DNA of 64,000 nucleotides from Dokdonia sp. (lineage in GTDB: Bacteria; Bacteroidota; Bacteroidia; Flavobacteriales; Flavobacteriaceae): assembly GCA_020630915.1 (NCBI GenBank), contig JAHDIF010000004.1, forward strand, positions 248,001 to 312,000, written 5' to 3'. A program made the translations under genes and the position numbers. The notes under the pieces were generated by a model. That model saw only the letters and a list, made by a program, of their open reading frames with translations, was not told the origin of the DNA and made no database searches. Positions 1-64,000 of the stretch are shown here, in pieces. How positions within the stretch are numbered: the stretch's first letter is position 1; every line of letters begins with the position of its first letter.

Positions 1-331
1 GTTTAAAAATTTCCTACAACAGACGGGGTTTACCTATGAGACGGAGACGGAAAGTGCTTTCGCGAAAGCGTTACAGCAGGCGGAAAAAGATGGGCTTGAT
101 AAAACTATAAGTAGCGCGTATACCAACTTACAAAACACCATTACCCAAGCAAAAAATCAAGAGCTGGACACCCATAAAGACGAGATACAAACAGAACTAA
201 TAGACGAGATTGTAAAAAGGTATTTTTATCGAGACGGACTCTACGCGTATCACATACAGAATAGTCCCGAAATAGCCGAAGCAAAAGCAGTACTATCTGA
301 TCAAAAACGTTACACTAAAATTTTAAAATAA
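1..331 (+). CDS. S41-family C-terminal processing peptidase, C-terminal fragment
   Basis: Only the last 109 codons are present; the reading frame starts at base 2 and the gene is cut by the window edge. The piece is helical and charged and ends with a segment beginning EIVKRYFYRDGLY followed by a short NSPEIAEAKAVL helix. In my memory of flavobacterial tail-specific (Prc/CtpA-like) proteases this layout closes the protein after the PDZ and S41 catalytic domains, which would act in the periplasm. No catalytic residues are in view, so the family is an inference from the tail alone. The palindrome GCTTTCGCGAAAGC at 56-69 is read in frame as AFAKA. The gene ends five bases before the probable start of the OmpA-family gene, suggesting one transcription unit. 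Confidence 0.55.
   Translation, partial: FKNFLQQTGFTYETETESAFAKALQQAEKDGLDKTISSAYTNLQNTITQAKNQELDTHKDEIQTELIDEIVKRYFYRDGLYAYHIQNSPEIAEAKAVLSDQKRYTKILK
56..69. repeat. GCTTTCGCGAAAGC palindrome, copy 1
   Basis: Exact 14-bp copy inside the S41-like coding fragment, read as AFAKA. Confidence 0.9.
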
Positions 332-335
332 CACT

Positions 336-1217
336 ATCTACAGGTCACTTCTATATATCCTACTAGCATTCATTTCTTTAAATGCGTATGCTCAAACAGA
401 TCGAACACACGAAACGTTTTTTGATACTGATAAGCATGACCTTGTTAAAATTGAAGAGGCAAAATTAAAGCGTTTTATTGCAAGCTTGCCTTTAGAAAAA
501 ATAGAAGATATTGCCATTTACGGCTATTGTGATGATCGTGGGAGTGATGCTTACAACCAAGCACTTTCTCAGCGCCGTGCAGATGCTATAAAAACAGCTT
601 TTGTAAATAAAGGAGTGTCAGATAGTATTATTACCAATGCAGACGGTAAAGGAGAGCTTTTGCTCACCAGACTAGACGATGTTACGAATGAGATACAGCG
701 CAAACTTAATCGAAAAGTTGAAATAATAGTTTCTCTAAAAGTGCCTCCAAAACCTGTCGAAACTAAAACAGAAGACCTAGAAGAGGAGATTGTTATGGAA
801 ATTCCTCCTAGATACAAAACACTTACAGATACCATAGAAAAGGGAGATAAAATTCTTCTGGAAAATATCCTGTTTAAAACAAATTACAGCTACATACACG
901 GTAAGTCCTATAAAAACTTAAGAACCCTGGCTAAGTACCTTAAAGAAAACCCGCAGTTGATTTTTAAAATTCAAGGGCACGTATGTTGTGTAGATCATGG
1001 TCGTGATGGCGTAGATCTCAAAACAGGAAAGCGCAACTTATCTGTTGCCCGTGCAAAGTTTGTATATGACTATCTCTCTAAAAATGGCGTAGAGAAAAAA
1101 CGTATGCGCTATGAAGGTTTTGGGAGCAGGTATCCGCTAGGTGGTGATACTAAAGAAGATAAACGTGTAGAAATTTTAGTTACATATGTAAAAAAAATAA
1201 AACCTAAGAAGAAATAA
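336..1217 (+). CDS. OmpA-family protein with two OmpA-like domains
   Basis: This is a secreted cell-wall-binding protein of about 293 residues. An N-terminal OmpA-like domain carries the helix NQALSQRRADAI, and a second one (about residues 170-290) carries NLSVARAKFVYDYL followed by a GFGSRYPLGG loop. Both match the peptidoglycan-binding pattern N..LS..RA..V. The open frame continues upstream of the first usual start (TTG at 486) and encodes a convincing signal peptide, YRSLLYILLAFISLNAYAQ, with AYA before the cut. Starting at 486 would delete it and the first strand of domain 1. No ATG, GTG or TTG lies upstream in frame, so I place the start at the ATC codon at 336. A sequencing error or mutated ATG is the alternative. 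The 3' end overlaps the convergent acetyltransferase gene by 14 bp. Confidence 0.75.
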   Translation: MYRSLLYILLAFISLNAYAQTDRTHETFFDTDKHDLVKIEEAKLKRFIASLPLEKIEDIAIYGYCDDRGSDAYNQALSQRRADAIKTAFVNKGVSDSIITNADGKGELLLTRLDDVTNEIQRKLNRKVEIIVSLKVPPKPVETKTEDLEEEIVMEIPPRYKTLTDTIEKGDKILLENILFKTNYSYIHGKSYKNLRTLAKYLKENPQLIFKIQGHVCCVDHGRDGVDLKTGKRNLSVARAKFVYDYLSKNGVEKKRMRYEGFGSRYPLGGDTKEDKRVEILVTYVKKIKPKKK

Positions 1218-1731
1218 CCTTAGTCATCTCATAATACAAAAGCTCTTCTGCATCGTTTTCTAGCTTTATTTTCTTTTTAAAAACCAGTCCTAACTTTTCT
1301 AACAACCCACGAGAAGCCTCATTTTTTTCTATAGTAATCGCGCCTATTGTTTGTAAACCAAAGTCGTTAAAAGCCGCATCCCTTAAACAGCGAGCAGCTT
1401 CGTATCCATAGCCCTTGCGTTCAAAATTAGGTAGATAAGAAAACCCGATGTCTACTCCTTGTAAACCTTCTCTATCATATAAACCACAGCACCCTATCTT
1501 TGTGCCATCAGTTCTTAAGGATACGGTATAGTTTCCATAGCCCAATCGTTCATACTGAGGCAGTACACGATCACTTATATATTTCTGAGCGGCTTCTAGC
1601 GTTTTTACATTTCTGTCCCCTATAAACTCGATCCATTTTGGGGTATTTAATAAAGCCAAAAATAACGGTGCGTCCTCTATTGAAGTGGGTGTGAGTAAAA
1701 GACGGTCTGTTTCTAGTATAGACTTCTTCAT
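1204..1731 (-). CDS. GNAT acetyltransferase, RimJ/RimL type
   Basis: This 175-residue protein would transfer an acetyl group from acetyl-CoA to an amine, perhaps a protein N-terminus; the substrate is unknown. The start LETDRLLLTPTSIEDA is typical of the RimJ/RimL branch (Acetyltransf_3). The acetyl-CoA pyrophosphate loop appears as RKGYGYEA near residue 107, and the C-terminal NEASRGLLEKLG helix is the usual motif B. It is full length for the family. It converges on the OmpA-family gene with a 14-bp overlap, so there is no room for a terminator between them. Confidence 0.85.
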   Translation of the reverse strand: MKKSILETDRLLLTPTSIEDAPLFLALLNTPKWIEFIGDRNVKTLEAAQKYISDRVLPQYERLGYGNYTVSLRTDGTKIGCCGLYDREGLQGVDIGFSYLPNFERKGYGYEAARCLRDAAFNDFGLQTIGAITIEKNEASRGLLEKLGLVFKKKIKLENDAEELLYYEMTKVISS

Positions 1732-1856
1732 GACTACGTAAAGGTACTATTCCTTTTTTTAGACTTTTAAGCACGTATGAACTACCTATCAAAAGGTGAT
1801 TATACGATGGTGTCGTGCCTGATATATTTCAAAAAACTTATCTTTAAAATAAAAAT

Positions 1857-2681
1857 ATGGATTCTTTTCTCCATTTCTTTGAGGTGATGCCTATCTGGCA
1901 AAAATTAGTTTGGATTGTTGGCCTACTAGTGATTTTCTGGATACTTGAGGGCACTTACAGCTTTTTAAAAACTCCTTATAATAAGTGGAAACATGCCAAA
2001 ACTAATTTTGTGATTCTTGCTTTTGTCATGATCATAAACGTTGTTTTTGGAGTGCTTACAGCAGGACTTTTCTTATGGTTAGATACAAATTCTTTTGGGC
2101 TGTTGCACTTAATTGAAATGCCTATTTGGGTAGAACTACTTATCGCTATCTTAATTTTGGATTTTATTGCACAGTATGGGGTTCATTACTTATTACATAA
2201 AGTAAAACCTTTATGGCGACTACATCTAGTGCATCATAGTGACACCCATGTAGATGCCACAAGCGGCACCAGACATCATCCATTAGATTTTATTGTTAGA
2301 GAAAGTTTTGCGGTCATTGCCGTATTGATTACAGGTATGCCTATTGCCTTTTACCTTTTTTACCGCATTCTAACCGTGCTTTTTACCTACTGGACACACG
2401 CTGATATTGCATTGCCTATTAAACTCGATAAAGCCTTAAGTTATGTAATTGTAACTCCTACCATGCATAAGTTTCACCACCACTATGAAATGCCCTGGAC
2501 AGATACAAATTATGGAAATATGTTTTCTATCTGGGATCGTCTTTTAGGAACTTTTAAATATGGAGATCCTTCTAAAATAGTATATGGTTTAGACATTGTA
2601 GACAACAGTAAGTCAGACGACCTAAAATATCAACTGGGGCTGCCTTTTGATAAGAGTGTCAACTACAAAACAACTAGATGA
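1857..2681 (+). CDS. Sterol desaturase / fatty acid hydroxylase family membrane protein
   Basis: This 274-residue integral membrane protein belongs to the di-iron hydroxylase superfamily (FA_hydroxylase). Three or four hydrophobic segments lie in the first 105 residues. The histidine clusters expected to bind two irons follow: HYLLH, then HLVHHSDTH with TRHHP, and HKFHHHYE near residue 205. A WTHAD segment carries a further histidine. Family members hydroxylate or desaturate lipids, carotenoids or sterols at the membrane; the substrate cannot be told from sequence. The stop overlaps the next start (ATGA), so the two genes are probably translationally coupled. A weak -7-like box (TATCTTTA) lies just upstream of the start. 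Confidence 0.85.
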   Translation: MDSFLHFFEVMPIWQKLVWIVGLLVIFWILEGTYSFLKTPYNKWKHAKTNFVILAFVMIINVVFGVLTAGLFLWLDTNSFGLLHLIEMPIWVELLIAILILDFIAQYGVHYLLHKVKPLWRLHLVHHSDTHVDATSGTRHHPLDFIVRESFAVIAVLITGMPIAFYLFYRILTVLFTYWTHADIALPIKLDKALSYVIVTPTMHKFHHHYEMPWTDTNYGNMFSIWDRLLGTFKYGDPSKIVYGLDIVDNSKSDDLKYQLGLPFDKSVNYKTTR

Positions 2682-3283
2682 GAAGCTTTGTTATAATCTT
2701 AATTATATTTATTCTTTTTCATAGTTGCACAAGACAGAAAGACATTGTGAACCCAAAAAATATTTTTACTGAAAAAGAATTGAATGAATTAAATGATATT
2801 GTCGAAAATTTTGATAAAAAGATTCTAGATACTAACTCTGATCAACTAACTATGAAAGAAGCTTATCTCAATTTTTGGGGATATCCTAAAAGTAGAGAAG
2901 TCCCGGCAGAAGACTTTTTGTATTCTGGAGTGGAGGAGCTTATTGAGCTGGAGGTTTTCGATAAAATATGGTTTTATTATGATCATGCGAAGTTTGAAAA
3001 TAATTTTGTAAAGCTCAATTCTCCAACTATTAAAAATGATCGAGATAGATTAAGTTCCTTGAGAATAAACTATAGTCCTACTAACGAATATTTTATTCTT
3101 CTCAACTTGTTAGCAAATGACAATGACTTCATTAAAAATTATATTAATATAGTTACAGCCGCTGGTGATTGTCCACCGAACATCTCGGCTAATTTTGCCT
3201 CTATATTAGATGTATTCGATTATTCGGATAAAAACCATAGACTTTTTATAGCCGTCCATTACCTAACGGAAGCATACAAATAA
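2678..3283 (+). CDS. Putative lipoprotein of unknown function
   Basis: This 201-residue protein has an N-terminal hydrophobic stretch ending in FHSC near residue 16, a good lipobox, so it is probably lipidated and anchored in the envelope. The rest is acidic and soluble, with no domain I recognise. It overlaps the stop codon of the hydroxylase gene by four bases, implying co-expression. It is more AT-rich than its neighbours (many ATT, AAT and TTT codons), which could reflect recent acquisition or weak selection. It ends three bases before the convergent elaA-like gene. Confidence 0.7.
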   Translation: MRSFVIILIIFILFHSCTRQKDIVNPKNIFTEKELNELNDIVENFDKKILDTNSDQLTMKEAYLNFWGYPKSREVPAEDFLYSGVEELIELEVFDKIWFYYDHAKFENNFVKLNSPTIKNDRDRLSSLRINYSPTNEYFILLNLLANDNDFIKNYINIVTAAGDCPPNISANFASILDVFDYSDKNHRLFIAVHYLTEAYK

Positions 3284-3285
3284 TA

Positions 3286-3741
3286 CTACTCCTTAATCAT
3301 CCCTATATGCGGAATCCCATCTTCTAGATATCCTTCTCCCACTTCTTCAAAACCAAGGTTATTATAGAATTTCTTAAGATAGGTCTGTGCAGATATTTTT
3401 ATAATTGTAGTATTAAAGTGCTCTTCTACAGCTTGTATGGACCGTTTCATAAGATCGTTTCCATATTTATGCGAGCGTTCTTTTTCTTGTACAACGACGC
3501 GACCTATACTCGCTTCTTTAAAATATACTCCAGGAGAAAAAATACGAGTATATGCCACTAGAGCATCTCCTTTAAAACCTAATACGTGTAATGCCTTTTG
3601 ATCCTTTCCATCAAGGTCTTGATAGACACAGTCTTGCTCTACTACAAAAACCTCAGCTCTTAATTGTAGGAGTGCATATAGCTCATCCTTAGAAAGTTCT
3701 TGATAGGTTTTAACTTTAAAAAAAAGAGCTTCTTTACTCAT
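3286..3741 (-). CDS. elaA: ElaA-family GNAT acetyltransferase
   Basis: This 151-residue acetyltransferase matches the ElaA family. The diagnostic N-terminal segment is LLQLRAEVFVVEQDC followed by the YQDLDGKD acidic stretch, then strand ASIGRVVVQEKER and the acetyl-CoA-binding part (KYGNDLMKRSI). Its full length agrees with ElaA (about 150 residues). The physiological substrate of this family is not established. It is transcribed with rpiB, which lies 33 bp upstream on the same strand. Confidence 0.85.
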   Translation of the reverse strand: MSKEALFFKVKTYQELSKDELYALLQLRAEVFVVEQDCVYQDLDGKDQKALHVLGFKGDALVAYTRIFSPGVYFKEASIGRVVVQEKERSHKYGNDLMKRSIQAVEEHFNTTIIKISAQTYLKKFYNNLGFEEVGEGYLEDGIPHIGMIKE

Positions 3742-3774
3742 AAAAGTACCGCGGAGCGGTTTTTCTAAAAAATA

Positions 3775-4206
3775 CTATCTACACGCAATCTTATCTACAC
3801 GTCGCTGGTGGCGACCTCCTTCAAAATCTGTAGTTAAAAATGCTTTTACCATTTCTAGCGCTTGGTTGACAGATGTATATCGTGCAGGAATGCTTATGAC
3901 GTTTGCATCATTATGTTCTCGAGCGAGCACTGCTATTTCTTTCATCCAACACAAAGCAGCACGTACCTTTTGATGCTTGTTTGCACTCATTGCAATACCA
4001 TTACCACTTCCACAAATCACAATACCGAGATCTACAGCTCCAGTATCTACAGCGGTAGCCACTTGATGACCAAAATCAGGATAGTCTACACTATCTGTTG
4101 TGTCTGTTCCAAAATTAGATATTTCGTGACCTTCACTTTTAAGATAGTCTACAATAACGAGTTTGTAATCAGGTCCTGCGTGATCGTTTCCTATAGCAAT
4201 TTTCAT
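3775..4206 (-). CDS. rpiB: Ribose 5-phosphate isomerase B
   Basis: RpiB interconverts ribose 5-phosphate and ribulose 5-phosphate in the pentose phosphate pathway in the cytoplasm. The start MKIAIGNDHAG is the family's canonical N-terminus, so I prefer the ATG at 4206 over one eight codons upstream. CGSGNGIAMSANK contains the catalytic cysteine and phosphate-binding loop, and EHNDANV is the conserved helix. At 143 residues it is the usual length. The gene reads away from the long AT-rich intergenic stretch to its right. Confidence 0.95.
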   Translation of the reverse strand: MKIAIGNDHAGPDYKLVIVDYLKSEGHEISNFGTDTTDSVDYPDFGHQVATAVDTGAVDLGIVICGSGNGIAMSANKHQKVRAALCWMKEIAVLAREHNDANVISIPARYTSVNQALEMVKAFLTTDFEGGRHQRRVDKIACR

Positions 4207-4260
4207 GTGGTTAGATTTTATGATATACAAAGTTAAAAAAATAGGAGGGAGGTGAAGTAT

Positions 4261-4274
4261 GCTTTCGCGAAAGC
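4261..4274. repeat. GCTTTCGCGAAAGC palindrome, copy 2
   Basis: Exact copy upstream of rpiB, one of only two exact copies outside genes. The flanks extend it to AGTATGC/GCATACT, giving a longer inverted repeat. Confidence 0.9.
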
Positions 4275-4768
4275 ATACTTATTTTAATAAACATCTTAAT
4301 TCCTACGTATAACAATGGTTCACAACATGTGAATAGCTATTGTCAATAACTTGTGAGTTTTTTTCATAACCTAAATAGGTTTTTACCACTATTTTTTCCA
4401 TACAAGCTACTGTATCAATTTTACAAATTTTTATATCCTTAGTTATTGCTACTTTATTGATAATTTTTGATGTAAAATTTAATAACTCTTGCAGTAAAGT
4501 TATCTTCAATTTTATGTAGATAGTCGATATTCACAATTGTGAACTGTAGTTTGTAATAGTCAGTAAATCAGTAACTATAAGTGGTTATAAATGTCTTATA
4601 AAAAGTGAATAACTTGCAATAAGTGATTTTTCAAAATCATACACTATAAAGTTATACCGCTATTCACACCACATCATCATCATCATATTTTTTTAAATTT
4701 TAAAGAAAAAGAAATGATGATTATATAGTATGTTAATAACAACTATAATATTAAAATAAAAAATATTT
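4275..4768. other. Gene-free AT-rich region with DnaA-box-like motifs (candidate oriC)
   Basis: No convincing gene is seen in about 500 bp. It holds three copies of TATTCACA (inside TGTGAATAG 4328-4336, ATATTCACA 4527-4535 and CTATTCACA 4660-4668) and a near copy (AGTGAATAA 4604-4612). These resemble the DnaA box TTATNCACA but none matches it exactly. Two inverted repeats with TTCACA/TGTGAA arms sit at 4319-4333 and 4530-4543. A (CAT)5 run at 4672-4686 is followed by a very AT-rich stretch to 4768 that could unwind easily. Origin function is an inference; a regulatory region is the alternative. Confidence 0.35.
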
Positions 4769-4933
4769 TTAAGCCGTTACAATTTGAGCCACTTCAATAG
4801 CTGTGGACGTAGTTTGAGGGGCATCTCCATTTGAGAAAGAATTATTGATGTATAGTACAAAACCTACAAGACCTAATAGGAATATTAGGATAAATAGTAG
4901 GGTGGTTTTATTTAGTTTTTTGATGGATGCCAT
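4769..4933 (-). CDS. Small single-pass membrane protein, 54 aa
   Basis: The frame runs from the ATG at 4933 (MASIKKLNKTT) to TAA at 4769. A basic N-terminus is followed by one clean membrane helix (LLFILIFLLGLVGFVLYI, about residues 12-29) and a short polar tail ending in VAQIVTA. This positive-then-hydrophobic pattern suggests an inner-membrane peptide with the N-terminus inside. I do not recognise a family. It reads divergently from rnr and ends beside the AT-rich gene-free stretch. A chance frame is possible, but the composition is that of a real membrane protein. Confidence 0.5.
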   Translation of the reverse strand: MASIKKLNKTTLLFILIFLLGLVGFVLYINNSFSNGDAPQTTSTAIEVAQIVTA

Positions 4934-5138
4934 GCGATTGTACTACCTTAAAGACGTACTAGAAACCAAAACGTTACAGTAAATTTAAGATTTTTTTAAG
5001 ATTTAACGTTTAGATTGTTTAATTATTGCCCATTAAATAATTATTAATCAATGCTTTTGTTAGACAAAATTGATGGTTAAAATGCTTAAGTAATTTAGTT
5101 AGTAACCCACACTTAATATCCATTTAATATTTAAACCG

Positions 5139-5146
5139 TAGCTTTG
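5139..5146 (+). promoter_or_regulatory. Candidate -7 box TAGCTTTG for rnr
   Basis: Matches the Bacteroidetes TAnnTTTG element. It would give rnr an untranslated leader of roughly 130 nt containing the inverted repeats described at 5171-5244. Confidence 0.4.
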
Positions 5147-5170
5147 TAGTATCTTAAGGGTTTGATTATA

Positions 5171-5244
5171 AAACCTATGATTAAGAAACTTCATAAAAAA
5201 TATACTCGTCCGAGTGTATCAAATTACAAACACAAAATAGGTTT
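5171..5244 (+). promoter_or_regulatory. Structured leader of rnr (nested inverted repeats)
   Basis: AAACCTAT at 5171-5178 can pair with ATAGGTTT at 5237-5244. Between them ATATACTCG/CGAGTGTAT (5200-5219) forms an almost perfect hairpin with one G-U pair. The nested arrangement just before rnr suggests an RNA structure or an operator. Confidence 0.4.
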
Positions 5245-5283
5245 CTAGAATACGTAAAGAAACACATTGATTAGAAAGAGTAC

Positions 5284-7518
5284 ATGACAAGAAAGAAGAA
5301 AAGAAGAAGATCTTCACCAAAAATTTCCAACATAACAGAAAGAATAGTTCGCATCCTTAAAGAGGATCACCATAAAAGTTTTAATTACAAACAAATATGT
5401 GCAAAGCTAGGAGTAGATGACGCTAGCACACGCAATCAAGTAATAAAAAAACTAGCACAACTCAAGGCCAAAGAACAAGTAATTGAGCCAGAGCGTGGTA
5501 AATACCAGCTCACTCCTAACCGCAATTACCACACAGGAATACTGGATATTTCTGGAAAAGGTGGTGGCTATGTCATGGTTACAGATCTAGAACAAGATAT
5601 TTATGTCCCACCACAGCATCTTAATAAAGCACTTAATGGTGATGAGGTAGAGGTATACATTTATCGCCAGCGCCGAAGTAAAAAAAACGAAGGAGAAATT
5701 ACAAAAATCCTAAAACGTAAAACAGAAGAGTTTGTAGGCGTTATAGAAATACAGAAAAAGTTTGCTTTTGTGCATACATCTGAGAGTGGTAAAATGTATA
5801 CAGATGTTTTTGTGCCACTCAAAAAGATAGGAGATGCACAAGATGGAGATAAGGTAGTTGTTACCTTAGAAGACTGGCCAGATAAGGCAGATTCACCTTT
5901 TGGTCGCGTGACCAAGGTGCTGGGTAAACCAGGAGAACACAATACAGAAATACACTCTATTCTTGCACAGTATGGGTTGCCCTATGAGTTTCCACAAGAG
6001 GTAGAGGAGTATGCAAATAAGATAGACACTTCTATCAAAGAAAGCGAAATCAAGAAACGTCGTGATATGCGAGATATTCTCACATTTACGATAGATCCTA
6101 AAGATGCAAAGGATTTTGATGATGCGCTTAGTTTTCAGAAACTCGAAAATGGAAACTACGAGATAGGAATCCATATTGCAGACGTAAGTCATTATCTCGT
6201 TCCAGGCACTATTCTGGATGAAGAAGCTTATGAGCGTGCCACATCTGTATACCTTGTAGATCGCGTGGTACCTATGTTACCTGAGATTTTGAGTAATGGA
6301 GCTTGCTCTTTAAGACCTAATGAGGAGAAATATACTTTCTCTGCCGTGTTTGAGATGGATCCGGCTTCCGCGAAAATTAAAAAACAATGGTTCGGTCGTA
6401 CCGTTACTTATAGTGATGCCCGTTTTGCCTATGAAGAGGCACAAGCCATTATCGAGCAAAATGTCTCCTCGAGCGCAGTCGAGAGGTCTTTAAATTCGAT
6501 TGAGAACTCAATCCCAGCCGAAGTTTCCTTAACCAGAAAAACGTATAAGACAGATCCATCTATTGCCGAAGCAATTCTAGAACTAGATAGACTTGCAAAA
6601 ATTATGCGCCGCCAGCGTATGAAAGATGGAGCTATTTCTTTTGATAAGGTAGAAGTCAAATTCAATCTAGACGAAGATGCAAACCCTACAGGTGTCTTTT
6701 TTAAAACTTCAAAAGATGCCAATAAACTCATAGAAGAGTTTATGCTGCTTGCTAATCGTAAAGTATCTGAGTTTATAGGAAAACAAACCCCTAAAAAGAC
6801 CTTTGTTTACCGTATTCACGATGAGCCAGATGATGAAAAACTTGCAGCGCTAGAAAAAGTAGTGGGTAATTTTGGGTATAAACTCAATCTTAAAGATCGT
6901 AAAAGTACCACAGCATCACTTAATAAGTTACTGGTAGATGTAAACGGTAAGAAAGAACAAAATATGGTAGATACCCTTGCGATTCGTACTATGAGCAAAG
7001 CAATATATTCTACAGATAATATAGGTCACTATGGTCTTGCGTTTGATTACTACTCGCATTTTACTTCTCCTATACGTCGTTATCCAGATGTGATGGTACA
7101 TCGTTTATTGCAGCATTATTTAGAAGGTGGTAAACCAGCTAATCAAGAAGCTTACGAAGAAAAGTGTAAACACTCTAGTAATATGGAGCAGCTGGCCACA
7201 AAGTCAGAACGAGATAGTATCAAGTATATGCAAGTAAAGTATATGCAAGATCACGAAGACCAGGAGTTTTTAGGTGTGATTTCTGGTGTTACAGAATGGG
7301 GTATTTACGTAGAGATTATTGAGAATAAGTGTGAAGGAATGGTGCGTTTGCGAGATATAAAAGATGATCATTATGAGTTTGATCAGGACACCTATTCTAT
7401 CATAGGAAAAAATACCAAGCATCAGATTACCTTAGGAGATGAGGTGATGGTAAAAGTAAAAAATGCAGATCTTGTAAAAAAACAACTTGATTTTTGGTTA
7501 GTAGGAGTGAAAGAGTAA
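5284..7518 (+). CDS. rnr: Ribonuclease R (RNB-family 3'-5' exoribonuclease)
   Basis: RNase R degrades structured RNA from the 3' end. The 744 residues show a basic start (MTRKKKRRRS), a winged-helix-like region (about 15-70), cold-shock/OB domains (about 85-210), the RNB catalytic domain from about 255 with the metal-binding signature DPKDAKDFDDA (about 270-282), the HFTSPIRRYPD motif, and a C-terminal S1 domain (about 655-740). Residues about 393-420 (starting SSSAVERSLNS) are an in-frame insertion where relatives are short. It begins exactly at a CTCGA-GCGCAG-TCGAG hairpin repeat, so I read it as a repeat insertion in a surface loop between conserved blocks. The catalytic residues are intact. 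Confidence 0.95.
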   Translation: MTRKKKRRRSSPKISNITERIVRILKEDHHKSFNYKQICAKLGVDDASTRNQVIKKLAQLKAKEQVIEPERGKYQLTPNRNYHTGILDISGKGGGYVMVTDLEQDIYVPPQHLNKALNGDEVEVYIYRQRRSKKNEGEITKILKRKTEEFVGVIEIQKKFAFVHTSESGKMYTDVFVPLKKIGDAQDGDKVVVTLEDWPDKADSPFGRVTKVLGKPGEHNTEIHSILAQYGLPYEFPQEVEEYANKIDTSIKESEIKKRRDMRDILTFTIDPKDAKDFDDALSFQKLENGNYEIGIHIADVSHYLVPGTILDEEAYERATSVYLVDRVVPMLPEILSNGACSLRPNEEKYTFSAVFEMDPASAKIKKQWFGRTVTYSDARFAYEEAQAIIEQNVSSSAVERSLNSIENSIPAEVSLTRKTYKTDPSIAEAILELDRLAKIMRRQRMKDGAISFDKVEVKFNLDEDANPTGVFFKTSKDANKLIEEFMLLANRKVSEFIGKQTPKKTFVYRIHDEPDDEKLAALEKVVGNFGYKLNLKDRKSTTASLNKLLVDVNGKKEQNMVDTLAIRTMSKAIYSTDNIGHYGLAFDYYSHFTSPIRRYPDVMVHRLLQHYLEGGKPANQEAYEEKCKHSSNMEQLATKSERDSIKYMQVKYMQDHEDQEFLGVISGVTEWGIYVEIIENKCEGMVRLRDIKDDHYEFDQDTYSIIGKNTKHQITLGDEVMVKVKNADLVKKQLDFWLVGVKE
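6467..6486. repeat. CTCGA-GCGCAG-TCGAG hairpin repeat inside rnr
   Basis: The 20 bp begin CCTCGA and end TCGAGAGG, forming a short hairpin around GCGCAG. It is read in frame as SSSAVERS. From memory this unit is usually seen between genes in marine flavobacteria; it is the only copy I found in this window. Confidence 0.6.
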
Positions 7519-7570
7519 ATCTAATATATACAATATCCTATAAAATCACCGTTGTTAGAAAAAGCAATAG

Positions 7571-7942
7571 ATGAAAACTAGTATCATAAAAAATATTACC
7601 GAGAGCTATCTAATAGTCTCGGTTTTGTTTTACTGGTTTTTTACAGCGACGGTTGTAAATCCTATTGCGATAGGATTATTAATCATACTAGGGTTGCAGT
7701 TAGTATTTCAAAAAATAGGGAGCGGTATTGCTATAGCTAGTTTATTCCTTGTTTTGAATCTATTTATGGTCCTTGCATTACTTTCTGAACTAGGAGAGTT
7801 TACAGAATTCACGACTAATTTTTATCAATTACTTATCGTAGGATCTTTATACTTAGGTTTAAATATTTGGGTAAGTAGTCGTATGATCTTAAAATACACC
7901 AGGCAACACAACTCATCTTCTCTTGAAAACAAAACAGTGTAA
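7571..7942 (+). CDS. Small multi-pass membrane protein of unknown function
   Basis: This 123-residue protein has four predicted membrane segments (about residues 12-30, 33-47, 50-70 and 83-104) and a polar C-terminal tail (KYTRQHNSSSLENKTV). I recognise no domain. It follows rnr by 52 bp on the same strand, and its last seven codons overlap the start of a small zinc-ribbon gene, so rnr, this gene and the zinc-ribbon gene may form one operon. Confidence 0.65.
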   Translation: MKTSIIKNITESYLIVSVLFYWFFTATVVNPIAIGLLIILGLQLVFQKIGSGIAIASLFLVLNLFMVLALLSELGEFTEFTTNFYQLLIVGSLYLGLNIWVSSRMILKYTRQHNSSSLENKTV

Positions 7943-8090
7943 CACCTGCAGTACAGAAGTTACTGTAGCTTATAGAGTACGTTTAGAAAAAGGCGGTGAT
8001 TGGGTATTTGTATGTGAAGATTGTTGTAACACACATAAATCAAGAACTCATTACACCTATGGGGGCACTTGGAAGGGAAAAAGATATTAA
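7923..8090 (+). CDS. Small zinc-ribbon-like protein, 55 aa, TTG start
   Basis: The frame starts with TTG at 7923 and reads KTKQCNTCSTEVTVAYRVR, later FVCEDCCNTH, then YGGTWKGKRY to the stop. Two CxxC knuckles (CNTC and CEDC) about 30 residues apart suggest one bound zinc, as in small ribbon proteins that contact nucleic acids or ribosomes. TTG is the only plausible start in this frame; it lies inside the upstream membrane-protein gene, overlapping it by 20 bp in a different frame. The cysteine pattern and compact charged composition argue for a real gene. The function is unknown. Confidence 0.6.
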   Translation: MKTKQCNTCSTEVTVAYRVRLEKGGDWVFVCEDCCNTHKSRTHYTYGGTWKGKRY

Positions 8091-8165
8091 TTCTAATAAA
8101 TCTTTGCAGGTAATTGTAACAGCGTAGTAATATGTTGGTCTTTATTACAAACAAAACACAAGTAG

Positions 8166-8837
8166 ATGAAGTTATTTAACACCCTTATCGCATTATTTAT
8201 TGTAGCAACAGGTGTTGCACAAAATCCCATAACAAAAAACGTAGGAGACTTTACAGAAGTAAAAGTATATGACCGTATTGTAGTAAATCTGGTAAAATCA
8301 GATGAAAACAAAGTGATGATTTCTGGAGAAGATGTTAGTCAAGTACAAGTTCTTAACAAGGATGGTAAGCTTAAGATTAGAATGGAGTTCGATCTTATTT
8401 TTGATGGTAACAAGACATTTGTGCACGTACATTACAACAATCTAGAAACTATAGATGGTAACGAAGGAGCTGAGATTACAAGCAATGAGCTTATTGAGCA
8501 AGATGAGATAGAAATCAAAATGCAAGAAGGGGCTCGTATTAAAGTAGGCTTACAAGTACGTGAAGCAAATCTAAGAGCGGTAACCGGAGGAATCATAGAA
8601 GCTAGCGGCATTGCCGAACAACAAAATGTAAAGGTAAATACAGGAGGGATCTATGAAGGTCGCGATCTCGAAACAGAGCGTGCAGACATTTATGTGCAAG
8701 CAGGAGGAGAAGTAGAGGCATATGTGTCTAAAAAGGTAGATATTACCATAAGAGCTGGAGGCGATGTTATTGTTTACGGAAACCCAGCAGAGGTAATACG
8801 TCGTCGCACTTTTGGAGGACGTATTAAGATAATGTAA
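8166..8837 (+). CDS. GIN/head domain (DUF2807) secreted protein
   Basis: This 223-residue protein begins with a signal peptide (MKLFNTLIALFIVATGVAQ) and continues with the DUF2807 head-GIN-domain pattern: VGDFTEVKVYDRIVVNLVKS near the start, then repeating beta-helix-like turns rich in G, E and V such as LRAVTGGIIEASG and VQAGGEVEAYV. Members of this Bacteroidetes family are exported and presumed adhesive or auto-transporter-like; no enzymatic activity is known. A strong terminator follows 28 bp downstream, so this closes a transcription unit. Confidence 0.85.
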   Translation: MKLFNTLIALFIVATGVAQNPITKNVGDFTEVKVYDRIVVNLVKSDENKVMISGEDVSQVQVLNKDGKLKIRMEFDLIFDGNKTFVHVHYNNLETIDGNEGAEITSNELIEQDEIEIKMQEGARIKVGLQVREANLRAVTGGIIEASGIAEQQNVKVNTGGIYEGRDLETERADIYVQAGGEVEAYVSKKVDITIRAGGDVIVYGNPAEVIRRRTFGGRIKIM

Positions 8838-8865
8838 CCCATAGTTCATCAATCAAGATTAAAGA

Positions 8866-8895
8866 GGTGATACGAATTCGTATCACCTTTTCTTT
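8866..8895 (+). terminator. Rho-independent terminator (22-bp perfect palindrome)
   Basis: GGTGATACGAA/TTCGTATCACC (8866-8887) is a perfect inverted repeat followed by TTTTCTTTG. It lies between the DUF2807 gene and the LysE-family gene. Confidence 0.75.
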
Positions 8896-8910
8896 GTATT
8901 TGGTTTTACC

Positions 8911-8918
8911 TAACTTTG
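8911..8918 (+). promoter_or_regulatory. Candidate -7 box TAACTTTG for the LysE-family gene
   Basis: Matches TAnnTTTG, lies just after the terminator and 19 bp before the ATG at 8938. Confidence 0.5.
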
Positions 8919-8937
8919 TGTAAATCCACGATTTTAA

Positions 8938-9654
8938 ATGTTTCAAGACGTAACTACTGCAATACCTTTAGGCTTTTTTCTAGCCTTTTTAATAGGTCCC
9001 GTATTCTTCGTACTTCTTGAAACCGCTGCAACAAAAGGTTTTAGAGCCGCAGTAACTTTTGATGTAGGTGTTATTATAGCAGATGTTGTTTTTATAGGGA
9101 TTGCATATTTAAGTAGCTATCAACTATTAGAAAATCTAAGCAATCAACCTGGTTTGTATGTTTTTGGAGGTGCAATTTTAATCGTCTATGGACTCTTAAT
9201 GTACCTTAAAAAACCTACCCGAGATATGCTAGATCCAAAACGAGTAAATATTAAGAAACGGTATGGATATTTAGGATTATTTATTAAAGGCTTTTTACTC
9301 AATTTTATAAATATAGGTGTGCTTGTCTTCTGGTTAGGAGTAATTATTATTGTGGGGCCTTCTGTTGAGAATGATCCTAATAGAATGTTAGTTTTTTTCG
9401 GCGCAATGATAGCCGCTTATTTTATTACAGACATTGGAAAGATTATGCTAGCCAAACAACTTAAAAGATACCTCACACCTAGACGTATTTTCAAAGTAAA
9501 AAAATTGCTGGGTTTTGTACTAATCATATGTGGTCTTGTTTTAGTAACTAAAGGTTTTATACCTAAGGACAAATTGGACCTACAAAAAGGCATTGAACGT
9601 ATTGAGCAATTGCAACCTCAAGAACCAGAAATTTCTAAAGATAGTATTCAGTAG
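8938..9654 (+). CDS. LysE-family translocator
   Basis: This 238-residue membrane protein fits the LysE/RhtB amino-acid exporter family. The N-terminus IPLGFFLAFLIGPVFFVLLETAATKGFRAA carries the family's G-P-(V/F) signature in helix 1 and the G-R-A turn before helix 2. About six membrane helices follow, ending near residue 210, and a polar tail (QPQEPEISKDSIQ) extends about 25 residues beyond the usual end. It would export an amino acid or similar small molecule across the inner membrane; the substrate is unknown. It is monocistronic, bounded by a terminator upstream and the tRNA-Cys region downstream. Confidence 0.85.
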   Translation: MFQDVTTAIPLGFFLAFLIGPVFFVLLETAATKGFRAAVTFDVGVIIADVVFIGIAYLSSYQLLENLSNQPGLYVFGGAILIVYGLLMYLKKPTRDMLDPKRVNIKKRYGYLGLFIKGFLLNFINIGVLVFWLGVIIIVGPSVENDPNRMLVFFGAMIAAYFITDIGKIMLAKQLKRYLTPRRIFKVKKLLGFVLIICGLVLVTKGFIPKDKLDLQKGIERIEQLQPQEPEISKDSIQ

Positions 9655-9671
9655 GGTGTTGTATAGTTTAT

Positions 9672-9685
9672 GCTTTCGCGAAAGC
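9672..9685. repeat. GCTTTCGCGAAAGC palindrome, copy 3
   Basis: Exact intergenic copy 18 bp after the LysE-family stop codon, before the terminator shared with tRNA-Cys. Confidence 0.9.
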
Positions 9686-9712
9686 GTACCCATTTCGCAA
9701 ACTCCTATAAAT

Positions 9713-9742
9713 AAAAAAGCTTCCATTGCAGGAAGCTTTTTT
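9713..9742. terminator. Bidirectional terminator between the LysE-family gene and tRNA-Cys
   Basis: AAAAAAGCTTCC, a 6-nt loop, then GGAAGCTTTTTT. It carries a T tract on both strands, so it can end transcription of the LysE-family gene and of the tRNA. Confidence 0.8.
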
Positions 9743-9746
9743 CTTG

Positions 9747-9817
9747 AGGTGCCGAGCGGATTCGAACCGCTGTAGATGGTGTTGCAGACCACTGCCTAGC
9801 CACTCGGCCACGGCACC
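9747..9817 (-). tRNA. tRNA-Cys (GCA)
   Basis: On the minus strand the acceptor arm GGTGCCG pairs with CGGCACC. The D arm is GCCGAGTGGCTAGGC, the anticodon loop reads CTGCAAC with anticodon GCA, and the T arm is AGCGGTTCGAATCCGCT. The discriminator is U73, as expected for cysteine tRNAs. The CCA end is not encoded (the gene continues CAA), so it must be added after transcription. Confidence 0.95.
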
Positions 9818-9927
9818 CTGTTTGGGTCGGATGCAAATGTACTTATTTTTTGGAATAAAGAACAATACTATTTCGATTAGATGTATAGCTACCCTCTACT
9901 TTAAAAGAGGCGCTAGAGATGAGGAAA

Positions 9928-10284
9928 CTATCGAGCTATAGAACGTTTTACACTAACCATTTCTACATCACCACCTATAGGTGGGTTGAGTTTAGAAACA
10001 GCAACGGTTGCTTTTTGTATTCTAGGACTTTCGTCCAAATAGCGTTTAAGTATGCGATCACATACCGTCTCTAGTAGTTTTGAAGCCACCGCCATTTCTT
10101 CCTTAACAACGTGATTTAAAAATACGTAGTCTACGGTATCTTCTAATTGATCTGTGGCAGCACTTTTAGTAAGGTCTGCTTCTACCTCAATATCTACCCG
10201 ATAATCAGACCCTATACGTGTTTCTTCTTTGAGACAGCCGTGATAGGCATATGCTCTAATATTAGTAATTCGTATTGTTCCCAT
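9928..10284 (-). CDS. folB: Dihydroneopterin aldolase
   Basis: FolB converts 7,8-dihydroneopterin to 6-hydroxymethyl-dihydropterin in folate synthesis. The 118-residue length is typical. The N-terminus has IRAYAYHGCLKEE, where YHG precedes the active-site region. VDYVFLNHVV matches the family's DTVDY segment, and the C-terminus has the conserved VAVSKLNPPIGGDVEMVSV with KLNPPI. It is divergent from glnS; the region between carries a degenerate copy of the GCGCAGGCGGGAATC repeat. Confidence 0.9.
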   Translation of the reverse strand: MGTIRITNIRAYAYHGCLKEETRIGSDYRVDIEVEADLTKSAATDQLEDTVDYVFLNHVVKEEMAVASKLLETVCDRILKRYLDESPRIQKATVAVSKLNPPIGGDVEMVSVKRSIAR

Positions 10285-10302
10285 ACTTTTTATTTAATTT
10301 TA

Positions 10303-10317
10303 GCGAAGGCGGAAATC
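10303..10317. repeat. Degenerate copy of the GCGCAGGCGGGAATC repeat
   Basis: GCGAAGGCGGAAATC differs at two of 15 positions from the repeat arm at 53526-53540. It sits between folB and glnS. Confidence 0.35.
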
Positions 10318-10463
10318 TAATTAATTTAAAAAAAAACAAATTTACGAGAAAAAGAACGACACTCGGCGCTAGAAGAGATCATAAAGGTAGTTTTATGAAA
10401 AGGAGCTATCAACCGTATACCACCCAAGCCTTTTTAGTAAATTTGCTACTTGATTCCATAATT

Positions 10464-12491
10464 ATGAGTGATACACATAAATCATTAAATTTTTTAGAGC
10501 AAATAGTAGAAGACGATCTAGCTAACGGATACACACGTGAGCAACTGCGTTTTCGTTTTCCGCCAGAGCCTAATGGATATTTACATATAGGGCATTGCAA
10601 AGCAATAGGCATTAGTTTTGGGCTAGGAGAGAAGTATGATGCGCCGGTAAACCTTCGTTTTGATGATACAAACCCAGCTAAGGAAGAGCAGGAGTATGTA
10701 GACGCAATTAAGGAAGATGTAGCATGGTTAGGATACAAATGGGATCAAGTATGCTTCTCTAGCGACTATTTCCAACAGTTGTATGATTGGGCTGTAGAGA
10801 TGATTAAAGATGGAAAAGCCTATGTAGATAGCCAGTCTAGCGAGGTTATGGCAGAGCAAAAGGGAACCCCTACACAACCGGGAGTTGCAGGACCATATCG
10901 TGATCGATCGGTAGAAGAAAATTTGGATCTCTTTGAGCGTATGAAAGCCGGTGAGTTTAAAGAAGGAGCGCACGTACTGCGTGCAAAAATAGATATGGCA
11001 GATCCTAATATGCTTATGCGTGACCCACTTATGTATCGCATTTTACATAAAGATCACCATCGCACAGGAAATACGTGGTGTATCTATCCTATGTATGATT
11101 GGACACACGGTGAGAGTGATTATATAGAACAAATTTCACATAGCTTATGCTCGTTGGAGTTTAAACCACATAGAAAACTGTATGATTGGTTTTTGGACCA
11201 AGTGTATACGGGTAAAGATTTACGCACGAAGCAAAGAGAATTTGCGCGCCTTAATCTCAATTATACAATTATGAGTAAGCGTAAATTATTGCGTCTTGTA
11301 GAAGAAGGTGTGGTCTCGGGTTGGGATGACCCACGTATGCCTACCATATCTGGTTTACGTCGTCGTGGATATACTCCTATGGCATTGCGCAAGTTTGTTG
11401 AGACTGTAGGGGTTGCAAAACGAGAGAATGTTATAGACGTATCGCTGTTAGAATTTAATATACGTCAAGACCTTAATAAAACAGCTACCAGAGTAATGGC
11501 TGTTTTAGACCCTGTAAAGTTAGTGATTACTAATTATCCTGAAGGAAAAGAGGAACAACTCCTAGCAGATAACAATCCAGAAGATTCTAATTCTGGAACG
11601 CACGAGGTGCCGTTCTCTAGAGAATTATACATCGAGAGAGAAGATTTTAAGGAAGAAGCAAGTAACAAGTATTTTAGACTTACGCTTGGGAAAGAAGTGC
11701 GCCTTAAGAATGCATACATCATAAAAGGGGAGAGCGTTGTAAAAGACGCTTCTGGAGCTATTAAAGAGATACATTGTACATACGATCCAGAAAGTCGTTC
11801 TGGAAGCGGCACAGAAGCTTCTAAGCGCAATGTAAAAGGCACTTTACACTGGGTGTCTATTCAACATGCCGTTAAGGCAGAAGTAAGACTTTATGATCGC
11901 TTATTTAACAACGAGTCTCCAGATGGACACCCGGAAAAAGATTTTATGGAGTTTCTCAATCCCGAAAGTCTCAAGGTAATTACAGGATATGTAGAACCTT
12001 TTCTTGCCAATGCGAAGGTGGGAGATCGATTCCAGTTTCAGAGATTGGGGTATTTTAATGTAGACTTAGATAGTACGGCAGATAAGTTAGTCTTTAATCG
12101 TACGGTAGGATTACGTGATTCTTGGGCTAAGCAAAAGCCAAAACCTCAGCAAAACCAAGGACAACCCAAACCACAACAACAACAGCAAGCAAGTGCGTTA
12201 AGTACGATTAATAAGCTAGGTAAAAAACTAGCTAATCTTCCAGAAGAGAAACGCATAGCAACCATAGCAGATATTGAGAAACATGCCGCTAACCTTTCTG
12301 AAGAAGAAGTAAAAGGCTTCTTTAATACCGCTGCTAAAAAAGTAGGAACACGTATGGCGGGAATTGTTAGCTTATATGCTTTCGCGAAAGCACACTCAAA
12401 AGAAATCTCGAGTATAGATGGTGCCGAAGAATTTGTCCAAAAAGCACTTGAAGATAAGAACGAATTGCTGCAAGAGGTAGCGAGTAGATAA
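10464..12491 (+). CDS. glnS: Glutaminyl-tRNA synthetase with a C-terminal extension
   Basis: GlnRS charges tRNA-Gln with glutamine. I start at MSDTHKSLNFLEQIVEDDL (10464), matching other GlnRS starts; the open frame extends upstream without family similarity. The HIGH motif is in PPEPNGYLHIGH (residues 33-44) and the KMSKS equivalent is MSKRK near 270, followed by the class I anticodon-binding beta barrels to about 555. Then come a Pro/Gln-rich linker (about 557-575) and an extra helical domain of about 100 residues (INKLGKKLANLPEEKRI onward). Total length is 675 against about 554 in E. coli. A palindrome copy lies in the extension as AFAKA. The tail may be a YqeY/GatB-like tRNA-binding domain, but I cannot confirm this. 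Confidence 0.95.
   Translation: MSDTHKSLNFLEQIVEDDLANGYTREQLRFRFPPEPNGYLHIGHCKAIGISFGLGEKYDAPVNLRFDDTNPAKEEQEYVDAIKEDVAWLGYKWDQVCFSSDYFQQLYDWAVEMIKDGKAYVDSQSSEVMAEQKGTPTQPGVAGPYRDRSVEENLDLFERMKAGEFKEGAHVLRAKIDMADPNMLMRDPLMYRILHKDHHRTGNTWCIYPMYDWTHGESDYIEQISHSLCSLEFKPHRKLYDWFLDQVYTGKDLRTKQREFARLNLNYTIMSKRKLLRLVEEGVVSGWDDPRMPTISGLRRRGYTPMALRKFVETVGVAKRENVIDVSLLEFNIRQDLNKTATRVMAVLDPVKLVITNYPEGKEEQLLADNNPEDSNSGTHEVPFSRELYIEREDFKEEASNKYFRLTLGKEVRLKNAYIIKGESVVKDASGAIKEIHCTYDPESRSGSGTEASKRNVKGTLHWVSIQHAVKAEVRLYDRLFNNESPDGHPEKDFMEFLNPESLKVITGYVEPFLANAKVGDRFQFQRLGYFNVDLDSTADKLVFNRTVGLRDSWAKQKPKPQQNQGQPKPQQQQQASALSTINKLGKKLANLPEEKRIATIADIEKHAANLSEEEVKGFFNTAAKKVGTRMAGIVSLYAFAKAHSKEISSIDGAEEFVQKALEDKNELLQEVASR
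12378..12391. repeat. GCTTTCGCGAAAGC palindrome, copy 4
   Basis: Exact copy in the C-terminal extension of glnS, read as YAFAKAH. Confidence 0.9.
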
Positions 12492-12495
12492 AAAG

Positions 12496-12527
12496 AAAAG
12501 GCTCAGAATACTATCTAAGCCTTTTTT
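12496..12527. terminator. Bidirectional terminator between glnS and the SPFH gene
   Basis: AAAAGGCT-CAGA ... TCTA-AGCCTTTTTT forms a hairpin with A and T tracts on either side, between two convergent genes. Confidence 0.75.
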
Positions 12528-12543
12528 ATTTTAAAGAAAAATA

Positions 12544-13479
12544 TTACTCTTTAGGACCAATCCCTTTCTTAGCATTCTCCTTTTTCATTTGTTCTCCTAT
12601 CTGGTTAGAAGCTACAAAAGAAGCAATCATATCATTCAGCATATTACTTCCTGCTTGTGGAGAGTTAGGCATTAAGATAAGGTTAGAATTGGTTTGCTCT
12701 CCCATAGATTGTAGCGTGTCATAATGCTGTGTTACGACAATAAGGGCAGATGCTTCTTGCGAGTTAATACCCACATTATTTAATACATCTACAGACTCTT
12801 CTAGACCGCGAGCAATCTCGCGACGTTGGTCTGCAATACCTTGTCCTTGTAGTCTTTTTGACTCGGCTTCTGCACGTGCTTTTGCAACAATCTTGATACG
12901 CTCTGCCTCTGCCTCAAACTCTGCAGCTACCTTCTCACGCTCTGCCGCATTAATACGGTTCATTGCTTCTTTTACCTGTAGATCTGGATCAATATCTGTC
13001 ACAAGAGTTTTAATGATATCAAAACCGTAACTAGACATTGCTTCATTAAGCTCACCTTTCACTGCAATTGCGATATCATCTTTGCGCTCAAAGACATCAT
13101 CTAATTTCATTTTAGGCACCTCTGCACGCACCACATCAAAAACGTAAGACGTAATCTGATCGTGCGGATTTTCTAGCTTGTAAAAAGCATCGTACACCGC
13201 ATCTTTACGAACTTGGAATTGAACAGAAATCTTAAGACGTACAAATACGTCATCTTTAGTTTTAGTTTCTACAACAACGTCTAGTTGTTGGATACGAAGG
13301 TTTACACGGCCAGCTATTCTGTCTACTAAGGGAATTTTGAAACGGAGTCCTGAGTTACGAACTCCTACAAATTTACCAAAACGTTCAACAATGGCGGCTG
13401 TTTGCTGCTTCACCATAAAAAACGCCGAGATGAGAATTAAGAGTCCAAAAATTAAGACAACAGGAAGAAAAATAGGCAT
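12544..13479 (-). CDS. SPFH/stomatin-like membrane scaffold protein
   Basis: This 311-residue protein has one N-terminal membrane segment (about residues 3-22) and then an SPFH/Band 7 domain: VKQQTAAIVERFGKFVGVRNSGLRFKIP, VDRIAGRVNLRIQQLDVVVETKTKDD and the SYGFDIIKTLVTDIDPD turn. A long helical arm rich in A, E and R (about 175-235) follows, then a C-terminal assembly segment. Such proteins form large oligomers in membrane microdomains and modulate proteases or transporters. Its neighbours give no partner; the NfeD-like protein often paired with such genes is not adjacent. Confidence 0.9.
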   Translation of the reverse strand: MPIFLPVVLIFGLLILISAFFMVKQQTAAIVERFGKFVGVRNSGLRFKIPLVDRIAGRVNLRIQQLDVVVETKTKDDVFVRLKISVQFQVRKDAVYDAFYKLENPHDQITSYVFDVVRAEVPKMKLDDVFERKDDIAIAVKGELNEAMSSYGFDIIKTLVTDIDPDLQVKEAMNRINAAEREKVAAEFEAEAERIKIVAKARAEAESKRLQGQGIADQRREIARGLEESVDVLNNVGINSQEASALIVVTQHYDTLQSMGEQTNSNLILMPNSPQAGSNMLNDMIASFVASNQIGEQMKKENAKKGIGPKE

Positions 13480-13646
13480 AATTTAGTATTTAAGGTTAGT
13501 GATTATTTGCTCTTGATAGCTCTAAGATACTAGATACGTCTCAAAAAGTAAGAAAACGTAACACTTTATCGAAAAAAAGTACGGGATACCAAAACAAAGC
13601 CTATATTCGGAGCTTATTTTACTATTTTATTTAGACCATTTGTTTT

Positions 13647-14321
13647 ATGAGATTTACACTCTTTTTTCTTTGTGCCTTTTTTAGTTTTGGAGTTGGGCAT
13701 GGTCAATCGTATTTAAAAAACGGCAAGTACAATAGGTTGGGATTACAAGGTAAATATGCTGTGCTTGAAGTAAGCTCTTCTAATGTAATGATAGAAGGAG
13801 GTTCAGGATTTCTTGGAGGTTTAACCACGCGAGGACGACTGTATAACAACTGGGGAATGGTATATGGGATAGATTTTTTAAATATCAACGCAGAAGTGGC
13901 CTCATCTGGACCTGCAGGATTGCAGGATGAAAACACCACTTATACCTTAATAGGTGCACAATTAAACTTGCTTGCTAGTTATGGTATCATAGGCCAGAAT
14001 TTGTCTTTTGAAATAGGCCCGGCATTATTAGTTAACGGAAAGATGGCTTTGAAAGATAGGGGACAAGAGTCCAATATCGTAAATGGATATACCACTCTTA
14101 CTGCAGGTGAATTACAAGAGGTCTCTAGAATTAACCCATTTGCAGTAGTAGGATTAACTGGCGGTTGGGAAAACGTGAGATTCTCTGTACAATACCAGTA
14201 TGGATTGACTAATTTTTTTGGAAATCTTAATGACCAAGATTTTACAGATCCAATAGCTACTGCAACCGATTTTAAAGCAACAACCTCTGTAATTTCTGGA
14301 GGGATTGTCTTTTACTTATAG
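13647..14321 (+). CDS. Outer-membrane beta-barrel-like protein
   Basis: This 224-residue protein starts with a signal peptide (MRFTLFFLCAFFSFGVGHGQ). It then alternates short amphipathic strands with G/N turns, for example NRLGLQGKYAVLEVSSSNV and NVRFSVQYQYGLTNFF, and ends in SGGIVFYL. The terminal aromatic-x-L pattern is the usual C-terminal barrel signal, so it probably sits in the outer membrane. The function is unknown. Its last two codons overlap the convergent gltX by 6 bp. Confidence 0.7.
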   Translation: MRFTLFFLCAFFSFGVGHGQSYLKNGKYNRLGLQGKYAVLEVSSSNVMIEGGSGFLGGLTTRGRLYNNWGMVYGIDFLNINAEVASSGPAGLQDENTTYTLIGAQLNLLASYGIIGQNLSFEIGPALLVNGKMALKDRGQESNIVNGYTTLTAGELQEVSRINPFAVVGLTGGWENVRFSVQYQYGLTNFFGNLNDQDFTDPIATATDFKATTSVISGGIVFYL

Positions 14322-15824
14322 GATTGCTATTGCTTTTTCTAAGCGCTTGATAGTTTCTTCCTGACCTATTGTTGCTGCAATCTCAAAAACATCTGGACCT
14401 TGCATCGCTCCTACAAGACTTAACCGTAAGGGTTGCATTACTTTTCCAAAGCCTAGCTCATTGGCTACAATCCACCCCTTCACAGCTTGTTGAACTTCTT
14501 CTGTAGTAAATGTTGAGACGTTAGCTATAACCTCTTTTACTTGGGTCATAATTGTGGACGTGTCTTCTTTCCATCCTTTTTTTGAAGCCTTTGCATCAAA
14601 TTCTTGTGGCGCCTCAAAAAAGAAACTTCCTAAATCCCAAAGGTCGGCAACAAACGTAGCACGTTCTTTAATCAAGTCTACTACCTTAGATACATACTGA
14701 GGGGATGCGTCTACACCTTTTTCTCGAAGCAAGGTCATAAATGAGGTAGATACACTTTCGTTACTGGCCTTTTGTAAATAATGCTGCTGGAACCACTTTG
14801 TTTTTTCTGGGTCAAACTTGGCACCTGCTTTATTTACTTTTTTCAAATCAAATGCTTGAACAAGCTCTTCTAAAGAGAAGATTTCTTGCTCTGTCCCTGG
14901 ATTCCACCCTAAGAAGGCAAGCATATTTACCACTGCTTCTGGAAGGTAACCGTCTTCTTTGTAACCACTAGAAATTTCATTGGTTTTGGGATCTTGCCAT
15001 TGTAGCGGAAATACCGGAAAACCTAATTTATCTCCATCACGCTTGCTTAGTTTACCTTTTCCTACGGGTTTAAGGATAAGCGGTAAGTGTGCAAATTTAG
15101 GGGCATCCCAGCCAAAGGCACGGTATAGTAATACGTGAAGGGCAAGGGAGGGTAGCCACTCTTCACCGCGTATCACGTGAGTAATTTCCATTAAATGATC
15201 ATCTACAATATTTGCCAGGTGATAGGTAGGCATCCCGTCTGACTTAAAGAGAACTTTATCATCTAGAATGTTTGTGTCTATGTAAATATCCCCACGTATT
15301 TCATCTTGTAGATGTAATTTTTCGTCTTGAGGAGATTTAAAACGTATCACATAGTCTTCTCCTGCAGCGATGCGCTTTTCTACCTCGTCGGCAGGGTGTA
15401 CTAAGGAGTTATCTAATTTAAGACGGTTGTGCCAGTTGTAGATAAAGGTTTTTCCTTTGGCTTCGTGGTCTTTTCTGTGCTGGTTAAGTGCTTCTGCCGT
15501 GTCAAAGGCGTAGTACGCATTTCCTGAGTCTAATAACGCTTTCGCGAAAGCGTGATACTTCTCCTTACGCTCGCTCTGTCTGTAAGGTCCAAAACCTCCG
15601 TCCTTACCTGGTCCTTCGTCAAAAGGAATCCTGCACCAATCTAAGCTTTCTTTTATATAATCTTCGGCACCAGCTACATAGCGATTTTGGTCTGTATCTT
15701 CTATGCGCAGCACAAAAGTACCCTTGTGTTTTTTTGCAAAAAGGTAATTAAATAGAGCAGTGCGCACCCCACCTATATGGAGCGGTCCCGTAGGACTAGG
15801 AGCAAAACGTACGCGTACAGACAT
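14316..15824 (-). CDS. gltX: Glutamyl-tRNA synthetase
   Basis: GltX charges tRNA-Glu with glutamate. I place the start at MSVRVRFAPSPTGPLHIG (15824), eight codons inside the longest frame, because this is the canonical N-terminus. The HIGH motif is in PLHIGGVRTALFNYL and the KMSKS loop is KLSKRDGDKLG near residue 260. The C-terminal anticodon-binding domain is complete, giving 502 residues in total. The palindrome is read as AFAKA in the segment between the first two conserved blocks. With glnS nearby, both Glu and Gln are charged directly, so an amidotransferase pathway is not needed for Gln-tRNA. Confidence 0.95.
   Translation of the reverse strand: MSVRVRFAPSPTGPLHIGGVRTALFNYLFAKKHKGTFVLRIEDTDQNRYVAGAEDYIKESLDWCRIPFDEGPGKDGGFGPYRQSERKEKYHAFAKALLDSGNAYYAFDTAEALNQHRKDHEAKGKTFIYNWHNRLKLDNSLVHPADEVEKRIAAGEDYVIRFKSPQDEKLHLQDEIRGDIYIDTNILDDKVLFKSDGMPTYHLANIVDDHLMEITHVIRGEEWLPSLALHVLLYRAFGWDAPKFAHLPLILKPVGKGKLSKRDGDKLGFPVFPLQWQDPKTNEISSGYKEDGYLPEAVVNMLAFLGWNPGTEQEIFSLEELVQAFDLKKVNKAGAKFDPEKTKWFQQHYLQKASNESVSTSFMTLLREKGVDASPQYVSKVVDLIKERATFVADLWDLGSFFFEAPQEFDAKASKKGWKEDTSTIMTQVKEVIANVSTFTTEEVQQAVKGWIVANELGFGKVMQPLRLSLVGAMQGPDVFEIAATIGQEETIKRLEKAIAIL
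15538..15551. repeat. GCTTTCGCGAAAGC palindrome, copy 5
   Basis: Exact copy within gltX, read on the minus strand as HAFAKAL. The flanks extend it to an 18-bp palindrome with ACGC/GCGT ends. Confidence 0.9.
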
Positions 15825-15868
15825 ATCTTTGTGATTTTTAGGGTGCAAAGATAAGATGTCTCAGAGCG

Positions 15869-16927
15869 TTATCCTAGTTGGACACTTGCCGGCTTTTGAT
15901 CTTCAGGAACATGCTTATTCATAATCCTAAACCATAATGGAGGGAATAGGGAGAGCACCATACTGGTGGGATATCCATAAGGCAATTGCGGGCTTTGGTC
16001 GTGGTAGTCTAGTAATTGGAATTTCTTATTTGCACGATAATGATGATCGCTGTGTCTAGTTAACTCATATAACATAATTCGGCCAAAAACGTGATTACTA
16101 TTCCACGAGTGTACTTCTCTTACGCGCTCGTAACGGCCACTCTCTTTTTTCTTTCTGAGCAGCCCGTAATGTTCTATGTAATTAATCGTTTCTAGTAGTA
16201 AGAAACCAGAGATAGCTGCAAATAAGGCAACAAGGAGTCCAGTAAGTCCAAAATACCCGTAGATAACTGCGAGGTAGGTAATTTCAAAAATGCTATACCA
16301 TAACATGTCGTTTTTAATAGAAAAGAACCCCTTGTTTTCTCTTTTAAGTAAGTCCATCTGTATTTTCCAGGCGCTACCGTACTGTTTAAATATGGAAGAA
16401 AACCAGAAGGAGTATAAAGTTTGATTGAATTTTGCTGTCGCAGGATCTTCGGGAGTCGCAGCTTTTAGGTGGTGACCAAAGTTATGCTCTACAAAAAAGT
16501 GCATATATAAGGCTGGAAGTAGTAGGAGCTTCCCTAAAAATTGTTCTATTCGGCTTTTGCGGTGACCCAGCTCGTGTGCAACATTAATTCCATTAGAACC
16601 TATTACTATTCCACAGGAAAAAATAAGCCCTACGATTTCATATAGTTCCAATGTATTATTAGTTATTGTTTGGAGTGTAAAATATACGAGACTAAAAACT
16701 ACGAGTACATTACTGTAGAGCAAGAAGTCTGTCCAGTGCAAGGAGGCTTTGTTTTCTTTTTCATCTTCGTCGATATTGGCATCATTTATGGGGAATATGA
16801 GTTCTAAAATAGGAACAAGTACAAAAGCATAGATAGGGGTTATAAAAGACCATATGTCCTGTAACCATAATCCTGCATATGCACAAAGTGGAACCGCGTA
16901 AGCTGTAAGATATTTAAGATCTTTCAT
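15869..16927 (-). CDS. alkB: AlkB-like alkane 1-monooxygenase / membrane fatty-acid desaturase family
   Basis: This 352-residue integral membrane di-iron enzyme carries the AlkB set of histidine boxes: HELGHR (about residue 117), EHNFGHH (about 147), NYIEHYGLLR (about 250) and LTRHSDHH (about 290). The NYxEHYGL motif is the hallmark separating alkane hydroxylases from ordinary desaturases. It would hydroxylate a terminal methyl group of an alkane or a related hydrophobic substrate. Six membrane segments surround the boxes. No rubredoxin or rubredoxin reductase gene lies nearby, so electrons must come from proteins encoded elsewhere. The start is 45 bp upstream of gltX's start side on the same strand. 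Confidence 0.85.
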   Translation of the reverse strand: MKDLKYLTAYAVPLCAYAGLWLQDIWSFITPIYAFVLVPILELIFPINDANIDEDEKENKASLHWTDFLLYSNVLVVFSLVYFTLQTITNNTLELYEIVGLIFSCGIVIGSNGINVAHELGHRKSRIEQFLGKLLLLPALYMHFFVEHNFGHHLKAATPEDPATAKFNQTLYSFWFSSIFKQYGSAWKIQMDLLKRENKGFFSIKNDMLWYSIFEITYLAVIYGYFGLTGLLVALFAAISGFLLLETINYIEHYGLLRKKKESGRYERVREVHSWNSNHVFGRIMLYELTRHSDHHYRANKKFQLLDYHDQSPQLPYGYPTSMVLSLFPPLWFRIMNKHVPEDQKPASVQLG

Positions 16928-17013
16928 TAAGAAGTTCTTTTAACAATTTGTTTTAAATATAGGATATTACAAAAAGATAATAAAATGGTACTTTAGAGGT
17001 TGCTATAAGAAGG

Positions 17014-20000
17014 ATGATGAATCAATTTAAAAACATAGAGCGCAAGCTAGAGGCGTTTATTAAGAGGTATTATACAAATGAGTTGCTTAAAGGAGCAATT
17101 TTGTTTTTTGCTTTTGGCGTCTTGTATTTTCTAATCACTCTGCTGGTAGAATATTTTTTCTGGTTGCGACCTGCAGCAAGAACTGTTCTTTTTTGGATGT
17201 TTGTCGTGGTAGAACTAGGATTACTCATAAAATTTATTATCGTACCGCTAGCTAGGCTTTTTAAGCTCTCCAAGGGAATTACTTTTAATGATGCAGCGCA
17301 TATAATAGGCAATCATTTTCCAGAGGTGGAGGACAAATTACTTAACACGCTACAATTACATAGAGATGCGGAGAATTCTGAGCTTATGCTAGCTAGCGTA
17401 GCTCAAAAGAGTGCGTCGCTACAGCCTATTCCTTTTAAACTGGCAATAGATTTTAGAAAGAACGTAAAGTATCTAAAGTATGCGCTTATCCCTATTGCTC
17501 TTTTCTTAATTGCGAATTATGGAGGTAAGGACGCTGTTTTTAGCTCTAGTTATGAGCGTGTGGTAAATTATAGTGAAGCGTATGAGCCACCAGCACCTTT
17601 TGATTTTTATGTGGTGAATGAATACCTTAAAGGAATAGAAAACAAAGATTTTAAATTACAAATACGTACTACTGGAGATGTGATTCCAGAAGAGGCTTCT
17701 ATTCACTTTAATAATGAGACCTATTTTCTTGAGCAAACAAGACCTGGGGAGTTTTCTTTTGTGTTTGAGCAACCTACAAAGGACATTGAGTTTTATTTAC
17801 AAGCCAATAAGGTAACCTCAAAGAAGTACTCTATAGCTATTTTAGAGGTGCCGTCGCTCGTTAATTTTACCATGGAACTCGAGTACCCCGCATATACTAA
17901 AAAGCGAAAAGAAGTGGTGAAAAGCACTGGAAACGCTGTTATTCCAGAAGGCACTAAAGTAACCTGGTTAATGGATACCAAACAAACGGATGAGGTGCAC
18001 ATGATTTTGGAGGATACGATGTATGCTTTCGCGAAAGCAAATTCAACCTCATTTAACCTGACCAGGCGAGTTTACAAGAACACGCCTTATGAAGTGTCTA
18101 CAAGTAACACGTTCTTAAAAAACTATGAGAATATCGCCTATAACCTGCAAGTAGTAAAAGATCAATTTCCTACACTTTCTTTAGAAGCAAAAAAAGACAG
18201 CCTTAACGAGCAGCAGGTTTATTTCTTTGGAAAGGTAAGTGACGATTATGGTTTGTCAAAACTGCAGTTGGTCTACTATCAAGAAGGAACAGACCAGAAA
18301 TTAAAGAAACAGATTCCTTTAAGAAATGGCAATGTAGATCAGTTTGTGTATGCTTTTCCAGATGCATTAGAATTAGAAAAAGGAAAGACGTATGAGTACT
18401 ATTTTGAGGTTTTTGATAACGATAGGATACATAGCTTCAAAAGCACAAAAAGCAGCGTATTTTCCTTTGCAAAGTTAACGCAGAGCGAATTAGAGAAGGA
18501 GCAACTCAATAAGCAGAAGGAGTCTATTAAAAACCTAGATAAAACTTTAGAGAAGATAGAGCGACAGGAAAAAGAACTAAAGGAACTCTCAAAAACTCAA
18601 AAAGAAAAAGAACAACTTAATTATAATGATCAAAAAAAGTTGCAAAATTTTCTAAAGAGGCAAGAGCAGCAGGAAGAAATGATGCAGGACTTTTCTAAAC
18701 AGCTTAAAGAAAATCTAGAGGAGTTTCAAAAAGACGAGCCGCAAAGTGATGAGGATAAAGAAAAACTCAAAGAGCGATTAGAGCGATTAGAAAAGAAGGC
18801 AAAGGAAAATGAAAAGCTATTAGAAGAACTTGAGAAACTGAGAGAAAAACTAGATAAAGAAGAGCTTACGGAGAAGTTGGAAAAGCTGGAAAAGCAGAAT
18901 AAGAATAACAAGCGTAATCTGGAGCAAATGCTCGAACTCACAAAACGATACTATGTAGAGAAGAAAGCAGAAAAAATTTCAAGAGATTTAGAAAAACTGG
19001 CAGAGAAGCAGGAAGAGTTAAGTAAAAAAGAAGGTGAGGAGAACACCAAAGAAGAACAAGATAAGCTTAATGAAGAGTTTAAAAAACTAGAAGAAGAAAT
19101 TAAAAGCCTTGAGAAAGATAATAACGCGCTCAAAAAACCTATGGACATTCCGAGCGATCCTAAGAAGCAACAGGAAATTAAGGAGGAGCAGGAAGGCGCT
19201 AGTGAAGAATTAGAAAAGCAGGAGCAACAGAGTGCTGAGGAACAAAACAAGACTACTGCTCAAAAGAAGCAAAAAAAAGCGGCTGAGAAGATGAAGCAAA
19301 TGAGTAAATCTATGCAGGCGAGCATGCAAATGTCAGGGCAAGAAGCTATGGAAGAGGATGCAGAGATGCTGCGGCAAATCCTAGATAATTTACTTGTATT
19401 TTCTTTAGAAGAAGAAGATCTTATGTTAGATTTTAGGAGGATAAACGATAAGAATCCGCTGTATGCCAAGAAGTTAAGGAGGCAAAATGTATTGAAGCAA
19501 AATTTTGAGCACGTAGATGATAGTTTATACGCGCTTTCATTAAGGGTGCCAGATCTAGATGAAAGAATAAACGAATCTTTAGTAGACATTGATTACAATC
19601 TGGGCAAATCTCTAGAAAGGTTGGCAGAGAGCCAGGTGGTGCAGGGGGTAAGTAGTCAGCAGTATGTGATTACTGGGGCAAATGAGCTGGCAGACCTGCT
19701 GAGCAAGTCTTTGGATCAAATGCAAAATACAATGTCGGGTCAAGGACAAGGTCAGGGACAAGGGATGGGTAAAGGACAAGGTTCAGGTAAAGGAAAGCAA
19801 TTGCCCGATATAATACAGAGTCAAGAGGACCTCAATGAGAAAATGGAAAAGGGTAGTTCTCCTGGCGACAAAGGAGATGGAGAAGACGGAAAGAACGGTG
19901 AAGGAGAAAAGGGCGAGAACGGAGAGGGAGAAAAGGGTGACAGTGGCGACGGGCAAGAAGGTTCTAGTGGTGAGGGAGGAGAAGGCTCTAATGGTAATGG

Positions 20001-20493
20001 TGATAATGGTGACGGTAAAGGAGGTGAGGGTAAACAAGGAGATAAAGATGGAGAAGGTCAAAGAGGAGAAGGTGAAGAATATGAGCAGGGGTTGTTATTT
20101 GAAATCTATAAGGAACAGCAGAGATTGAGGAAACAACTTGAGGATGCTATCCAAAAAGAGGGATTAGGAGATCTGGGTGAACAGTTGGTGAAAGACATGA
20201 GAGAGGTAGAACAGCAATTGTTAGACAAAGGTTTTTCTAATGAAACTATGGAACGAATGTCCCAGCTTAAACATGAATTATTGAAACTTAAGGAGGCTGC
20301 TTTTCAGCAGGGCCAGGAAGATAAAAGAGAGGGAGTGACAAATCTTAAGGAGTATAGAAATACTGTTAATACACCTATAGAAAAGGCGAAGACCTATTTT
20401 GACAATACTGAAATACTTAACCGTTCTACACTACCTCTCAAGGGAAAATATAGAAAGAAAGTTCAAGAATATTTCCAAGAAAAAAATGATTGA
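17014..20493 (+). CDS. DUF4175 family giant membrane protein
   Basis: This 1159-residue protein has two membrane helices near the N-terminus (about 23-45 and 50-75) and a third at about 152-168. A beta-rich extracytoplasmic part follows to about 480, then a long charged coiled coil (about 490-760, mostly K, E, L and Q), a helical block to about 890, and a Gly/Gln/Lys/Glu low-complexity stretch (GQGQGQGMGKGQG, GEGEKGENGEGEKG, about 905-1020) before a final helical domain. This order is the Bacteroidetes DUF4175 architecture, whose function is not known. Its stop overlaps the ybeY start by 8 bp, a conserved-looking arrangement. The palindrome is read as AFAKA near residue 338. Confidence 0.85.
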   Translation: MMNQFKNIERKLEAFIKRYYTNELLKGAILFFAFGVLYFLITLLVEYFFWLRPAARTVLFWMFVVVELGLLIKFIIVPLARLFKLSKGITFNDAAHIIGNHFPEVEDKLLNTLQLHRDAENSELMLASVAQKSASLQPIPFKLAIDFRKNVKYLKYALIPIALFLIANYGGKDAVFSSSYERVVNYSEAYEPPAPFDFYVVNEYLKGIENKDFKLQIRTTGDVIPEEASIHFNNETYFLEQTRPGEFSFVFEQPTKDIEFYLQANKVTSKKYSIAILEVPSLVNFTMELEYPAYTKKRKEVVKSTGNAVIPEGTKVTWLMDTKQTDEVHMILEDTMYAFAKANSTSFNLTRRVYKNTPYEVSTSNTFLKNYENIAYNLQVVKDQFPTLSLEAKKDSLNEQQVYFFGKVSDDYGLSKLQLVYYQEGTDQKLKKQIPLRNGNVDQFVYAFPDALELEKGKTYEYYFEVFDNDRIHSFKSTKSSVFSFAKLTQSELEKEQLNKQKESIKNLDKTLEKIERQEKELKELSKTQKEKEQLNYNDQKKLQNFLKRQEQQEEMMQDFSKQLKENLEEFQKDEPQSDEDKEKLKERLERLEKKAKENEKLLEELEKLREKLDKEELTEKLEKLEKQNKNNKRNLEQMLELTKRYYVEKKAEKISRDLEKLAEKQEELSKKEGEENTKEEQDKLNEEFKKLEEEIKSLEKDNNALKKPMDIPSDPKKQQEIKEEQEGASEELEKQEQQSAEEQNKTTAQKKQKKAAEKMKQMSKSMQASMQMSGQEAMEEDAEMLRQILDNLLVFSLEEEDLMLDFRRINDKNPLYAKKLRRQNVLKQNFEHVDDSLYALSLRVPDLDERINESLVDIDYNLGKSLERLAESQVVQGVSSQQYVITGANELADLLSKSLDQMQNTMSGQGQGQGQGMGKGQGSGKGKQLPDIIQSQEDLNEKMEKGSSPGDKGDGEDGKNGEGEKGENGEGEKGDSGDGQEGSSGEGGEGSNGNGDNGDGKGGEGKQGDKDGEGQRGEGEEYEQGLLFEIYKEQQRLRKQLEDAIQKEGLGDLGEQLVKDMREVEQQLLDKGFSNETMERMSQLKHELLKLKEAAFQQGQEDKREGVTNLKEYRNTVNTPIEKAKTYFDNTEILNRSTLPLKGKYRKKVQEYFQEKND
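18025..18038. repeat. GCTTTCGCGAAAGC palindrome, copy 6
   Basis: Exact copy in the DUF4175 gene, read as YAFAKAN. Confidence 0.9.
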
Positions 20494-20896
20494 ATTTAGT
20501 AATCAAGCTGAGTTTGAACTTGAGGATTCTACATCTAAAAAGTTGTGGATTCAAAATGTCTTAAATAAAGAGCGTAAGGTATTAGGGGATCTTCAATATG
20601 TGTTTTGTGATGATGACTTCTTACATGGGATTAATGTAGCGTATTTGAATCATGACACTTTAACAGACATCATCACTTTTGACTATACAAATGGCGATTT
20701 GATTTCAGGAGAAATTTACATTTCAATTGAGAGAGTTAGAGATAATGCTTTGTCCTATGGGGTTAGTTTAAAAGATGAACTTGATAGGGTGATTGTGCAT
20801 GGGGTGCTACATTTGTGCGGTTTTCCAGACAAGACAGAAGAGGAAAAGGAAGTGATGAGGGCTAAAGAAGATGAGTGTTTATTAATGCGCAACTAG
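20486..20896 (+). CDS. ybeY: Endoribonuclease YbeY
   Basis: YbeY is a metal-dependent endoribonuclease needed for 16S rRNA maturation and ribosome quality control. I start at MIEFSNQAEF (20486), which overlaps the DUF4175 stop by 8 bp; longer frames lack similarity. TDIITFDY is the conserved TDVLSFP-like segment, and HGVLHLCGFPDKTEEE is the metal site. Two histidines are present, but the third ligand, usually H in HGxLHLxGYDH, is replaced (GFPDK). I recall this substitution in other Bacteroidetes, so the enzyme is probably active. The length of 136 residues is normal. Confidence 0.92.
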   Translation: MIEFSNQAEFELEDSTSKKLWIQNVLNKERKVLGDLQYVFCDDDFLHGINVAYLNHDTLTDIITFDYTNGDLISGEIYISIERVRDNALSYGVSLKDELDRVIVHGVLHLCGFPDKTEEEKEVMRAKEDECLLMRN

Positions 20897-20916
20897 ATTT
20901 TACAGACCTGTCATCG

Positions 20917-20924
20917 TATATTTG
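20917..20924 (+). promoter_or_regulatory. Candidate -7 box TATATTTG for mnmG
   Basis: Matches TAnnTTTG, 45 bp before the mnmG ATG. The parS site at 20953-20968 would lie in the transcribed leader. Confidence 0.5.
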
Positions 20925-20952
20925 CACGCTATTTATAAAAAAGAGAACCTAG

Positions 20953-20968
20953 TGTTCCACGTGAAACA
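20953..20968. other. parS-type centromere site 1
   Basis: TGTTCCACGTGAAACA matches the widely conserved chromosomal ParB-binding consensus TGTTnCACGTGAAACA at every fixed position. It ends at the base before the mnmG start codon. Confidence 0.85.
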
Positions 20969-22846
20969 ATGAGTTTATTTAGTGATATATATGATGTAGT
21001 TGTTGTTGGAGCTGGTCACGCTGGATGCGAGGCCGCCGCCGCCGCCGCAAATATGGGAAGTAAGACCTTGCTGGTTACAATGAACTTGCAGACTATTGCA
21101 CAAATGTCGTGCAATCCAGCTATGGGGGGTATAGCCAAAGGTCAAATTGTACGCGAAATAGATGCCTTAGGGGGATATAGTGGTATCGTATCTGATCTTA
21201 CTGCTATCCAATTTAAGATGCTCAATAAGTCCAAGGGTCCCGCGATGTGGAGTCCGCGTGTGCAAAGTGATAGAATGCGGTTTGCAGAAGAGTGGAGAAT
21301 GCGGCTTGAGAATACACCAAACCTAGATTTCTATCAAGAAATGGTGACGGGACTTATTGTTAAAGACGATAGAATTACTGGTGTAAAAACTTCTTTGGGA
21401 ATCGAAATCAAATGCAAGAGTGTTGTCCTTACAAATGGAACGTTTTTAAATGGATTGATTCATATTGGAGACAAGCAGTTTGGAGGGGGAAGAGCAGGAG
21501 AAAGGGCGGTGACAGGCATAACCGAGCAGCTTGTGAATTTAGGTTTTGACACTGGAAGAATGAAGACTGGAACTCCACCTAGAGTAGATGGTAGGTCTTT
21601 GGATTTTTCCAAAATGGTTATACAACCCGGCGATGAGGCACCAGAAAAGTTTAGCTATTCTAGTATAACTAGTCCGCTTAAAGAACAACGGGCGTGTCAT
21701 ATGACATATACATCTCCAGAGGTGCACGAATTACTCAAAGAAGGGTTTGATAGATCTCCAATGTTTAATGGGCGAATTAAGAGTATTGGGCCCAGATATT
21801 GCCCATCGATTGAAGATAAAATAAACCGTTTTGCAGATAAAGATAGGCATCAATTATTCGTAGAGCCAGAAGGGTGGAATACCTGCGAGATATATGTAAA
21901 CGGTTTTTCTACATCGTTGCCAGAAGATGTCCAGTTTAGAGCACTAAGGTCCGTAGTTGGTTTTGAAAACGTAAAATTTTTTAGACCCGGTTATGCTATA
22001 GAGTACGACTATTTTCCACCTACGCAGTTAACCCATACGCTAGAGACCAAGATCGTTGATGGACTTTTCTTTGCAGGACAGATTAACGGAACTACAGGAT
22101 ATGAAGAGGCGGCTTCTCAAGGATTAATGGCTGGCATGAATGCACATTTAAAAGTTCATGAAAAAGATCCTTTTATGCTTCGTAGAGATGAAGCTTATAT
22201 AGGTGTTTTAATAGACGATCTTATTACAAAAGGAACAGAGGAACCTTATAGAATGTTTACCTCAAGAGCGGAGTATAGAACGCTTTTAAGACAAGACAAC
22301 GCAGACGAGCGATTAACTCCTCTTGCTTACAAAGTGGGATTAGCCTCAGAAGAAAGATTGAGAGCTATGGAGCATAAAAAGGAGCAGTCTGATGATTTGG
22401 TTTCCTTTTTTAGAAAGACAAGTATTGCTCCAGAAGAGGTGAATCCTATTCTAGAAGAAAGAGGATCTTCAAAAATGAAACAATCAGACAAGATGTTTAA
22501 GGTGTTTTCTAGACCTCAAATTCACTTGGATGACATGGTTAAGTTTAAGGAGGTTGCACAATATGTAGCCGATAGAGATCTTAAAAAGGATGTATTAGAG
22601 CAAGCAGAAATTAAGATCAAATATTCTGGGTATATTGAAAAAGAAAAACTGAATGCCGATAAGCTAAGCAGGCTTGAGAATATTAAAATTCCGGCTAATT
22701 TTGATTATAGCAAACTTAAGTCCCTGTCGCACGAGGCCAAGGAAAAATTATCTAAAATTCGCCCAGTGACGATATCACAAGCATCTAGAATTAGCGGTGT
22801 TTCTCCTTCAGACATAAGCGTTATGCTTGTGTATATGGGACGATAA
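20969..22846 (+). CDS. mnmG: tRNA uridine-5-carboxymethylaminomethyl synthesis enzyme MnmG (GidA)
   Basis: MnmG works with MnmE to modify the wobble uridine at position 34 of several tRNAs using FAD, NADH, glycine and methylene-THF. The N-terminal dinucleotide fold is VVVVGAGHAGCEAAAAA, followed by the GidA signature NPAMGGIAKGQIVREIDALGG and the conserved GRMKTGTPPRVD block. The C-terminal helical domain (from about 550) ends in SGVSPSDISVMLVYM. At 625 residues it is full length. Both ends are bordered by parS-type sites. Confidence 0.97.
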   Translation: MSLFSDIYDVVVVGAGHAGCEAAAAAANMGSKTLLVTMNLQTIAQMSCNPAMGGIAKGQIVREIDALGGYSGIVSDLTAIQFKMLNKSKGPAMWSPRVQSDRMRFAEEWRMRLENTPNLDFYQEMVTGLIVKDDRITGVKTSLGIEIKCKSVVLTNGTFLNGLIHIGDKQFGGGRAGERAVTGITEQLVNLGFDTGRMKTGTPPRVDGRSLDFSKMVIQPGDEAPEKFSYSSITSPLKEQRACHMTYTSPEVHELLKEGFDRSPMFNGRIKSIGPRYCPSIEDKINRFADKDRHQLFVEPEGWNTCEIYVNGFSTSLPEDVQFRALRSVVGFENVKFFRPGYAIEYDYFPPTQLTHTLETKIVDGLFFAGQINGTTGYEEAASQGLMAGMNAHLKVHEKDPFMLRRDEAYIGVLIDDLITKGTEEPYRMFTSRAEYRTLLRQDNADERLTPLAYKVGLASEERLRAMEHKKEQSDDLVSFFRKTSIAPEEVNPILEERGSSKMKQSDKMFKVFSRPQIHLDDMVKFKEVAQYVADRDLKKDVLEQAEIKIKYSGYIEKEKLNADKLSRLENIKIPANFDYSKLKSLSHEAKEKLSKIRPVTISQASRISGVSPSDISVMLVYMGR

Positions 22847-22853
22847 TTTGACA

Positions 22854-22869
22854 TGTTTCACGTGAAACA
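22854..22869. other. parS-type centromere site 2
   Basis: TGTTTCACGTGAAACA, the perfect palindromic parS consensus, lies between mnmG and the methyltransferase gene, 9 bp before the latter's TTG start. Confidence 0.9.
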
Positions 22870-22878
22870 ACTACCATA

Positions 22879-23703
22879 TTGAAAGTAAAAGATCACTCTG
22901 TTTCTGGAAAAATATTCTCACTTAGGTATGATGAAAAGCGTTATATGTACTTTACAGAACCTAAGCCTATTGAGCAAGAGTTGCCGTCATATTATCAGAG
23001 TGAAGACTATATCTCGCACACAGACGGTGCGCGCACATTGTTTGAAAAACTATATCAGGTAGTTAAGAATATTACGCTTTCGCGAAAGCAAAAACTACTT
23101 AAATCATATTTAGGGTCTAAAAGAAGTCTATTAGATATCGGTTCTGGTACAGGAGACTTTTTAAAATATCTTCAAAACAATAATTGGCAGGTTTCAGGAA
23201 TGGAACCTAACGAGCAAGCAAGATCACTTTCTTTAAAAAAAGGAGTGCAGGTTAAAGGTTCTTTAAAAGACGTAGAAGATTCTTTTGATAGTATAACAAT
23301 GTGGCATGTTTTAGAGCATGTGTACGACCTAGAGGAGCAAATAAATTGGTTAAAAGAACATCTTTCTAAACAAGGTTTTTTATTCGTGGCTGTACCTAAT
23401 TTCGAATCATTGGATGCGAAGACCTACAAAGAGCATTGGGCTGCATATGATGTCCCTAGACATTTATATCATTTTTCGCAACGATCTATTCAAGCCATAT
23501 TTAAACAGCACGGGCTAGAAGTCATTGGAAAACACCCTATGAAGTTTGATGCGTATTACGTATCGCTCTTGTCAGAAAAGTATAAACATGGAAAAATGAA
23601 TTACCTCCGAGCTTTTCTAAATGGATATAGGTCTAATAGGTCTGCAAGAAAAACGGGTGAGTATTCATCCTTAATTTATGTGATTACTCACAGAAAGATA
23701 TAA
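22879..23703 (+). CDS. Class I SAM-dependent methyltransferase, TTG start
   Basis: This 274-residue protein has a methyltransferase fold of the Methyltransf_23 type. Motif I is LLDIGSGTGDFL (about residue 88), the acidic end of strand 2 is MEPNEQA, and WHVLEHVYD corresponds to motif post-I/II. The N-terminal part (about 1-40) looks like the short, often zinc-free, N-terminus seen in flavobacterial sugar- or surface-modifying methyltransferases. The substrate is unknown. The likely start is TTG at 22879, immediately after the second parS site. A palindrome copy is read as LSRK, a different frame from the AFAKA copies. Confidence 0.85.
   Translation: MKVKDHSVSGKIFSLRYDEKRYMYFTEPKPIEQELPSYYQSEDYISHTDGARTLFEKLYQVVKNITLSRKQKLLKSYLGSKRSLLDIGSGTGDFLKYLQNNNWQVSGMEPNEQARSLSLKKGVQVKGSLKDVEDSFDSITMWHVLEHVYDLEEQINWLKEHLSKQGFLFVAVPNFESLDAKTYKEHWAAYDVPRHLYHFSQRSIQAIFKQHGLEVIGKHPMKFDAYYVSLLSEKYKHGKMNYLRAFLNGYRSNRSARKTGEYSSLIYVITHRKI
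23076..23089. repeat. GCTTTCGCGAAAGC palindrome, copy 7
   Basis: Exact copy in the methyltransferase gene, read as TLSRKQ. Confidence 0.9.
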
Positions 23704-24006
23704 TCCCTAAAGCGTAATTTAAAACAAGCTTGTCAAGCTAATTTTCTCAATTCAAAGAAGGGTTTAGCTAAAAAATGTATTTGAAAGTCTTTATTTGAAA
23801 AGAATAGCTATTTTCAAGCTTTTTAAGGCGTTTTTTAGCTCAGGAGATTCCCATGTGTGTCTTTTTTCTTGATGTTTGTTCTAGTGTCACCTATAAAGCT
23901 TAATTGTAATAGATGTTGCTAATTGCTTCTGCGCATATTAATAGATAATGCTTATTTCGTTAAATAACATGTTTAATCTTACTACATTTGCCCAAAATTT
24001 TATAAA
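23704..24006. other. Intergenic region upstream of ompH-like gene
   Basis: About 300 bp without a gene. I see a small AAGCTTGTCAAGCT hairpin near 23731, an AT-rich body and a -7 box near the right end; nothing else is clear. Confidence 0.5.
23983..23990 (+). promoter_or_regulatory. Candidate -7 box TACATTTG for the OmpH-like gene
   Basis: Matches TAnnTTTG 16 bp before the ATG at 24007. No clear TTG -33 box is seen. Confidence 0.5.
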
Positions 24007-24525
24007 ATGAGAAAATTAGGATTACTTTTTACACTGGCAATAGTTTGTTTTAGTTGTCAAACAGAAAAGACGGGATTTGTGGATACCGAAAAATTACTTA
24101 CGGATTATATGGAGCTCAAAGAGGCAAAAGAGCGATTTACAAAAGAGAATGATGTGATACAAACAGATCTAGAAATGAGAATAAAAGCATATCAGATCAA
24201 GGAAGATCTTTTTAGAAAAAATGGCCCATCTATGAGCAGAAAAAAGCAAGAAGAAAGATATAATGAACTTACAGCAGAGGCTCAGCAACTTCAGCAGGAA
24301 AGACAAGCAAAACTTGGAAAACTTCAGGTAGAAAGCCAGAATGTAATAGATAGTTTAATTACAAAGGTGAAAGATGCAGTAAAAGATTACGGTGCTGCCA
24401 ATGGATACAGCTATATTTATGGTAGTAATGATGCAGGTAGTGTGTTATATGGTAAAGAAGAGCTAGATCTTACGCCTTTGGTATTAGAAGAGTTGAATGG
24501 TAGCTATACTGCTGAGAAAGAATAG
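24007..24525 (+). CDS. OmpH/Skp-family periplasmic chaperone-like lipoprotein
   Basis: This 172-residue protein starts with a lipoprotein signal (LLFTLAIVCFSC; lipobox cysteine at about residue 17). The body is mostly a long coiled coil rich in K, E and Q (about 30-120), ending with the OmpH-like C-terminal segment SYIYGSNDAGSVLYGKEELDLTPLVLEEL. That ending is typical of the OmpH/Skp family, which holds unfolded outer-membrane proteins in the periplasm. Lipidation is unusual relative to soluble Skp but common in flavobacterial versions. A terminator follows, so it is probably monocistronic. Confidence 0.85.
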   Translation: MRKLGLLFTLAIVCFSCQTEKTGFVDTEKLLTDYMELKEAKERFTKENDVIQTDLEMRIKAYQIKEDLFRKNGPSMSRKKQEERYNELTAEAQQLQQERQAKLGKLQVESQNVIDSLITKVKDAVKDYGAANGYSYIYGSNDAGSVLYGKEELDLTPLVLEELNGSYTAEKE

Positions 24526-24550
24526 TAAAAACCTCTTAAAGTGTACAATT

Positions 24551-24581
24551 AAGAGCCATATACGTTATGGCTCTTTTTTTT
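24551..24581. terminator. Rho-independent terminator after the OmpH-like gene
   Basis: AAGAGCCATA, a TACG loop, then TTATGGCTC with a run of eight T. It lies between two convergent genes. Confidence 0.85.
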
Positions 24582-24592
24582 GTGATATAAAA

Positions 24593-24982
24593 TCACAAAA
24601 TGAGCAAAAGATACAACCCGAAAATAAGTACTAGAAAATAAGTGCTAAGAGAAGAAGCTCCTTGATAATCTTTTGCAATACGCTGTCCTAAAAGCATGCA
24701 TAAAACTGTAATCGCAGCAGAAATATGGGCATAGACTCCATAGGTTTGATCCCCATTCCAAAGAAGTGTAATTAGACCGATAACCGCGAGGGCACTTGTG
24801 ATAAAATCTAGAATGATAAGGGTCTTTAAAAAGAAGGCTATTTTTGGCCTTAAAATGGTTTCATTAAAGTGTTTTTCAAACCACTCTAGCTGTCCTTTCC
24901 AGTCTGTTACTTTCTCTATTGTAGAAGTTAAGAATGTAATCACTATAAACAACAGGAGTAGTATGTGTAAAACGAGGGTCAA
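24593..24982 (-). CDS. Small DoxX-like membrane protein
   Basis: This 129-residue protein has four membrane helices (about 3-20, 45-70, 82-100 and 108-128). The sequence STIEKVTDWKGQLEWFEKHF after helix 1 resembles the start of DoxX/DoxX-like proteins, a broad family of small quinone-interacting or redox-related membrane proteins. The similarity is weak and the function is unknown. It reads toward the OmpH terminator. Confidence 0.6.
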   Translation of the reverse strand: MTLVLHILLLLFIVITFLTSTIEKVTDWKGQLEWFEKHFNETILRPKIAFFLKTLIILDFITSALAVIGLITLLWNGDQTYGVYAHISAAITVLCMLLGQRIAKDYQGASSLSTYFLVLIFGLYLLLIL

Positions 24983-25062
24983 AATAGGTAAGTATTAAAT
25001 TAGATATAACAATGTTTATTTTTAGCCACATCTAAAAATAATGCAACGTATTGAATATCAGT

Positions 25063-26208
25063 TTACTTACGATGCAGTAAACGCGTTAATTTTATAGATA
25101 AGTCGGATAAAATAATTTTAGCATTACCATTGCGTTCTATGTGATATTGTGCACTCTCAAGCTCAGAAACAATGCTAGAAATATTATTTCCTTGTATAAA
25201 CGGAGCAAATTTTTTCAGGTCAAATTCTGTCTGAGTTTCAAAAAAAACAAGCTCTGTAACTGCATAGTTTTGAAGCATCGCTTGCCGAAAGAATTGAATG
25301 CAATATTGCAAGAAATTCTTTTGAGTTTCGCGACCCGTTTTTGCGATGGTTTCACTCCACTGTAATAGGTCTAGGATAGCCTCTTTTTTCTTCCTTGCCA
25401 CGAAGGCACTTCGCACCCAAGTAACAAACCATTTTTCAAAAATTAATTCGTCATTATCACTTTGTAATAACTGTTGTGCTTTATTAAAATCTCCTTCAGA
25501 TTGATGCGCAATTTTAAGCGCTTCGGCTTCGGGTAGATTGTATTTTTGTGAAAGCGCATTAGAAAGGTGTTTTTCACTCAATCTTGGAAAATGCAAAACC
25601 TGACAACGCGACTTAATCGTGTCTATAATGCGATCCTCATTTTCGGTAATGAGTATAAAGACCGTTTTATTGGGAGGTTCTTCTATAAGCTTCAATAATT
25701 TATTAGAAGCGGCACTGTTCATCTTATCTGCCATCCAGATAATCATCACCTTATAGCCACCTTCATAGGCTTTGAGCGCTAGAGATTTATTAATATCAAG
25801 CGCTTCGTTTACTCCTATTTGTCCTTGTTTTTTCTCAATGTCTATGTGCTTATGCCAGTCAAAAAGACTTCCGTAGGGATTCTCCTTGATAAAAGAACGC
25901 CATTCCGTAGCAAAATGACAAGAAACAGGATGACTCTTGACGCGTGTAGTAGTCGCTACCGGAAAAGCAAAGTGCAGATCAGGATGTGCAATTTGATCGA
26001 ATTTAAGGTTACAAGCATCATTTCCTCCTCTGTTTTCGCCTGCCTGATTATTACATAAAATGTATTGAGCATATGCAATAGCCATAGGCAATGTACCAGA
26101 ACCCGCAGCACCCACAAATAATTGGGCGTGAGGAATACGGCCCTTATCTGCACTCTGGGTGAGGTGTTTTTTTATAAAATCTTGACCTATAACGTTTGAG
26201 AAAAGCAT
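25063..26208 (-). CDS. holB: DNA polymerase III subunit delta' (clamp loader)
   Basis: Delta' is part of the clamp loader that places the sliding clamp on DNA. I start at MLFSNVIGQDFIKKHLTQ (26208), since VIGQ near the N-terminus is canonical and the longer frame is hydrophobic junk. A P-loop-like GAAGSGTLPMA replaces the strict GxxGxGKT, as expected in delta', which does not hydrolyse ATP. A short cysteine-containing insert (NNQAGENRGGNDACNLK) follows, and FILITENEDRIIDTIKSRCQVLHF is the conserved sensor/SRC region. The length is 381 residues. It is divergent from pgk, with about 75 bp between the start codons. Confidence 0.9.
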   Translation of the reverse strand: MLFSNVIGQDFIKKHLTQSADKGRIPHAQLFVGAAGSGTLPMAIAYAQYILCNNQAGENRGGNDACNLKFDQIAHPDLHFAFPVATTTRVKSHPVSCHFATEWRSFIKENPYGSLFDWHKHIDIEKKQGQIGVNEALDINKSLALKAYEGGYKVMIIWMADKMNSAASNKLLKLIEEPPNKTVFILITENEDRIIDTIKSRCQVLHFPRLSEKHLSNALSQKYNLPEAEALKIAHQSEGDFNKAQQLLQSDNDELIFEKWFVTWVRSAFVARKKKEAILDLLQWSETIAKTGRETQKNFLQYCIQFFRQAMLQNYAVTELVFFETQTEFDLKKFAPFIQGNNISSIVSELESAQYHIERNGNAKIILSDLSIKLTRLLHRK

Positions 26209-26256
26209 AGAGGTCAAATATAATAGAAATGTTACGTTTTTATATAGCCTATCTAC

Positions 26257-26264
26257 TATATTTG
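26257..26264 (+). promoter_or_regulatory. Candidate -7 box TATATTTG for pgk
   Basis: Matches TAnnTTTG 18 bp before the pgk ATG at 26283, in the short region divergent to holB. Confidence 0.55.
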
Positions 26265-26282
26265 CTGGCAAAACTAACTATT

Positions 26283-27470
26283 ATGACTACGCTAGAGCAC
26301 TTTAACTTCAAGAACAAGAAAGCCCTTATTCGTGTGGATTTTAACGTTCCGCTGGATGACAATTTTGAGGTAACAGATACAACTCGGATTGAAGCGGCAA
26401 AAGCGACTGTTTTGAAAGTTCTGGAGGATGGTGGCGCTGCCATCTTAATGTCACACTTGGGACGCCCTAAAGCACAAGAACCAGAATTTTCAATGAAGCA
26501 TATATGTAGTAAAGTTTCAGAAATAATAGGTGTAGAAGTAAAATATGTTCCCAATTGTGTGGGTGAAGAAGCTCAAGAAGCCGCAAATAACCTTGAGATG
26601 GGAGAGATTCTTCTATTAGAAAACCTCAGATACCACGAGGAAGAGAAAAAAGGGGATCCCGCTTTCGCGAAAGCGTTATCACAACTAGGAGACATTTATG
26701 TAAATGATGCCTTTGGTACGGCGCACAGAGCACACGCCAGCACCACGATTATTGCACAATTTTTTCCAGAGGCTAAATGTTTCGGACAATTACTTGCAAA
26801 AGAGATCGAAAGCCTAGATAAGGTACTTAATAATAGTGAGAAACCAGTACTAGCAATTTTAGGAGGCTCTAAAGTATCTTCTAAGATTACCGTAATAGAG
26901 AATATACTTGACAAGGTAGACGAGATGATTATAGGCGGAGGAATGGCTTTTACTTTTATTAAAGCCCAAGGTGGAAGCATAGGAGATTCTATATGTGAAG
27001 ATGATAAAATGGAACTAGCGCTCGATATTTTAAAGCAAGCAAAAGAAAAGAATGTAAAAATCCATTTACCCGTAGATGTTATCGCTGCTAATGACTTTTC
27101 TAACGATGCCGAGACTAAAATAAGTGATATAACAGCCATAGAAGATGGCTGGCAGGGACTGGATGCTGGACCTAATTCAAGAGAGAATTTTGATGCAGCC
27201 GTAAAGCGTTGTAAAACGATCTTATGGAATGGCCCTCTAGGCGTATTTGAAATGGATACCTTCTCTCACGGAACGATAGCCTTAGGGCATAGTATTGCGG
27301 CGGCTACAAAAAATGGCGCTTTTTCTCTAGTAGGAGGAGGAGATAGTGTTGCGGCAGTAAAGCAGTTTGGTTTTGCACCTAAGGTAAGTTATGTGTCTAC
27401 AGGAGGAGGAGCCATGCTAGAAATGCTAGAAGGTAAAACCTTGCCTGGTATTGCAGCTATAGCAGAGTAG
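26283..27470 (+). CDS. pgk: Phosphoglycerate kinase
   Basis: PGK converts 1,3-bisphosphoglycerate and ADP to 3-phosphoglycerate and ATP in glycolysis. I start at MTTLEHFNFKNKKALIRVDFNVPL (26283); RVDFNVPL is the PGK signature. ILMSHLGRPK, the LLENLRYHEEE block, NDAFGTAHRAHAS and the C-terminal GGGDSVAAVKQFG and STGGGAMLEML nucleotide-binding loops are all intact. It has 395 residues, a normal length. The palindrome sits in the loop after LRYHEEEKKGDPAFAKAL, a region where PGKs naturally carry FAK, so here the repeat may have been tolerated easily. Confidence 0.97.
   Translation: MTTLEHFNFKNKKALIRVDFNVPLDDNFEVTDTTRIEAAKATVLKVLEDGGAAILMSHLGRPKAQEPEFSMKHICSKVSEIIGVEVKYVPNCVGEEAQEAANNLEMGEILLLENLRYHEEEKKGDPAFAKALSQLGDIYVNDAFGTAHRAHASTTIIAQFFPEAKCFGQLLAKEIESLDKVLNNSEKPVLAILGGSKVSSKITVIENILDKVDEMIIGGGMAFTFIKAQGGSIGDSICEDDKMELALDILKQAKEKNVKIHLPVDVIAANDFSNDAETKISDITAIEDGWQGLDAGPNSRENFDAAVKRCKTILWNGPLGVFEMDTFSHGTIALGHSIAAATKNGAFSLVGGGDSVAAVKQFGFAPKVSYVSTGGGAMLEMLEGKTLPGIAAIAE
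26661..26674. repeat. GCTTTCGCGAAAGC palindrome, copy 8
   Basis: Exact copy in pgk, read as PAFAKAL. Confidence 0.9.
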
Positions 27471-27480
27471 ATCACTACAG

Positions 27481-27508
27481 TTGTTGTAGTTTAAAACTAG
27501 TATATTTG
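27481..27508 (+). promoter_or_regulatory. Candidate promoter of the mltD-like gene
   Basis: TTG at 27481-27483 and TATATTTG at 27501-27508, spaced 17 bp, fit the Bacteroidetes -33/-7 pattern well. The ATG is at 27559. Confidence 0.6.
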
Positions 27509-27558
27509 GCTTATGGCTGTAAGCACAAGATCCCAGAATTTACAGCGTTTTAAAGACT

Positions 27559-29151
27559 ATGCTTTTAAAATCTAAAATTTTATGTCTTGCTGCGTTTACA
27601 GTGTGCGCACTATTGCAAGCGCAAGACACAATCCCCTATTCTAAATATATTCAAAAAGTAGCAGAAAAGGAGGTGCTACAAAGAGATACGATTACCGTGG
27701 TAGATTCTATTATGACCACCACTTTTGTACATGAAAAACCTCGTATTACGCTACAAACTTCTACAAAAGACTCTTTAGCCTTTAAACTGGAAGATGAGCC
27801 GCTTGCAGCACGCTTAGACGATGCCTGGCGTAAAGAGCTTGCAAGAATGGACTTATATGACTCTGTTGTTGCCATGGTTACCTATGAAAATTATAGAGAA
27901 AATGTTATTGTAGATTTACCCACAGATACTCTCAAGCAGCGCCTAGAACGATTAAACGACCGGACACCTTTTAATGTGGAGTATAATCCCGCTTTAGAAA
28001 GTGTGGTAAAACGATATCTTAAACGTCACAAACCCACGATGGAGCGGCTTATGGGGGTTAGTGAGTTTTACTTCCCACTATTTGAAGAGCGATTGGATAA
28101 GTACGATATCCCTCTTGAGATAAAATATTTGGCCATTGTGGAGTCGGCGTTGCGGCCCAAGGCTAAGTCTAGAGTAGGAGCTACAGGACTATGGCAATTT
28201 ATGTTTACTACAGGTAAAATGTACGGATTAGATGTAAACTCTTATGTAGACGAGCGTATGGATCCCATTATGGCTACAGAAGCTGCCTGCCAGTACCTTT
28301 CTAAGTTGTACGACCTGTTTGGAGATTGGGATTTAGCCCTTGCCTCTTATAATTCTGGGCCAGGTAACGTTTCTAAAGCAATACGACGTAGTGGAGGGTA
28401 TACTAATTATTGGAACATACGACAGAATTTACCTAGAGAAACGGCAGGTTACGTTCCTGCTTTTCTGGCAACTATGTATCTTTTTGAGTATGCAGATGAG
28501 CACGGATACCAACCGCAAAAACCACCTGTTTCATATTTTGCTTCAGACACGATTAGAATAAAGAAGACCATCACACTAGAGCAAGTAGCTCAGATAACTG
28601 GAGAACCGCTGGAGGTGGTTCAATTTTTGAACCCGTCGTATAAATTGGATGTGATACCTGTAGTAAAAGGAGAGGATTATTACTTGAGACTTCCACTAGA
28701 AAGTGTGGGAAAGTTTGTAAATAATGAGGAGGCGATTTACGCTTTCGCGAAAGCGGAATTAGACAAAAGAGAAAAACCTTTGCCAGAACTCATAAAGTCT
28801 GATGCTCAAGTGAGATATCGCGTACGTAGCGGTGATTATTTAGGTAAAATTGCCAATAAGTACGGCGTACGAGTAAGCCAGATCAAACGGTGGAATAACT
28901 TGAGATCTAACAACTTAAATATAGGACAGCGACTCACTATTTACCCAAGAAAGCCGGTTACTTCTTCTGCGACAAACACGACATCAAAAGCGATTGCTTC
29001 TGGTAAGAAAACCTATACGGTGCAAAGTGGAGATTCTCTCTGGAAGATCGCCAATAAATTTCCAGGAGTAAGTGTGGAGAATATTCGAGTTTGGAATGAT
29101 ATTCGTAATAACAAATTAAAACCGGGAATGAAACTTGTGGTTTCTAAATAA
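27559..29151 (+). CDS. mltD: Membrane-bound lytic murein transglycosylase D-like, LysM protein
   Basis: This 530-residue exported enzyme would cleave peptidoglycan glycan strands non-hydrolytically. A signal peptide (ILCLAAFTVCALLQAQ) is followed by a linker, then the SLT domain (about 180-300) with catalytic ES in LAIVESALRPKAKS, GLWQFMFTTGKMYGL and LASYNSGPGNV. A degenerate LysM-like unit lies near 335-385, and two clear LysM modules (RYRVRSGDYLGKIANKYGV, about 415; TYTVQSGDSLWKIANKF, about 485) end the protein. The palindrome is read as YAFAKAE in the linker before the LysM modules. The DUF4837 gene follows by 20 bp. Confidence 0.93.
   Translation: MLLKSKILCLAAFTVCALLQAQDTIPYSKYIQKVAEKEVLQRDTITVVDSIMTTTFVHEKPRITLQTSTKDSLAFKLEDEPLAARLDDAWRKELARMDLYDSVVAMVTYENYRENVIVDLPTDTLKQRLERLNDRTPFNVEYNPALESVVKRYLKRHKPTMERLMGVSEFYFPLFEERLDKYDIPLEIKYLAIVESALRPKAKSRVGATGLWQFMFTTGKMYGLDVNSYVDERMDPIMATEAACQYLSKLYDLFGDWDLALASYNSGPGNVSKAIRRSGGYTNYWNIRQNLPRETAGYVPAFLATMYLFEYADEHGYQPQKPPVSYFASDTIRIKKTITLEQVAQITGEPLEVVQFLNPSYKLDVIPVVKGEDYYLRLPLESVGKFVNNEEAIYAFAKAELDKREKPLPELIKSDAQVRYRVRSGDYLGKIANKYGVRVSQIKRWNNLRSNNLNIGQRLTIYPRKPVTSSATNTTSKAIASGKKTYTVQSGDSLWKIANKFPGVSVENIRVWNDIRNNKLKPGMKLVVSK
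28741..28754. repeat. GCTTTCGCGAAAGC palindrome, copy 9
   Basis: Exact copy in the mltD-like gene, in an interdomain linker, read as YAFAKAE. Confidence 0.9.
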
Positions 29152-29171
29152 TCCCATAAAAGATACCCAGA

Positions 29172-30137
29172 ATGAAAAAAATAGTCATTACTCTATTGTG
29201 TGTAGCGGCACTAGCTTCTTGTGATAATAAATCCTCAAAACGTATTCTTACAGATTCTTCGGGACGAATTAATAATGTAAAAGTTGTTGTAGATAAAGAA
29301 CAATGGCAAGGACTTATTGGAGATGCACTACGCAAGGTCCTTGCAGCACCAGTATATGGATTACCTAGAGAAGAGCCATTGTTTTCTATAGATCAAATAC
29401 CACCAGAGGCTTTTTCAGGATTTTTAAGAAAAAACAGAGTGTTTTTAAGGCTTGAAAAGGGAGACGCAGGAATGATCGTGGAGAAAGACATTTATGCAGC
29501 TCCTCAAACAGGGATTACTATCACAGGAAAAACAGATCAAGAAATAGCCCAGACGATTTTAAAGAACAGTCAGGAAATTGTAAAAGCATTTAAAGAACAA
29601 GAACTAGAAGAAAACCAACGCCGTATTAAGTTATCACTTAAAAAAGTAGACTCTTTAAAAGAAAGTTTTGGTGTAAGCCTTCGATTTCCTACCGCTTATA
29701 GATATGCTAGTGAAAATCCAGATTTTTTCTGGATGCGTAAGGATCTAAAACGCAGCGGGAACATGAATATTACTGTGTATGAAGTACCGCTTAACACTCT
29801 TGATAGAGACACCTTTACAATTGCACGCATTGTAAGGATGCGTGATTCGATTGCTGGGAATAGCATCCCAGTAGATGACGGGCGCTTTCAAACAGAAAGA
29901 GCCTTCTCTCCTTTTTTACAAAAAACAGAAATAGATGGACATTTTGCGTGGGAGACGAAAGGTACTTGGGATGTAGAGGGACGCTATATGGCGGGGCCTT
30001 TTGTAAACTATGCCATACGCGATGAGAAGAATAATCGTTACTTAGTATTAGAAGGATTTATTTTTTCTCCTTCACAAGACCAAAGAGATAACATGTTTGA
30101 GCTAGAAGCGATATTGAGATCTGCTAAGCTGAAGTAG
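29172..30137 (+). CDS. DUF4837 family lipoprotein
   Basis: This 321-residue protein has a lipoprotein signal (MKKIVITLLCVAALASCDN; cysteine at residue 17). The mature part contains repeated alpha/beta segments, including the DUF4837 hallmarks WQGLIGDALRKVLAAPVYGLPREEPLF and the RYASENPDFFWMRKDLKR block in the second half. The family is restricted to Bacteroidetes and has no known function. It follows mltD by 20 bp and a strong terminator lies downstream, so the pair forms a transcription unit and may share a cell-wall role. Confidence 0.85.
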   Translation: MKKIVITLLCVAALASCDNKSSKRILTDSSGRINNVKVVVDKEQWQGLIGDALRKVLAAPVYGLPREEPLFSIDQIPPEAFSGFLRKNRVFLRLEKGDAGMIVEKDIYAAPQTGITITGKTDQEIAQTILKNSQEIVKAFKEQELEENQRRIKLSLKKVDSLKESFGVSLRFPTAYRYASENPDFFWMRKDLKRSGNMNITVYEVPLNTLDRDTFTIARIVRMRDSIAGNSIPVDDGRFQTERAFSPFLQKTEIDGHFAWETKGTWDVEGRYMAGPFVNYAIRDEKNNRYLVLEGFIFSPSQDQRDNMFELEAILRSAKLK

Positions 30138-30153
30138 CGACTTCATTCATAAC

Positions 30154-30193
30154 AAAAAAAGCCCCACACTTTTTAGAATGTGGGGCTTTTTTA
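30154..30193. terminator. Bidirectional terminator between DUF4837 and tatA
   Basis: AAAAAAAGCCCCACA, a short loop, then TGTGGGGCTTTTTT. It serves the two convergent genes. Confidence 0.9.
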
Positions 30194-30210
30194 CACAAAA
30201 CGTGCAGGTG

Positions 30211-30402
30211 TTAATTTTCTTCTTTTATCTGTGGGTCTTCATCTTCGTCTTTAGAAGCTTTTTTAAACTCCTTGATCCCTCCGCCAAGACCACGCATCAT
30301 TTCTGGTATTTTCTTGCCTCCAAAAAGCAATAACACCACTAAAACTATTAGCCCTATTTGCCAAGGACCAATCATACCTAAAAAAATACCTAAAAATATC
30401 AT
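30211..30402 (-). CDS. tatA: Sec-independent translocase subunit TatA/TatE
   Basis: TatA forms the variable-size pore of the twin-arginine pathway. The 63 residues have the expected form: a short N-terminus, one membrane helix ([14 protein letters not shown]), the [23 protein letters not shown] amphipathic helix and an acidic tail. The GPWQIGLI start is typical. No tatC lies next to it. It converges on the DUF4837 gene across a shared terminator. Confidence 0.92.
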
Positions 30403-30504
30403 GTTTTTTATTTTAGAATTACAAAGATACTAAGAAATACGTATCACAAAGGCAAAAGGACTAATTTTAGCATTCTATGAAGAAATGAAATATAGGTAAG
30501 ATAG

Positions 30505-30512
30505 TATATTTG
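30505..30512 (+). promoter_or_regulatory. Candidate -7 box TATATTTG for the M23 peptidase gene
   Basis: Matches TAnnTTTG but ends only 5 bp before the ATG at 30518, so transcription would begin at or beside the start codon (a leaderless message). Confidence 0.5.
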
Positions 30513-30517
30513 CAATT

Positions 30518-31384
30518 ATGGCTACCCAAGACAAGAAATCAAAATCTATAGCAAAAAAGCTGCTTCATAAGTACAGACTCGTAATACTTAATGAAGATAC
30601 TTTTGAGGAACGTATTTCTTTTAAACTAACACGACTTAACGTATTTATTCTTTCAGGGGTTTTTGCTATTATACTAATTAGCTTAACCACACTTCTTATT
30701 GCGTTTACGCCATTAAGAGAGTACATACCTGGTTATTCTAGCACTAAGCTGAAGAAAGACGCAGCTCTTTTACTAGCAAAAACAGATTCTTTAGAAAATG
30801 CGATTCGAGTGAATGAGCAATATTATAGCTCTATAAGAGGAGTACTATCTGGAGATGTTCCAACAATAGAGTTTGATAGAGATTCTATTCAGGAAATTGT
30901 TTTTAACTCAGAAGAAATGCAAGTTGCCACTAATAAAGAAGACTCGTTGTTGCGAGAAGAAGTTGCTCAAGAGGATAAATACAATCTTTTTCAAAGCGCT
31001 AGTACAACGGCTGAAATTAGCCTATTTCCTCCTGTAAAAGGCGCTATCTCACAAGCGTATACAGTTCAGGAAAAACACTATGGTATTGACATTGTTACAG
31101 AAAAAGATTCTCCTGTTCTTGCGGCGGCAGATGGAACCGTAATTTTTGCAGAATGGACTGCAGAGACAGGTCACGTTATTATTTTAAAACATGATAACGA
31201 CTTAATTACCGTTTACAAGCATAACGCCTCTTTATCTAAGTCTCAAGGAGAACTAGTTACTGCTGGAGAGGTTGTTGCAAGGGTGGGCAACACAGGAGAA
31301 CTTACCACGGGACCACACTTACATTTTGAGATTTGGGGTAATGGATATCCAATTAACCCAATTGATTTTATAGATTTTAACTAA
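30518..31384 (+). CDS. M23-family (LytM) metallopeptidase
   Basis: This 288-residue envelope protein has an N-terminal cytoplasmic basic segment, one membrane helix (about 45-68), a coiled-coil-like stalk (about 85-125) and a C-terminal LytM domain. The zinc ligands are all present: H and D of HYGIDIVTEK, and HxH in GPHLHFEIW. Intact ligands imply a working peptidoglycan endopeptidase rather than an EnvC-like activator. Its stop overlaps the GH3 start by one base (TAATG), so the two are translationally coupled. Confidence 0.92.
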   Translation: MATQDKKSKSIAKKLLHKYRLVILNEDTFEERISFKLTRLNVFILSGVFAIILISLTTLLIAFTPLREYIPGYSSTKLKKDAALLLAKTDSLENAIRVNEQYYSSIRGVLSGDVPTIEFDRDSIQEIVFNSEEMQVATNKEDSLLREEVAQEDKYNLFQSASTTAEISLFPPVKGAISQAYTVQEKHYGIDIVTEKDSPVLAAADGTVIFAEWTAETGHVIILKHDNDLITVYKHNASLSKSQGELVTAGEVVARVGNTGELTTGPHLHFEIWGNGYPINPIDFIDFN

Positions 31385-32880
31385 TGTCAATCAAATCATT
31401 TGCTGCTAAGATATTTGCTCGTCGCATACAGCGTAAAATAAATACTTGGGCTCAAAACCCTATTGAGACTCAAGATAAAGTGTTTAAAAAGCTCATAGAT
31501 GCTGCCCAGTATACAAGCTTTGGAAACGACCATCATTTTGATAAGATTCGGACATATGAAGATTTTGCAACTCATGTTCCAGTAAGGGATTACGAGGCAT
31601 TAAGACCCTATGTAGATCGCGTTGTGGCTGGAGAATCAGATGTGCTGTGGCCTGGAAAACCTCTTTATTTTGCAAAGACTTCTGGCACAACCTCTGGAGC
31701 GAAGTATATCCCGCTTACTAAAGATAGTATGGGCACGCATCCAGACACTGCTCGTAACGCTATTCTCTCTTATATCGCAGAAACAGGCAACACAACCTTT
31801 GTAAATGGTAAAATGATCTTTTTACAAGGAAGTCCAGAGGTAGCAGAGAAAAACGGAATTAAAGTGGGAAGACTCTCAGGCATTGTAGCACATTACGTTC
31901 CTAATTATTTGCAAAAAAACAGATTGCCTAGTTGGGAAACTAACTGTATCGAAGACTGGGAGACTAAAGTAGATGCTATAGTAGAAGAGACAATTGATCA
32001 AAACATGTCAATTATAAGTGGCATACCTTCCTGGGTTCAGATGTATTTTGAGAAGTTAAAAGAAAAGTCAGGCAAACCCGTGGGGGAACTTTTCAAAAAC
32101 TTCAACCTATTTATTTATGGAGGGGTCAACTATGAGCCGTATCGCGCCAAGTTTGAAAATTTGATAGGTCGAAAAGTAGACAGTATCGAACTCTATCCAG
32201 CGAGTGAGGGATTTTTTGCATTTCAGGATAAGCAAGGAGCAAAAGGTATGTTGCTACAACTAGATAACGGTATTTTTTACGAGTTTATCAAAGCAGATGA
32301 ATTTTTTACAGAAAAACCAGAAAGAATCACGCTTAAGGATGTACGAGTGGGGATAAATTACGTTATGATTATTTCTACTACGGCAGGATTATGGGGGTAT
32401 AACCTTGGGGATACCGTTCAGTTTACCAGCATATCACCATTTAGGGTTGTGGTTTCCGGAAGGATCAAACACTTTATTTCGGCTTTTGGAGAACATGTGA
32501 TAGGTAAGGAGGTAGAGCAGGCCATGAAAGAGGCTATGGCAGGAACAAGCATTAGTATTAATGAGTTTACCGTTGCACCACAAATTACCCCTGATAATGG
32601 TCTACCCTACCATGAGTGGTTTATAGAGTTTGAAAAAACGCCAGAAGCAGGTAGTGAGATGACTGCTTTCGCGAAAGCGTTAGACCAATCCTTACAATCG
32701 CAAAACAGCTATTACTTTGACCTAATCAAAGGGAAGGTGTTGCAGCCTTTAAAAGTAACGATAGTACCACAAGGAGGGTTTCAGGAATATATGAAGTCCA
32801 TCGGTAAATTAGGAGGACAAAATAAGTTGCCACGCCTCTCCAATGATCGTAAGATTGCAGATGCATTACCTGTATTATAA
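31384..32880 (+). CDS. GH3-family acyl-adenylating enzyme
   Basis: This 498-residue protein belongs to the GH3 branch of the ANL adenylate-forming superfamily. The ATP-binding P-loop-like motif is FAKTSGTTSGAKYIPLT (about residues 95-111), with the later GGVNYEPYRAKFENLIG and YPASEGFFAFQ blocks and a C-terminal hinge near GRIKHFISAFGEHVIGKEVE. In plants GH3 proteins conjugate amino acids to hormones; the bacterial substrate is unknown. The palindrome is read as TAFAKAL near residue 428. The DUF6909-type gene starts 17 bp downstream. Confidence 0.9.
   Translation: MSIKSFAAKIFARRIQRKINTWAQNPIETQDKVFKKLIDAAQYTSFGNDHHFDKIRTYEDFATHVPVRDYEALRPYVDRVVAGESDVLWPGKPLYFAKTSGTTSGAKYIPLTKDSMGTHPDTARNAILSYIAETGNTTFVNGKMIFLQGSPEVAEKNGIKVGRLSGIVAHYVPNYLQKNRLPSWETNCIEDWETKVDAIVEETIDQNMSIISGIPSWVQMYFEKLKEKSGKPVGELFKNFNLFIYGGVNYEPYRAKFENLIGRKVDSIELYPASEGFFAFQDKQGAKGMLLQLDNGIFYEFIKADEFFTEKPERITLKDVRVGINYVMIISTTAGLWGYNLGDTVQFTSISPFRVVVSGRIKHFISAFGEHVIGKEVEQAMKEAMAGTSISINEFTVAPQITPDNGLPYHEWFIEFEKTPEAGSEMTAFAKALDQSLQSQNSYYFDLIKGKVLQPLKVTIVPQGGFQEYMKSIGKLGGQNKLPRLSNDRKIADALPVL
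32665..32678. repeat. GCTTTCGCGAAAGC palindrome, copy 10
   Basis: Exact copy in the GH3 gene, read as TAFAKAL. Confidence 0.9.
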
Positions 32881-32881
32881 G

Positions 32882-32889
32882 TATCTTTG
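32882..32889 (+). promoter_or_regulatory. Candidate -7 box TATCTTTG before the DUF6909-type gene
   Basis: Matches TAnnTTTG 8 bp before the preferred ATG at 32898, directly after the GH3 stop codon. It would give a very short leader. Confidence 0.45.
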
Positions 32890-32897
32890 TGCTTTAT

Positions 32898-34586
32898 ATG
32901 AGTACAATTAAATCACAAAGCCGCACCAGATCTCAAGAAAGTAGTGCAGCCATAGAGCGCATGTACATCACAATGCGCCATCTTTTTAATAGAGGTTTTT
33001 ATAAGCCTATGGGCGTTTCTGGAGAAACCCTTAGAGAGGCGCTTCTTATTTTGCGTCCGGAAATCTATGGTACTATAGCAGAAGAAAAAGTTGAGTTGAG
33101 CGGTTTGTTGTACGTTGTAGACAGGCTTCCTCAAGGCATAGAGGAATGCCGCTTTATTAACCTTACCAGTGACGAGGGATATAAAAATAGTTTGTTTGAA
33201 CCTATTATCCCGCGTAAGCGAAGGAGAAACTGTTACCGTATAGATGAGGAGCAGATGAACATAGAGATTACTAGGGGGCGGTCTGAAATTTATGATATCC
33301 TTACCCATCTCACTTTTCTTTTTATTGAATCACATAAGATTATGAATCGCGTCTTGATTAATGAGCGAGGAGATCTTACCAGAGACTGGCAAAAACTAGA
33401 AAAAGCAGTGCTTTCTCAGGATGAATTAAGTCAGAAAGAGCGGGAGATAGCGATTACTCATACCGCAAATATCTTGGGAAGAACCTTTGAAGAAGTAAAT
33501 GAAATAGCGCCACTATTCAACACCCGTGACAACTCTAGACGTTTTCTGGAGATCATATATTGGCTTGGAAAACTCGCTATTGCAGAGGGTGTTGAAGACA
33601 AAAAACGCACCGTCACTTTTAGCCCTGTTTTACGAGAACGTTTGGGACATCATATACACGGGGAGGTGTGGGCTCAAAATATAAAGGCTACTCTCAAGGA
33701 AAATAAACTCATTCATAGACCGATACATATCATTAGCGCAAATATGCATAGCGTGATGAATACACTTTTCACACCACTTGCTTTTAAAAGTGAACTTAGT
33801 AAAAAGTCTAAGCTAGAAATTTATGAGATGCTTAGTGAAGAGAGTAATGGCAAGATGCGCACTAAAGTTGAGAAAATTGCGTTACAAAACGGTATGATAT
33901 TTATATCAGATCAAAGTGGTACTAATATCAATGTTCAGATATTTGATACGTGTCAATTACAGGCAAAGAGTAATGATTTCTGCGATATTTCTATTCCAGA
34001 AGAGAAGCGCCCCGTATTAGTAGTAATGGATTATGCTTTTGGAGAACAAGCATATGAGACGATGGAAGAGCTTTTAAAGCCTTATAAAGAAGACGGGGAG
34101 ACAACATACTTAGATGTAGACTCGGTTTCAATAATGGGTAAAGCAGGAATATTAGAAGGAGGTAAGGGAGATATTATGATTCCTTCTGCTCACTTGTTTG
34201 AAGGAACCGCAGATAATTATCCCTTCAAAAACAGTTTAAAGAAAGAGGATCTGGAAGGTGAAGATATTTCTGTCTATGAGGGCGCAATGGTAACCGTTTT
34301 AGGGACTTCTTTGCAAAATAGAGATATCCTTAAATTCTTTCACGATAGCACGTGGAATGTGATAGGATTGGAAATGGAAGGGGCTCATTATCAAAAAGCA
34401 ATTCAAGCAGCATCTAAGCTAAGAGGAAACATACAGGAAGATGTAGAGGTGTTGTATGCATATTATGCTTCTGACAACCCCCTTGAAACAGGAAGCACAT
34501 TAGCGTCGGGAGGATTAGGAACCTCAGGAGTAAAACCTACCTACCTGATAACAGAAAAGATATTATATCATATATTTAAGCTTTAA
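32898..34586 (+). CDS. DUF6909-type protein with a nucleoside-phosphorylase-like C-terminal half
   Basis: This protein of about 562 residues (start at MSTIKSQSRTRSQ) has an all-helical N-terminal half of unknown type (about 1-290). The C-terminal half has several features of the purine nucleoside phosphorylase/MTAN fold: strand PVLVVMDYAFGEQAYETMEEL, glycine turn IMGKAGILEGGKGDIMIPSA and the VIGLEMEGAHYQKA segment, which mirrors the E-M-E/D substrate-binding helix of that family. I recall a Bacteroidetes family named DUF6909 with this layout. Enzymatic function is an inference. It ends 29 bp before the polysaccharide locus begins. Confidence 0.7.
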   Translation: MSTIKSQSRTRSQESSAAIERMYITMRHLFNRGFYKPMGVSGETLREALLILRPEIYGTIAEEKVELSGLLYVVDRLPQGIEECRFINLTSDEGYKNSLFEPIIPRKRRRNCYRIDEEQMNIEITRGRSEIYDILTHLTFLFIESHKIMNRVLINERGDLTRDWQKLEKAVLSQDELSQKEREIAITHTANILGRTFEEVNEIAPLFNTRDNSRRFLEIIYWLGKLAIAEGVEDKKRTVTFSPVLRERLGHHIHGEVWAQNIKATLKENKLIHRPIHIISANMHSVMNTLFTPLAFKSELSKKSKLEIYEMLSEESNGKMRTKVEKIALQNGMIFISDQSGTNINVQIFDTCQLQAKSNDFCDISIPEEKRPVLVVMDYAFGEQAYETMEELLKPYKEDGETTYLDVDSVSIMGKAGILEGGKGDIMIPSAHLFEGTADNYPFKNSLKKEDLEGEDISVYEGAMVTVLGTSLQNRDILKFFHDSTWNVIGLEMEGAHYQKAIQAASKLRGNIQEDVEVLYAYYASDNPLETGSTLASGGLGTSGVKPTYLITEKILYHIFKL

Positions 34587-34615
34587 TATAGCTCAACCAA
34601 AACAACCAATCATAT

Positions 34616-35602
34616 ATGAGTGCACAGCAACCAAATTCTGCTGGAGGGCAAGAAATGGACCTCATGGATATTTTCTCACTTCTAGGAAGAGTGTTTAATA
34701 ATGTGATGAGGTTCTGCTTTAGGATCGTAGATTATATCTTAAAATTTTGGTGGATTATACTTATACTAGTCATTGGAGGTGCTGTCTTGGGATATTTTAC
34801 AAAAGGTGAACCCTCTTATAAAGCGGAATTACTTCTTAAAACTAATTTTAAGAGTCAAGCATATGTTTATAATGCGATCAATCAATTTACCAATAATGTT
34901 CAAGAAGTAGACACAGCGTTTATCAATTCGCTGGGAGCAAATACAGGTGATTTTGGTATTCTTGGCGCATCTATAGAACCTATTGTCGAGGTAATAGATA
35001 TTATTGCACTGGTAGGAGAGAATGACAGAGTATTATCTGCAATGACTCGAGAATTCAAACTTAAAGATGATAAAGAGCTTTTTGCAACCGATAGGTTTTT
35101 GTCAAATTTTCATTTCCACAAATTAGAAGTTGCACTCAGAGGAGAAGAAGCTAAGTCCGACATCAAATATCTTATTGATTACATAAATATGCAGCCTTAT
35201 GCAAAAGAACTTAAGGCAAAAGCACTTGAGAATCACAAAGAGCGAATAGCTTACCACGACAAAACATTACAACAAATTGATCAGGTTGTAGAGGCTTACA
35301 ACAAAGAGGCCTATATGGCAAGCAAAGCCTCAGAGGAAAACTTTTATTTTAATAATCAAAATGACAATGGACTTCAAGAGTTATTTGATTTTAAAATATT
35401 ACTAGCCCGAAATACCGAAGAACTTAAAAATGACAATGTGAGTTATACGGACGCTGCGGTTATAGTAAGTGATATTCAAGCCTATCCAGACAAGTCTTGG
35501 AGAGATAAAAAAGAACTCATTTATCCCATACTTCTAATAGTAGGATTTCTCCTTACGGCAGGACTTTTTAACCTTTATAAAACCTATAGTGAATCTCATT
35601 AA
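34616..35602 (+). CDS. Wzz-like polysaccharide chain-length determinant
   Basis: This 328-residue inner-membrane protein has a membrane helix near the N-terminus (about 43-62, ILKFWWIILILVIGGAVLGYF) and another near the C-terminus (about 300-320). Between them lies a large helical periplasmic segment. This topology and the start of a polysaccharide locus fit a Wzz/PCP co-polymerase. It lacks a Walker-type kinase domain, so it is not Wzc. The sequence is diverged from classical Wzz. Confidence 0.65.
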   Translation: MSAQQPNSAGGQEMDLMDIFSLLGRVFNNVMRFCFRIVDYILKFWWIILILVIGGAVLGYFTKGEPSYKAELLLKTNFKSQAYVYNAINQFTNNVQEVDTAFINSLGANTGDFGILGASIEPIVEVIDIIALVGENDRVLSAMTREFKLKDDKELFATDRFLSNFHFHKLEVALRGEEAKSDIKYLIDYINMQPYAKELKAKALENHKERIAYHDKTLQQIDQVVEAYNKEAYMASKASEENFYFNNQNDNGLQELFDFKILLARNTEELKNDNVSYTDAAVIVSDIQAYPDKSWRDKKELIYPILLIVGFLLTAGLFNLYKTYSESH

Positions 35603-35649
35603 TGGCGTAATGACACTATTTATATATTAAGAATACGCTCACACAAGTA

Positions 35650-36768
35650 ATGGCAAGAAAAGTAGCACTAATCACGGGGGTAACAGGGCAAGATGGCGCT
35701 TACCTAAGTGAGTTTTTATTAAAGAAAGGATACGAAGTGCACGGTATAAAGAGAAGAACTTCTCTATTTAATACGGATAGAATAGACCATTTATACCAAG
35801 ATCCCCATGTAGATAATCAAAACTTCTTTTTGCATTATGGTGATCTTACAGACGGGACTAATTTGTTACGTATTATTCAAGAAGCACAACCAGATGAAAT
35901 CTACAATCTGGGCGCTATGAGCCACGTGCAAGTTTCTTTTGAAATGCCAGAGTACACGGCTAATGTAGACGGTCTTGGAGCATTGAGAATTTTAGAAGCC
36001 GTCAGGACTTTAGGCCTAGAGAAAAAAACGAGAATATACCAAGCATCGACATCAGAATTATATGGGAAGGTTCAAGAGGTGCCGCAATCAGAAACAACAC
36101 CATTCTATCCTAGAAGTCCTTATGCAGTTGCAAAGCTATATGCATACTGGACAACGGTAAACCACAGAGAAGCTTACAATATGTTTGCATGTAATGGGAT
36201 ACTTTTTAACCATGAATCGCCCGTAAGAGGTGAGACATTCGTAACTAGAAAAATTACCAGGGCTACTGCTAGAATAGGCTTGGGACTTCAAGAAAAAATG
36301 TACTTAGGGAATCTGGATGCAAAAAGAGACTGGGGACATGCGAAAGACTATGTAAAAATGATGTGGATGATACTTCAGGCAGATGTGGCAGAAGACTGGG
36401 TAATTGCAACCGGAAAAACAACACCCGTACGGGACTTTGTAAAGATGGCGTTTAGTCATATAGGAGTAACACTGGAATTTAAGGGTGAAGGAGTATCAGA
36501 AGTAGGTATTGTTTCTAAAGCTACTAACGAGGCTTATAAAGTCGCTATTGGACAAGAGGTAGTGGCAGTAGATGAAAAATACTTTAGGCCTACAGAAGTA
36601 GACTTACTTATAGGTGATGCTAGTAAAGCATATAATAAGTTAGGTTGGAAACCAGAGTATGAACTGGAGGCACTTGTAGATGATATGATGCAAAGTGACA
36701 TAAAGCTCATGAAAAAGGATAGTTATCTAAGAAAAGGCGGTTATACAACTTTAAACTATTTTGAATAG
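35650..36768 (+). CDS. gmd: GDP-mannose 4,6-dehydratase
   Basis: Gmd converts GDP-D-mannose to GDP-4-keto-6-deoxy-mannose, the precursor of GDP-L-fucose, in the cytoplasm. The 372 residues begin with the NADP-binding fold [19 protein letters not shown], then the family-specific [15 protein letters not shown]. The active-site triad lies in STSELYGK and [10 protein letters not shown] (Y-x3-K). [17 protein letters not shown] and the [15 protein letters not shown] tail are also conserved. Its product is consumed by the adjacent fcl. No mannose-6-P/GDP-mannose synthesis genes are in the window. Confidence 0.97.
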
Positions 36769-36771
36769 TTT

Positions 36772-37818
36772 ATGAATAAAGATTCAAAAATCTATATTGC
36801 TGGGCATAGAGGTCTTGTAGGAAGCGCTATCGTGCGAGCCCTTAAAGAAAAAGGATATCATAATCTCGTTTTTAGGACGCATACCGAGCTAAACCTTATT
36901 GATACAGTTCAAGTGACTTCTTTTTTTGAAAAAGAACAACCAGAATATGTATTTCTCGCCGCTGCGAAAGTGGGAGGAATTATTGCAAATAACACATATC
37001 GAGCAGATTTTCTCTATGAGAATTTAATGATTCAAAATAATGTAATTCATCATAGCTATCTTTCTGGAGTTAAGAAGTTATTGTTTTTGGGTAGCACCTG
37101 TATTTACCCTAAAATGGCAGACCAACCCATGGTGGAGAATAGTTTGCTCACAGGACCACTTGAGTACACAAATGAGCCTTATGCCGTAGCTAAGATTGCG
37201 GGTATTAAGCTTTGCGAGAGCTATAACATACAATACGGGACTGATTTTTTGTCTGTTATGCCTACTAATTTGTATGGTTACAATGACAATTTTGACCTTG
37301 AGAAATCTCACGTACTACCCGCCTTAATACGCAAGCTTCATCTGGCCAGACTCCTATCTGAAAACAAAACAGAGGCTGTTTGTAAAAATCTTGGAGTTAA
37401 CGCTTTCGCGAAAGCACAAGAAATATTAAAAACTTACGGGGTAAGTGCCGATAGTGTAGAAATTTGGGGTTCAGGATCGCCTAAAAGAGAATTTTTATGG
37501 AGTGATGATATGGCCGAAGCTTGTGTACATCTTATGGAAAAAATTCATTTTTCAGATGTTTCCATAAACAATGCAGAAGTGCGAAATACGCATATTAATA
37601 TTGGTACTGGCGAGGATATCTCCATCAAGGAGTTGGCAAATAAAATAAAGGACCGCATTGGTTTTAAAGGAGATCTTGTTTTTAATACTTCGAAGCCAGA
37701 TGGAACCCCAAGAAAACTTACAGAAGTGACAAAGTTGAATGAATTGGGGTGGAGCTATAATGTGAGCCTAGATGAAGGGATTGATAAATTGTATAAATGG
37801 TACTTAGAGCAAGAATAG
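36772..37818 (+). CDS. fcl: GDP-L-fucose synthase
   Basis: Fcl epimerises and reduces the Gmd product to GDP-L-fucose using NADPH. The N-terminal fold has YIAGHRGLVGSAIVRALK; LGSTCIYP and the Y-x3-K pair in PYAVAKIAGIKLCE form the active site. The YGYNDNFDLEKSHVLPALIRK block is typical. At 348 residues it is longer than E. coli Fcl because of an insert (about 200-230), which I recall in flavobacterial versions. The palindrome lies in this insert as AFAKA. It starts three bases after gmd ends. Confidence 0.96.
   Translation: MNKDSKIYIAGHRGLVGSAIVRALKEKGYHNLVFRTHTELNLIDTVQVTSFFEKEQPEYVFLAAAKVGGIIANNTYRADFLYENLMIQNNVIHHSYLSGVKKLLFLGSTCIYPKMADQPMVENSLLTGPLEYTNEPYAVAKIAGIKLCESYNIQYGTDFLSVMPTNLYGYNDNFDLEKSHVLPALIRKLHLARLLSENKTEAVCKNLGVNAFAKAQEILKTYGVSADSVEIWGSGSPKREFLWSDDMAEACVHLMEKIHFSDVSINNAEVRNTHINIGTGEDISIKELANKIKDRIGFKGDLVFNTSKPDGTPRKLTEVTKLNELGWSYNVSLDEGIDKLYKWYLEQE
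37402..37415. repeat. GCTTTCGCGAAAGC palindrome, copy 11
   Basis: Exact copy in the insert of fcl, read as NAFAKAQ. Confidence 0.9.
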
Positions 37819-37819
37819 T

Positions 37820-38440
37820 ATGAATCCATACATATGGACACCTAGATATATCGTTAATAGAGTGCGACTTTTCTTTTATGAGAAAAGACATAAGGATGAA
37901 CCTTGGATTCCTTCAAAAGCTGTTCAAGCACTAGACAAATTACTTACTCAAGAAATGAGAGGAGTAGAGTTTGGATCTGGAAGAAGCACCGTATGGTATG
38001 CAAATAGATTGTGTCACCTTGTTAGTGTGGAAGATCATCAGGAGTGGTACAGTGCGGTGCAAAAGCAATTAGGAGTAGATCGAGTTTCTAATGTAGACTA
38101 TGTGTTTAAATCATCCCAAGTGAATGATAAGGGTCAATCAGAGTACTGTAATTTTATACACACATTTGATGATGAATCTTTACATTTTATAGTAGTAGAT
38201 GGAAAGCATCGAAATCGTGTTGCAACTAGAGCCTTAGATAAACTTGCCCCTGGAGGTATTTTACTATTAGACGATTCAGAGCGCTATCTGGCCTATAATT
38301 CTAAGGCGCCTTATACCATTGGGAGCGATTTATCAAAAATGACTTCTTCCTGGAAGCAGTTTCAAAATGAAGTAAAACATTGGAAAACAACCACTTATAC
38401 GAATGGCGTTTCTGATGCGACAATATTTATAAAACCATAG
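37820..38440 (+). CDS. Methyltransferase-fold protein of the polysaccharide locus
   Basis: This 206-residue protein has a class I SAM-like core: GVEFGSGRSTVWYANR (motif I), then VSVEDHQEWYSAVQ at the second strand, FIVVDGKHRN, and LAPGGILLLDDSERY at the fourth strand. The order matches small FkbM-like or class I methyltransferases that decorate sugars, but no precise family is evident. It sits tightly between fcl and the flippase (1-3 bp gaps), so it probably modifies a sugar of this polymer. Confidence 0.7.
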   Translation: MNPYIWTPRYIVNRVRLFFYEKRHKDEPWIPSKAVQALDKLLTQEMRGVEFGSGRSTVWYANRLCHLVSVEDHQEWYSAVQKQLGVDRVSNVDYVFKSSQVNDKGQSEYCNFIHTFDDESLHFIVVDGKHRNRVATRALDKLAPGGILLLDDSERYLAYNSKAPYTIGSDLSKMTSSWKQFQNEVKHWKTTTYTNGVSDATIFIKP

Positions 38441-38443
38441 TAT

Positions 38444-39700
38444 ATGCTCAAGCGCATCTTGAATAATGGTGAAGGAAGAACCATATTAAGCAACTATGGG
38501 GCACTTTTATTTATTCAAGCGGCTAACTTTATACTACCTCTTATTGTACTACCTTACTTGGTGACTACACTGGGCGCAGAAAAGTATGGAGTGGTGATGA
38601 TTGCTCAATCAATGGCAATTTTTTTGACAGTTATTGTAGACTTCGGATTTAATATAAGTGCTACTCGAGAAGTTTCTATCCTCAGAAATAACAAGAAAAA
38701 ATTATCGCAACTCTTTTGGAATGTGATCGCTATAAAGTTCACATTAACGGTCATAACTTTTATAATTGTGATAGTATTAATATCTACAGTGAGCAGATTT
38801 AAAGGTGAGGGTTGGGTATATATTATGAGTTTTCTTATGGTTGTTGGGCAAGCTATTTTTCCTACGTGGTTTTTTCAGGGGATTGAGAAAATGAAAGTGA
38901 TAACAATCGTAAATGTAGTGGCAAAAGTACTATTTACAGCAGCTGTTTTTTCCTTTGTATTAACAGTAGATGACTACGAATTCGTGCCACTATTGCACGG
39001 AGGAGGATTTTTTATAGCGGGTCTTTTTGGATTGTTTTATGCCCTGCGCTATATTGATGTAGCACGACCTAACTTTAAACAAGCTAGAGATCTTGCTTCT
39101 CAATCTTCTGCACTTTTTATTTCGAATTTTGCCACCAGTTTATATACTGCCGGCAACACTTTTATATTGGGAATGATCGGAGGGGATGCTATTGCGGGAG
39201 TTTACGCCAGTATGGAAAAACTAGTACTAGCTTTTAAGAATGTGTATGCCCCACTGTATCAAGCAATTTTCCCTTGGTTATCTCAAAAAAATATTGATAG
39301 AATAAGAGCATTTATAAAAAAGATGAGCCTGCCTATTGGATTATCTGCACTAGGCATCGTGGTAATTTTTGCAATTTTTGCAGAACCTATTTTGGATATA
39401 ATTTATGGGGAGCAAGATATTGTGTCTTATAGTCCTGTATTGCAAATCCTAAGCGCTGTTGCCTTATTTTCTGCACTTAACATGCTATTAGTCTCTCTAT
39501 ATTTCCCTTCAATCAAGGATTATTCAACTAGGATGAAAATTCTTGTAAGTGGCGGTGTGTTTAACCTTATAGCGGCGATTGTTTTGGGTAGTTTTTTTGG
39601 GATTTATGGGATTGCAACAGCAGCCGTAGGTTCAGAATTATTTATATTATTACTGGCTTTTAAGTTTTATAACACATCCGTAAAACCAGTAGTGAAGTGA
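38444..39700 (+). CDS. wzx: Wzx-type oligosaccharide flippase
   Basis: This 418-residue polytopic membrane protein (about 12 helices) is in the MOP/polysaccharide-transport superfamily. The start NYGALLFIQAANFILPLIVLPYLVTTLGAEKYG is the classic Wzx N-terminus, and PTWFFQGIEKM is the conserved loop. It should flip undecaprenyl-linked repeat units to the periplasmic face. Its stop overlaps the GTG start of the next gene (GTGA). Confidence 0.92.
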   Translation: MLKRILNNGEGRTILSNYGALLFIQAANFILPLIVLPYLVTTLGAEKYGVVMIAQSMAIFLTVIVDFGFNISATREVSILRNNKKKLSQLFWNVIAIKFTLTVITFIIVIVLISTVSRFKGEGWVYIMSFLMVVGQAIFPTWFFQGIEKMKVITIVNVVAKVLFTAAVFSFVLTVDDYEFVPLLHGGGFFIAGLFGLFYALRYIDVARPNFKQARDLASQSSALFISNFATSLYTAGNTFILGMIGGDAIAGVYASMEKLVLAFKNVYAPLYQAIFPWLSQKNIDRIRAFIKKMSLPIGLSALGIVVIFAIFAEPILDIIYGEQDIVSYSPVLQILSAVALFSALNMLLVSLYFPSIKDYSTRMKILVSGGVFNLIAAIVLGSFFGIYGIATAAVGSELFILLLAFKFYNTSVKPVVK

Positions 39701-40767
39701 AAGAGCTTATAATCATACAAACTGCCACTCCAGATTATCGAAAAGCTTTTTTTGATGAGATCAGAAGTGCCTTGGGTAAGGATTTTGAGCTTTACAGGGG
39801 AAGTGGATATTTTGAAAAGAGTGTGGTTACAGACTACGGGATTAAAGCTCGTAACTGTAAGAATTACTTTCTTCTTGGAAGAAGGTTGTTATTTCAAACA
39901 GGAATTTGGGGCACACTATTTTCTAAAGCAGTCCTGGTGCTAGAAATGAATCCGCGAGTGCTGTCTAATTGGATTCTACTGCTCATAAGGGGTTTTACTG
40001 GAAGACAAACTGTTTTATGGGGTCACGCGTGGCCTAGAAAAGGAAAAGATAGTAAGAGCGACATACTCAGACACCTTATGAGACTGTTAAGCACAACAAT
40101 TATTACCTATACCTCCACACAAAGAGAAGAACTACTGCAACGTATGCCTAACAAGACTATTTATGCAGCCCCTAACGCCTTGTTTTCTAAAAATCAAATG
40201 TATGTACAAGACAATACGCATAAAGCAAAGAATCTCATATACGTAGGTCGCCTTACCGAATCTAAAAAGCCATTTTTTCTGGTAAAGGCATTTGCAAACG
40301 CACTGGCTCAATTACCTGAGGAGATGAATTTAATAATTGTGGGGAGTGGAAAAGAAGAGGGACGTATGGAAAAATTCATCCAACAAAACGCTTTAGAAGG
40401 CAGGATACTACTCAAAGGACACATAAGTGACATCAAGGAGTTAGGAGCGCTGTATGAGCAAAGCTTCTTTAGTATATCTCCCGGATACCTTGGTTTATCG
40501 GTCACACAAAGTTTTGGATTTGGTGTGCCTATGCTGGTTTCTAAAAATGAAAATCATTCTCCAGAGATAGAAGCGATCTCAGAAATTAAAAATGCCCTTT
40601 TCTTTGATACGGATGATGAGGTTAGCTTTCGCGAAAGCGTTCTTAGCACCATAAAAAACAGAGAATACTGGATACAGCAACGGCCAGAAATTCATGAGTT
40701 TTGCAGAGAAAACTATTCTGTGGAGGCCATGGCACAAGTATTTATTAACTTAGTAAAAAACGTATGA
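39697..40767 (+). CDS. GT4-family glycosyltransferase, GTG start
   Basis: This 356-residue GT-B enzyme has its C-terminal nucleotide-sugar domain in the GT4 pattern: LIYVGRLTESKKPFFLVKAFA (about 180), IIVGSGKEEGRMEKFI, then the acidic E-x7-E-like region FGVPMLVSKNENHSPEIEAI. The N-terminal acceptor half is diverged. Acceptor and donor are unknown. It overlaps both neighbours by four bases. A palindrome copy near the C-terminus is read as FRES, the only exact copy in that frame here. Confidence 0.85.
   Translation: MKELIIIQTATPDYRKAFFDEIRSALGKDFELYRGSGYFEKSVVTDYGIKARNCKNYFLLGRRLLFQTGIWGTLFSKAVLVLEMNPRVLSNWILLLIRGFTGRQTVLWGHAWPRKGKDSKSDILRHLMRLLSTTIITYTSTQREELLQRMPNKTIYAAPNALFSKNQMYVQDNTHKAKNLIYVGRLTESKKPFFLVKAFANALAQLPEEMNLIIVGSGKEEGRMEKFIQQNALEGRILLKGHISDIKELGALYEQSFFSISPGYLGLSVTQSFGFGVPMLVSKNENHSPEIEAISEIKNALFFDTDDEVSFRESVLSTIKNREYWIQQRPEIHEFCRENYSVEAMAQVFINLVKNV
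40625..40638. repeat. GCTTTCGCGAAAGC palindrome, copy 12
   Basis: Exact copy in a GT4 gene, read as SFRESV, the third reading frame. Confidence 0.9.
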
Positions 40768-42209
40768 TGCTTAAAGGGTTACTACTTCTTACCTACCTTT
40801 TTATCTCTACTTTTCTCTTTGTAAACTTTGAGGCGAGCGGAGCAGTATGGGTGTCATTTATGGTAAATAACTTGAGCATTCTAGGGATAACACTTTTTCA
40901 TTTATATACAGAAAAGGAGTATTCGCCATTTATTTCGGTCTATATAGTATTTAGTTTTTTGTTTTTCATTGTTGCTCCTATTATTCAGATTAATGTGATA
41001 GGAGGAAGGAACGATACTTTTGTAACGAACTTTCCATATCGAGAGTACCAGGTGATTACCACTTCCTATTTAATTAGTTTTTTTAATGTGCTGTTTTTTA
41101 TGGGGTATCTTTTGTTTAAGAAAACCAGAGCACTGAGATCTCTCAAAACTGAAAATTACGATTGCATACAGCGCTTACCTGCTGTGATTCTTGTATTACT
41201 AGTAATTACACTTATTTGTTTTGTAGCAAGCTGGGGGTTTGTGCAAGAGGAAATATCAAGACCAAGTTGGGCTAGGTCTAGTGCTTCTGTGAGTGAATTA
41301 CTTTTATGGAAAAAAGTATTCTTCTTAGTGCCATTTGCAGGAATTATACTTTGCGTACAATATTTAAAATCACCGAATAAACATATTAATAATGTGATTT
41401 TTATGGGACTTGTACTGGTTGTGTTTTTAGGGTTCCTGTTATGGTTCAAAAACCCACTTACGGAAAAGCGTAATGCACTAGGGCCTATTTATATTGGTTT
41501 AATTTTTCTTTTCCTACCTAGATTACTTAATAGCAATGCAAAGACACTATTTTTTATGTTTTTCTCTATGGTAGTGGTTTTCCCATTATCGGCAATTATA
41601 ACACACACTTCTGCCACGATGCGGGAAATATTAATTAAGCCACGAATTTTATTAGATCAGTTTGAAGGTGAAGGAATAGGAGAGGTTTTTAATACACTCC
41701 ATTATGACGCGTTTGCAAATATAGGAGCCACTTTAGATTACATAAGTTATGAGGGGTATACTTATGGAAATCAACTTTTAGGAGCTTTTTTCTTTTTTGT
41801 GCCTAGAGGTATTTGGGAAGACAAACCCATCTCTACAGGACAGTTAGTGGGTGAACACCTCATAGATCGGTATGAGTTTACCTATAGTAATCTTTCTAAT
41901 CCTATGGTTTCTGAAGGGTACGTAAATTTTGGAATTTTTGGAATAGTTTTACTGGCTTTATTGCTCGCAGGAAGTATTGTGTATTTAAAGTCTTGGTTGC
42001 AAAGCAAGAACTATCTCAAGAAAATGATGGGATTTTATTTTGCGATACACCTGCTATTTTTTTTGAGAGGAGACTTTACTAATGGGTATTCGTACTACAT
42101 AGGAACTTTAATAGGAGTGCTCATACTACCACGGTGTATTGATTACTTTGTAAAACAGCTTTTAATGAATCAACAAATATGGAAAACGCGGCAAGCAGTA
42201 AAAGCTTAA
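40764..42209 (+). CDS. Wzy-type oligosaccharide repeat-unit polymerase
   Basis: This 481-residue protein has about 11-12 membrane helices with a large periplasmic loop (about 270-355) containing FANIGATLDYISYEGYTYGNQLLGAFFFFVPR. That motif, G...PRxIWxxKP (here PRGIWEDKP), marks the O-antigen polymerase (oligosaccharide repeat unit polymerase) family. It should join repeat units en bloc at the periplasmic face. Its end overlaps the ligase-like gene by 31 bp in another frame. Confidence 0.85.
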   Translation: MMLKGLLLLTYLFISTFLFVNFEASGAVWVSFMVNNLSILGITLFHLYTEKEYSPFISVYIVFSFLFFIVAPIIQINVIGGRNDTFVTNFPYREYQVITTSYLISFFNVLFFMGYLLFKKTRALRSLKTENYDCIQRLPAVILVLLVITLICFVASWGFVQEEISRPSWARSSASVSELLLWKKVFFLVPFAGIILCVQYLKSPNKHINNVIFMGLVLVVFLGFLLWFKNPLTEKRNALGPIYIGLIFLFLPRLLNSNAKTLFFMFFSMVVVFPLSAIITHTSATMREILIKPRILLDQFEGEGIGEVFNTLHYDAFANIGATLDYISYEGYTYGNQLLGAFFFFVPRGIWEDKPISTGQLVGEHLIDRYEFTYSNLSNPMVSEGYVNFGIFGIVLLALLLAGSIVYLKSWLQSKNYLKKMMGFYFAIHLLFFLRGDFTNGYSYYIGTLIGVLILPRCIDYFVKQLLMNQQIWKTRQAVKA

Positions 42210-43399
42210 ATGCTTTGATTTTTTGCATAGGAATGCTATTTGCAATGCCTGTGCTTCCTACTAACATTAAGAGTGTTGCGATAGGGCTGTTCCTTGCGAC
42301 ACTTTTGTTTCATAGAGTTAAAACAGGAGTGTCTTTTGACAGGTGGTTTTTTATTACAAATGCCGCCGTATTTATTGTAATTGCCCTTACCTATCTTTAT
42401 AGTACAGATACTCAATATGCCGTTAAGAAGTTAACGACCATGTCATCACTGCTTATTTTTCCGCTAGCGTTTTCATTAATACCTAAGGACGAAGTGCTTA
42501 TTATTTACAAGGAGCGAGATAAATTCTTATTTGTTTATTTAGCAGCCGTCTTTTTGCTTAATGTAGTGCCTTTTGTATGGTTTTTCTCAACCCACTATTC
42601 TTTTGAAGAAATGTTAGTTCATTTCCCTACGGTGATGCGCGTAGATACTGGTAAATGGAGCATACACCCTATTTATCTGTCTATGCATTGCAGCATAGCG
42701 TTACTTTTTGGCTTTTATATTCTTAGAAGTTTAAGCTCTAGAAAAAAAATAGCTATTATTTTAATGATGATGCTCACTTTGGTTCTCTTTTTATTTCTGT
42801 ACGCAAAGAAGGGGCCTATGCTTGCTTTAGTAGCTGTATTCACCCTATTTGTACTGTTTCAAAAAAGAAAAAAATTAGTAAGAGTATATATTGTGGCAAT
42901 TATAGGTTTTGTAGCGCTTATATTGCTTATTCCTAGAACGAGAGAGAAGTTTATGGAGATGCAACATATAGAAGTGTTGCAGGGAGGAAACGTGACTAGT
43001 ACAAACATTAGATATACTATTTACAATGTCGCCCAAGAACTCATAGGAGAATCTGTACTATCTGGATATGGTGTGGGTGATTATAATAATAAACTAGATG
43101 AAAAATACCAATTACTTGGAGATGACTTGCTTGTAAGAGGTAGTTTTAATGCCCATAATCAATATTTTAGCTTGTTGTTAATAGGTGGAATTGCGGCCCT
43201 TCTGGCCTTTCTTATAATGATGGGACTTAACCTAGTATTTGCGATACGGTTTAATAACGAGTTATTAATATTGGTGCTCATCTTTTATGGTATTGCAATG
43301 CTTACAGAAAATATCTTAGAACGAGAAGGAGGGGTTATTTTCTTTGGCCTATTTCTAAACTTCTTTGCTTCAAAAAGTTTGTATGCCAAAGAAGGGTAA
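42179..43399 (+). CDS. O-antigen ligase (WaaL/Wzy_C) family protein
   Basis: This 406-residue membrane protein has about 10-12 helices. Near the C-terminal third is the long loop with SGYGVGDYNNKLDEKY and then RGSFNAHNQYFSLLLIGG; the HNQY(F) motif is the hallmark of the Wzy_C/WaaL family. It may ligate polymer to lipid A-core or act as a second polymerase. With the Wzy-like protein already upstream, ligase is the more economical reading. Confidence 0.8.
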   Translation: MENAASSKSLNALIFCIGMLFAMPVLPTNIKSVAIGLFLATLLFHRVKTGVSFDRWFFITNAAVFIVIALTYLYSTDTQYAVKKLTTMSSLLIFPLAFSLIPKDEVLIIYKERDKFLFVYLAAVFLLNVVPFVWFFSTHYSFEEMLVHFPTVMRVDTGKWSIHPIYLSMHCSIALLFGFYILRSLSSRKKIAIILMMMLTLVLFLFLYAKKGPMLALVAVFTLFVLFQKRKKLVRVYIVAIIGFVALILLIPRTREKFMEMQHIEVLQGGNVTSTNIRYTIYNVAQELIGESVLSGYGVGDYNNKLDEKYQLLGDDLLVRGSFNAHNQYFSLLLIGGIAALLAFLIMMGLNLVFAIRFNNELLILVLIFYGIAMLTENILEREGGVIFFGLFLNFFASKSLYAKEG

Positions 43400-44474
43400 G
43401 AAAATTTTAATCATAGGGCCTTTTCCGGAACCCATCACCGGCGTATCGCTTGCTAATAAAGTTGTAGCAGAGGTACTAAGAGATAGCAATGAGTATAGAG
43501 TTCGTATAATAAATACTTCCTACTCACGATTTGATGAAGAAGTAGGTAGTTTTTCATTGCATAAATTCTTGTTTAACTTGTCTTTTTACCTAGGACTTTG
43601 GAGGGTCTTGTTTTGTGATATTTTATATATCACACCTGGACAGACTTTTTACGGAGTCCTTAAATACGCAGGGTTTGTTTATGTAAGTTCGCTTTCGCGA
43701 AAGCAAATCATAACCCATATACACGGCAACTATCTAGGAAGAGAATATCAAAGTCTTAGGGGGCTAAGGAAAAGGTTGGTAAAAAGCGTTTTATCTAAAA
43801 CTACAACAGGAATTGTTCTTTCTTCATCACTCAGGAACAATATGAGCCCGTTTATAAAACAGGAGGCGATTAAAGTGCTTCCTAATTTTGCCCAAGACTA
43901 TATAGCTCAATCAAACAAAAAGAAACAAGAGCCAGGTTTGAGAGTTATCTACCTGAGCAATCTAATGAGAGAAAAGGGCATTTTTCATCTACTTGGAGCG
44001 TTACAAATACTAGAAGATACTAAGGTTCCTTATGAAGCTAGAATAGCAGGAGCCATAGATAAGAATCAGAAAAGCCATATAATGACCCTTATTAGCAAAT
44101 TAGAAAACACATCCTATGTAGGTGTAGTGCAGGGAGAAAGCAAAAAAGGACTGCTGCAATGGGGAAATGTCTTTACACTTCCTACATTTTATAAAATGGA
44201 AGGACAACCTATTTCTATTCTAGAAGCTCTCGCGACAAAAAATGTGATTATAACTACTGCACATGCAGGTATACCGGATATCTTAACGGATCAAGAACAT
44301 GGATTTTTTATAGATATTAGTAACGCAGAAGAAGAGATTGCTTCAAAGTTTACACACTTAATTAATTCGCCAGAGCTTTTAGCATCAATGGGTGAGGGCA
44401 ATGAGGCATACTTTCAAGAAAATTTCACCCTCGACATATTTAAGAATAAATTACTCAATATCTTTGAGTCGTAA
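43383..44474 (+). CDS. GT4-family glycosyltransferase
   Basis: This GT-B enzyme of about 363 residues probably starts at MPKKGKKILIIGPFPEPITG (43383); the frame also opens at 43365. ILIIGPFPEPITGVSLANKVVAE is the acceptor-binding start with its glycine loop. VIYLSNLMREKGIFHLLGAL and PTFYKMEGQPISILEALATKN, with the E-G-x-P-x-S-x-x-E-A pattern, are GT4 hallmarks. The start overlaps the ligase-like gene by 17 bp. A palindrome copy is read as LSRK. Confidence 0.88.
   Translation: MPKKGKKILIIGPFPEPITGVSLANKVVAEVLRDSNEYRVRIINTSYSRFDEEVGSFSLHKFLFNLSFYLGLWRVLFCDILYITPGQTFYGVLKYAGFVYVSSLSRKQIITHIHGNYLGREYQSLRGLRKRLVKSVLSKTTTGIVLSSSLRNNMSPFIKQEAIKVLPNFAQDYIAQSNKKKQEPGLRVIYLSNLMREKGIFHLLGALQILEDTKVPYEARIAGAIDKNQKSHIMTLISKLENTSYVGVVQGESKKGLLQWGNVFTLPTFYKMEGQPISILEALATKNVIITTAHAGIPDILTDQEHGFFIDISNAEEEIASKFTHLINSPELLASMGEGNEAYFQENFTLDIFKNKLLNIFES
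43691..43704. repeat. GCTTTCGCGAAAGC palindrome, copy 13
   Basis: Exact copy in a GT4 gene, read as SLSRKQ. Confidence 0.9.
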
Positions 44475-45022
44475 TGAACTATCAAAACTTAAACACATAT
44501 AAAACACCAAAAGGCTTTAGAGGAAGGTCTAAATTGATGGTTCAGTTATGGTGGATTGTTCAGGCTACAATTTTTAAGTGGTCTCCCCAGTTTTTATATG
44601 GCTGGAGAAGGATGTTATTAAGATCCTTTGGAGCAGAAATAGGTAAGGGAGTAATCATTAGACCCTCTGTAAAGGTCACCTATCCTTGGAAACTGGTTAT
44701 AGGAGATTATAGTTGGATAGGTGATGAGGTTACCCTTTATACTTTAGGGTCTATATCTATAGGAAAAAATGCTGTAATTTCTCAAAAGAGTTACTTGTGT
44801 ACAGGAACACACGATTATCAATCTACAAATTTTAGGATATACTCAGAGCCTATTAGAATTGAAGACAAATGTTGGGTCGCTACAGATGTTTATGTTGCAC
44901 CTGGCGTTACTATTCAAGAAGGAGCTGTGGTAGGCGCTAGGAGCAGTGTATATAATAATTTGCCGCCTCATATGGTATGTATAGGAAATCCCGCAAAACC
45001 TATTAAAGATAGAAATGCATAA
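44474..45022 (+). CDS. WcaF-like sugar O-acetyltransferase
   Basis: This 182-residue left-handed beta-helix protein is of the hexapeptide acyltransferase type. WKLVIGDYSWIGDEVTLYTLGSISIGKNAVISQKSYLC shows the I-G-x-x repeats, CTGTHDY is the WcaF family's catalytic His region, and GNPAKPIK ends the protein. Members acetylate colanic-acid-type sugars, which fits a fucose-containing polymer. It overlaps the upstream GT4 stop by one base and the downstream gene by 8 bp. Confidence 0.9.
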   Translation: MNYQNLNTYKTPKGFRGRSKLMVQLWWIVQATIFKWSPQFLYGWRRMLLRSFGAEIGKGVIIRPSVKVTYPWKLVIGDYSWIGDEVTLYTLGSISIGKNAVISQKSYLCTGTHDYQSTNFRIYSEPIRIEDKCWVATDVYVAPGVTIQEGAVVGARSSVYNNLPPHMVCIGNPAKPIKDRNA

Positions 45023-46235
45023 GTTGCAAGGAAAAAACATCACTCTTATAAGTCTCAATTTCTATCCAGAGCAAACAGCTATAGGTTTATATTCTACACA
45101 GCTTGCCCAGTTTCTTGAGGAACAAGGCGCACACGTTACTGTTATAACGGCCTACCCATACTATCCAGAGTGGAAAATACACAAAGAGTATATGAATGCA
45201 GGTTCGTTTATGGAAGAGCAATTAGGGAACTTGCACATCATTAGATATAAACAATACACTCCAGAGGACCCCTCTTTTCTTAAACGAGTTTTTCACATTA
45301 TTGATTTTACATTAGGCACTTGGCGGAATATTAAAAAAGTAACCACCTGCGATACCGTTATCTCTGTAATACCATTTACGAGTAGTTCATGGTTGGGGAA
45401 TAAGCTTTCGCGAAAGCATAATGCAAAACATTGGATACATATTCAAGACTTTGAGTTTGATGCGGCATTTCAATCGGGTCTCGCCTCAGGTAAAAATAAT
45501 CGTAGTTTTTTATACAACCGATTAATGAAATTGGAAACCAGTATATTAAACAAAGCAGACCGTGTGAGCACTATAAGCCACAATATGATGGCAAAACTAC
45601 AGGCGAAAACCACTACACCACCCTATTACTTGCCCAACTGGGTAGAAGCCGATGAGCTGCATAGTAAGGCGGAACACCCACATGTAAACTCTTCAAAATT
45701 TACCATACTCTATTCTGGAAATATAGGAGAGAAGCAAGACTGGGATTTTTTTATGGAAGTCGTTGCTCAATTGGATCTTTCGTTGTACAATATTGTCATT
45801 GTCGGAGATGGCTCCAAGAAACAATGGCTTGAGCAAAGCCTAGAAGGTTATGAAGGAATAGGTATTTTGCCTTTAGTGCCGTTTTCAGAGCTTAGCTCGT
45901 TACTAGCAAGTGCAGATGTACATATATTGTTCCAAAAAACCGAAATTTTAGATACGGTAATGCCGTCTAAAGTATTGGGCATGATGGCTAGCGGTAAACC
46001 TTCTATCGTAACGGGACATCCAGAAGCAGAGGTGGGCGATGTGTTGAACAGCTGCGAAGGAGGGTATTATGTGACTCAAAACAATGTAGAAACAATAGTT
46101 CAAGCTTTTGAAAAATTAAGAACCAATCCTCAAGCTTCAAAAATCATGGGGCAACAAGCAAGAAAACATGTTTTAGAAACGTATGCTAAAAAAGGAATCT
46201 TAGAGGCATTCTGCAAAGAATTAGACCAATTGTAG
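45015..46235 (+). CDS. WcaI-like GT4 glycosyltransferase
   Basis: This 406-residue glycosyltransferase resembles WcaI of the colanic-acid pathway: LISLNFYPEQTAIGLYSTQLAQFLEEQG at the N-terminus, then YPYYPEWKIHKEY. The nucleotide-sugar half has ILYSGNIGEKQDWDFF, and VMPSKVLGMMASGKPSI is the usual P-S-K loop. In E. coli WcaI transfers fucose; the donor here is not proven. A palindrome copy is read as LSRK. Confidence 0.88.
   Translation: MHKLQGKNITLISLNFYPEQTAIGLYSTQLAQFLEEQGAHVTVITAYPYYPEWKIHKEYMNAGSFMEEQLGNLHIIRYKQYTPEDPSFLKRVFHIIDFTLGTWRNIKKVTTCDTVISVIPFTSSSWLGNKLSRKHNAKHWIHIQDFEFDAAFQSGLASGKNNRSFLYNRLMKLETSILNKADRVSTISHNMMAKLQAKTTTPPYYLPNWVEADELHSKAEHPHVNSSKFTILYSGNIGEKQDWDFFMEVVAQLDLSLYNIVIVGDGSKKQWLEQSLEGYEGIGILPLVPFSELSSLLASADVHILFQKTEILDTVMPSKVLGMMASGKPSIVTGHPEAEVGDVLNSCEGGYYVTQNNVETIVQAFEKLRTNPQASKIMGQQARKHVLETYAKKGILEAFCKELDQL
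45404..45417. repeat. GCTTTCGCGAAAGC palindrome, copy 14
   Basis: Exact copy in the WcaI-like gene, read as KLSRKH. Confidence 0.9.
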
Positions 46236-46264
46236 ACAGGCTATCTAAACCCTATAAATTTCCC

Positions 46265-46272
46265 TATTTTTG
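46265..46272 (+). promoter_or_regulatory. Candidate internal -7 box TATTTTTG before ugd
   Basis: Matches TAnnTTTG 15 bp before the ugd ATG, in the only sizeable gap (52 bp) of the polysaccharide operon, so ugd onward may have its own promoter. Confidence 0.45.
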
Positions 46273-46287
46273 CCTAAAATAGTTAAT

Positions 46288-47595
46288 ATGAAGATCACTG
46301 TCGTAGGAACAGGGTATGTGGGCTTAGTAACAGGAACCTGTCTTGCAGAAACAGGAAATGAGGTCGTATGCGTTGATATAGACCAGGCTAAAGTGGAGCG
46401 CATGCAGCAAGGCGAAGTTCCCATTTATGAACCTCACTTAGATGTTCTTTTTGAACGTAACATAAAGGCTAACAGACTTACATTTACCACCTCCTTAGAA
46501 AAAGGAATTTCCCACGGAGAGATTATTTTTTTAGCACTACCTACTCCAGAAGATGAAGATGGGTCTGCAGACCTTTCTTACGTATTAGGCGTTTCTCAAG
46601 AAATAGGGAAGCTTCTTAATGATTACAGAGTTATTGTAGATAAAAGTACGGTGCCCGTAGGCACGGCAGAAAAAGTACACCAAACTATAAAAGCGCACAC
46701 AAATATTCCTTTTGATGTGGTTTCAAATCCAGAGTTCTTAAGAGAGGGATTTGCAGTAGATGATTTTTTAAAACCAGAACGCATCGTTATTGGATCTTCT
46801 TCTAAAAGAGCAACAGAACTTATGCAAAGGCTATACAAGCCTTTTGTTAGGTCTGGAAATCCCATTATTGTCATGGATGAAAAGAGCGCAGAGCTTACTA
46901 AATATGCTGCAAATGCTTTTCTTGCAACTAAGATTACCTTTATGAATGAGATAGCAAATTATTGCGAGCTTGTAGGTGCAGATGTAGATATGGTGAGGAG
47001 AGGTATGGGTACAGATTCTAGAATAGGAAAACGATTTCTTTTTCCAGGAATTGGATACGGAGGATCGTGTTTTCCAAAAGACGTGAAAGCACTCCATAAG
47101 TCTGGCAGCGAGCAAGATTATAACTTTAAGATTTTAGATGCTGTAATTACGGTTAATAACGATCAAAAAGTAAAACTAGTTCCCAAAATAGCGACTTATT
47201 TTAATAACGCTTTAAAGGGAAAGACTATTGGAATATGGGGATTGGCCTTTAAACCAGAGACAGATGATATTCGAGAAGCACCCTCACTATATATTATAGA
47301 TAAGTTATTAGAAATGGGAGCTGTTATTAAGGCTTTTGACCCAGAAGCAATGGATAATGTAAGGACAAAATATGGTGATAAAATAACGTTTGCAACTTCT
47401 ATGTACGAAGCGACGCAAGACATAGATGCTCTTGTGATATGCACAGAGTGGAGTATTTTTAGAACGCCTAATTTTAGTACTTTAAAACGTAATATGAAGA
47501 CCCACGTGATTTTTGACGGAAGAAACTTATATGATATTGAAGATATAAGGAATGAAGGCTTTGAGTATATTTCAATAGGAAGAAAGAGCGTATAG
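46288..47595 (+). CDS. ugd: UDP-glucose 6-dehydrogenase
   Basis: Ugd oxidises UDP-glucose to UDP-glucuronate with two NAD. I start at [20 protein letters not shown] (46288). [26 protein letters not shown], the central [21 protein letters not shown] helix and the catalytic cysteine motif [14 protein letters not shown] are intact. The C-terminal NAD-binding half ([16 protein letters not shown]) is complete; total length is 435 residues. Its product feeds the next gene. Confidence 0.97.
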
Positions 47596-47596
47596 G

Positions 47597-48586
47597 ATGC
47601 AAAAAAGGATATTAATTACGGGAGCTGCTGGATTTTTGGGATCACATTTATGTGATAGGTTTGTTAAAGAGGGCTTTCAAGTAATTGGGATGGACAATTT
47701 AATCACAGGATCCCTTAAAAATATAGAGCACCTTTTTAAACTAGAGAATTTTGAGTTCTACAATCACGATGTAACCACTTTTGTACACGTGCCAGGAAAG
47801 TTAGATTATATTTTACATTTTGCCTCACCAGCAAGTCCCATAGACTACCTTAAAATCCCTATTCAAACCTTAAAAGTAGGTTCTTTAGGAACCCATAATT
47901 TACTTGGCCTTGCCAAGGTTAAAGAGGCTAGAATACTTATAGCTTCTACCTCAGAAGTATATGGTGATCCATTAGTACATCCGCAAGATGAAAGCTACTA
48001 TGGAAATGTAAACACAATAGGACCAAGAGGCGTTTATGATGAGGCAAAAAGATTTCAAGAATCTATAACAATGGCGTATCATCGTTTTCATGGTTTAGAA
48101 ACCCGCATTGTGCGTATTTTTAATACGTATGGACCAAGAATGAGGCTTAATGATGGTAGGGTCATACCTGCTTTTATAGGCCAGGCTCTTAGAGGAGAGG
48201 ATCTAACGGTTTTTGGAGATGGCTTACAAACAAGATCCTTTTGTTATGTAGATGATCAGGTAGAAGGAATATATAGATTACTTCTTAGTGATTATAGTTA
48301 TCCAGTAAATATTGGTAACCCAGATGAAATAACAATAAAAGACTTTGCAGAAGAAATCATCAAACTTACAGGCACTAACCAAACACTCGTCTACAAAGAG
48401 TTGCCTACAGATGATCCCTTGCAAAGGCAGCCAGATATAGAGCTAGCAAGAAAAATACTTAACTGGGAACCCAAAGTAAGTCGTGAAGAAGGAATGAAAA
48501 AAACATATGAGTACTTTAAGTCTCTATCTCAAGAAGAACTAACTAAAAGTGAGCATAAGGATTTTAGTAAGCATATCATTAAATAA
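47597..48586 (+). CDS. UDP-glucuronate decarboxylase (UDP-xylose synthase type)
   Basis: This 329-residue SDR-family enzyme starts with the [18 protein letters not shown] nucleotide fold. [24 protein letters not shown] and [14 protein letters not shown] are diagnostic of UXS enzymes, which decarboxylate UDP-GlcA to UDP-xylose (or a 4-keto-pentose). The catalytic Y-x3-K lies in VYDEAKR. The ugd gene directly upstream supports this role. The spacing to ugd is 1 bp. Confidence 0.92.
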
Positions 48587-48588
48587 AA

Positions 48589-49938
48589 ATGGCTAGAAAA
48601 GGGAGATACTCAGGCTATATAAGGCCTTCTTTATACATTATAGACCTAGCCTTAATTCTTATCTTGGCTAAGATATTTCTTGAACTAGGAGGGCGTTTCT
48701 ATATGTTCACTATACTTATTCCTATCGCTTGGATTTTTAGTGCGTTACAGTCACAATTCTATGAGGTATACAGATATACACCGCTAACACGTATTTTCTC
48801 TTTATTATTTATTCAATTACTACTTTTTACACTGGCAATTTTCGCTTTTTATGGTTTTTTCTCAGACACTACGATAACACCATCTAAAGTGTTGATTTAT
48901 GTCCTTTATGTTTTTTCTGGGATAACGTTTTTTAAACTTGGTGTTTTTTACCTCCTTAAAAAATACCGTACAGCACTAGGAGGGAACTATAGGAGAGTAG
49001 TTATTCTAGGAGTAAATTCCAAAACGTTACAACTAGAACAGTTTTTTAAACAAAACAAAGCATACGGTTATCTCGTAGATGAGAAGTTTGATATTAAGCA
49101 CCCAGGTACATCCTTAGAAACTAGCTTTGCCTATATTATAGAAAACAATATTGACGAAATCTATTGCTCGATTGCAGAGTTTAGTAATGACGAGATTAGA
49201 GAAATATCTGACTTTACAGATAATAATCTTAAAATTTTGAAATTTATTCCAGACAATAAGGAAATATTTACCAAAAAACTAGAATATCAATACTTAGGGA
49301 TCACGCCTGTTCTGTCCTTACGAAATATCCCTATTGATACTGCCATAAATCAATTTATAAAACGGGCATTTGATATTGTTATGTCTATTATAGTTATGAT
49401 AGGCCTGCTCTCTTGGCTCACACCGATTATGGCCATATTAATAAAACTAGACTCAAAAGGGCCTGTGTTTTTTAAGCAAAAGAGAAATGGACTCGATTAC
49501 AGAGAATTTTATTGTTATAAGTTTAGGTCCATGACACCTAACGAAACAGCAGATTTACATCAGGTTTCGCGTAATGATGAACGTATAACGAGAGTCGGAA
49601 GGTTTATTAGGAAAACAAGTATGGACGAACTCCCACAATTTATTAATGTTCTTAAAGGTGATATGTCTGTTGTAGGTCCTAGACCCCATATGGTTAGTCA
49701 CACACATATGTATGCAGAGCGTATCGATAAGTTTATGGTAAGGCATTTTATAAAGCCAGGAATTACCGGTCTCGCACAAGTAAGCGGGTATCGTGGCGAG
49801 GTAGAAAGTGATAATGATATTATCAATAGAGTTAAATTTGATATTTTCTACGTAGAGAATTGGTCTTTATTACTGGATATAAAGATTATTGTTATCACAG
49901 TGGTCAAAGCTCTTACAGGAGACGAAAAGGCTTATTAA
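48589..49938 (+). CDS. Polyprenyl glycosylphosphotransferase initiating the polymer (WcaJ/EpsE-like)
   Basis: This 449-residue enzyme starts repeat-unit synthesis by placing a sugar-1-phosphate on undecaprenyl phosphate. Four membrane helices occupy the first 125 residues, a CoA-binding-like segment spans about 140-230, a further helix lies at about 265-290, and the bacterial sugar-transferase domain completes it: KRAFDIVMSI, FKQKRNGLDYREFYCYKFRSM, RKTSMDELPQFINVLKGDMSVVGPRP and KPGITGLAQVSG. All catalytic blocks are intact. It converges on the next gene with a 4-bp overlap. Confidence 0.93.
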   Translation: MARKGRYSGYIRPSLYIIDLALILILAKIFLELGGRFYMFTILIPIAWIFSALQSQFYEVYRYTPLTRIFSLLFIQLLLFTLAIFAFYGFFSDTTITPSKVLIYVLYVFSGITFFKLGVFYLLKKYRTALGGNYRRVVILGVNSKTLQLEQFFKQNKAYGYLVDEKFDIKHPGTSLETSFAYIIENNIDEIYCSIAEFSNDEIREISDFTDNNLKILKFIPDNKEIFTKKLEYQYLGITPVLSLRNIPIDTAINQFIKRAFDIVMSIIVMIGLLSWLTPIMAILIKLDSKGPVFFKQKRNGLDYREFYCYKFRSMTPNETADLHQVSRNDERITRVGRFIRKTSMDELPQFINVLKGDMSVVGPRPHMVSHTHMYAERIDKFMVRHFIKPGITGLAQVSGYRGEVESDNDIINRVKFDIFYVENWSLLLDIKIIVITVVKALTGDEKAY

Positions 49939-51095
49939 GACAAAACTTTCAATAAGTTTTCAAATTGCTTTTGTCCATTAAATGTTGCAACTGCCCGTTG
50001 TTGCACCTCTTTTTTAGCGGGCCATTGAGCGTTGGCGAAAATGGAAGCGAGAGTGTTATTAATTCCTTTAAAATCACCAGAAGGGGCAACCCAACCTAAT
50101 TCGTTTTTTAGCACCAACTCTTCACCTTCCCCACCACCGCAATACAACATCGGGAGACCTAATCTGCCATATTCAAATATTTTTGAAGGCACTGATCCGT
50201 AAATTCTATTAATTAGTGGGATAATGGTGAGGTCGTACGACTGTAGTTGTTTGTGTAACTCATTTCGCGAAAGCGAACCCCTATATCTGATATTCTTAGT
50301 AGACTGTTGAAGATATGCTTCGATTTTCTGTTTTTGAGGACCATCACCGTAAATATCAAAAGACCATCCTGATGGTAATTCTATAGCTTCGCATAGCTCC
50401 AATATTCCTTGCGCGAAACCTAGTAAACCTGCATACACCATCTTTTTATTATCGTTGGTGTTTTCTTCTAATTCAGGCGGATTAAAATTGGGTAAATTAC
50501 GGTACAAGAATATATCCTTGTTAGGATATAATGTCTTTACGTGAGCCCCTATTTCTTTAGACTGCCCAAGGACAAGATCTGCTTTTCGGTAGCAGTATCG
50601 TTCTATTTTTTCAAGAAGTCTGTAAGTAAATCCTTCTTTTAGTTTACCTAATTCTTTCCCTGCTAGTGGCCACAAATCAGACACGTTAAGTAATAGCTTA
50701 CGTGATTTCCTTTTAAAAAAGAGCGTACTAAAAAAGCCAACTAACAGCGGTGAATATTGCACAAAAACTAGGGAAGGTAATTTGTGAAACAAACTATACC
50801 TACCCAGAGATATTGAAAACGAAATCATAGCAAGAAAACGCTTCCATAAACGAGGGGAGTTTGTAGCATACACCCACAGTCTTGTGACTTTTACGCCGTT
50901 TAGTATTTCAGAGTTTCCGGAGGATCCTTTGTAATCATCAAATATTTTTCCTGTGGGGTAATTGGGTAATGGACATAGCACATGAGTTTCGTAACCGGCA
51001 GCGGCAAAATTTTCGGCAAGAAGGGCAATGCGGTTTGCCGCAGCCCCAGTTTCTGGAGGATAGTAGTTTGTGATAATGGTAATACTACGCTTCAT
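49935..51095 (-). CDS. GT4-family glycosyltransferase, WbuB-like
   Basis: This 386-residue glycosyltransferase probably starts at MKRSITIITNYYPPETGAAANRI (51095), which overlaps wecB by 11 bp. NYYPPETGAAANRIALLAENF is the WbuB-like acceptor domain start. KMVYAGLLGFAQGILELCEAI and the VPSKIFEYGRLGLPML loop belong to the donor domain. WbuB adds amino-fucose or related N-acetyl sugars; the neighbouring wecB suggests an N-acetylated donor. A degenerate palindrome lies at 50261-50274. Confidence 0.85.
   Translation of the reverse strand: MKRSITIITNYYPPETGAAANRIALLAENFAAAGYETHVLCPLPNYPTGKIFDDYKGSSGNSEILNGVKVTRLWVYATNSPRLWKRFLAMISFSISLGRYSLFHKLPSLVFVQYSPLLVGFFSTLFFKRKSRKLLLNVSDLWPLAGKELGKLKEGFTYRLLEKIERYCYRKADLVLGQSKEIGAHVKTLYPNKDIFLYRNLPNFNPPELEENTNDNKKMVYAGLLGFAQGILELCEAIELPSGWSFDIYGDGPQKQKIEAYLQQSTKNIRYRGSLSRNELHKQLQSYDLTIIPLINRIYGSVPSKIFEYGRLGLPMLYCGGGEGEELVLKNELGWVAPSGDFKGINNTLASIFANAQWPAKKEVQQRAVATFNGQKQFENLLKVLS
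50261..50274. repeat. Degenerate palindrome copy (12 of 14 bases)
   Basis: CATTTCGCGAAAGC matches GCTTTCGCGAAAGC except for the first two bases. It is in the GT4 gene, read on the minus strand within GSLSRNEL. Confidence 0.6.
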
Positions 51096-52179
51096 AGAGG
51101 GAAGTAAGCGATTGTAGGATACGATCTGCAGCCTTTCCATCCCATAAATTTATTTCTTGAGCCTGAGACCACTTATTGCTTAGTAAGTCATCAAAAGCTT
51201 CTTCTATAAGATTAATGTCTTGTCCCACCAGCCTATTCGTACCCAAAACGCAAGTCTCAGGGCGTTCTGTACTGTCTCTAAAGGTAAGACAAGGCACATC
51301 GAGCATTGTGGTCTCTTCTGTGATGCCTCCAGAGTCTGTGAGAACAGCAAAGGCGTTTTTAATGAGGTAAATAAAGGTAAGATATCCTTGAGGCGCTACA
51401 AAATGCAGGTTTTTATGTGATAGTTCAAGCTTTTCGAGCATTTTAAGGGTGCGAGGATGTACAGGAAAGATCACAGGTTTGTCACCAGCTCTCTTCATAA
51501 TCACATTGATTAAGGTAGTAAGATCATTGGCCTGATCTACATTAGAAGGGCGGTGTAAGGTCATTACATAATACCCCTTTTCTGATAGGCTATATTCATC
51601 CCAAAAAGCTGGTTTTTTAAGCCTATGTAAATTACCTAAAAGGGTATCTATCATCACATTTCCTACCAGAAATATCTGCTCTTTTTTCATTCCGATATCT
51701 AGAAGGTTCTGAGAAGCTTCTTTGGTTGTTGTATAAAAATAATCTGTAATACTGTCGGTTACAATCCTATTGATCTCTTCAGGCATTTTCCGATCACCAG
51801 ACCGTATACCGGCCTCCACATGGACAACATCTACGTGAGCTTTTTTTGCAACAATCGCACAAGCCATCGTCGAGGTTACATCGCCAACGACCAAAACGAT
51901 ATCTGGTCTGTTTATAGAGATTTCCTCTTCAAAACGCTCCATAATTGCGCCCGTTTGTTGCGCTTGTGTCCCGCTCTTTACATCGAGGTTGGCGTGGGGT
52001 TTAGGGATGTTAAGTTCTTCAAAAAAAGTGTCGCTTAAGTTTTTGTCATAGTGCTGTCCAGTGTGTACCAATCTGTAAGAGATATCTTTACCACTAGTCA
52101 CTCGAGCTTCTATGGCCGCTATAATAGGGGCTATTTTCATAAAGTTGGGCCTAGCCCCAGCTACGATTGTTATTTTCAT
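51085..52179 (-). CDS. wecB: UDP-N-acetylglucosamine 2-epimerase (non-hydrolysing)
   Basis: WecB interconverts UDP-GlcNAc and UDP-ManNAc. The 364 residues start ITIVAGARPNFMKIAPII with the family's conserved R-P-N. VHTGQHYD, VVGDVTSTMACAI, VHVEAGIRSGDRKMPEEINR and the C-terminal LTDSGGITEETTMLDVPCLTFRDSTERPET contain the expected active-site residues. No WecC is nearby, so ManNAc, rather than ManNAcA, is the likely direct product. Confidence 0.96.
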   Translation of the reverse strand: MKITIVAGARPNFMKIAPIIAAIEARVTSGKDISYRLVHTGQHYDKNLSDTFFEELNIPKPHANLDVKSGTQAQQTGAIMERFEEEISINRPDIVLVVGDVTSTMACAIVAKKAHVDVVHVEAGIRSGDRKMPEEINRIVTDSITDYFYTTTKEASQNLLDIGMKKEQIFLVGNVMIDTLLGNLHRLKKPAFWDEYSLSEKGYYVMTLHRPSNVDQANDLTTLINVIMKRAGDKPVIFPVHPRTLKMLEKLELSHKNLHFVAPQGYLTFIYLIKNAFAVLTDSGGITEETTMLDVPCLTFRDSTERPETCVLGTNRLVGQDINLIEEAFDDLLSNKWSQAQEINLWDGKAADRILQSLTSLYEA

Positions 52180-53483
52180 TAGGTCAAGCTTACAAATTGT
52201 TTGAGTTTTCCACTTTTCTGGCGGTCTATAGTGTCAAATTTATTAAATAAAATATGGAGCCCAGGTTCAAGGTAGGTGCTTAGCGCTTTTTCAATTTCCT
52301 GTGTACGCTTTCGCGAAAGCGTAACCCCCACATAATCTATCTCAAAAGTATCTACTTTTGTTTGTCTAATAACAAATTCTGTAATATCTCCTTTGTCACT
52401 TATAATGGTCTTGGTTACATAATAAAAAGTAAGCCCAGGAATGACTTTTCCACTAGGAAGCCTCGCAATATCATTGGTCCTTCCTATGAGCTTTTGTAAA
52501 ATAGGTTTTTTTGCAGTGCTTTTGCCTGAAAGGATGCCTGTGTCTCCTATGTCGTATCGTATAAAAGGATGCGCTTTGTTATACAATGAGGTAACTACAA
52601 TGCGCCCTTGTTCTCCTGATGGAACAGGCTTATTATTGTCATCTAGAATTTCTATAAATAGCGACTCACTATTGAGTTGTAGGTCTCCAGCAGTGTTTTG
52701 GAAGGCGATGAGATCTAACTCAGAAGCACCGTATTCGTTAATTACAGGTATATTAAACTGTGTTTCTAACACTACTCTATCATCATCAAAAAGCATTTCG
52801 CTCGTTACAAAGCAGGCTTTGAGTGCGGGACAAACAGTGGTTAAAACGATGTTGTTTTTTTTGAGATACTTTGCAAAAAGAACAACACTACTCGTATACC
52901 CGTTTATGTATTCAAAAGGGGTTTTCTTGAATTTTTGAAGAACCTTTTCTAAATTTTTATCATTAAGATTAAAAATAGGGAAGCGGTACCTGTGGCTTAG
53001 CGTGTCTTTAAGACGCTCTTTATGATACCCAATGGTGTCTAAAGGAATTCCGTAAAAACGAGCCTGTAAAGAGCTATTAAAGTTAATGTCGTACCACCCA
53101 AAACGATCTTGTATAATTGCCCAAGTAAGCGCGTGGCACGCTTTGTCTTTGGCAAATACAAATGGATGCCCAGAAGACCCTGAAGTTTTGCCTACATACA
53201 CATTTTTAGGAGTATATTCTGAGGAGAGGCGGTGTTCTAACTTTTGTTGCAGGTCACTTTTTGTAAGCACAGGAAGTTGCTCCCAGGGAGTGGCTTCAGT
53301 TGTGCCTAAAAGCTTTTGATAAAAAGGAGTATGCTTTTGATGATAGGCAACAATGGCTGCTTTTTCCTGCTCAATGTGAGCTGCATAAGAGGCCTCAGGA
53401 ATGGATTGAATGGTTGCTAATGTTGCTTTCGCGAAAGCAATATCATAACCACGTACTTTTAATGTCCAATCAAATAAATTCAC
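52179..53483 (-). CDS. CapK/PaaK-like adenylate-forming enzyme of the polysaccharide locus
   Basis: This 434-residue protein is of the phenylacetate-CoA ligase-like (CapK) family found in capsule loci. The AMP-binding motif is YVGKTSGSSGHPFVF (about residues 96-110), followed by INGYTSSVVLFAKYL, INEYGASELDLIAFQ and HPFIRYDIGDTG. It probably activates a carboxylate; its role in the polymer is unproven. It overlaps the wecB start by one base. Two palindrome copies lie inside this gene, near its start (AFAKA) and near its end (LSRK); no other gene has two exact copies. Confidence 0.82.
   Translation of the reverse strand: MNLFDWTLKVRGYDIAFAKATLATIQSIPEASYAAHIEQEKAAIVAYHQKHTPFYQKLLGTTEATPWEQLPVLTKSDLQQKLEHRLSSEYTPKNVYVGKTSGSSGHPFVFAKDKACHALTWAIIQDRFGWYDINFNSSLQARFYGIPLDTIGYHKERLKDTLSHRYRFPIFNLNDKNLEKVLQKFKKTPFEYINGYTSSVVLFAKYLKKNNIVLTTVCPALKACFVTSEMLFDDDRVVLETQFNIPVINEYGASELDLIAFQNTAGDLQLNSESLFIEILDDNNKPVPSGEQGRIVVTSLYNKAHPFIRYDIGDTGILSGKSTAKKPILQKLIGRTNDIARLPSGKVIPGLTFYYVTKTIISDKGDITEFVIRQTKVDTFEIDYVGVTLSRKRTQEIEKALSTYLEPGLHILFNKFDTIDRQKSGKLKQFVSLT
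52307..52320. repeat. GCTTTCGCGAAAGC palindrome, copy 15
   Basis: Exact copy near the 3' end of the CapK-like gene, read on the minus strand as TLSRKR. Confidence 0.9.
53425..53438. repeat. GCTTTCGCGAAAGC palindrome, copy 16
   Basis: Exact copy near the 5' end of the CapK-like gene, read on the minus strand as IAFAKAT. Confidence 0.9.
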
Positions 53484-53519
53484 GAGCCGTTTAATCTAGA
53501 ACCAAAATACAATATTTTC

Positions 53520-53540
53520 ATTCCTGCGCAGGCGGGAATC
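53520..53540. repeat. ATTCCTGCGCAGGCGGGAAT hairpin repeat
   Basis: A short imperfect inverted repeat between the CapK-like gene and purD. A decayed copy of its right arm lies at 10303-10317. Confidence 0.55.
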
Positions 53541-53612
53541 TTATCAATTTAAGTTTTGTATGTATTACAGAGCTCAATACTGTATCATTAGCGTTATTTC
53601 TGAGATAATCTC

Positions 53613-53643
53613 TTGTTGTAAACCTAGAGACACGCTACTTTTG
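53613..53643 (+). promoter_or_regulatory. Candidate promoter of purD
   Basis: TTGTTG at 53613-53618 and TACTTTTG at 53636-53643 fit the -33/-7 pattern with 17-20 bp between them. The purD ATG is at 53668. Confidence 0.55.
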
Positions 53644-53667
53644 TGCTTTAACAAAAGCACACCTTCT

Positions 53668-54936
53668 ATGAATATTTTAGTACTAGGCTCTGGCGGAAGA
53701 GAACACACATTTGCCTACAAACTAGCGCAGAGCCCTCAATGTGATCGTTTATTTGTGGCACCAGGAAATGCCGGAACAGCGCAAATAGCCACCAATGTTG
53801 AGATAGCTGTAACAGATTTTGAGGCAATAAAATCGCTAGTACTTAAAGAGGGAATAGAAATGGTGGTCGTAGGTCCAGAAGACCCATTAGTGCAAGGTAT
53901 TTACGATTATTTCAAGGCAGACCAACAGCTGGAAAACGTTGCCGTTATTGGCCCGTCTAAAGAAGGTGCAGAATTAGAAGGAAGTAAAGAACGTGCTAAA
54001 GAATTTATGATGGCGCACGGTATTCCTACTGCTGCTTACCAAAGTTTTACGGCAAGCACGCTTGCAGAAGGGCAATCATTTTTAGAAACATTACAACCTC
54101 CTTATGTCCTTAAGGCAGATGGACTTGCCGCTGGAAAAGGCGTGTTAATTATAGACAATCTTGAAGAGGCAAAAGAAGAACTAGCAAAGATGCTTGAAGG
54201 AAAGTTTGGAGATGCGAGCGCGACGGTAGTGATAGAAGAGTTTCTAGATGGTATAGAGTTAAGTGTTTTTGTATTGACGGATGGTAATGGATATAAAGTA
54301 TTACCAACTGCAAAAGATTATAAAAGGATAGGAGAAGGAGATGTGGGCCTCAATACCGGAGGAATGGGCGCGATTAGCCCAGTACCGTTTGCAGATGATG
54401 CTTTTATGAAAAAAATAGAAGAGCAGGTTGTAAAACCTACTGTAGAAGGACTCTCTAAAGAAAACATAATCTATAAAGGATTTGTATTTATAGGGTTGAT
54501 TAAAGTAGGAGACGAGCCTAAGGTAATAGAATACAACGTTCGTATGGGTGATCCAGAAACAGAGGTGGTATTGCCTAGAATTAAGAGTGACTTGGTACAA
54601 TTATTTAAAGCCGTAGATGCAGGAACAATAGATCAAGAAATTTTAGACGTAGACCCAAGATCTGCTACAACGGTAATGCTGGTTTCTGGAGGATATCCTG
54701 AGGCGTACGAAAAAGGAAAAGTAATTACAGGAATAGATACCATCGAAGATTCATTAGTCCTTCATGCGGGTACTAAAGAAAAAGACGGTAAAGTGGTTAC
54801 AAACGGAGGTCGTGTGATGGCTGTCACGTCTTTTGACGATGATTTTAGAAAGGCCATAAAAAAATCCTACCAAAATATAGCCAAGCTAGGTTTTGATAGG
54901 ATGTATTATCGTAAGGATATAGGCTTTGACCTATAA
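53668..54936 (+). CDS. purD: Phosphoribosylamine-glycine ligase
   Basis: PurD makes GAR from phosphoribosylamine, glycine and ATP in purine synthesis. I start at MNILVLGSGGREHTFAYKLAQS (53668), the canonical N-terminus; the longer frame upstream shows no similarity. ATP-grasp blocks follow: LKADGLAAGKGVLI, VVIEEFLDGIELSVFVLTDG, PTAKDYKRIGEGDVGLNTGGMGA and EYNVRMGDPETEVVLPRI. The length of 422 residues is normal. No other purine genes are adjacent. Confidence 0.97.
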   Translation: MNILVLGSGGREHTFAYKLAQSPQCDRLFVAPGNAGTAQIATNVEIAVTDFEAIKSLVLKEGIEMVVVGPEDPLVQGIYDYFKADQQLENVAVIGPSKEGAELEGSKERAKEFMMAHGIPTAAYQSFTASTLAEGQSFLETLQPPYVLKADGLAAGKGVLIIDNLEEAKEELAKMLEGKFGDASATVVIEEFLDGIELSVFVLTDGNGYKVLPTAKDYKRIGEGDVGLNTGGMGAISPVPFADDAFMKKIEEQVVKPTVEGLSKENIIYKGFVFIGLIKVGDEPKVIEYNVRMGDPETEVVLPRIKSDLVQLFKAVDAGTIDQEILDVDPRSATTVMLVSGGYPEAYEKGKVITGIDTIEDSLVLHAGTKEKDGKVVTNGGRVMAVTSFDDDFRKAIKKSYQNIAKLGFDRMYYRKDIGFDL

Positions 54937-54952
54937 TTATTTATGTAGTAAT

Positions 54953-55219
54953 TTACTTGATACTGCTATCGAGCTCGCTGTCTTTTCCTAAGAAACCGTG
55001 AGCTTTTGCCTCGCGATACTCTGTATCGTCTGCATCGTATTTTTTGATCTCTAAGATCCAATAAACGATGGCTGCACAGCAAATAAGCATAAATATCCAG
55101 TTAATTCCGTTTGCCGCCCACCAGTTTACTAACTCAGTTTCGGCAAGTGCATTAAAGGGTGCAAACAAAACTTCTTCTGCAAACTCTTGTATTCCTTCAA
55201 AAAATCCTGATAAGCTCAT
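54953..55219 (-). CDS. Small membrane protein, DUF6341-like
   Basis: This 88-residue protein has an acidic N-terminal amphipathic part (FFEGIQEFAEEVLFAPFNALAETEL), one membrane helix (INWIFMLICCAAIVYWILEI, about 38-57) and a polar tail (KAHGFLGKDSELDSSIK). From memory it matches the flavobacterial DUF6341 family, usually found beside purD and a DUF6427-like gene, as here. The function is unknown. It is divergent from the next gene, with 83 bp between starts. Confidence 0.7.
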   Translation of the reverse strand: MSLSGFFEGIQEFAEEVLFAPFNALAETELVNWWAANGINWIFMLICCAAIVYWILEIKKYDADDTEYREAKAHGFLGKDSELDSSIK

Positions 55220-55302
55220 ATCGCTTTATTTTTATATTCTATGGTATCTTAGCTTTATGCAAGATGCTACTTGCAACAGTGCAAAAATAGAAAAAACCAC
55301 CT

Positions 55303-56226
55303 ATGCTCACAAGCTTTTTTAGCAAGACAAAGCCCGTCAACACAATTGTGGTATTAGTGTACATGACTATTGGTTTTTTAGTGACGCATTTTGTCGCATT
55401 AAAGGATGGTTATGTAGGAACTGATGTATTAAGGATTGTAGGTTTATGGATACTGTACGTGTTTACCATGTTTGTGCTCAATTTTGTATCTCAAAAAAAT
55501 GAACTCACAAAACGCACATCGTACCGTATACTGTTGTTTGCGGCCTTTACCTTATCTTTTCCAGCGGCACTTTTGAGTCCAAAAATTCTTATAAGTGGTG
55601 TTTTTGTTATGCTGGCTATGCGAAGGATTTTGAGCTTGCGGTCTGGATTGCATATGGAGCGTAAGCTTTTTGATGCTGGATTATGGCTGGCACTCGGGAC
55701 ACTCACTTTTTTCTTGAGCCATCTATTTATCATAGTGTTACTAGGGGCGCTTGTATTTTACGGTAGAGCTTCTATTAGATATTGGTTTATTCCTATACTC
55801 GCTTTTGTGGTTGTAGCTGTACTAACAACCTGTTATGTGCTATATATGGGCGAAGGGCCCTCCTTTATACTGGATATTATAGAAGAGGTTTCTTTTGATT
55901 TTGGAACATACAGCAATTTGGATCTACTGATCCCAATAGCTTTTGTGTGTGCTCTCTTATTATGGACTATTTGGAGTTTTTTAAAAGAGTTAAGCATAAA
56001 TGTAATAGCCCAAAGGCCTTTGTACTTACTCGTCCTTTTGTTTGCTTTTGTGTCTTTAGGTCTTGTGCTTGTTGCTACAGAAAAATCTGGTAAAGAATGG
56101 TATTTTTTTACGATCCCAATGGCAATAATTGCGACGAGCTTTTTTGAAAACCCTTCAAGCAAGTGGATTCCAGAAATCCTTCTGTGGTTGATAGTCTTAC
56201 TTCCCTTTATACAATATGTCATATGA
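55303..56226 (+). CDS. Multi-pass membrane protein, DUF6427-like
   Basis: This 307-residue protein has about nine membrane helices spread evenly, with basic short loops (SLRSGLHMERKLFDAG). The overall pattern fits the DUF6427 family I recall next to purD in flavobacteria. No catalytic motif is visible. Its stop overlaps the start of the nuclease-like gene (ATGA), so translation may be coupled. Confidence 0.7.
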   Translation: MLTSFFSKTKPVNTIVVLVYMTIGFLVTHFVALKDGYVGTDVLRIVGLWILYVFTMFVLNFVSQKNELTKRTSYRILLFAAFTLSFPAALLSPKILISGVFVMLAMRRILSLRSGLHMERKLFDAGLWLALGTLTFFLSHLFIIVLLGALVFYGRASIRYWFIPILAFVVVAVLTTCYVLYMGEGPSFILDIIEEVSFDFGTYSNLDLLIPIAFVCALLLWTIWSFLKELSINVIAQRPLYLLVLLFAFVSLGLVLVATEKSGKEWYFFTIPMAIIATSFFENPSSKWIPEILLWLIVLLPFIQYVI

Positions 56227-56912
56227 GTAAACTGGACCTAGAGGAGATTGAGAGCCAACTTAAAAAACGATTGGAATATCCGTATCTATGGATGCGCAAG
56301 CAAAACGATTCTTGGGACAATGCCACCCGCTTTATTTATAAATACCCTAATTGGGATGATTTCGTAAAAGCGATGGAAAAAGCTTGGAAAAAAGGTAGTT
56401 TTGATAAGAATTCCTTTTCTCACTATGCCATGAACCGCTGGTATAACTTTTGGAGCGCACAAGCAGCAGAGCAAATTTTTACAGAGTTACCAGGCGTTGC
56501 CCCAAACCCGAATCCTAAGGAAGATCAATATGATTTTAGGTGGCTAGGAGAGCGGTTTGATTTAAAAACGAGTGTATTTCCTAAGGGGTATGATAAGGAG
56601 TACGCTTTAACGCTTTGCTCTCCCGATGGTCGTGAATCTCGCGCGCTCGATTTCGCGAAAGCGCACCCAGAACACCTTATACAGTGGTTTTATAAAAATC
56701 AAAGTACGCAGCAACGATTTCATCTCAAAAACCGATTGTTTATTGTATGTTATGATGAGCAAGGAGCGCATTATAAACTAAAGTCCGAGATCACACTCCT
56801 TAAGCAAGCAATAGAAAACTACATGAAAGAACGCACGCCTGCAGATACTTTTAGTCTGTATTTAGAAGAAGGAAAAGAAACACTGGCAGACATAATCTGG
56901 GTAGAAAAATGA
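56223..56912 (+). CDS. Putative type II restriction endonuclease (PD-(D/E)xK type)
   Basis: This 229-residue protein starts at MSKLDLEEIESQLKKRL (56223). A possible PD-(D/E)xK core is D104 and D113-L-K115 in YDFRWLGERFDLKTS, preceded by SHYAMNRWYNFWSAQAAEQIF. It overlaps the downstream adenine methyltransferase by four bases, the usual pairing of a restriction enzyme with its methylase. No specific family is recognised, so nuclease activity is inferred from motif and context. Residues 133-147 (SPDGRESRALDFAKA) are encoded by one copy of the 53-bp repeat, inserted about 18 residues after the putative catalytic lysine. Confidence 0.55.
   Translation: MSKLDLEEIESQLKKRLEYPYLWMRKQNDSWDNATRFIYKYPNWDDFVKAMEKAWKKGSFDKNSFSHYAMNRWYNFWSAQAAEQIFTELPGVAPNPNPKEDQYDFRWLGERFDLKTSVFPKGYDKEYALTLCSPDGRESRALDFAKAHPEHLIQWFYKNQSTQQRFHLKNRLFIVCYDEQGAHYKLKSEITLLKQAIENYMKERTPADTFSLYLEEGKETLADIIWVEK
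56611..56663. repeat. 53-bp palindrome-bearing repeat, copy A
   Basis: By eye it matches the reverse complement of 58644-58696 at 50 of 53 positions. It contains a near copy of the palindrome at 56649-56662 and is read in frame as SPDGRESRALDFAKA inside the nuclease-like gene. Confidence 0.85.
56649..56662. repeat. Near-exact palindrome copy (13 of 14)
   Basis: GATTTCGCGAAAGC, one mismatch to the consensus, forms the right end of repeat copy A. Confidence 0.75.
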
Positions 56913-57904
56913 ATTATATAGGATCCAAACGTAAGCTATCTGAATTCATAAATAGGACTGTACACGAAGTGTGTGGTAACGACTTGTCTGATAAAGTGTT
57001 TTGTGATCTCTTTGCTGGAACAGGTATTGTGGGGCGCAATTTTAAGACGAAAACAAAACAAGTTATCGCAAATGATCTTGAATATTATAGTTATGTCCTT
57101 AATCGCAACTATATAGAGAATAGTGACCCATTAGAAGGAGGTACATTATTAGAAGAGCTCAACCGCTTACAAGGTAAAAAAGGATTTATTGCACAACAAT
57201 ATGGAGAAAATGGTGCCGCTGGACGCTTGTATTTTTCGCAAGAAAATGCACAAAAGATAGACGCTATACGCCAGCAAATACAAGCCTGGAAGCAAGATAA
57301 CACCCTTACCCAAGACCAATACTTTTTCTTACTAGCATCTCTTATTGAAAGTGCAGATAAAGTGGCAAATACAGCCTCTGTATACGGTGCTTATTTAAAA
57401 CACATTAAAAAATCTGCAGCACGACCTTTGGAGCTTATTCCAGCGAATTTTGAAGAGACTTCTACGACGCATCGTGCATATCAAGAGGATGGAAATGTGT
57501 TAATTCATAAAATAGAAGGAGATATCTTATATCTTGATCCGCCCTATAACTCGCGACAGTATGGAGCTAACTATCACCTGCTTAATACTATTGCAAAATA
57601 TGATACCTTTGCACCACGAGGAAAAACAGGTTTACCAAGCTATAACAAAAGTGCCTACAGTAGTAAGAATGACGTAGCAACAGCCTTTGAAGAATTGATC
57701 AAAAACGCCCAATTTAAGCACGTGTTTTTGAGTTACAATAATGAGGGCTTGATGTCGCCAGAAGTAGTGAAAAATATACTTAGCAAGTATGGCAAATACG
57801 ACCTAGCAACCACAGAATATCAACGTTTTAAAGCAGATAAAACGCAAAATCGAAACCATAAAGCAAACAGTACGACAGAGTACTTACACATATTAGAAAA
57901 GTAA
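56909..57904 (+). CDS. DNA adenine methyltransferase (D12 class)
   Basis: This 331-residue N6-adenine methyltransferase has the D12/Dam-type order. MNYIGSKRKLSEFI opens the protein, the AdoMet motif FCDLFAGTGIVGRNF is near residue 30, and the catalytic DPPY is in ILYLDPPYNSRQYGANYH near 208. The segment between them (about 75-200) would be the target-recognition region. With the nuclease-like gene directly upstream it probably forms a small type II R-M unit; an orphan regulatory methylase is the alternative. Confidence 0.85.
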   Translation: MNYIGSKRKLSEFINRTVHEVCGNDLSDKVFCDLFAGTGIVGRNFKTKTKQVIANDLEYYSYVLNRNYIENSDPLEGGTLLEELNRLQGKKGFIAQQYGENGAAGRLYFSQENAQKIDAIRQQIQAWKQDNTLTQDQYFFLLASLIESADKVANTASVYGAYLKHIKKSAARPLELIPANFEETSTTHRAYQEDGNVLIHKIEGDILYLDPPYNSRQYGANYHLLNTIAKYDTFAPRGKTGLPSYNKSAYSSKNDVATAFEELIKNAQFKHVFLSYNNEGLMSPEVVKNILSKYGKYDLATTEYQRFKADKTQNRNHKANSTTEYLHILEK

Positions 57905-57909
57905 AAATT

Positions 57910-58521
57910 ATGTTTACAGAAAAAGCAAATGCTATATTTCAAGATGTAATAAAGCAATATCACGTTATTAATACAGTAGATCAACCTTTTGAGAATAAGT
58001 TTGATAAGAATGAAGATCTGCTAGGGCATCTTTTATATAGAAAATGCTGGATAGATACCGTACAGTGGCATTATGAAGACATCATTCGTGACCCGCAAAT
58101 AGATCCTGTAGCAGCACTTACCCTCAAACGTAAGATAGATGCCTCTAACCAAGATCGTACAGATATGGTAGAGTATATAGACAGCTACTTTTTAGAAAAA
58201 TACAAAGACGTTACTGTAAAAGATAATGCAACGATTAACACAGAAAGCCCAGCTTGGGGTGTAGACAGGTTGTCTATCCTTGCACTCAAAGTATACCATA
58301 TGCACGAAGAGGCTACCCGTGCAGATGCTTCTCAAGATCACCACGATACGTGCCAGGCTAAGCTAGACATCTTGCTAGAACAGCGCGTAGATTTATCTAC
58401 CGCGATAGACACCCTTTTAAGCGATATCGCACATGGAGACAAGTACATGAAAGTCTACAAACAGATGAAAATGTACAATGACGATGAGCTGAACCCAGTA
58501 CTTCGTAATATCAAGAAATAG
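57910..58521 (+). CDS. DUF4254 family protein
   Basis: This 203-residue helical, acidic protein has the family's NKFDKNEDLLGHLLYRKCWIDTVQWHYEDIIRDP start and an internal NTESPAWGVDRLSILALKVYHM. DUF4254 genes in Bacteroidetes usually lie next to a GT9 lipopolysaccharide-core glycosyltransferase, as here, suggesting a shared role in core assembly. The biochemical function is not known. Confidence 0.85.
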   Translation: MFTEKANAIFQDVIKQYHVINTVDQPFENKFDKNEDLLGHLLYRKCWIDTVQWHYEDIIRDPQIDPVAALTLKRKIDASNQDRTDMVEYIDSYFLEKYKDVTVKDNATINTESPAWGVDRLSILALKVYHMHEEATRADASQDHHDTCQAKLDILLEQRVDLSTAIDTLLSDIAHGDKYMKVYKQMKMYNDDELNPVLRNIKK

Positions 58522-58531
58522 TTCAGAAAGT

Positions 58532-58550
58532 CCTCTCCCCTTGGGAGAGG
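58532..58550. repeat. CCTCTCCC-CTT-GGGAGAGG hairpin repeat
   Basis: A perfect 8-bp stem with a 3-nt loop, followed by ATTTAGGTGAGGG, between DUF4254 and the GT9 gene. I recall this unit as a common intergenic repeat in Bacteroidetes and other genomes. Confidence 0.6.
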
Positions 58551-58566
58551 ATTTAGGTGAGGGATC

Positions 58567-59625
58567 ATGAAAAAACCACAGCACATACTCATTATAAGAT
58601 TATCTGCTATGGGTGATGTAGCGATGACGGTCCCTGTGATATACGCTTTCGCGAAATCGAGCACGCGAGATTCACGACCGTCGGGAGAGCGAAGCGGTAA
58701 AGCAAACCCAGACCTAAAAATCACGGTTCTTTCCAAGCCCTTTTTTAAACCCATAATAGAAACAATTCCCAATATTAATTTTGTGGCTGCCGAAACCAAT
58801 GGCAAGCACAAAGGAATTATAGGATTGTGGAAACTGTCGCGCGAATTAAAAGCCCTAGGCATTAGCCAAATTGCCGACTTACATAATGTCTTACGCTCCA
58901 AGATTCTCAAATTGTTTATGGGAGTGCCAAGTGCGTCCATAGACAAAGGTCGTGCAGAGAAAAAAGCACTCACTCGAGCAAAAAACAAAGATTTCAGACC
59001 TTTAAAGAGGACTCTACAACGGTATGTTGAGGTCTTTGAAAAGTTAGGGTATGCCACATTCAATCCAGAGATGCTACCGAAACCCGTAAGCAATGATACC
59101 GTACAGCACTTTACAGGACTAGACGAAAAAAAATGGATTGGTATCGCCCCTTTTGCGGCACATCAAGGCAAGCAATATCCGTTGGATTTGATGCGGGAAG
59201 TAATTGTAGGACTCAATAAAAGTACAGATGTACGTTTGTTCTTGTTTGGGGCACCGCAAGAAAAAGAGCAGCTACTAGAACTCTCCAAAGGTTGTGACTC
59301 GTGTACTATTGTAGCCGGCGCCTTACAATTTCAAGACGAAATTAATCTAATTGCTCAGTTAGACGGGATGCTTTCAATGGATAGTGGTAATGGACACCTC
59401 GCTGCGATGTTTGGCGTACCTACAGTTACATTATGGGGAGTGACGCATCCCTATGCAGGTTTTGCCCCTTTTGGACAAGAAGCACATTGTTTAGTTTCAG
59501 ATAGAGAGAAATATCCTTTAATTCCTACTTCTGTTTATGGTAATAAAGTGCCTGAAAGATATGGGGGTGTAATGCGAAGTATTGCGCCTGTGACGATATT
59601 GGAAAAGATAAAAAGCTTAACTTAA
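58567..59625 (+). CDS. GT9-family (heptosyltransferase-like) glycosyltransferase with repeat insertion
   Basis: This 352-residue GT-B enzyme of lipopolysaccharide-core synthesis starts HILIIRLSAMGDVAMTVPVI, the GT9 N-terminus. The donor-site region includes IGIAPFAAHQGKQYP, MLSMDSGNGHLAAMFGVPTVTLWG and the HPYAGFAPF segment. Residues 31-45 (SSTRDSRPSGERSGK) come from repeat copy B and interrupt what is otherwise a smooth AFAK-ANPDLKITVL run, so they look like a 15-residue in-frame insertion. The fold's conserved parts are intact, and the insertion probably sits in a surface loop near the N-terminus. Confidence 0.88.
   Translation: MKKPQHILIIRLSAMGDVAMTVPVIYAFAKSSTRDSRPSGERSGKANPDLKITVLSKPFFKPIIETIPNINFVAAETNGKHKGIIGLWKLSRELKALGISQIADLHNVLRSKILKLFMGVPSASIDKGRAEKKALTRAKNKDFRPLKRTLQRYVEVFEKLGYATFNPEMLPKPVSNDTVQHFTGLDEKKWIGIAPFAAHQGKQYPLDLMREVIVGLNKSTDVRLFLFGAPQEKEQLLELSKGCDSCTIVAGALQFQDEINLIAQLDGMLSMDSGNGHLAAMFGVPTVTLWGVTHPYAGFAPFGQEAHCLVSDREKYPLIPTSVYGNKVPERYGGVMRSIAPVTILEKIKSLT
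58644..58696. repeat. 53-bp palindrome-bearing repeat, copy B
   Basis: The inverted counterpart of copy A at 56611-56663. It starts with a near copy of the palindrome (58645-58658, GCTTTCGCGAAATC) and is read in frame inside the GT9 gene. Confidence 0.85.
58645..58658. repeat. Near-exact palindrome copy (13 of 14)
   Basis: GCTTTCGCGAAATC, one mismatch to the consensus, forms the left end of repeat copy B, read as AFAKS. Confidence 0.75.
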
Positions 59626-59629
59626 TAAT

Positions 59630-60124
59630 ATGTTTTTGAGGGCAATCTTATTACTACTCATTCTGTCTTTTGTGTCTTGTGGCACCTCTTCTGAAGGAGT
59701 TAGGCATTCAGGAAAGTACAGATCATCTATAGGAGGGAAAATTTTGTATAAGAAAGGGTTTGCCAACTATAAAATTGTTGATGCAATGTCAATTAAGAAT
59801 AGCGACACTGTTTTCTTTAAAGAGATTCGATTTTATGATGTATACGGTGCCACCTATTTATCAAGAGCCATGCAAAACAAATTTGGAGCACCTGATTATG
59901 AAGTATTGGATGACCGAGTGCCTCTAAAAGTTTGGAAAAACAATGAAATAAAACCGGGAGTAGTCGTCACCATTGCAACGGATGGATCTGAGTCTCAAGA
60001 AGAAATTTTTACAAGTGCTACTGTTTTTGATAAAGACGGTAACAATTGTTTAGAATCAAATCATCCACACAAAGATTTTTTTATTGCGTTTTTTTCTGAA
60101 GCGATATGGAACTTAAAAGATTAA
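59630..60124 (+). CDS. Putative lipoprotein of unknown function
   Basis: This 164-residue protein has a lipoprotein signal ending LSFVSC (cysteine near residue 17), then a soluble, mixed alpha/beta mature part with no recognised domain. It lies 4 bp after the GT9 gene, probably in the same transcript, and overlaps the next membrane-protein gene by 19 bp. Confidence 0.7.
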   Translation: MFLRAILLLLILSFVSCGTSSEGVRHSGKYRSSIGGKILYKKGFANYKIVDAMSIKNSDTVFFKEIRFYDVYGATYLSRAMQNKFGAPDYEVLDDRVPLKVWKNNEIKPGVVVTIATDGSESQEEIFTSATVFDKDGNNCLESNHPHKDFFIAFFSEAIWNLKD

Positions 60125-60612
60125 ACTCAGAATATATAAGACATAATTACTTGATTTTATTAGTCAAAGCATTAATTATTGGGCTATTTGTGTTGTCCAT
60201 TGTTCAAGGTAGAATCAAAAATGTAAACTACTGGGAGACTACAGGAAACACTTACTTTTTGTTAAAAGAGATTTCTTTTTATAGACCATCAATAATATTA
60301 TTAGTACCTGTTATAGGTGTTTTTCTTAATAAGAAAATAGGTTGGATTCTAATACAATCATACTTCTATTTTCTGCTATTTAGGTTAGTCTATCCTATGA
60401 AGTATTCGGATTTCAACTACGAAGAATTTCTAGTACAGATGATTATCGGTATACCGATCGTACTAATTATTTTACTAATGAATAATAACAAGATAGGTAA
60501 AGAGTTTTACGGATTAAGTAAGTCCGAATTAATTAGCAAGAATATAGTAGCTACTAGTATTGGGATTTTAATGGTACTATCTCTAACTTGGATTAAATTT
60601 TACTTGCCTTGA
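60106..60612 (+). CDS. Multi-pass membrane protein of unknown function
   Basis: This 168-residue protein has four or five membrane segments, including YLILLVKALIIGLFVLSIV, SIILLVPVIGVFL and VQMIIGIPIVLIILLM. It is very AT-rich and overlaps the preceding lipoprotein gene by 19 bp. I recognise no family. Confidence 0.6.
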   Translation: MELKRLNSEYIRHNYLILLVKALIIGLFVLSIVQGRIKNVNYWETTGNTYFLLKEISFYRPSIILLVPVIGVFLNKKIGWILIQSYFYFLLFRLVYPMKYSDFNYEEFLVQMIIGIPIVLIILLMNNNKIGKEFYGLSKSELISKNIVATSIGILMVLSLTWIKFYLP

Positions 60613-60642
60613 AGTCCAAGAAAGAGTCTTGAATAGATTATA

Positions 60643-60662
60643 TTACTATGCGCGCATAGTAA
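60643..60662. promoter_or_regulatory. 20-bp perfect palindrome, candidate operator
   Basis: TTACTATGCG/CGCATAGTAA is a perfect inverted repeat placed 6 bp upstream of the TATCTTTG box, covering the expected -33 region. A dimeric repressor (for example MarR or TetR type) bound here would block transcription. Confidence 0.6.
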
Positions 60663-60668
60663 TTTTCG

Positions 60669-60676
60669 TATCTTTG
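60669..60676 (+). promoter_or_regulatory. Candidate -7 box TATCTTTG for the nitronate monooxygenase-like gene
   Basis: Matches TAnnTTTG exactly, 17 bp before the ATG at 60694. Confidence 0.6.
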
Positions 60677-60693
60677 AAACTCAACAGAATACT

Positions 60694-61644
60694 ATGACAA
60701 CTAAATCTTCACTTAAAGACCTTCTTGGGATTACACATCCAGTAATTATGGCACCTATGTTTCTAGTGTCTAATGTGGCGATGCTTAAAGCGGGTATGGA
60801 ATCTGGTATTGCGGCATGTGTGCCTGCACTAAACTATCGCACCATTCCTGAGTTAGAAGAAGCTATTAAAGAACTAAAAGCAGCTAAAGTTCCTGGAGGT
60901 GCTTTTGGGATTAACTTGATCGTTAATAAATCTAATGTGAAGTTTCCCGATCAGTTGGACACCTTGTGTAAACTGGGTGTAGACTTTGTGATTACCTCTT
61001 TAGGCTCACCTCGCAAGGTGATTGATAAATGCAAACCTTTAGGTATTAAAGTGTTTTGTGACGTTACTGACCTAGCGTATGCTCAAAAAGTTGAGGAACT
61101 AGGTTGTGATGCATTGGTTGCTGTAAATAACCAAGCAGGAGGACATAGAGGAAATCTGTCTCCAGAAGATTTAATTAAAGAATTAGATGCAAATTGTGCA
61201 ATTCCAGTAATTACTGCTGGTGGTGTAGCCGACAAAGCAGATTTAGACAAAGCAATGTCTTATGGAGCCATTGGTGCGAGTATTGGCAGTCCGTTTATTG
61301 CCAGTGAAGAGGCTTCTGTGTCTCAAGAATACAAGCAAGCTTGTGTAGATTATGGCGCAAAGGATATCGTAATGACTCAAAAAATATCTGGAACGCCCTG
61401 CACCGTGATAAACACACCTTATGTACAAAAGATAGGCACCAAACAAACGTGGATTGAAAGTGTGCTTAATAAAAACAAGAAGCTTAAAAAATGGGTAAAA
61501 ATGATTCGTTTTGCAAAAGGAATGAACGACACCCGAAAAGCTGCCGAAGGCGCCACCTATAAAACCGTTTGGGTCGCTGGACCTTCTATTGAGAAAACTA
61601 CCGCAATTCTTCCTGTAAAGGAAATTATAAAAGGGTTTATTTAG
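60694..61644 (+). CDS. Nitronate monooxygenase / NAD(P)H-dependent flavin oxidoreductase family
   Basis: This 316-residue FMN enzyme has the 2-nitropropane dioxygenase TIM barrel: ITHPVIMAPMFLVSNVAM at the start, the QAGGHRGNLS loop with the catalytic histidine, VITAGGVADKADLDKAMSYGAIGASIGSPFIASEEA for FMN phosphate, and a C-terminal cap. The family oxidises nitronates or acts on enoyl substrates; the native substrate is unknown. A perfect palindrome overlaps its promoter, suggesting regulation by a repressor. Confidence 0.88.
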   Translation: MTTKSSLKDLLGITHPVIMAPMFLVSNVAMLKAGMESGIAACVPALNYRTIPELEEAIKELKAAKVPGGAFGINLIVNKSNVKFPDQLDTLCKLGVDFVITSLGSPRKVIDKCKPLGIKVFCDVTDLAYAQKVEELGCDALVAVNNQAGGHRGNLSPEDLIKELDANCAIPVITAGGVADKADLDKAMSYGAIGASIGSPFIASEEASVSQEYKQACVDYGAKDIVMTQKISGTPCTVINTPYVQKIGTKQTWIESVLNKNKKLKKWVKMIRFAKGMNDTRKAAEGATYKTVWVAGPSIEKTTAILPVKEIIKGFI

Positions 61645-61657
61645 AAGTTTTAGCGTC

Positions 61658-61678
61658 ACCCTGAACTTGTTTCAGGGT
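61658..61678. repeat. CTGAAACAAGTTCAG-family hairpin repeat, copy 1
   Basis: ACCCTGAA-CTTGT-TTCAGGGT, an 8-bp stem with a 5-nt loop. It is the opposite orientation of the unit at 63541-63561. It may also act as a terminator for the preceding gene. Confidence 0.7.
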
Positions 61679-61738
61679 CACACATATAGCTCTTTATGCA
61701 TTATTCCATATTGAACTTCGCCACTCACTGTTATGAGA

Positions 61739-61757
61739 CCCAGAAATACATTCAGGG
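61739..61757. repeat. Degenerate member of the same hairpin family
   Basis: CCCAGAA-ATACA-TTCAGGG has the same arm pattern with an A-A mismatch, within 80 bp of the previous copy. Confidence 0.45.
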
Positions 61758-61785
61758 CGACGACAGCATAGATACGATTTTCTGC

Positions 61786-61806
61786 TTTTTCGCTTTAAGC
61801 GAAAAA
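61786..61806. terminator. Hairpin TTTTTCGCTT/AAGCGAAAAA, likely terminator
   Basis: An inverted repeat with A and T tracts on both strands, lying between two convergent genes. Confidence 0.6.
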
Positions 61807-61816
61807 ACTATAGTAC

Positions 61817-63487
61817 TTACTGCAGGGAATCCTTAACAATAGTAGCAGGTATCTCTATAGCTGAATCTACCGCCATGCTATCAATTTTAACCGAAGGAAT
61901 ATAAAAATCCTTATCAGGTCTTGCAGGCCAAATATCGCTGTCTTGAAGGCCTTCTGAGGCTTTCCAAGTTTCTCCCAACTGATCAATAATCGTATTTTCC
62001 CATTGTGACGGACGTTTTGCATCTATCCATATCACATCTCTATACTCGGTGTCTATGAGTGCTAGATCTGGTGTTGCAGCACCATCAAACTTGTCACTAT
62101 CGTCACGTTTTGCAGCAATGGTTCCAAGTACAAAGAGGCGTTTTTTACCTGCTATATTTTTAATAAAAGGTCTAAACTCGACGGGTTTATTTACATTCCA
62201 ATCATATTCTTTGCGTGATTCAATCACTTTAAGCGGCATGGCAGATACTCCTGCGAGACCTTCTTTTTTTGCAGCATGATTATAGTAATATAACTTATCG
62301 GTACCGTCTGCAGGAATCATCACACTAAAGGAGAGACTGGTGCGCTCTTCTCCTATAGGTTCTAAGCCAAACCAATGATACAAACCGTCATATGCAGACG
62401 TTTGCATACCGCTAAAATCAAAATCAGTTACAAAAGGTTGTTGGTTTTGATCATCTTCCAAGTTTGGAATTTTTACCGCGGTCTCCTTATTCCACGGAAG
62501 TGGGTCTGTAAAGCCTCCTAAAAACTGTAAAGACTGGGCTTGTAATCGTGAGACTTTTTCTGACAGTGTGTTTTGCCTTGTTAAAAAGGGATGATTCTGT
62601 GTCTCTTCTTGAGGAATATAAGTTCCTTTTCCAATAAGTACACGCTCTATATAGTCTGATGCATCGTGTTCTCCGGGTTCAATAACCATCACACCGCCAT
62701 AAGTAGGATACGGAAAGAAAAAGCCTTTCCATTTTATGAGACTTACCACTTGCACCCATTTACCGGTATCATCTTTCATATAGAAAACATCACTGGGCTC
62801 GGTCGTAAATAACTGAAAAATATTGAAACGTTGCACGACTGCATTGTAGGTATTACGACTAAAAGCTAATGACTCGCCTATTGAGAAAGTGACAGGCACT
62901 CTGTTATCTCCAGAAAATCTAGGAAAAGGAGTTGTACTGGCTACGGTAAATAATTCTTCAGTATTGTCATTCATGCGCTGCCAGGTATATTCTTCGGCGG
63001 GTTGTACGGCCATCGTCCACTGGTTTACCGTATCTATACGCACGAGTTGTGGCAAGGAAACCTCTTGTGTTTCTCCCACAGATTCATAAGCCATTGTTAG
63101 AATGTTATTGAAGGGCTGGATGCGTTCATTTCGCGTAAGCGGTAGCTCATTAATTTCCTCAAGATCAAGGTGTTTAAACACATTGTAACTCTGCATAAAG
63201 GGATACAACTGCTGATTCCATCCTAAAAACCAGCCCAAACCTAGGAACAAAAGCGTTCCTACAAAGAGGAGTACGCGCTTACCAGTACTTGCTGTTTTTC
63301 TAAATTTTAAAAAGACAATCGTCACGACTCCTATAACTACTAGAAGTACAAATATGTATTTGCGTAAAAAAAGAAGTGCGGGTTGGTAATCATCTCTTAG
63401 AAAAAACAATGCAGCTAGTAAAACCAAGCCCAATAGTATGGTAATGAATTTCTGCTTTCTTCCTTTATTCCAGTATCTTTTTATCAT
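61817..63487 (-). CDS. Membrane-anchored protein with large extracytoplasmic domain, unknown function
   Basis: This 556-residue protein has three membrane helices in the first 95 residues, then a long beta-rich extracytoplasmic region with FMKDDTGKWVQVVSLIKWKGFFFPYPTYGGVM and IPADGTDKLYYYNH. No recognised family or catalytic motif is visible. It may be a flavobacterial envelope protein. It is transcribed with the gene upstream at 63575-63973, with a hairpin repeat between them. Confidence 0.6.
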   Translation of the reverse strand: MIKRYWNKGRKQKFITILLGLVLLAALFFLRDDYQPALLFLRKYIFVLLVVIGVVTIVFLKFRKTASTGKRVLLFVGTLLFLGLGWFLGWNQQLYPFMQSYNVFKHLDLEEINELPLTRNERIQPFNNILTMAYESVGETQEVSLPQLVRIDTVNQWTMAVQPAEEYTWQRMNDNTEELFTVASTTPFPRFSGDNRVPVTFSIGESLAFSRNTYNAVVQRFNIFQLFTTEPSDVFYMKDDTGKWVQVVSLIKWKGFFFPYPTYGGVMVIEPGEHDASDYIERVLIGKGTYIPQEETQNHPFLTRQNTLSEKVSRLQAQSLQFLGGFTDPLPWNKETAVKIPNLEDDQNQQPFVTDFDFSGMQTSAYDGLYHWFGLEPIGEERTSLSFSVMIPADGTDKLYYYNHAAKKEGLAGVSAMPLKVIESRKEYDWNVNKPVEFRPFIKNIAGKKRLFVLGTIAAKRDDSDKFDGAATPDLALIDTEYRDVIWIDAKRPSQWENTIIDQLGETWKASEGLQDSDIWPARPDKDFYIPSVKIDSMAVDSAIEIPATIVKDSLQ

Positions 63488-63540
63488 AATGAATTATTTT
63501 AATGTACCCTCACTATAAATCGCGTTACTCTTTGAGTGAG

Positions 63541-63561
63541 ATGCTGAAACAAGTTCAGCAT
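63541..63561. repeat. CTGAAACAAGTTCAG-family hairpin repeat, copy 2
   Basis: ATGCTGAA-ACAAG-TTCAGCAT, an 8-bp stem with a 5-nt loop, between two minus-strand genes. Confidence 0.7.
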
Positions 63562-63574
63562 GACGAGTCGTTAA

Positions 63575-63973
63575 CTACTTAATAATCCCTTTATCCTTAA
63601 AGCGCTCGCGAGCACTTTTTTTAGGCGGTTTTGCTGCTTTGGGTTGTTCTTTTTGGGTTTCTGGTTCTGTAGGTGTTTCTTTTGTATCAGTAAGATCTTC
63701 TACAAAGTCTTTACCCTTCTCAAAAGTCTCTTTTGCCTGTTTCATAACATTCTCTGTAGACAAGGTTTCTGATGTTTTGACAAAGAGTTTTGTGAGGTAC
63801 GCGCCTATTAATGTTCCTACCACCGCAGAGGCAAAATATTGCACATAAACAATGTTTACCGGAGTAAAGAACCAGAGAACGCCAGTAACAATAATATATC
63901 CCACTACAATCCAAATGAGCTTCATAATAAAAGGCTGCTTATTTAAAAACCCTTTTTTATTATCGGGTTTCAT
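63575..63973 (-). CDS. Small membrane protein with charged C-terminal tail
   Basis: This 132-residue protein has two membrane helices (about 17-36 and 45-62) and a long polar tail rich in K, E, P and T (about 70-132, for example DTKETPTEPETQKEQPKAAKPPKKSA). No family is recognised. The start is near the window edge; I see nothing useful in the remaining 27 bases. Confidence 0.6.
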   Translation of the reverse strand: MKPDNKKGFLNKQPFIMKLIWIVVGYIIVTGVLWFFTPVNIVYVQYFASAVVGTLIGAYLTKLFVKTSETLSTENVMKQAKETFEKGKDFVEDLTDTKETPTEPETQKEQPKAAKPPKKSARERFKDKGIIK

Positions 63974-64000
63974 TTGCAGTTCTTTGCTGTTAAAGATCTT

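Follow-up and report, generated by a model that had tools for sequence, protein, structure and literature searches.

The window, a stretch of 64,000 nucleotides from a Dokdonia genome (Flavobacteriaceae; contig JAHDIF010000004.1), carries among others genes for tRNA synthetases, phosphoglycerate kinase (PGK) and several glycosyltransferase-like proteins, and the 14-base palindrome GCTTTCGCGAAAGC (8 of its 14 bases, or 57%, are G or C) recurs both in and between them (Table 1). A reading of the sequence alone (the sequence-only reading) had listed sixteen exact and three near copies, and every one of them was recovered at its place. Their number is, as had been claimed, far above chance, with 100 dinucleotide shuffles giving on average 0.2 matches at up to two mismatches and at most 2. 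Fourteen of the exact copies lie in coding DNA, in open frames that match the listed ORFs or, for the copy at 56, run past the left edge, and they read AFAKA nine times, LSRK four times and FRES once. Almost every host gene has a single copy, with one gene having two.

Table 1. Exact and near copies of the 14-base palindrome in the window.
Copy	Position	Strand	Reading and context
exact	56..69	.	AFAKA; open frame that continues past the left edge of the window
exact	4261..4274	.	outside listed ORFs; upstream of the earliest start available to ORF 3775-4230 (minus)
exact	9672..9685	.	intergenic, between an ORF end at 9654 and tRNA-Cys at 9746
exact	12378..12391	.	AFAKA; class I (E/Q family) tRNA synthetase, near the C-terminal end
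exact	15538..15551	.	AFAKA; second class I (E/Q family) tRNA synthetase gene
exact	18025..18038	.	AFAKA; 1159-aa protein, no Pfam match at 1e-5
exact	23076..23089	.	LSRK; methyltransferase-domain (PF13489) gene
exact	26661..26674	.	AFAKA; phosphoglycerate kinase
exact	28741..28754	.	AFAKA; MltD-like murein transglycosylase gene
exact	32665..32678	.	AFAKA; OlsH-like gene
exact	37402..37415	.	AFAKA; GDP-fucose synthase-like gene
exact	40625..40638	.	FRES; glycosyltransferase-like gene
exact	43691..43704	.	LSRK; glycosyltransferase-like gene
exact	45404..45417	.	LSRK; WcaI-family glycosyltransferase gene
near, 2 mismatches	50261..50274	.	within the 6.9-kb gap separating exact copies
exact	52307..52320	.	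LSRK; gene 52179-53483 (minus), shared with the 53425 copy
exact	53425..53438	.	AFAKA; gene 52179-53483 (minus), shared with the 52307 copy
near, 1 mismatch	56649..56662	.	right part of the window, free of exact copies
near, 1 mismatch	58645..58658	.	right part of the window, free of exact copies

The exact count over the whole 2.97-Mb genome is 685, far above expectation, and the reversed control word does not occur there at all. All 17 Dokdonia congeners searched contain 369-905 copies, three Nonlabens genomes 578-664, and a third carrier genus, represented by genome G222, 408, while in a family sample of 397 genomes the remaining 391 contain 0-19. Density is 133-274 copies/Mb in 12 Dokdonia genomes, 135/Mb in the G222 sample and 224/Mb in the Nonlabens sample, and by a simple ORF caller 70% of the copies in a 464-kb sample of the window's own genome are coding, as are 45-81% in the other three genomes. 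Chance or base composition as the source of the copies is rejected by the shuffles, the genome-wide count and the composition-based expectation. In an rpoB tree the three carrier lineages do not form one clade. In eight motif-poor genera (40-71 kb each) no other iterated palindrome stood out; TCGGTCGCGACCGA of Subsaximicrobium, considered as the alternate palindrome of a sister genus, proved to be four copies of a local repeat within 300 bases. Our literature search found no paper on the 14-mer and none on topic for its inner 10-mer.

The word is a site selected as DNA, symmetric and evenly spread, in which copies with one deviating base behave as members of the array. It is two-fold symmetric at the DNA level, and it is not a peptide, a hairpin or, at the one locus compared, an insertion scar. 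Specifically, ORFs of 90 aa or more in the 464-kb sample contain 44 AFAKA peptides, and every one is spelled by the word itself, which bears out the earlier view that the nucleotide motif and not one peptide is conserved and leads us to reject protein-level selection for AFAKA. The extended site consists of YGCTTTCGCGAAAGCR with weaker flanks, TTA/TAA and C-poor/G-poor over about 18 bases; no longer fixed repeat was found around the 14-mer. Since these flank preferences are two-fold symmetric on both sides whatever the direction of the gene, and the arms of the site do not pair, a protein-binding reading is supported. The sequence-only reading had offered a protein-binding or nucleoid-organizing site; the binding part thus gains support, and nucleoid organization stands as a rival to uptake marking. 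The inner hexamer TCGCGA occurs 171 times in the sample, 115 times inside the word and 56 times outside, compared with 57.8 expected in all by base composition, and 18 one-off copies stand against 115 exact ones. The 69 one-off copies of four genomes deviate at folded position 3 twice, at position 4 never and at position 7 once.

Orthologous sites are mostly kept exactly. Among 318 pairwise homologous comparisons, which come from a single 20-kb region and are not independent, 235 are exact, 29 one-off, none two-off, 18 have 3-7 mismatches and 36 are gapped, although the word, complete or 13 bases of it, is actually present in two of the gapped pairs; PMC2397512 describes a similar pattern for neisserial DUS. 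In the window, the site in the OlsH-like gene is exact in nine of nine congener stretches and kept in 10 of 10 Dokdonia, that at 28741 is exact in seven of nine and one-off in two, and that at 23076 is exact in six of eight aligned stretches and one-off in another. The site at 18025 is kept in one stretch (L179), has three mismatches in a second (L180) and differs in five others; a plasmid search with its host protein led to nothing. The PGK site uses the same codon in Nonlabens, G222 and some Dokdonia, and all 12 carriers examined have kept the site between rpoB and rpoC, so that some positions are held through three genera; fixed positions such as the rpoB-rpoC and OlsH-like ones would suit a structural role too. 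The protein stretches at sites are less conserved (48% vs 55% identity, 163 pairs, p 2e-6), also against motif-poor genera (47% vs 52%, 50 pairs, p 0.04), the pairs in both comparisons sharing queries, and PMC2397512 places DUS and USS in less conserved stretches as well. Conservation of AFAKA in distant species, named beforehand as the outcome that would speak against a nucleotide motif, is absent: in motif-poor genera 42 homologous positions were compared, and none has the word.

Spacing had been described as fairly even, and measurement shows it to be more so than was supposed. In the 464-kb sample the coefficient of variation (CV) of the gaps is 0.61 compared with 0.97 (sd 0.09) for random placement, with 0 of 2000 draws as low, and four gaps are shorter than 1 kb where 24.6 are expected; across two lineages the CV is 0.45-0.61 compared with 0.97-0.99 expected, and in 420 kb of Nonlabens the smallest gap is not below 1.2 kb. 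Counts per 20 kb are very even (dispersion index 0.20-0.66). One-mismatch copies avoid exact copies in all four genomes, at median distances of 2.0-3.7 kb where random points lie at 1.0-2.3 kb (p from 6e-7 to 0.03), and two-mismatch copies keep their distance in three of the four (p 0.18 in G222). None of 20 stretches spread over each of the complete chromosomes G004 and G222 is bare, and no origin-terminus trend was seen in either by eye.

From this distribution of sites we tentatively propose, at somewhat less than even probability, that the word is the binding site of a dimeric protein that marks self DNA in the manner of uptake sequences. In the hypothetical mechanism GCTTTCGCGAAAGC would be read by a probably dimeric, double-strand DNA-binding protein, and a stretch of about 4 kb would profit from one site while a second nearby would add nothing. 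Whether located on the cell surface or internally, the putative protein would favor site-bearing DNA during natural transformation or recombination. Copies would thereby accumulate, and exchange inside and among Dokdonia, Nonlabens and the third genus would preserve them. The overall pattern most resembles that of DNA uptake sequences in spacing, homologous states, permissive positions and a lower density in larger genomes. Like DUS (Neisseria) and USS (Pasteurellaceae), the word occurs hundreds of times, inside genes as well as between them, is evenly spaced at permissive positions, is strongly conserved with homologous states either at 0 or 1 mismatch or unrelated, and is shared among related genera. 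Unlike them it is palindromic over 14 bases with flanks that are symmetric too, it belongs to Bacteroidota, and its receptor is putative; to our knowledge the known uptake sequences are not palindromes, which counts against an uptake signal. USS also occur about once per 1 kb (PMC7811141), the word about once per 4 kb. Two further findings count in favor: larger genomes have a lower density (rho -0.80, 12 Dokdonia at least 99% complete), and the Nonlabens phages P12024S and P12024L have no site in 71 kb, where about 16 would occur at host density. PMC7965970 reports competence and a preference for its own DNA in Riemerella columbina, called there a member of the Flavobacteriaceae, which we count in favor, and a lack of competence in Flavobacterium johnsoniae under the same conditions, which we count against. 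ComEC, the transformation channel family, is present in all 29 genomes tested, 19 carriers and 10 motif-poor ones alike, and so does not discriminate; our literature search found no report of competence in Dokdonia or Nonlabens. A more doubtful but possible extension is that GCTTTCGCGAAAGC is a DNA uptake or self-recognition sequence with a putative dimeric receptor and that the three lineages form one DNA-exchange community. Bacteroidota would thereby gain its first such sequence, and uptake sequences in general their first palindrome, as far as we know and as the literature searches of this analysis show.

The main rival to the uptake signal, rather unlikely in our estimate, is a chromosome-organizing site, in which a lineage-specific nucleoid protein would sit on every site, at about one per 4 kb, to fold, insulate or segregate the chromosome, and a site near another would be redundant and lost, giving even spacing. 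The symmetric, protein-like site with strict inner positions, the even counts per 20 kb, the lack of bare stretches on the two complete chromosomes, the positions kept through three genera and the absence of the site from both phages would all suit such a role. However, no origin-terminus trend is visible, the drop in density in larger genomes is odd if every stretch of chromosome needs a site, and the related Leeuwenhoekiella, with no copies in the 40 kb sampled, lives without a dense array. Nor do the carriers have a common ParB_N paralogue: 11 of 12 have one match and G011 two, much like the 1-3 matches in 10 non-carriers, and this candidate is rejected. The sites of parS and Noc are likewise palindromic, for a dimeric DNA-binding protein, and share the TTTC half-site with the word, but the word has hundreds of copies genome-wide and no dedicated ParB-family paralogue in its carriers. 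What we take to be the usual parS form, GTTTCACGTGAAAC, occurs separately from the word, once in the window and twice in the Nonlabens sample.

A Chi-like hotspot of recombination or repair, where a break-processing or recombination enzyme reads the site and each break has to encounter a copy no more than a few kb away, would explain the even spacing at one per about 4 kb and the two phages without sites, and palindromy would serve both directions. It is nevertheless unlikely, as a dimer on duplex DNA agrees better with 14 strict positions and symmetric flanks, and known Chi sites are short and one-directional.

Improbable, too, is a methylation site of the HIP type, created and kept by an orphan DNA methyltransferase and methyl-directed repair as proposed for HIP1, even though the word has a CpG-rich core and even spacing would suit strand signals for mismatch repair. 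The sequence-only reading had called the word HIP1-like. This holds for its kind, since it is a highly iterated, lineage-restricted palindrome like cyanobacterial HIP1 and the alternate HIPs (Elhai 2015, PMC4390886), but not for the features tested. Four families supply no methyltransferase common to all 12 carriers (PF00145 in 5, PF01555 above cut-off in 2, PF02086 in 6, PF02384 in 11; G222 has a single PF01555 match and nothing else among them), TCGCGA occurs at chance frequency outside the word, and there are few one-off copies. HIPs are mostly 75-100% GC at 1000-2000 copies/Mb (PMC4390886), whereas the word is longer, of lower GC and about 4-15 times sparser. Because no methyltransferase of these families and no extra ParB is common to the carriers, neither the HIP1 nor the Noc label fits. 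The earlier interpretation as a whole is partly supported.

An RNA element, with the word as a transcript hairpin for processing, stability or termination, is very improbable. By eye, a larger inverted repeat often encloses the rpoB-rpoC copy, and inverted repeats unrelated to it lie between these genes in several other genera. Over 371 sites, however, arms paired as they occur are neither more stable nor more complementary than arms paired anew (intergenic -10.22 vs -10.62 kcal/mol, coding -11.12 vs -11.30), on which ground a hairpin or terminator is rejected; moreover, sense-strand flank preferences are alike on both sides and the 3' flanks are rich in A and C instead of T. Scars of a mobile palindromic unit, which had been suggested earlier and would suit an identical word repeated in unrelated genes, can hardly be credited, since the word lies in no longer fixed repeat and PGK of 28 genomes (one gene) aligns without a gap at the site, the word replacing an xFAKx stretch of equal length by substitutions. 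Palindromic repeats are also found as Rickettsial palindromic elements (RPE), some of them inside genes, and as REP/BIME; the word differs in not being inserted at PGK, in having no longer element and in not being restricted to intergenic DNA.

We know of few genome-wide iterated words with a demonstrated role (DUS, USS, Chi, KOPS and matS), and that of HIP1 is unsettled. As the word is long, symmetric and evenly spaced with few deviating copies, its reader should be reachable by pull-down with a short duplex (the 22-bp TTACGCTTTCGCGAAAGCGTAA), and the carriers are culturable, which makes what maintains an evenly spaced genomic word directly testable. The word also serves as a birthmark for DNA that has gone from the carrier lineages, for instance a metal-resistance island together with the relatives it has in other genera.

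The 14-bp palindrome is selected as DNA. All 19 positions listed by the sequence-only reading (16 exact and three near copies) were borne out, as were the frames assigned within genes, where the word reads AFAKA nine times, LSRK four times, and FRES once, with two copies outside genes. The high iteration claimed from the window holds for the whole 2.97-Mb genome (G000), which contains 685 exact copies and no copy of the reversed control word. A 464-kb sample that includes the window and covers 16% of this genome has 115 exact and 18 one-off copies (one mismatch to the word), and the word spells 44 of the 44 AFAKA peptides present there in ORFs of 90 aa or longer.

The iteration extends to relatives, with 369-905 copies in each of 17 congeners, incomplete genomes among them, and none in the 21 genomes of other genera that were scanned together with them. 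In an even sample of 397 genomes across the family, the word is present in 80; six genomes have hundreds of copies and the remaining 391 have 19 or fewer. The six are the window's own genome, a second Dokdonia (G012), three Nonlabens (578, 664, and 609 copies), and G222 (408 copies; 46% GC as sampled). A scan of named genomes gave, among the matches listed, chiefly Dokdonia and Nonlabens, together with many others having single copies. Leeuwenhoekiella (G435), Subsaximicrobium (G437), and Aquimarina (G433) were included owing to one 8-kb locus each with one or two copies; the 40 kb sampled of each, on which rather than on whole-genome counts we call them motif-poor, held no copy, where about nine are expected of a carrier, meaning a genome with hundreds. 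The Subsaximicrobium stretch L198:4933-5233 contains a 14-base palindrome, TCGGTCGCGACCGA, four times inside a short local repeat. On rpoB, Leeuwenhoekiella, Dokdonia, and G222 group together (99/97) with Nonlabens elsewhere, and a single clade of all carriers is rejected (AU p 0.007); the phosphoglycerate kinase (PGK) tree did not resolve the carrier relationship. Since the carriers are not one rpoB clade, the trait was either lost several times or moved between lineages.

The sites favor intergenic DNA, which holds 35/115 in G000, 53/96 in G004, 12/62 in G222, and 47/98 in the Nonlabens genome G273 against a non-coding share of 8-11% by a simple ORF caller, and coding sites favor poorly conserved stretches. 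The even spacing noted in the window was upheld and is pronounced, the gap CV being 0.61 in G000 and 0.45 over an uninterrupted 420 kb of Nonlabens. The shortest of the 93 Nonlabens gaps measures 1268 bases, against an expectation of 18.6 gaps below 1 kb. In all four genomes, one-off copies keep a greater distance from exact copies than random points, although 2/69 are within 600 bases of one; when one-off copies are included, the CV of G000 falls from 0.61 to 0.52 and that of Nonlabens stays at 0.45. Three of them lie within the longest gap (13.5 kb) of C13:1-240000, on the contig whose positions 248001-312000 are the window. No sampled 20-kb stretch lacked a site in two complete genomes that were probed at intervals of 146-158 kb.

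One-off copies are few relative to exact ones (ratios of 0.16 in G000, 0.17 in G004, 0.35 in G222, and 0.13 in G273), and the deviations of the 69 found in these genomes, folded onto the half-site, fall at positions 1 (20), 2 (15), 5 (23), and 6 (8), with positions 3 (two), 4 (none), and 7 (one) being strict. We read this uneven tolerance as a signature of base contacts. Of the half-sites, 93-97% have C or T immediately before the word and no more than 1% have G; intergenic sites take the form TTAY-word-RTAA, with a C-poor 5' flank and a G-poor 3' flank out to about 18 bases. An RNA hairpin is ruled out because these flank preferences are similar on either side of the sense strand and the real pairs of arms, compared with re-paired ones, showed no gain in complementarity or stability; the same two results therefore indicate a protein-like site in duplex DNA.

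Across one 20-kb region of ten Dokdonia, 318 pairwise comparisons, in which each site is counted several times, gave homologous states that were exact (235), one-off (29), two-off (none), 3-7 off (18), or gapped (36), with flanks of about 64-99% identity; of the 36 gapped pairs, two still contain the whole word or all but one of its 14 bases. The suggestion that the copies are scars of a mobile palindrome fails at PGK, where xFAKx was turned into the word by substitution alone, and where some Dokdonia, Nonlabens, and G222 have the word at one shared codon. In sampled stretches, with matches at or below 35% identity or lacking site coverage dropped, coding sites were exact at the homologous codon in 5/11, 5/10, 5/11, and 3/9 cases for Dokdonia versus G222, in 3/25, 1/8, 4/18, and 3/11 for Dokdonia versus Nonlabens, in 3/15 and 4/12 for G222 versus Nonlabens, and in 0/42 comparisons with motif-poor genera. 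Between rpoB and rpoC, a site is present in 12/12 carriers, two of which (G428 and G436) are counted as named Nonlabens with the word rather than by whole-genome count, and in 0/16 others. Inspection by eye shows inverted repeats of other, unrelated sequence between these two genes in several motif-poor genera (L393-L420), and the junction may generally contain a hairpin.

Among the 12 Dokdonia with a completeness of 99% or more, larger genomes have scarcely more copies (rho 0.32, p 0.31), and density therefore drops with size (rho -0.80, p 0.002), as would be the case if accessory DNA carried few sites. The Nonlabens phages P12024S and P12024L, which we take to be virulent, have no site in 71 kb, even at up to two mismatches; the inner hexamer TCGCGA is also absent from this DNA (L423, L424). 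In a virus collection the word matched at least 120 stretches, and of 15 records hand-picked from the matches listed, seven have 2-5 copies and the other eight a single one. Translations read by eye show phage genes in two of the richer records and an integrase-like protein in one of these, which only suggests that resident phage DNA acquires sites. Of eight stretches with clusters of the word (L185-L192), taken from seven few-copy genomes of motif-poor genera (G110, G119, G133, G246, G368, G381, and G044), seven can be aligned to one or more of the others and L191 (G381) to none; four genera share a pair of sites with a distance of 933 bases. L185, the one stretch read gene by gene, is a copper/silver-type resistance island with CusA-, TolC-, multicopper-oxidase-, and CopA-like genes. 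The best reading of such clusters is DNA out of a carrier lineage. The word can act as a birthmark of the donor lineage.

These facts are consistent with a site in duplex DNA that should occur once in every stretch of about 4 kb. DNA uptake sequences (DUS/USS), as described in PMC2397512 and PMC7811141, resemble the word in spacing, homologous states, permissive positions, and the poverty of horizontally acquired DNA; however, the word is palindromic and widely spaced and no receptor was found among the single families searched, which disfavors a simple transfer of that label. The main rival to an uptake role is a nucleoid or segregation site. In PMC7965970, Riemerella columbina is reported to be naturally competent and to prefer its own DNA, and Flavobacterium johnsoniae was not competent in that study. 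An origin like that of HIP1, the cyanobacterial highly iterated palindrome, had been raised from the window and failed the methyltransferase (four families searched), density, and sub-site tests framed on PMC4390886. The open-access literature searched gave no published description of the word, which to that extent appears undescribed.

Among methyltransferases, the 12 carriers have PF00145 in 5/12, PF01555 above cut-off in 2/12, PF02384 in 11/12, and PF02086 in 6/12; the last, represented in the window, is absent from the other six and is therefore not a common reader, i.e., a protein binding the word in all carriers. ComEC is present in 29/29 genomes, carriers and motif-poor alike, and no carrier-specific protein was found among the single families searched.

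DNA methyltransferase gene located in the window
Feature	Position	Basis
D12-class DNA methyltransferase (PF02086) gene	56909-57904	family search

ParB_N has a single match in 11/12 carriers and two in the Dokdonia genome G011. The window has one copy of a parS-like sequence, GTTTCACGTGAAAC, and the Nonlabens sample (L183/L211/L212) has two; a variant, GTTCCACGTGGAAC, occurs twice in G018.
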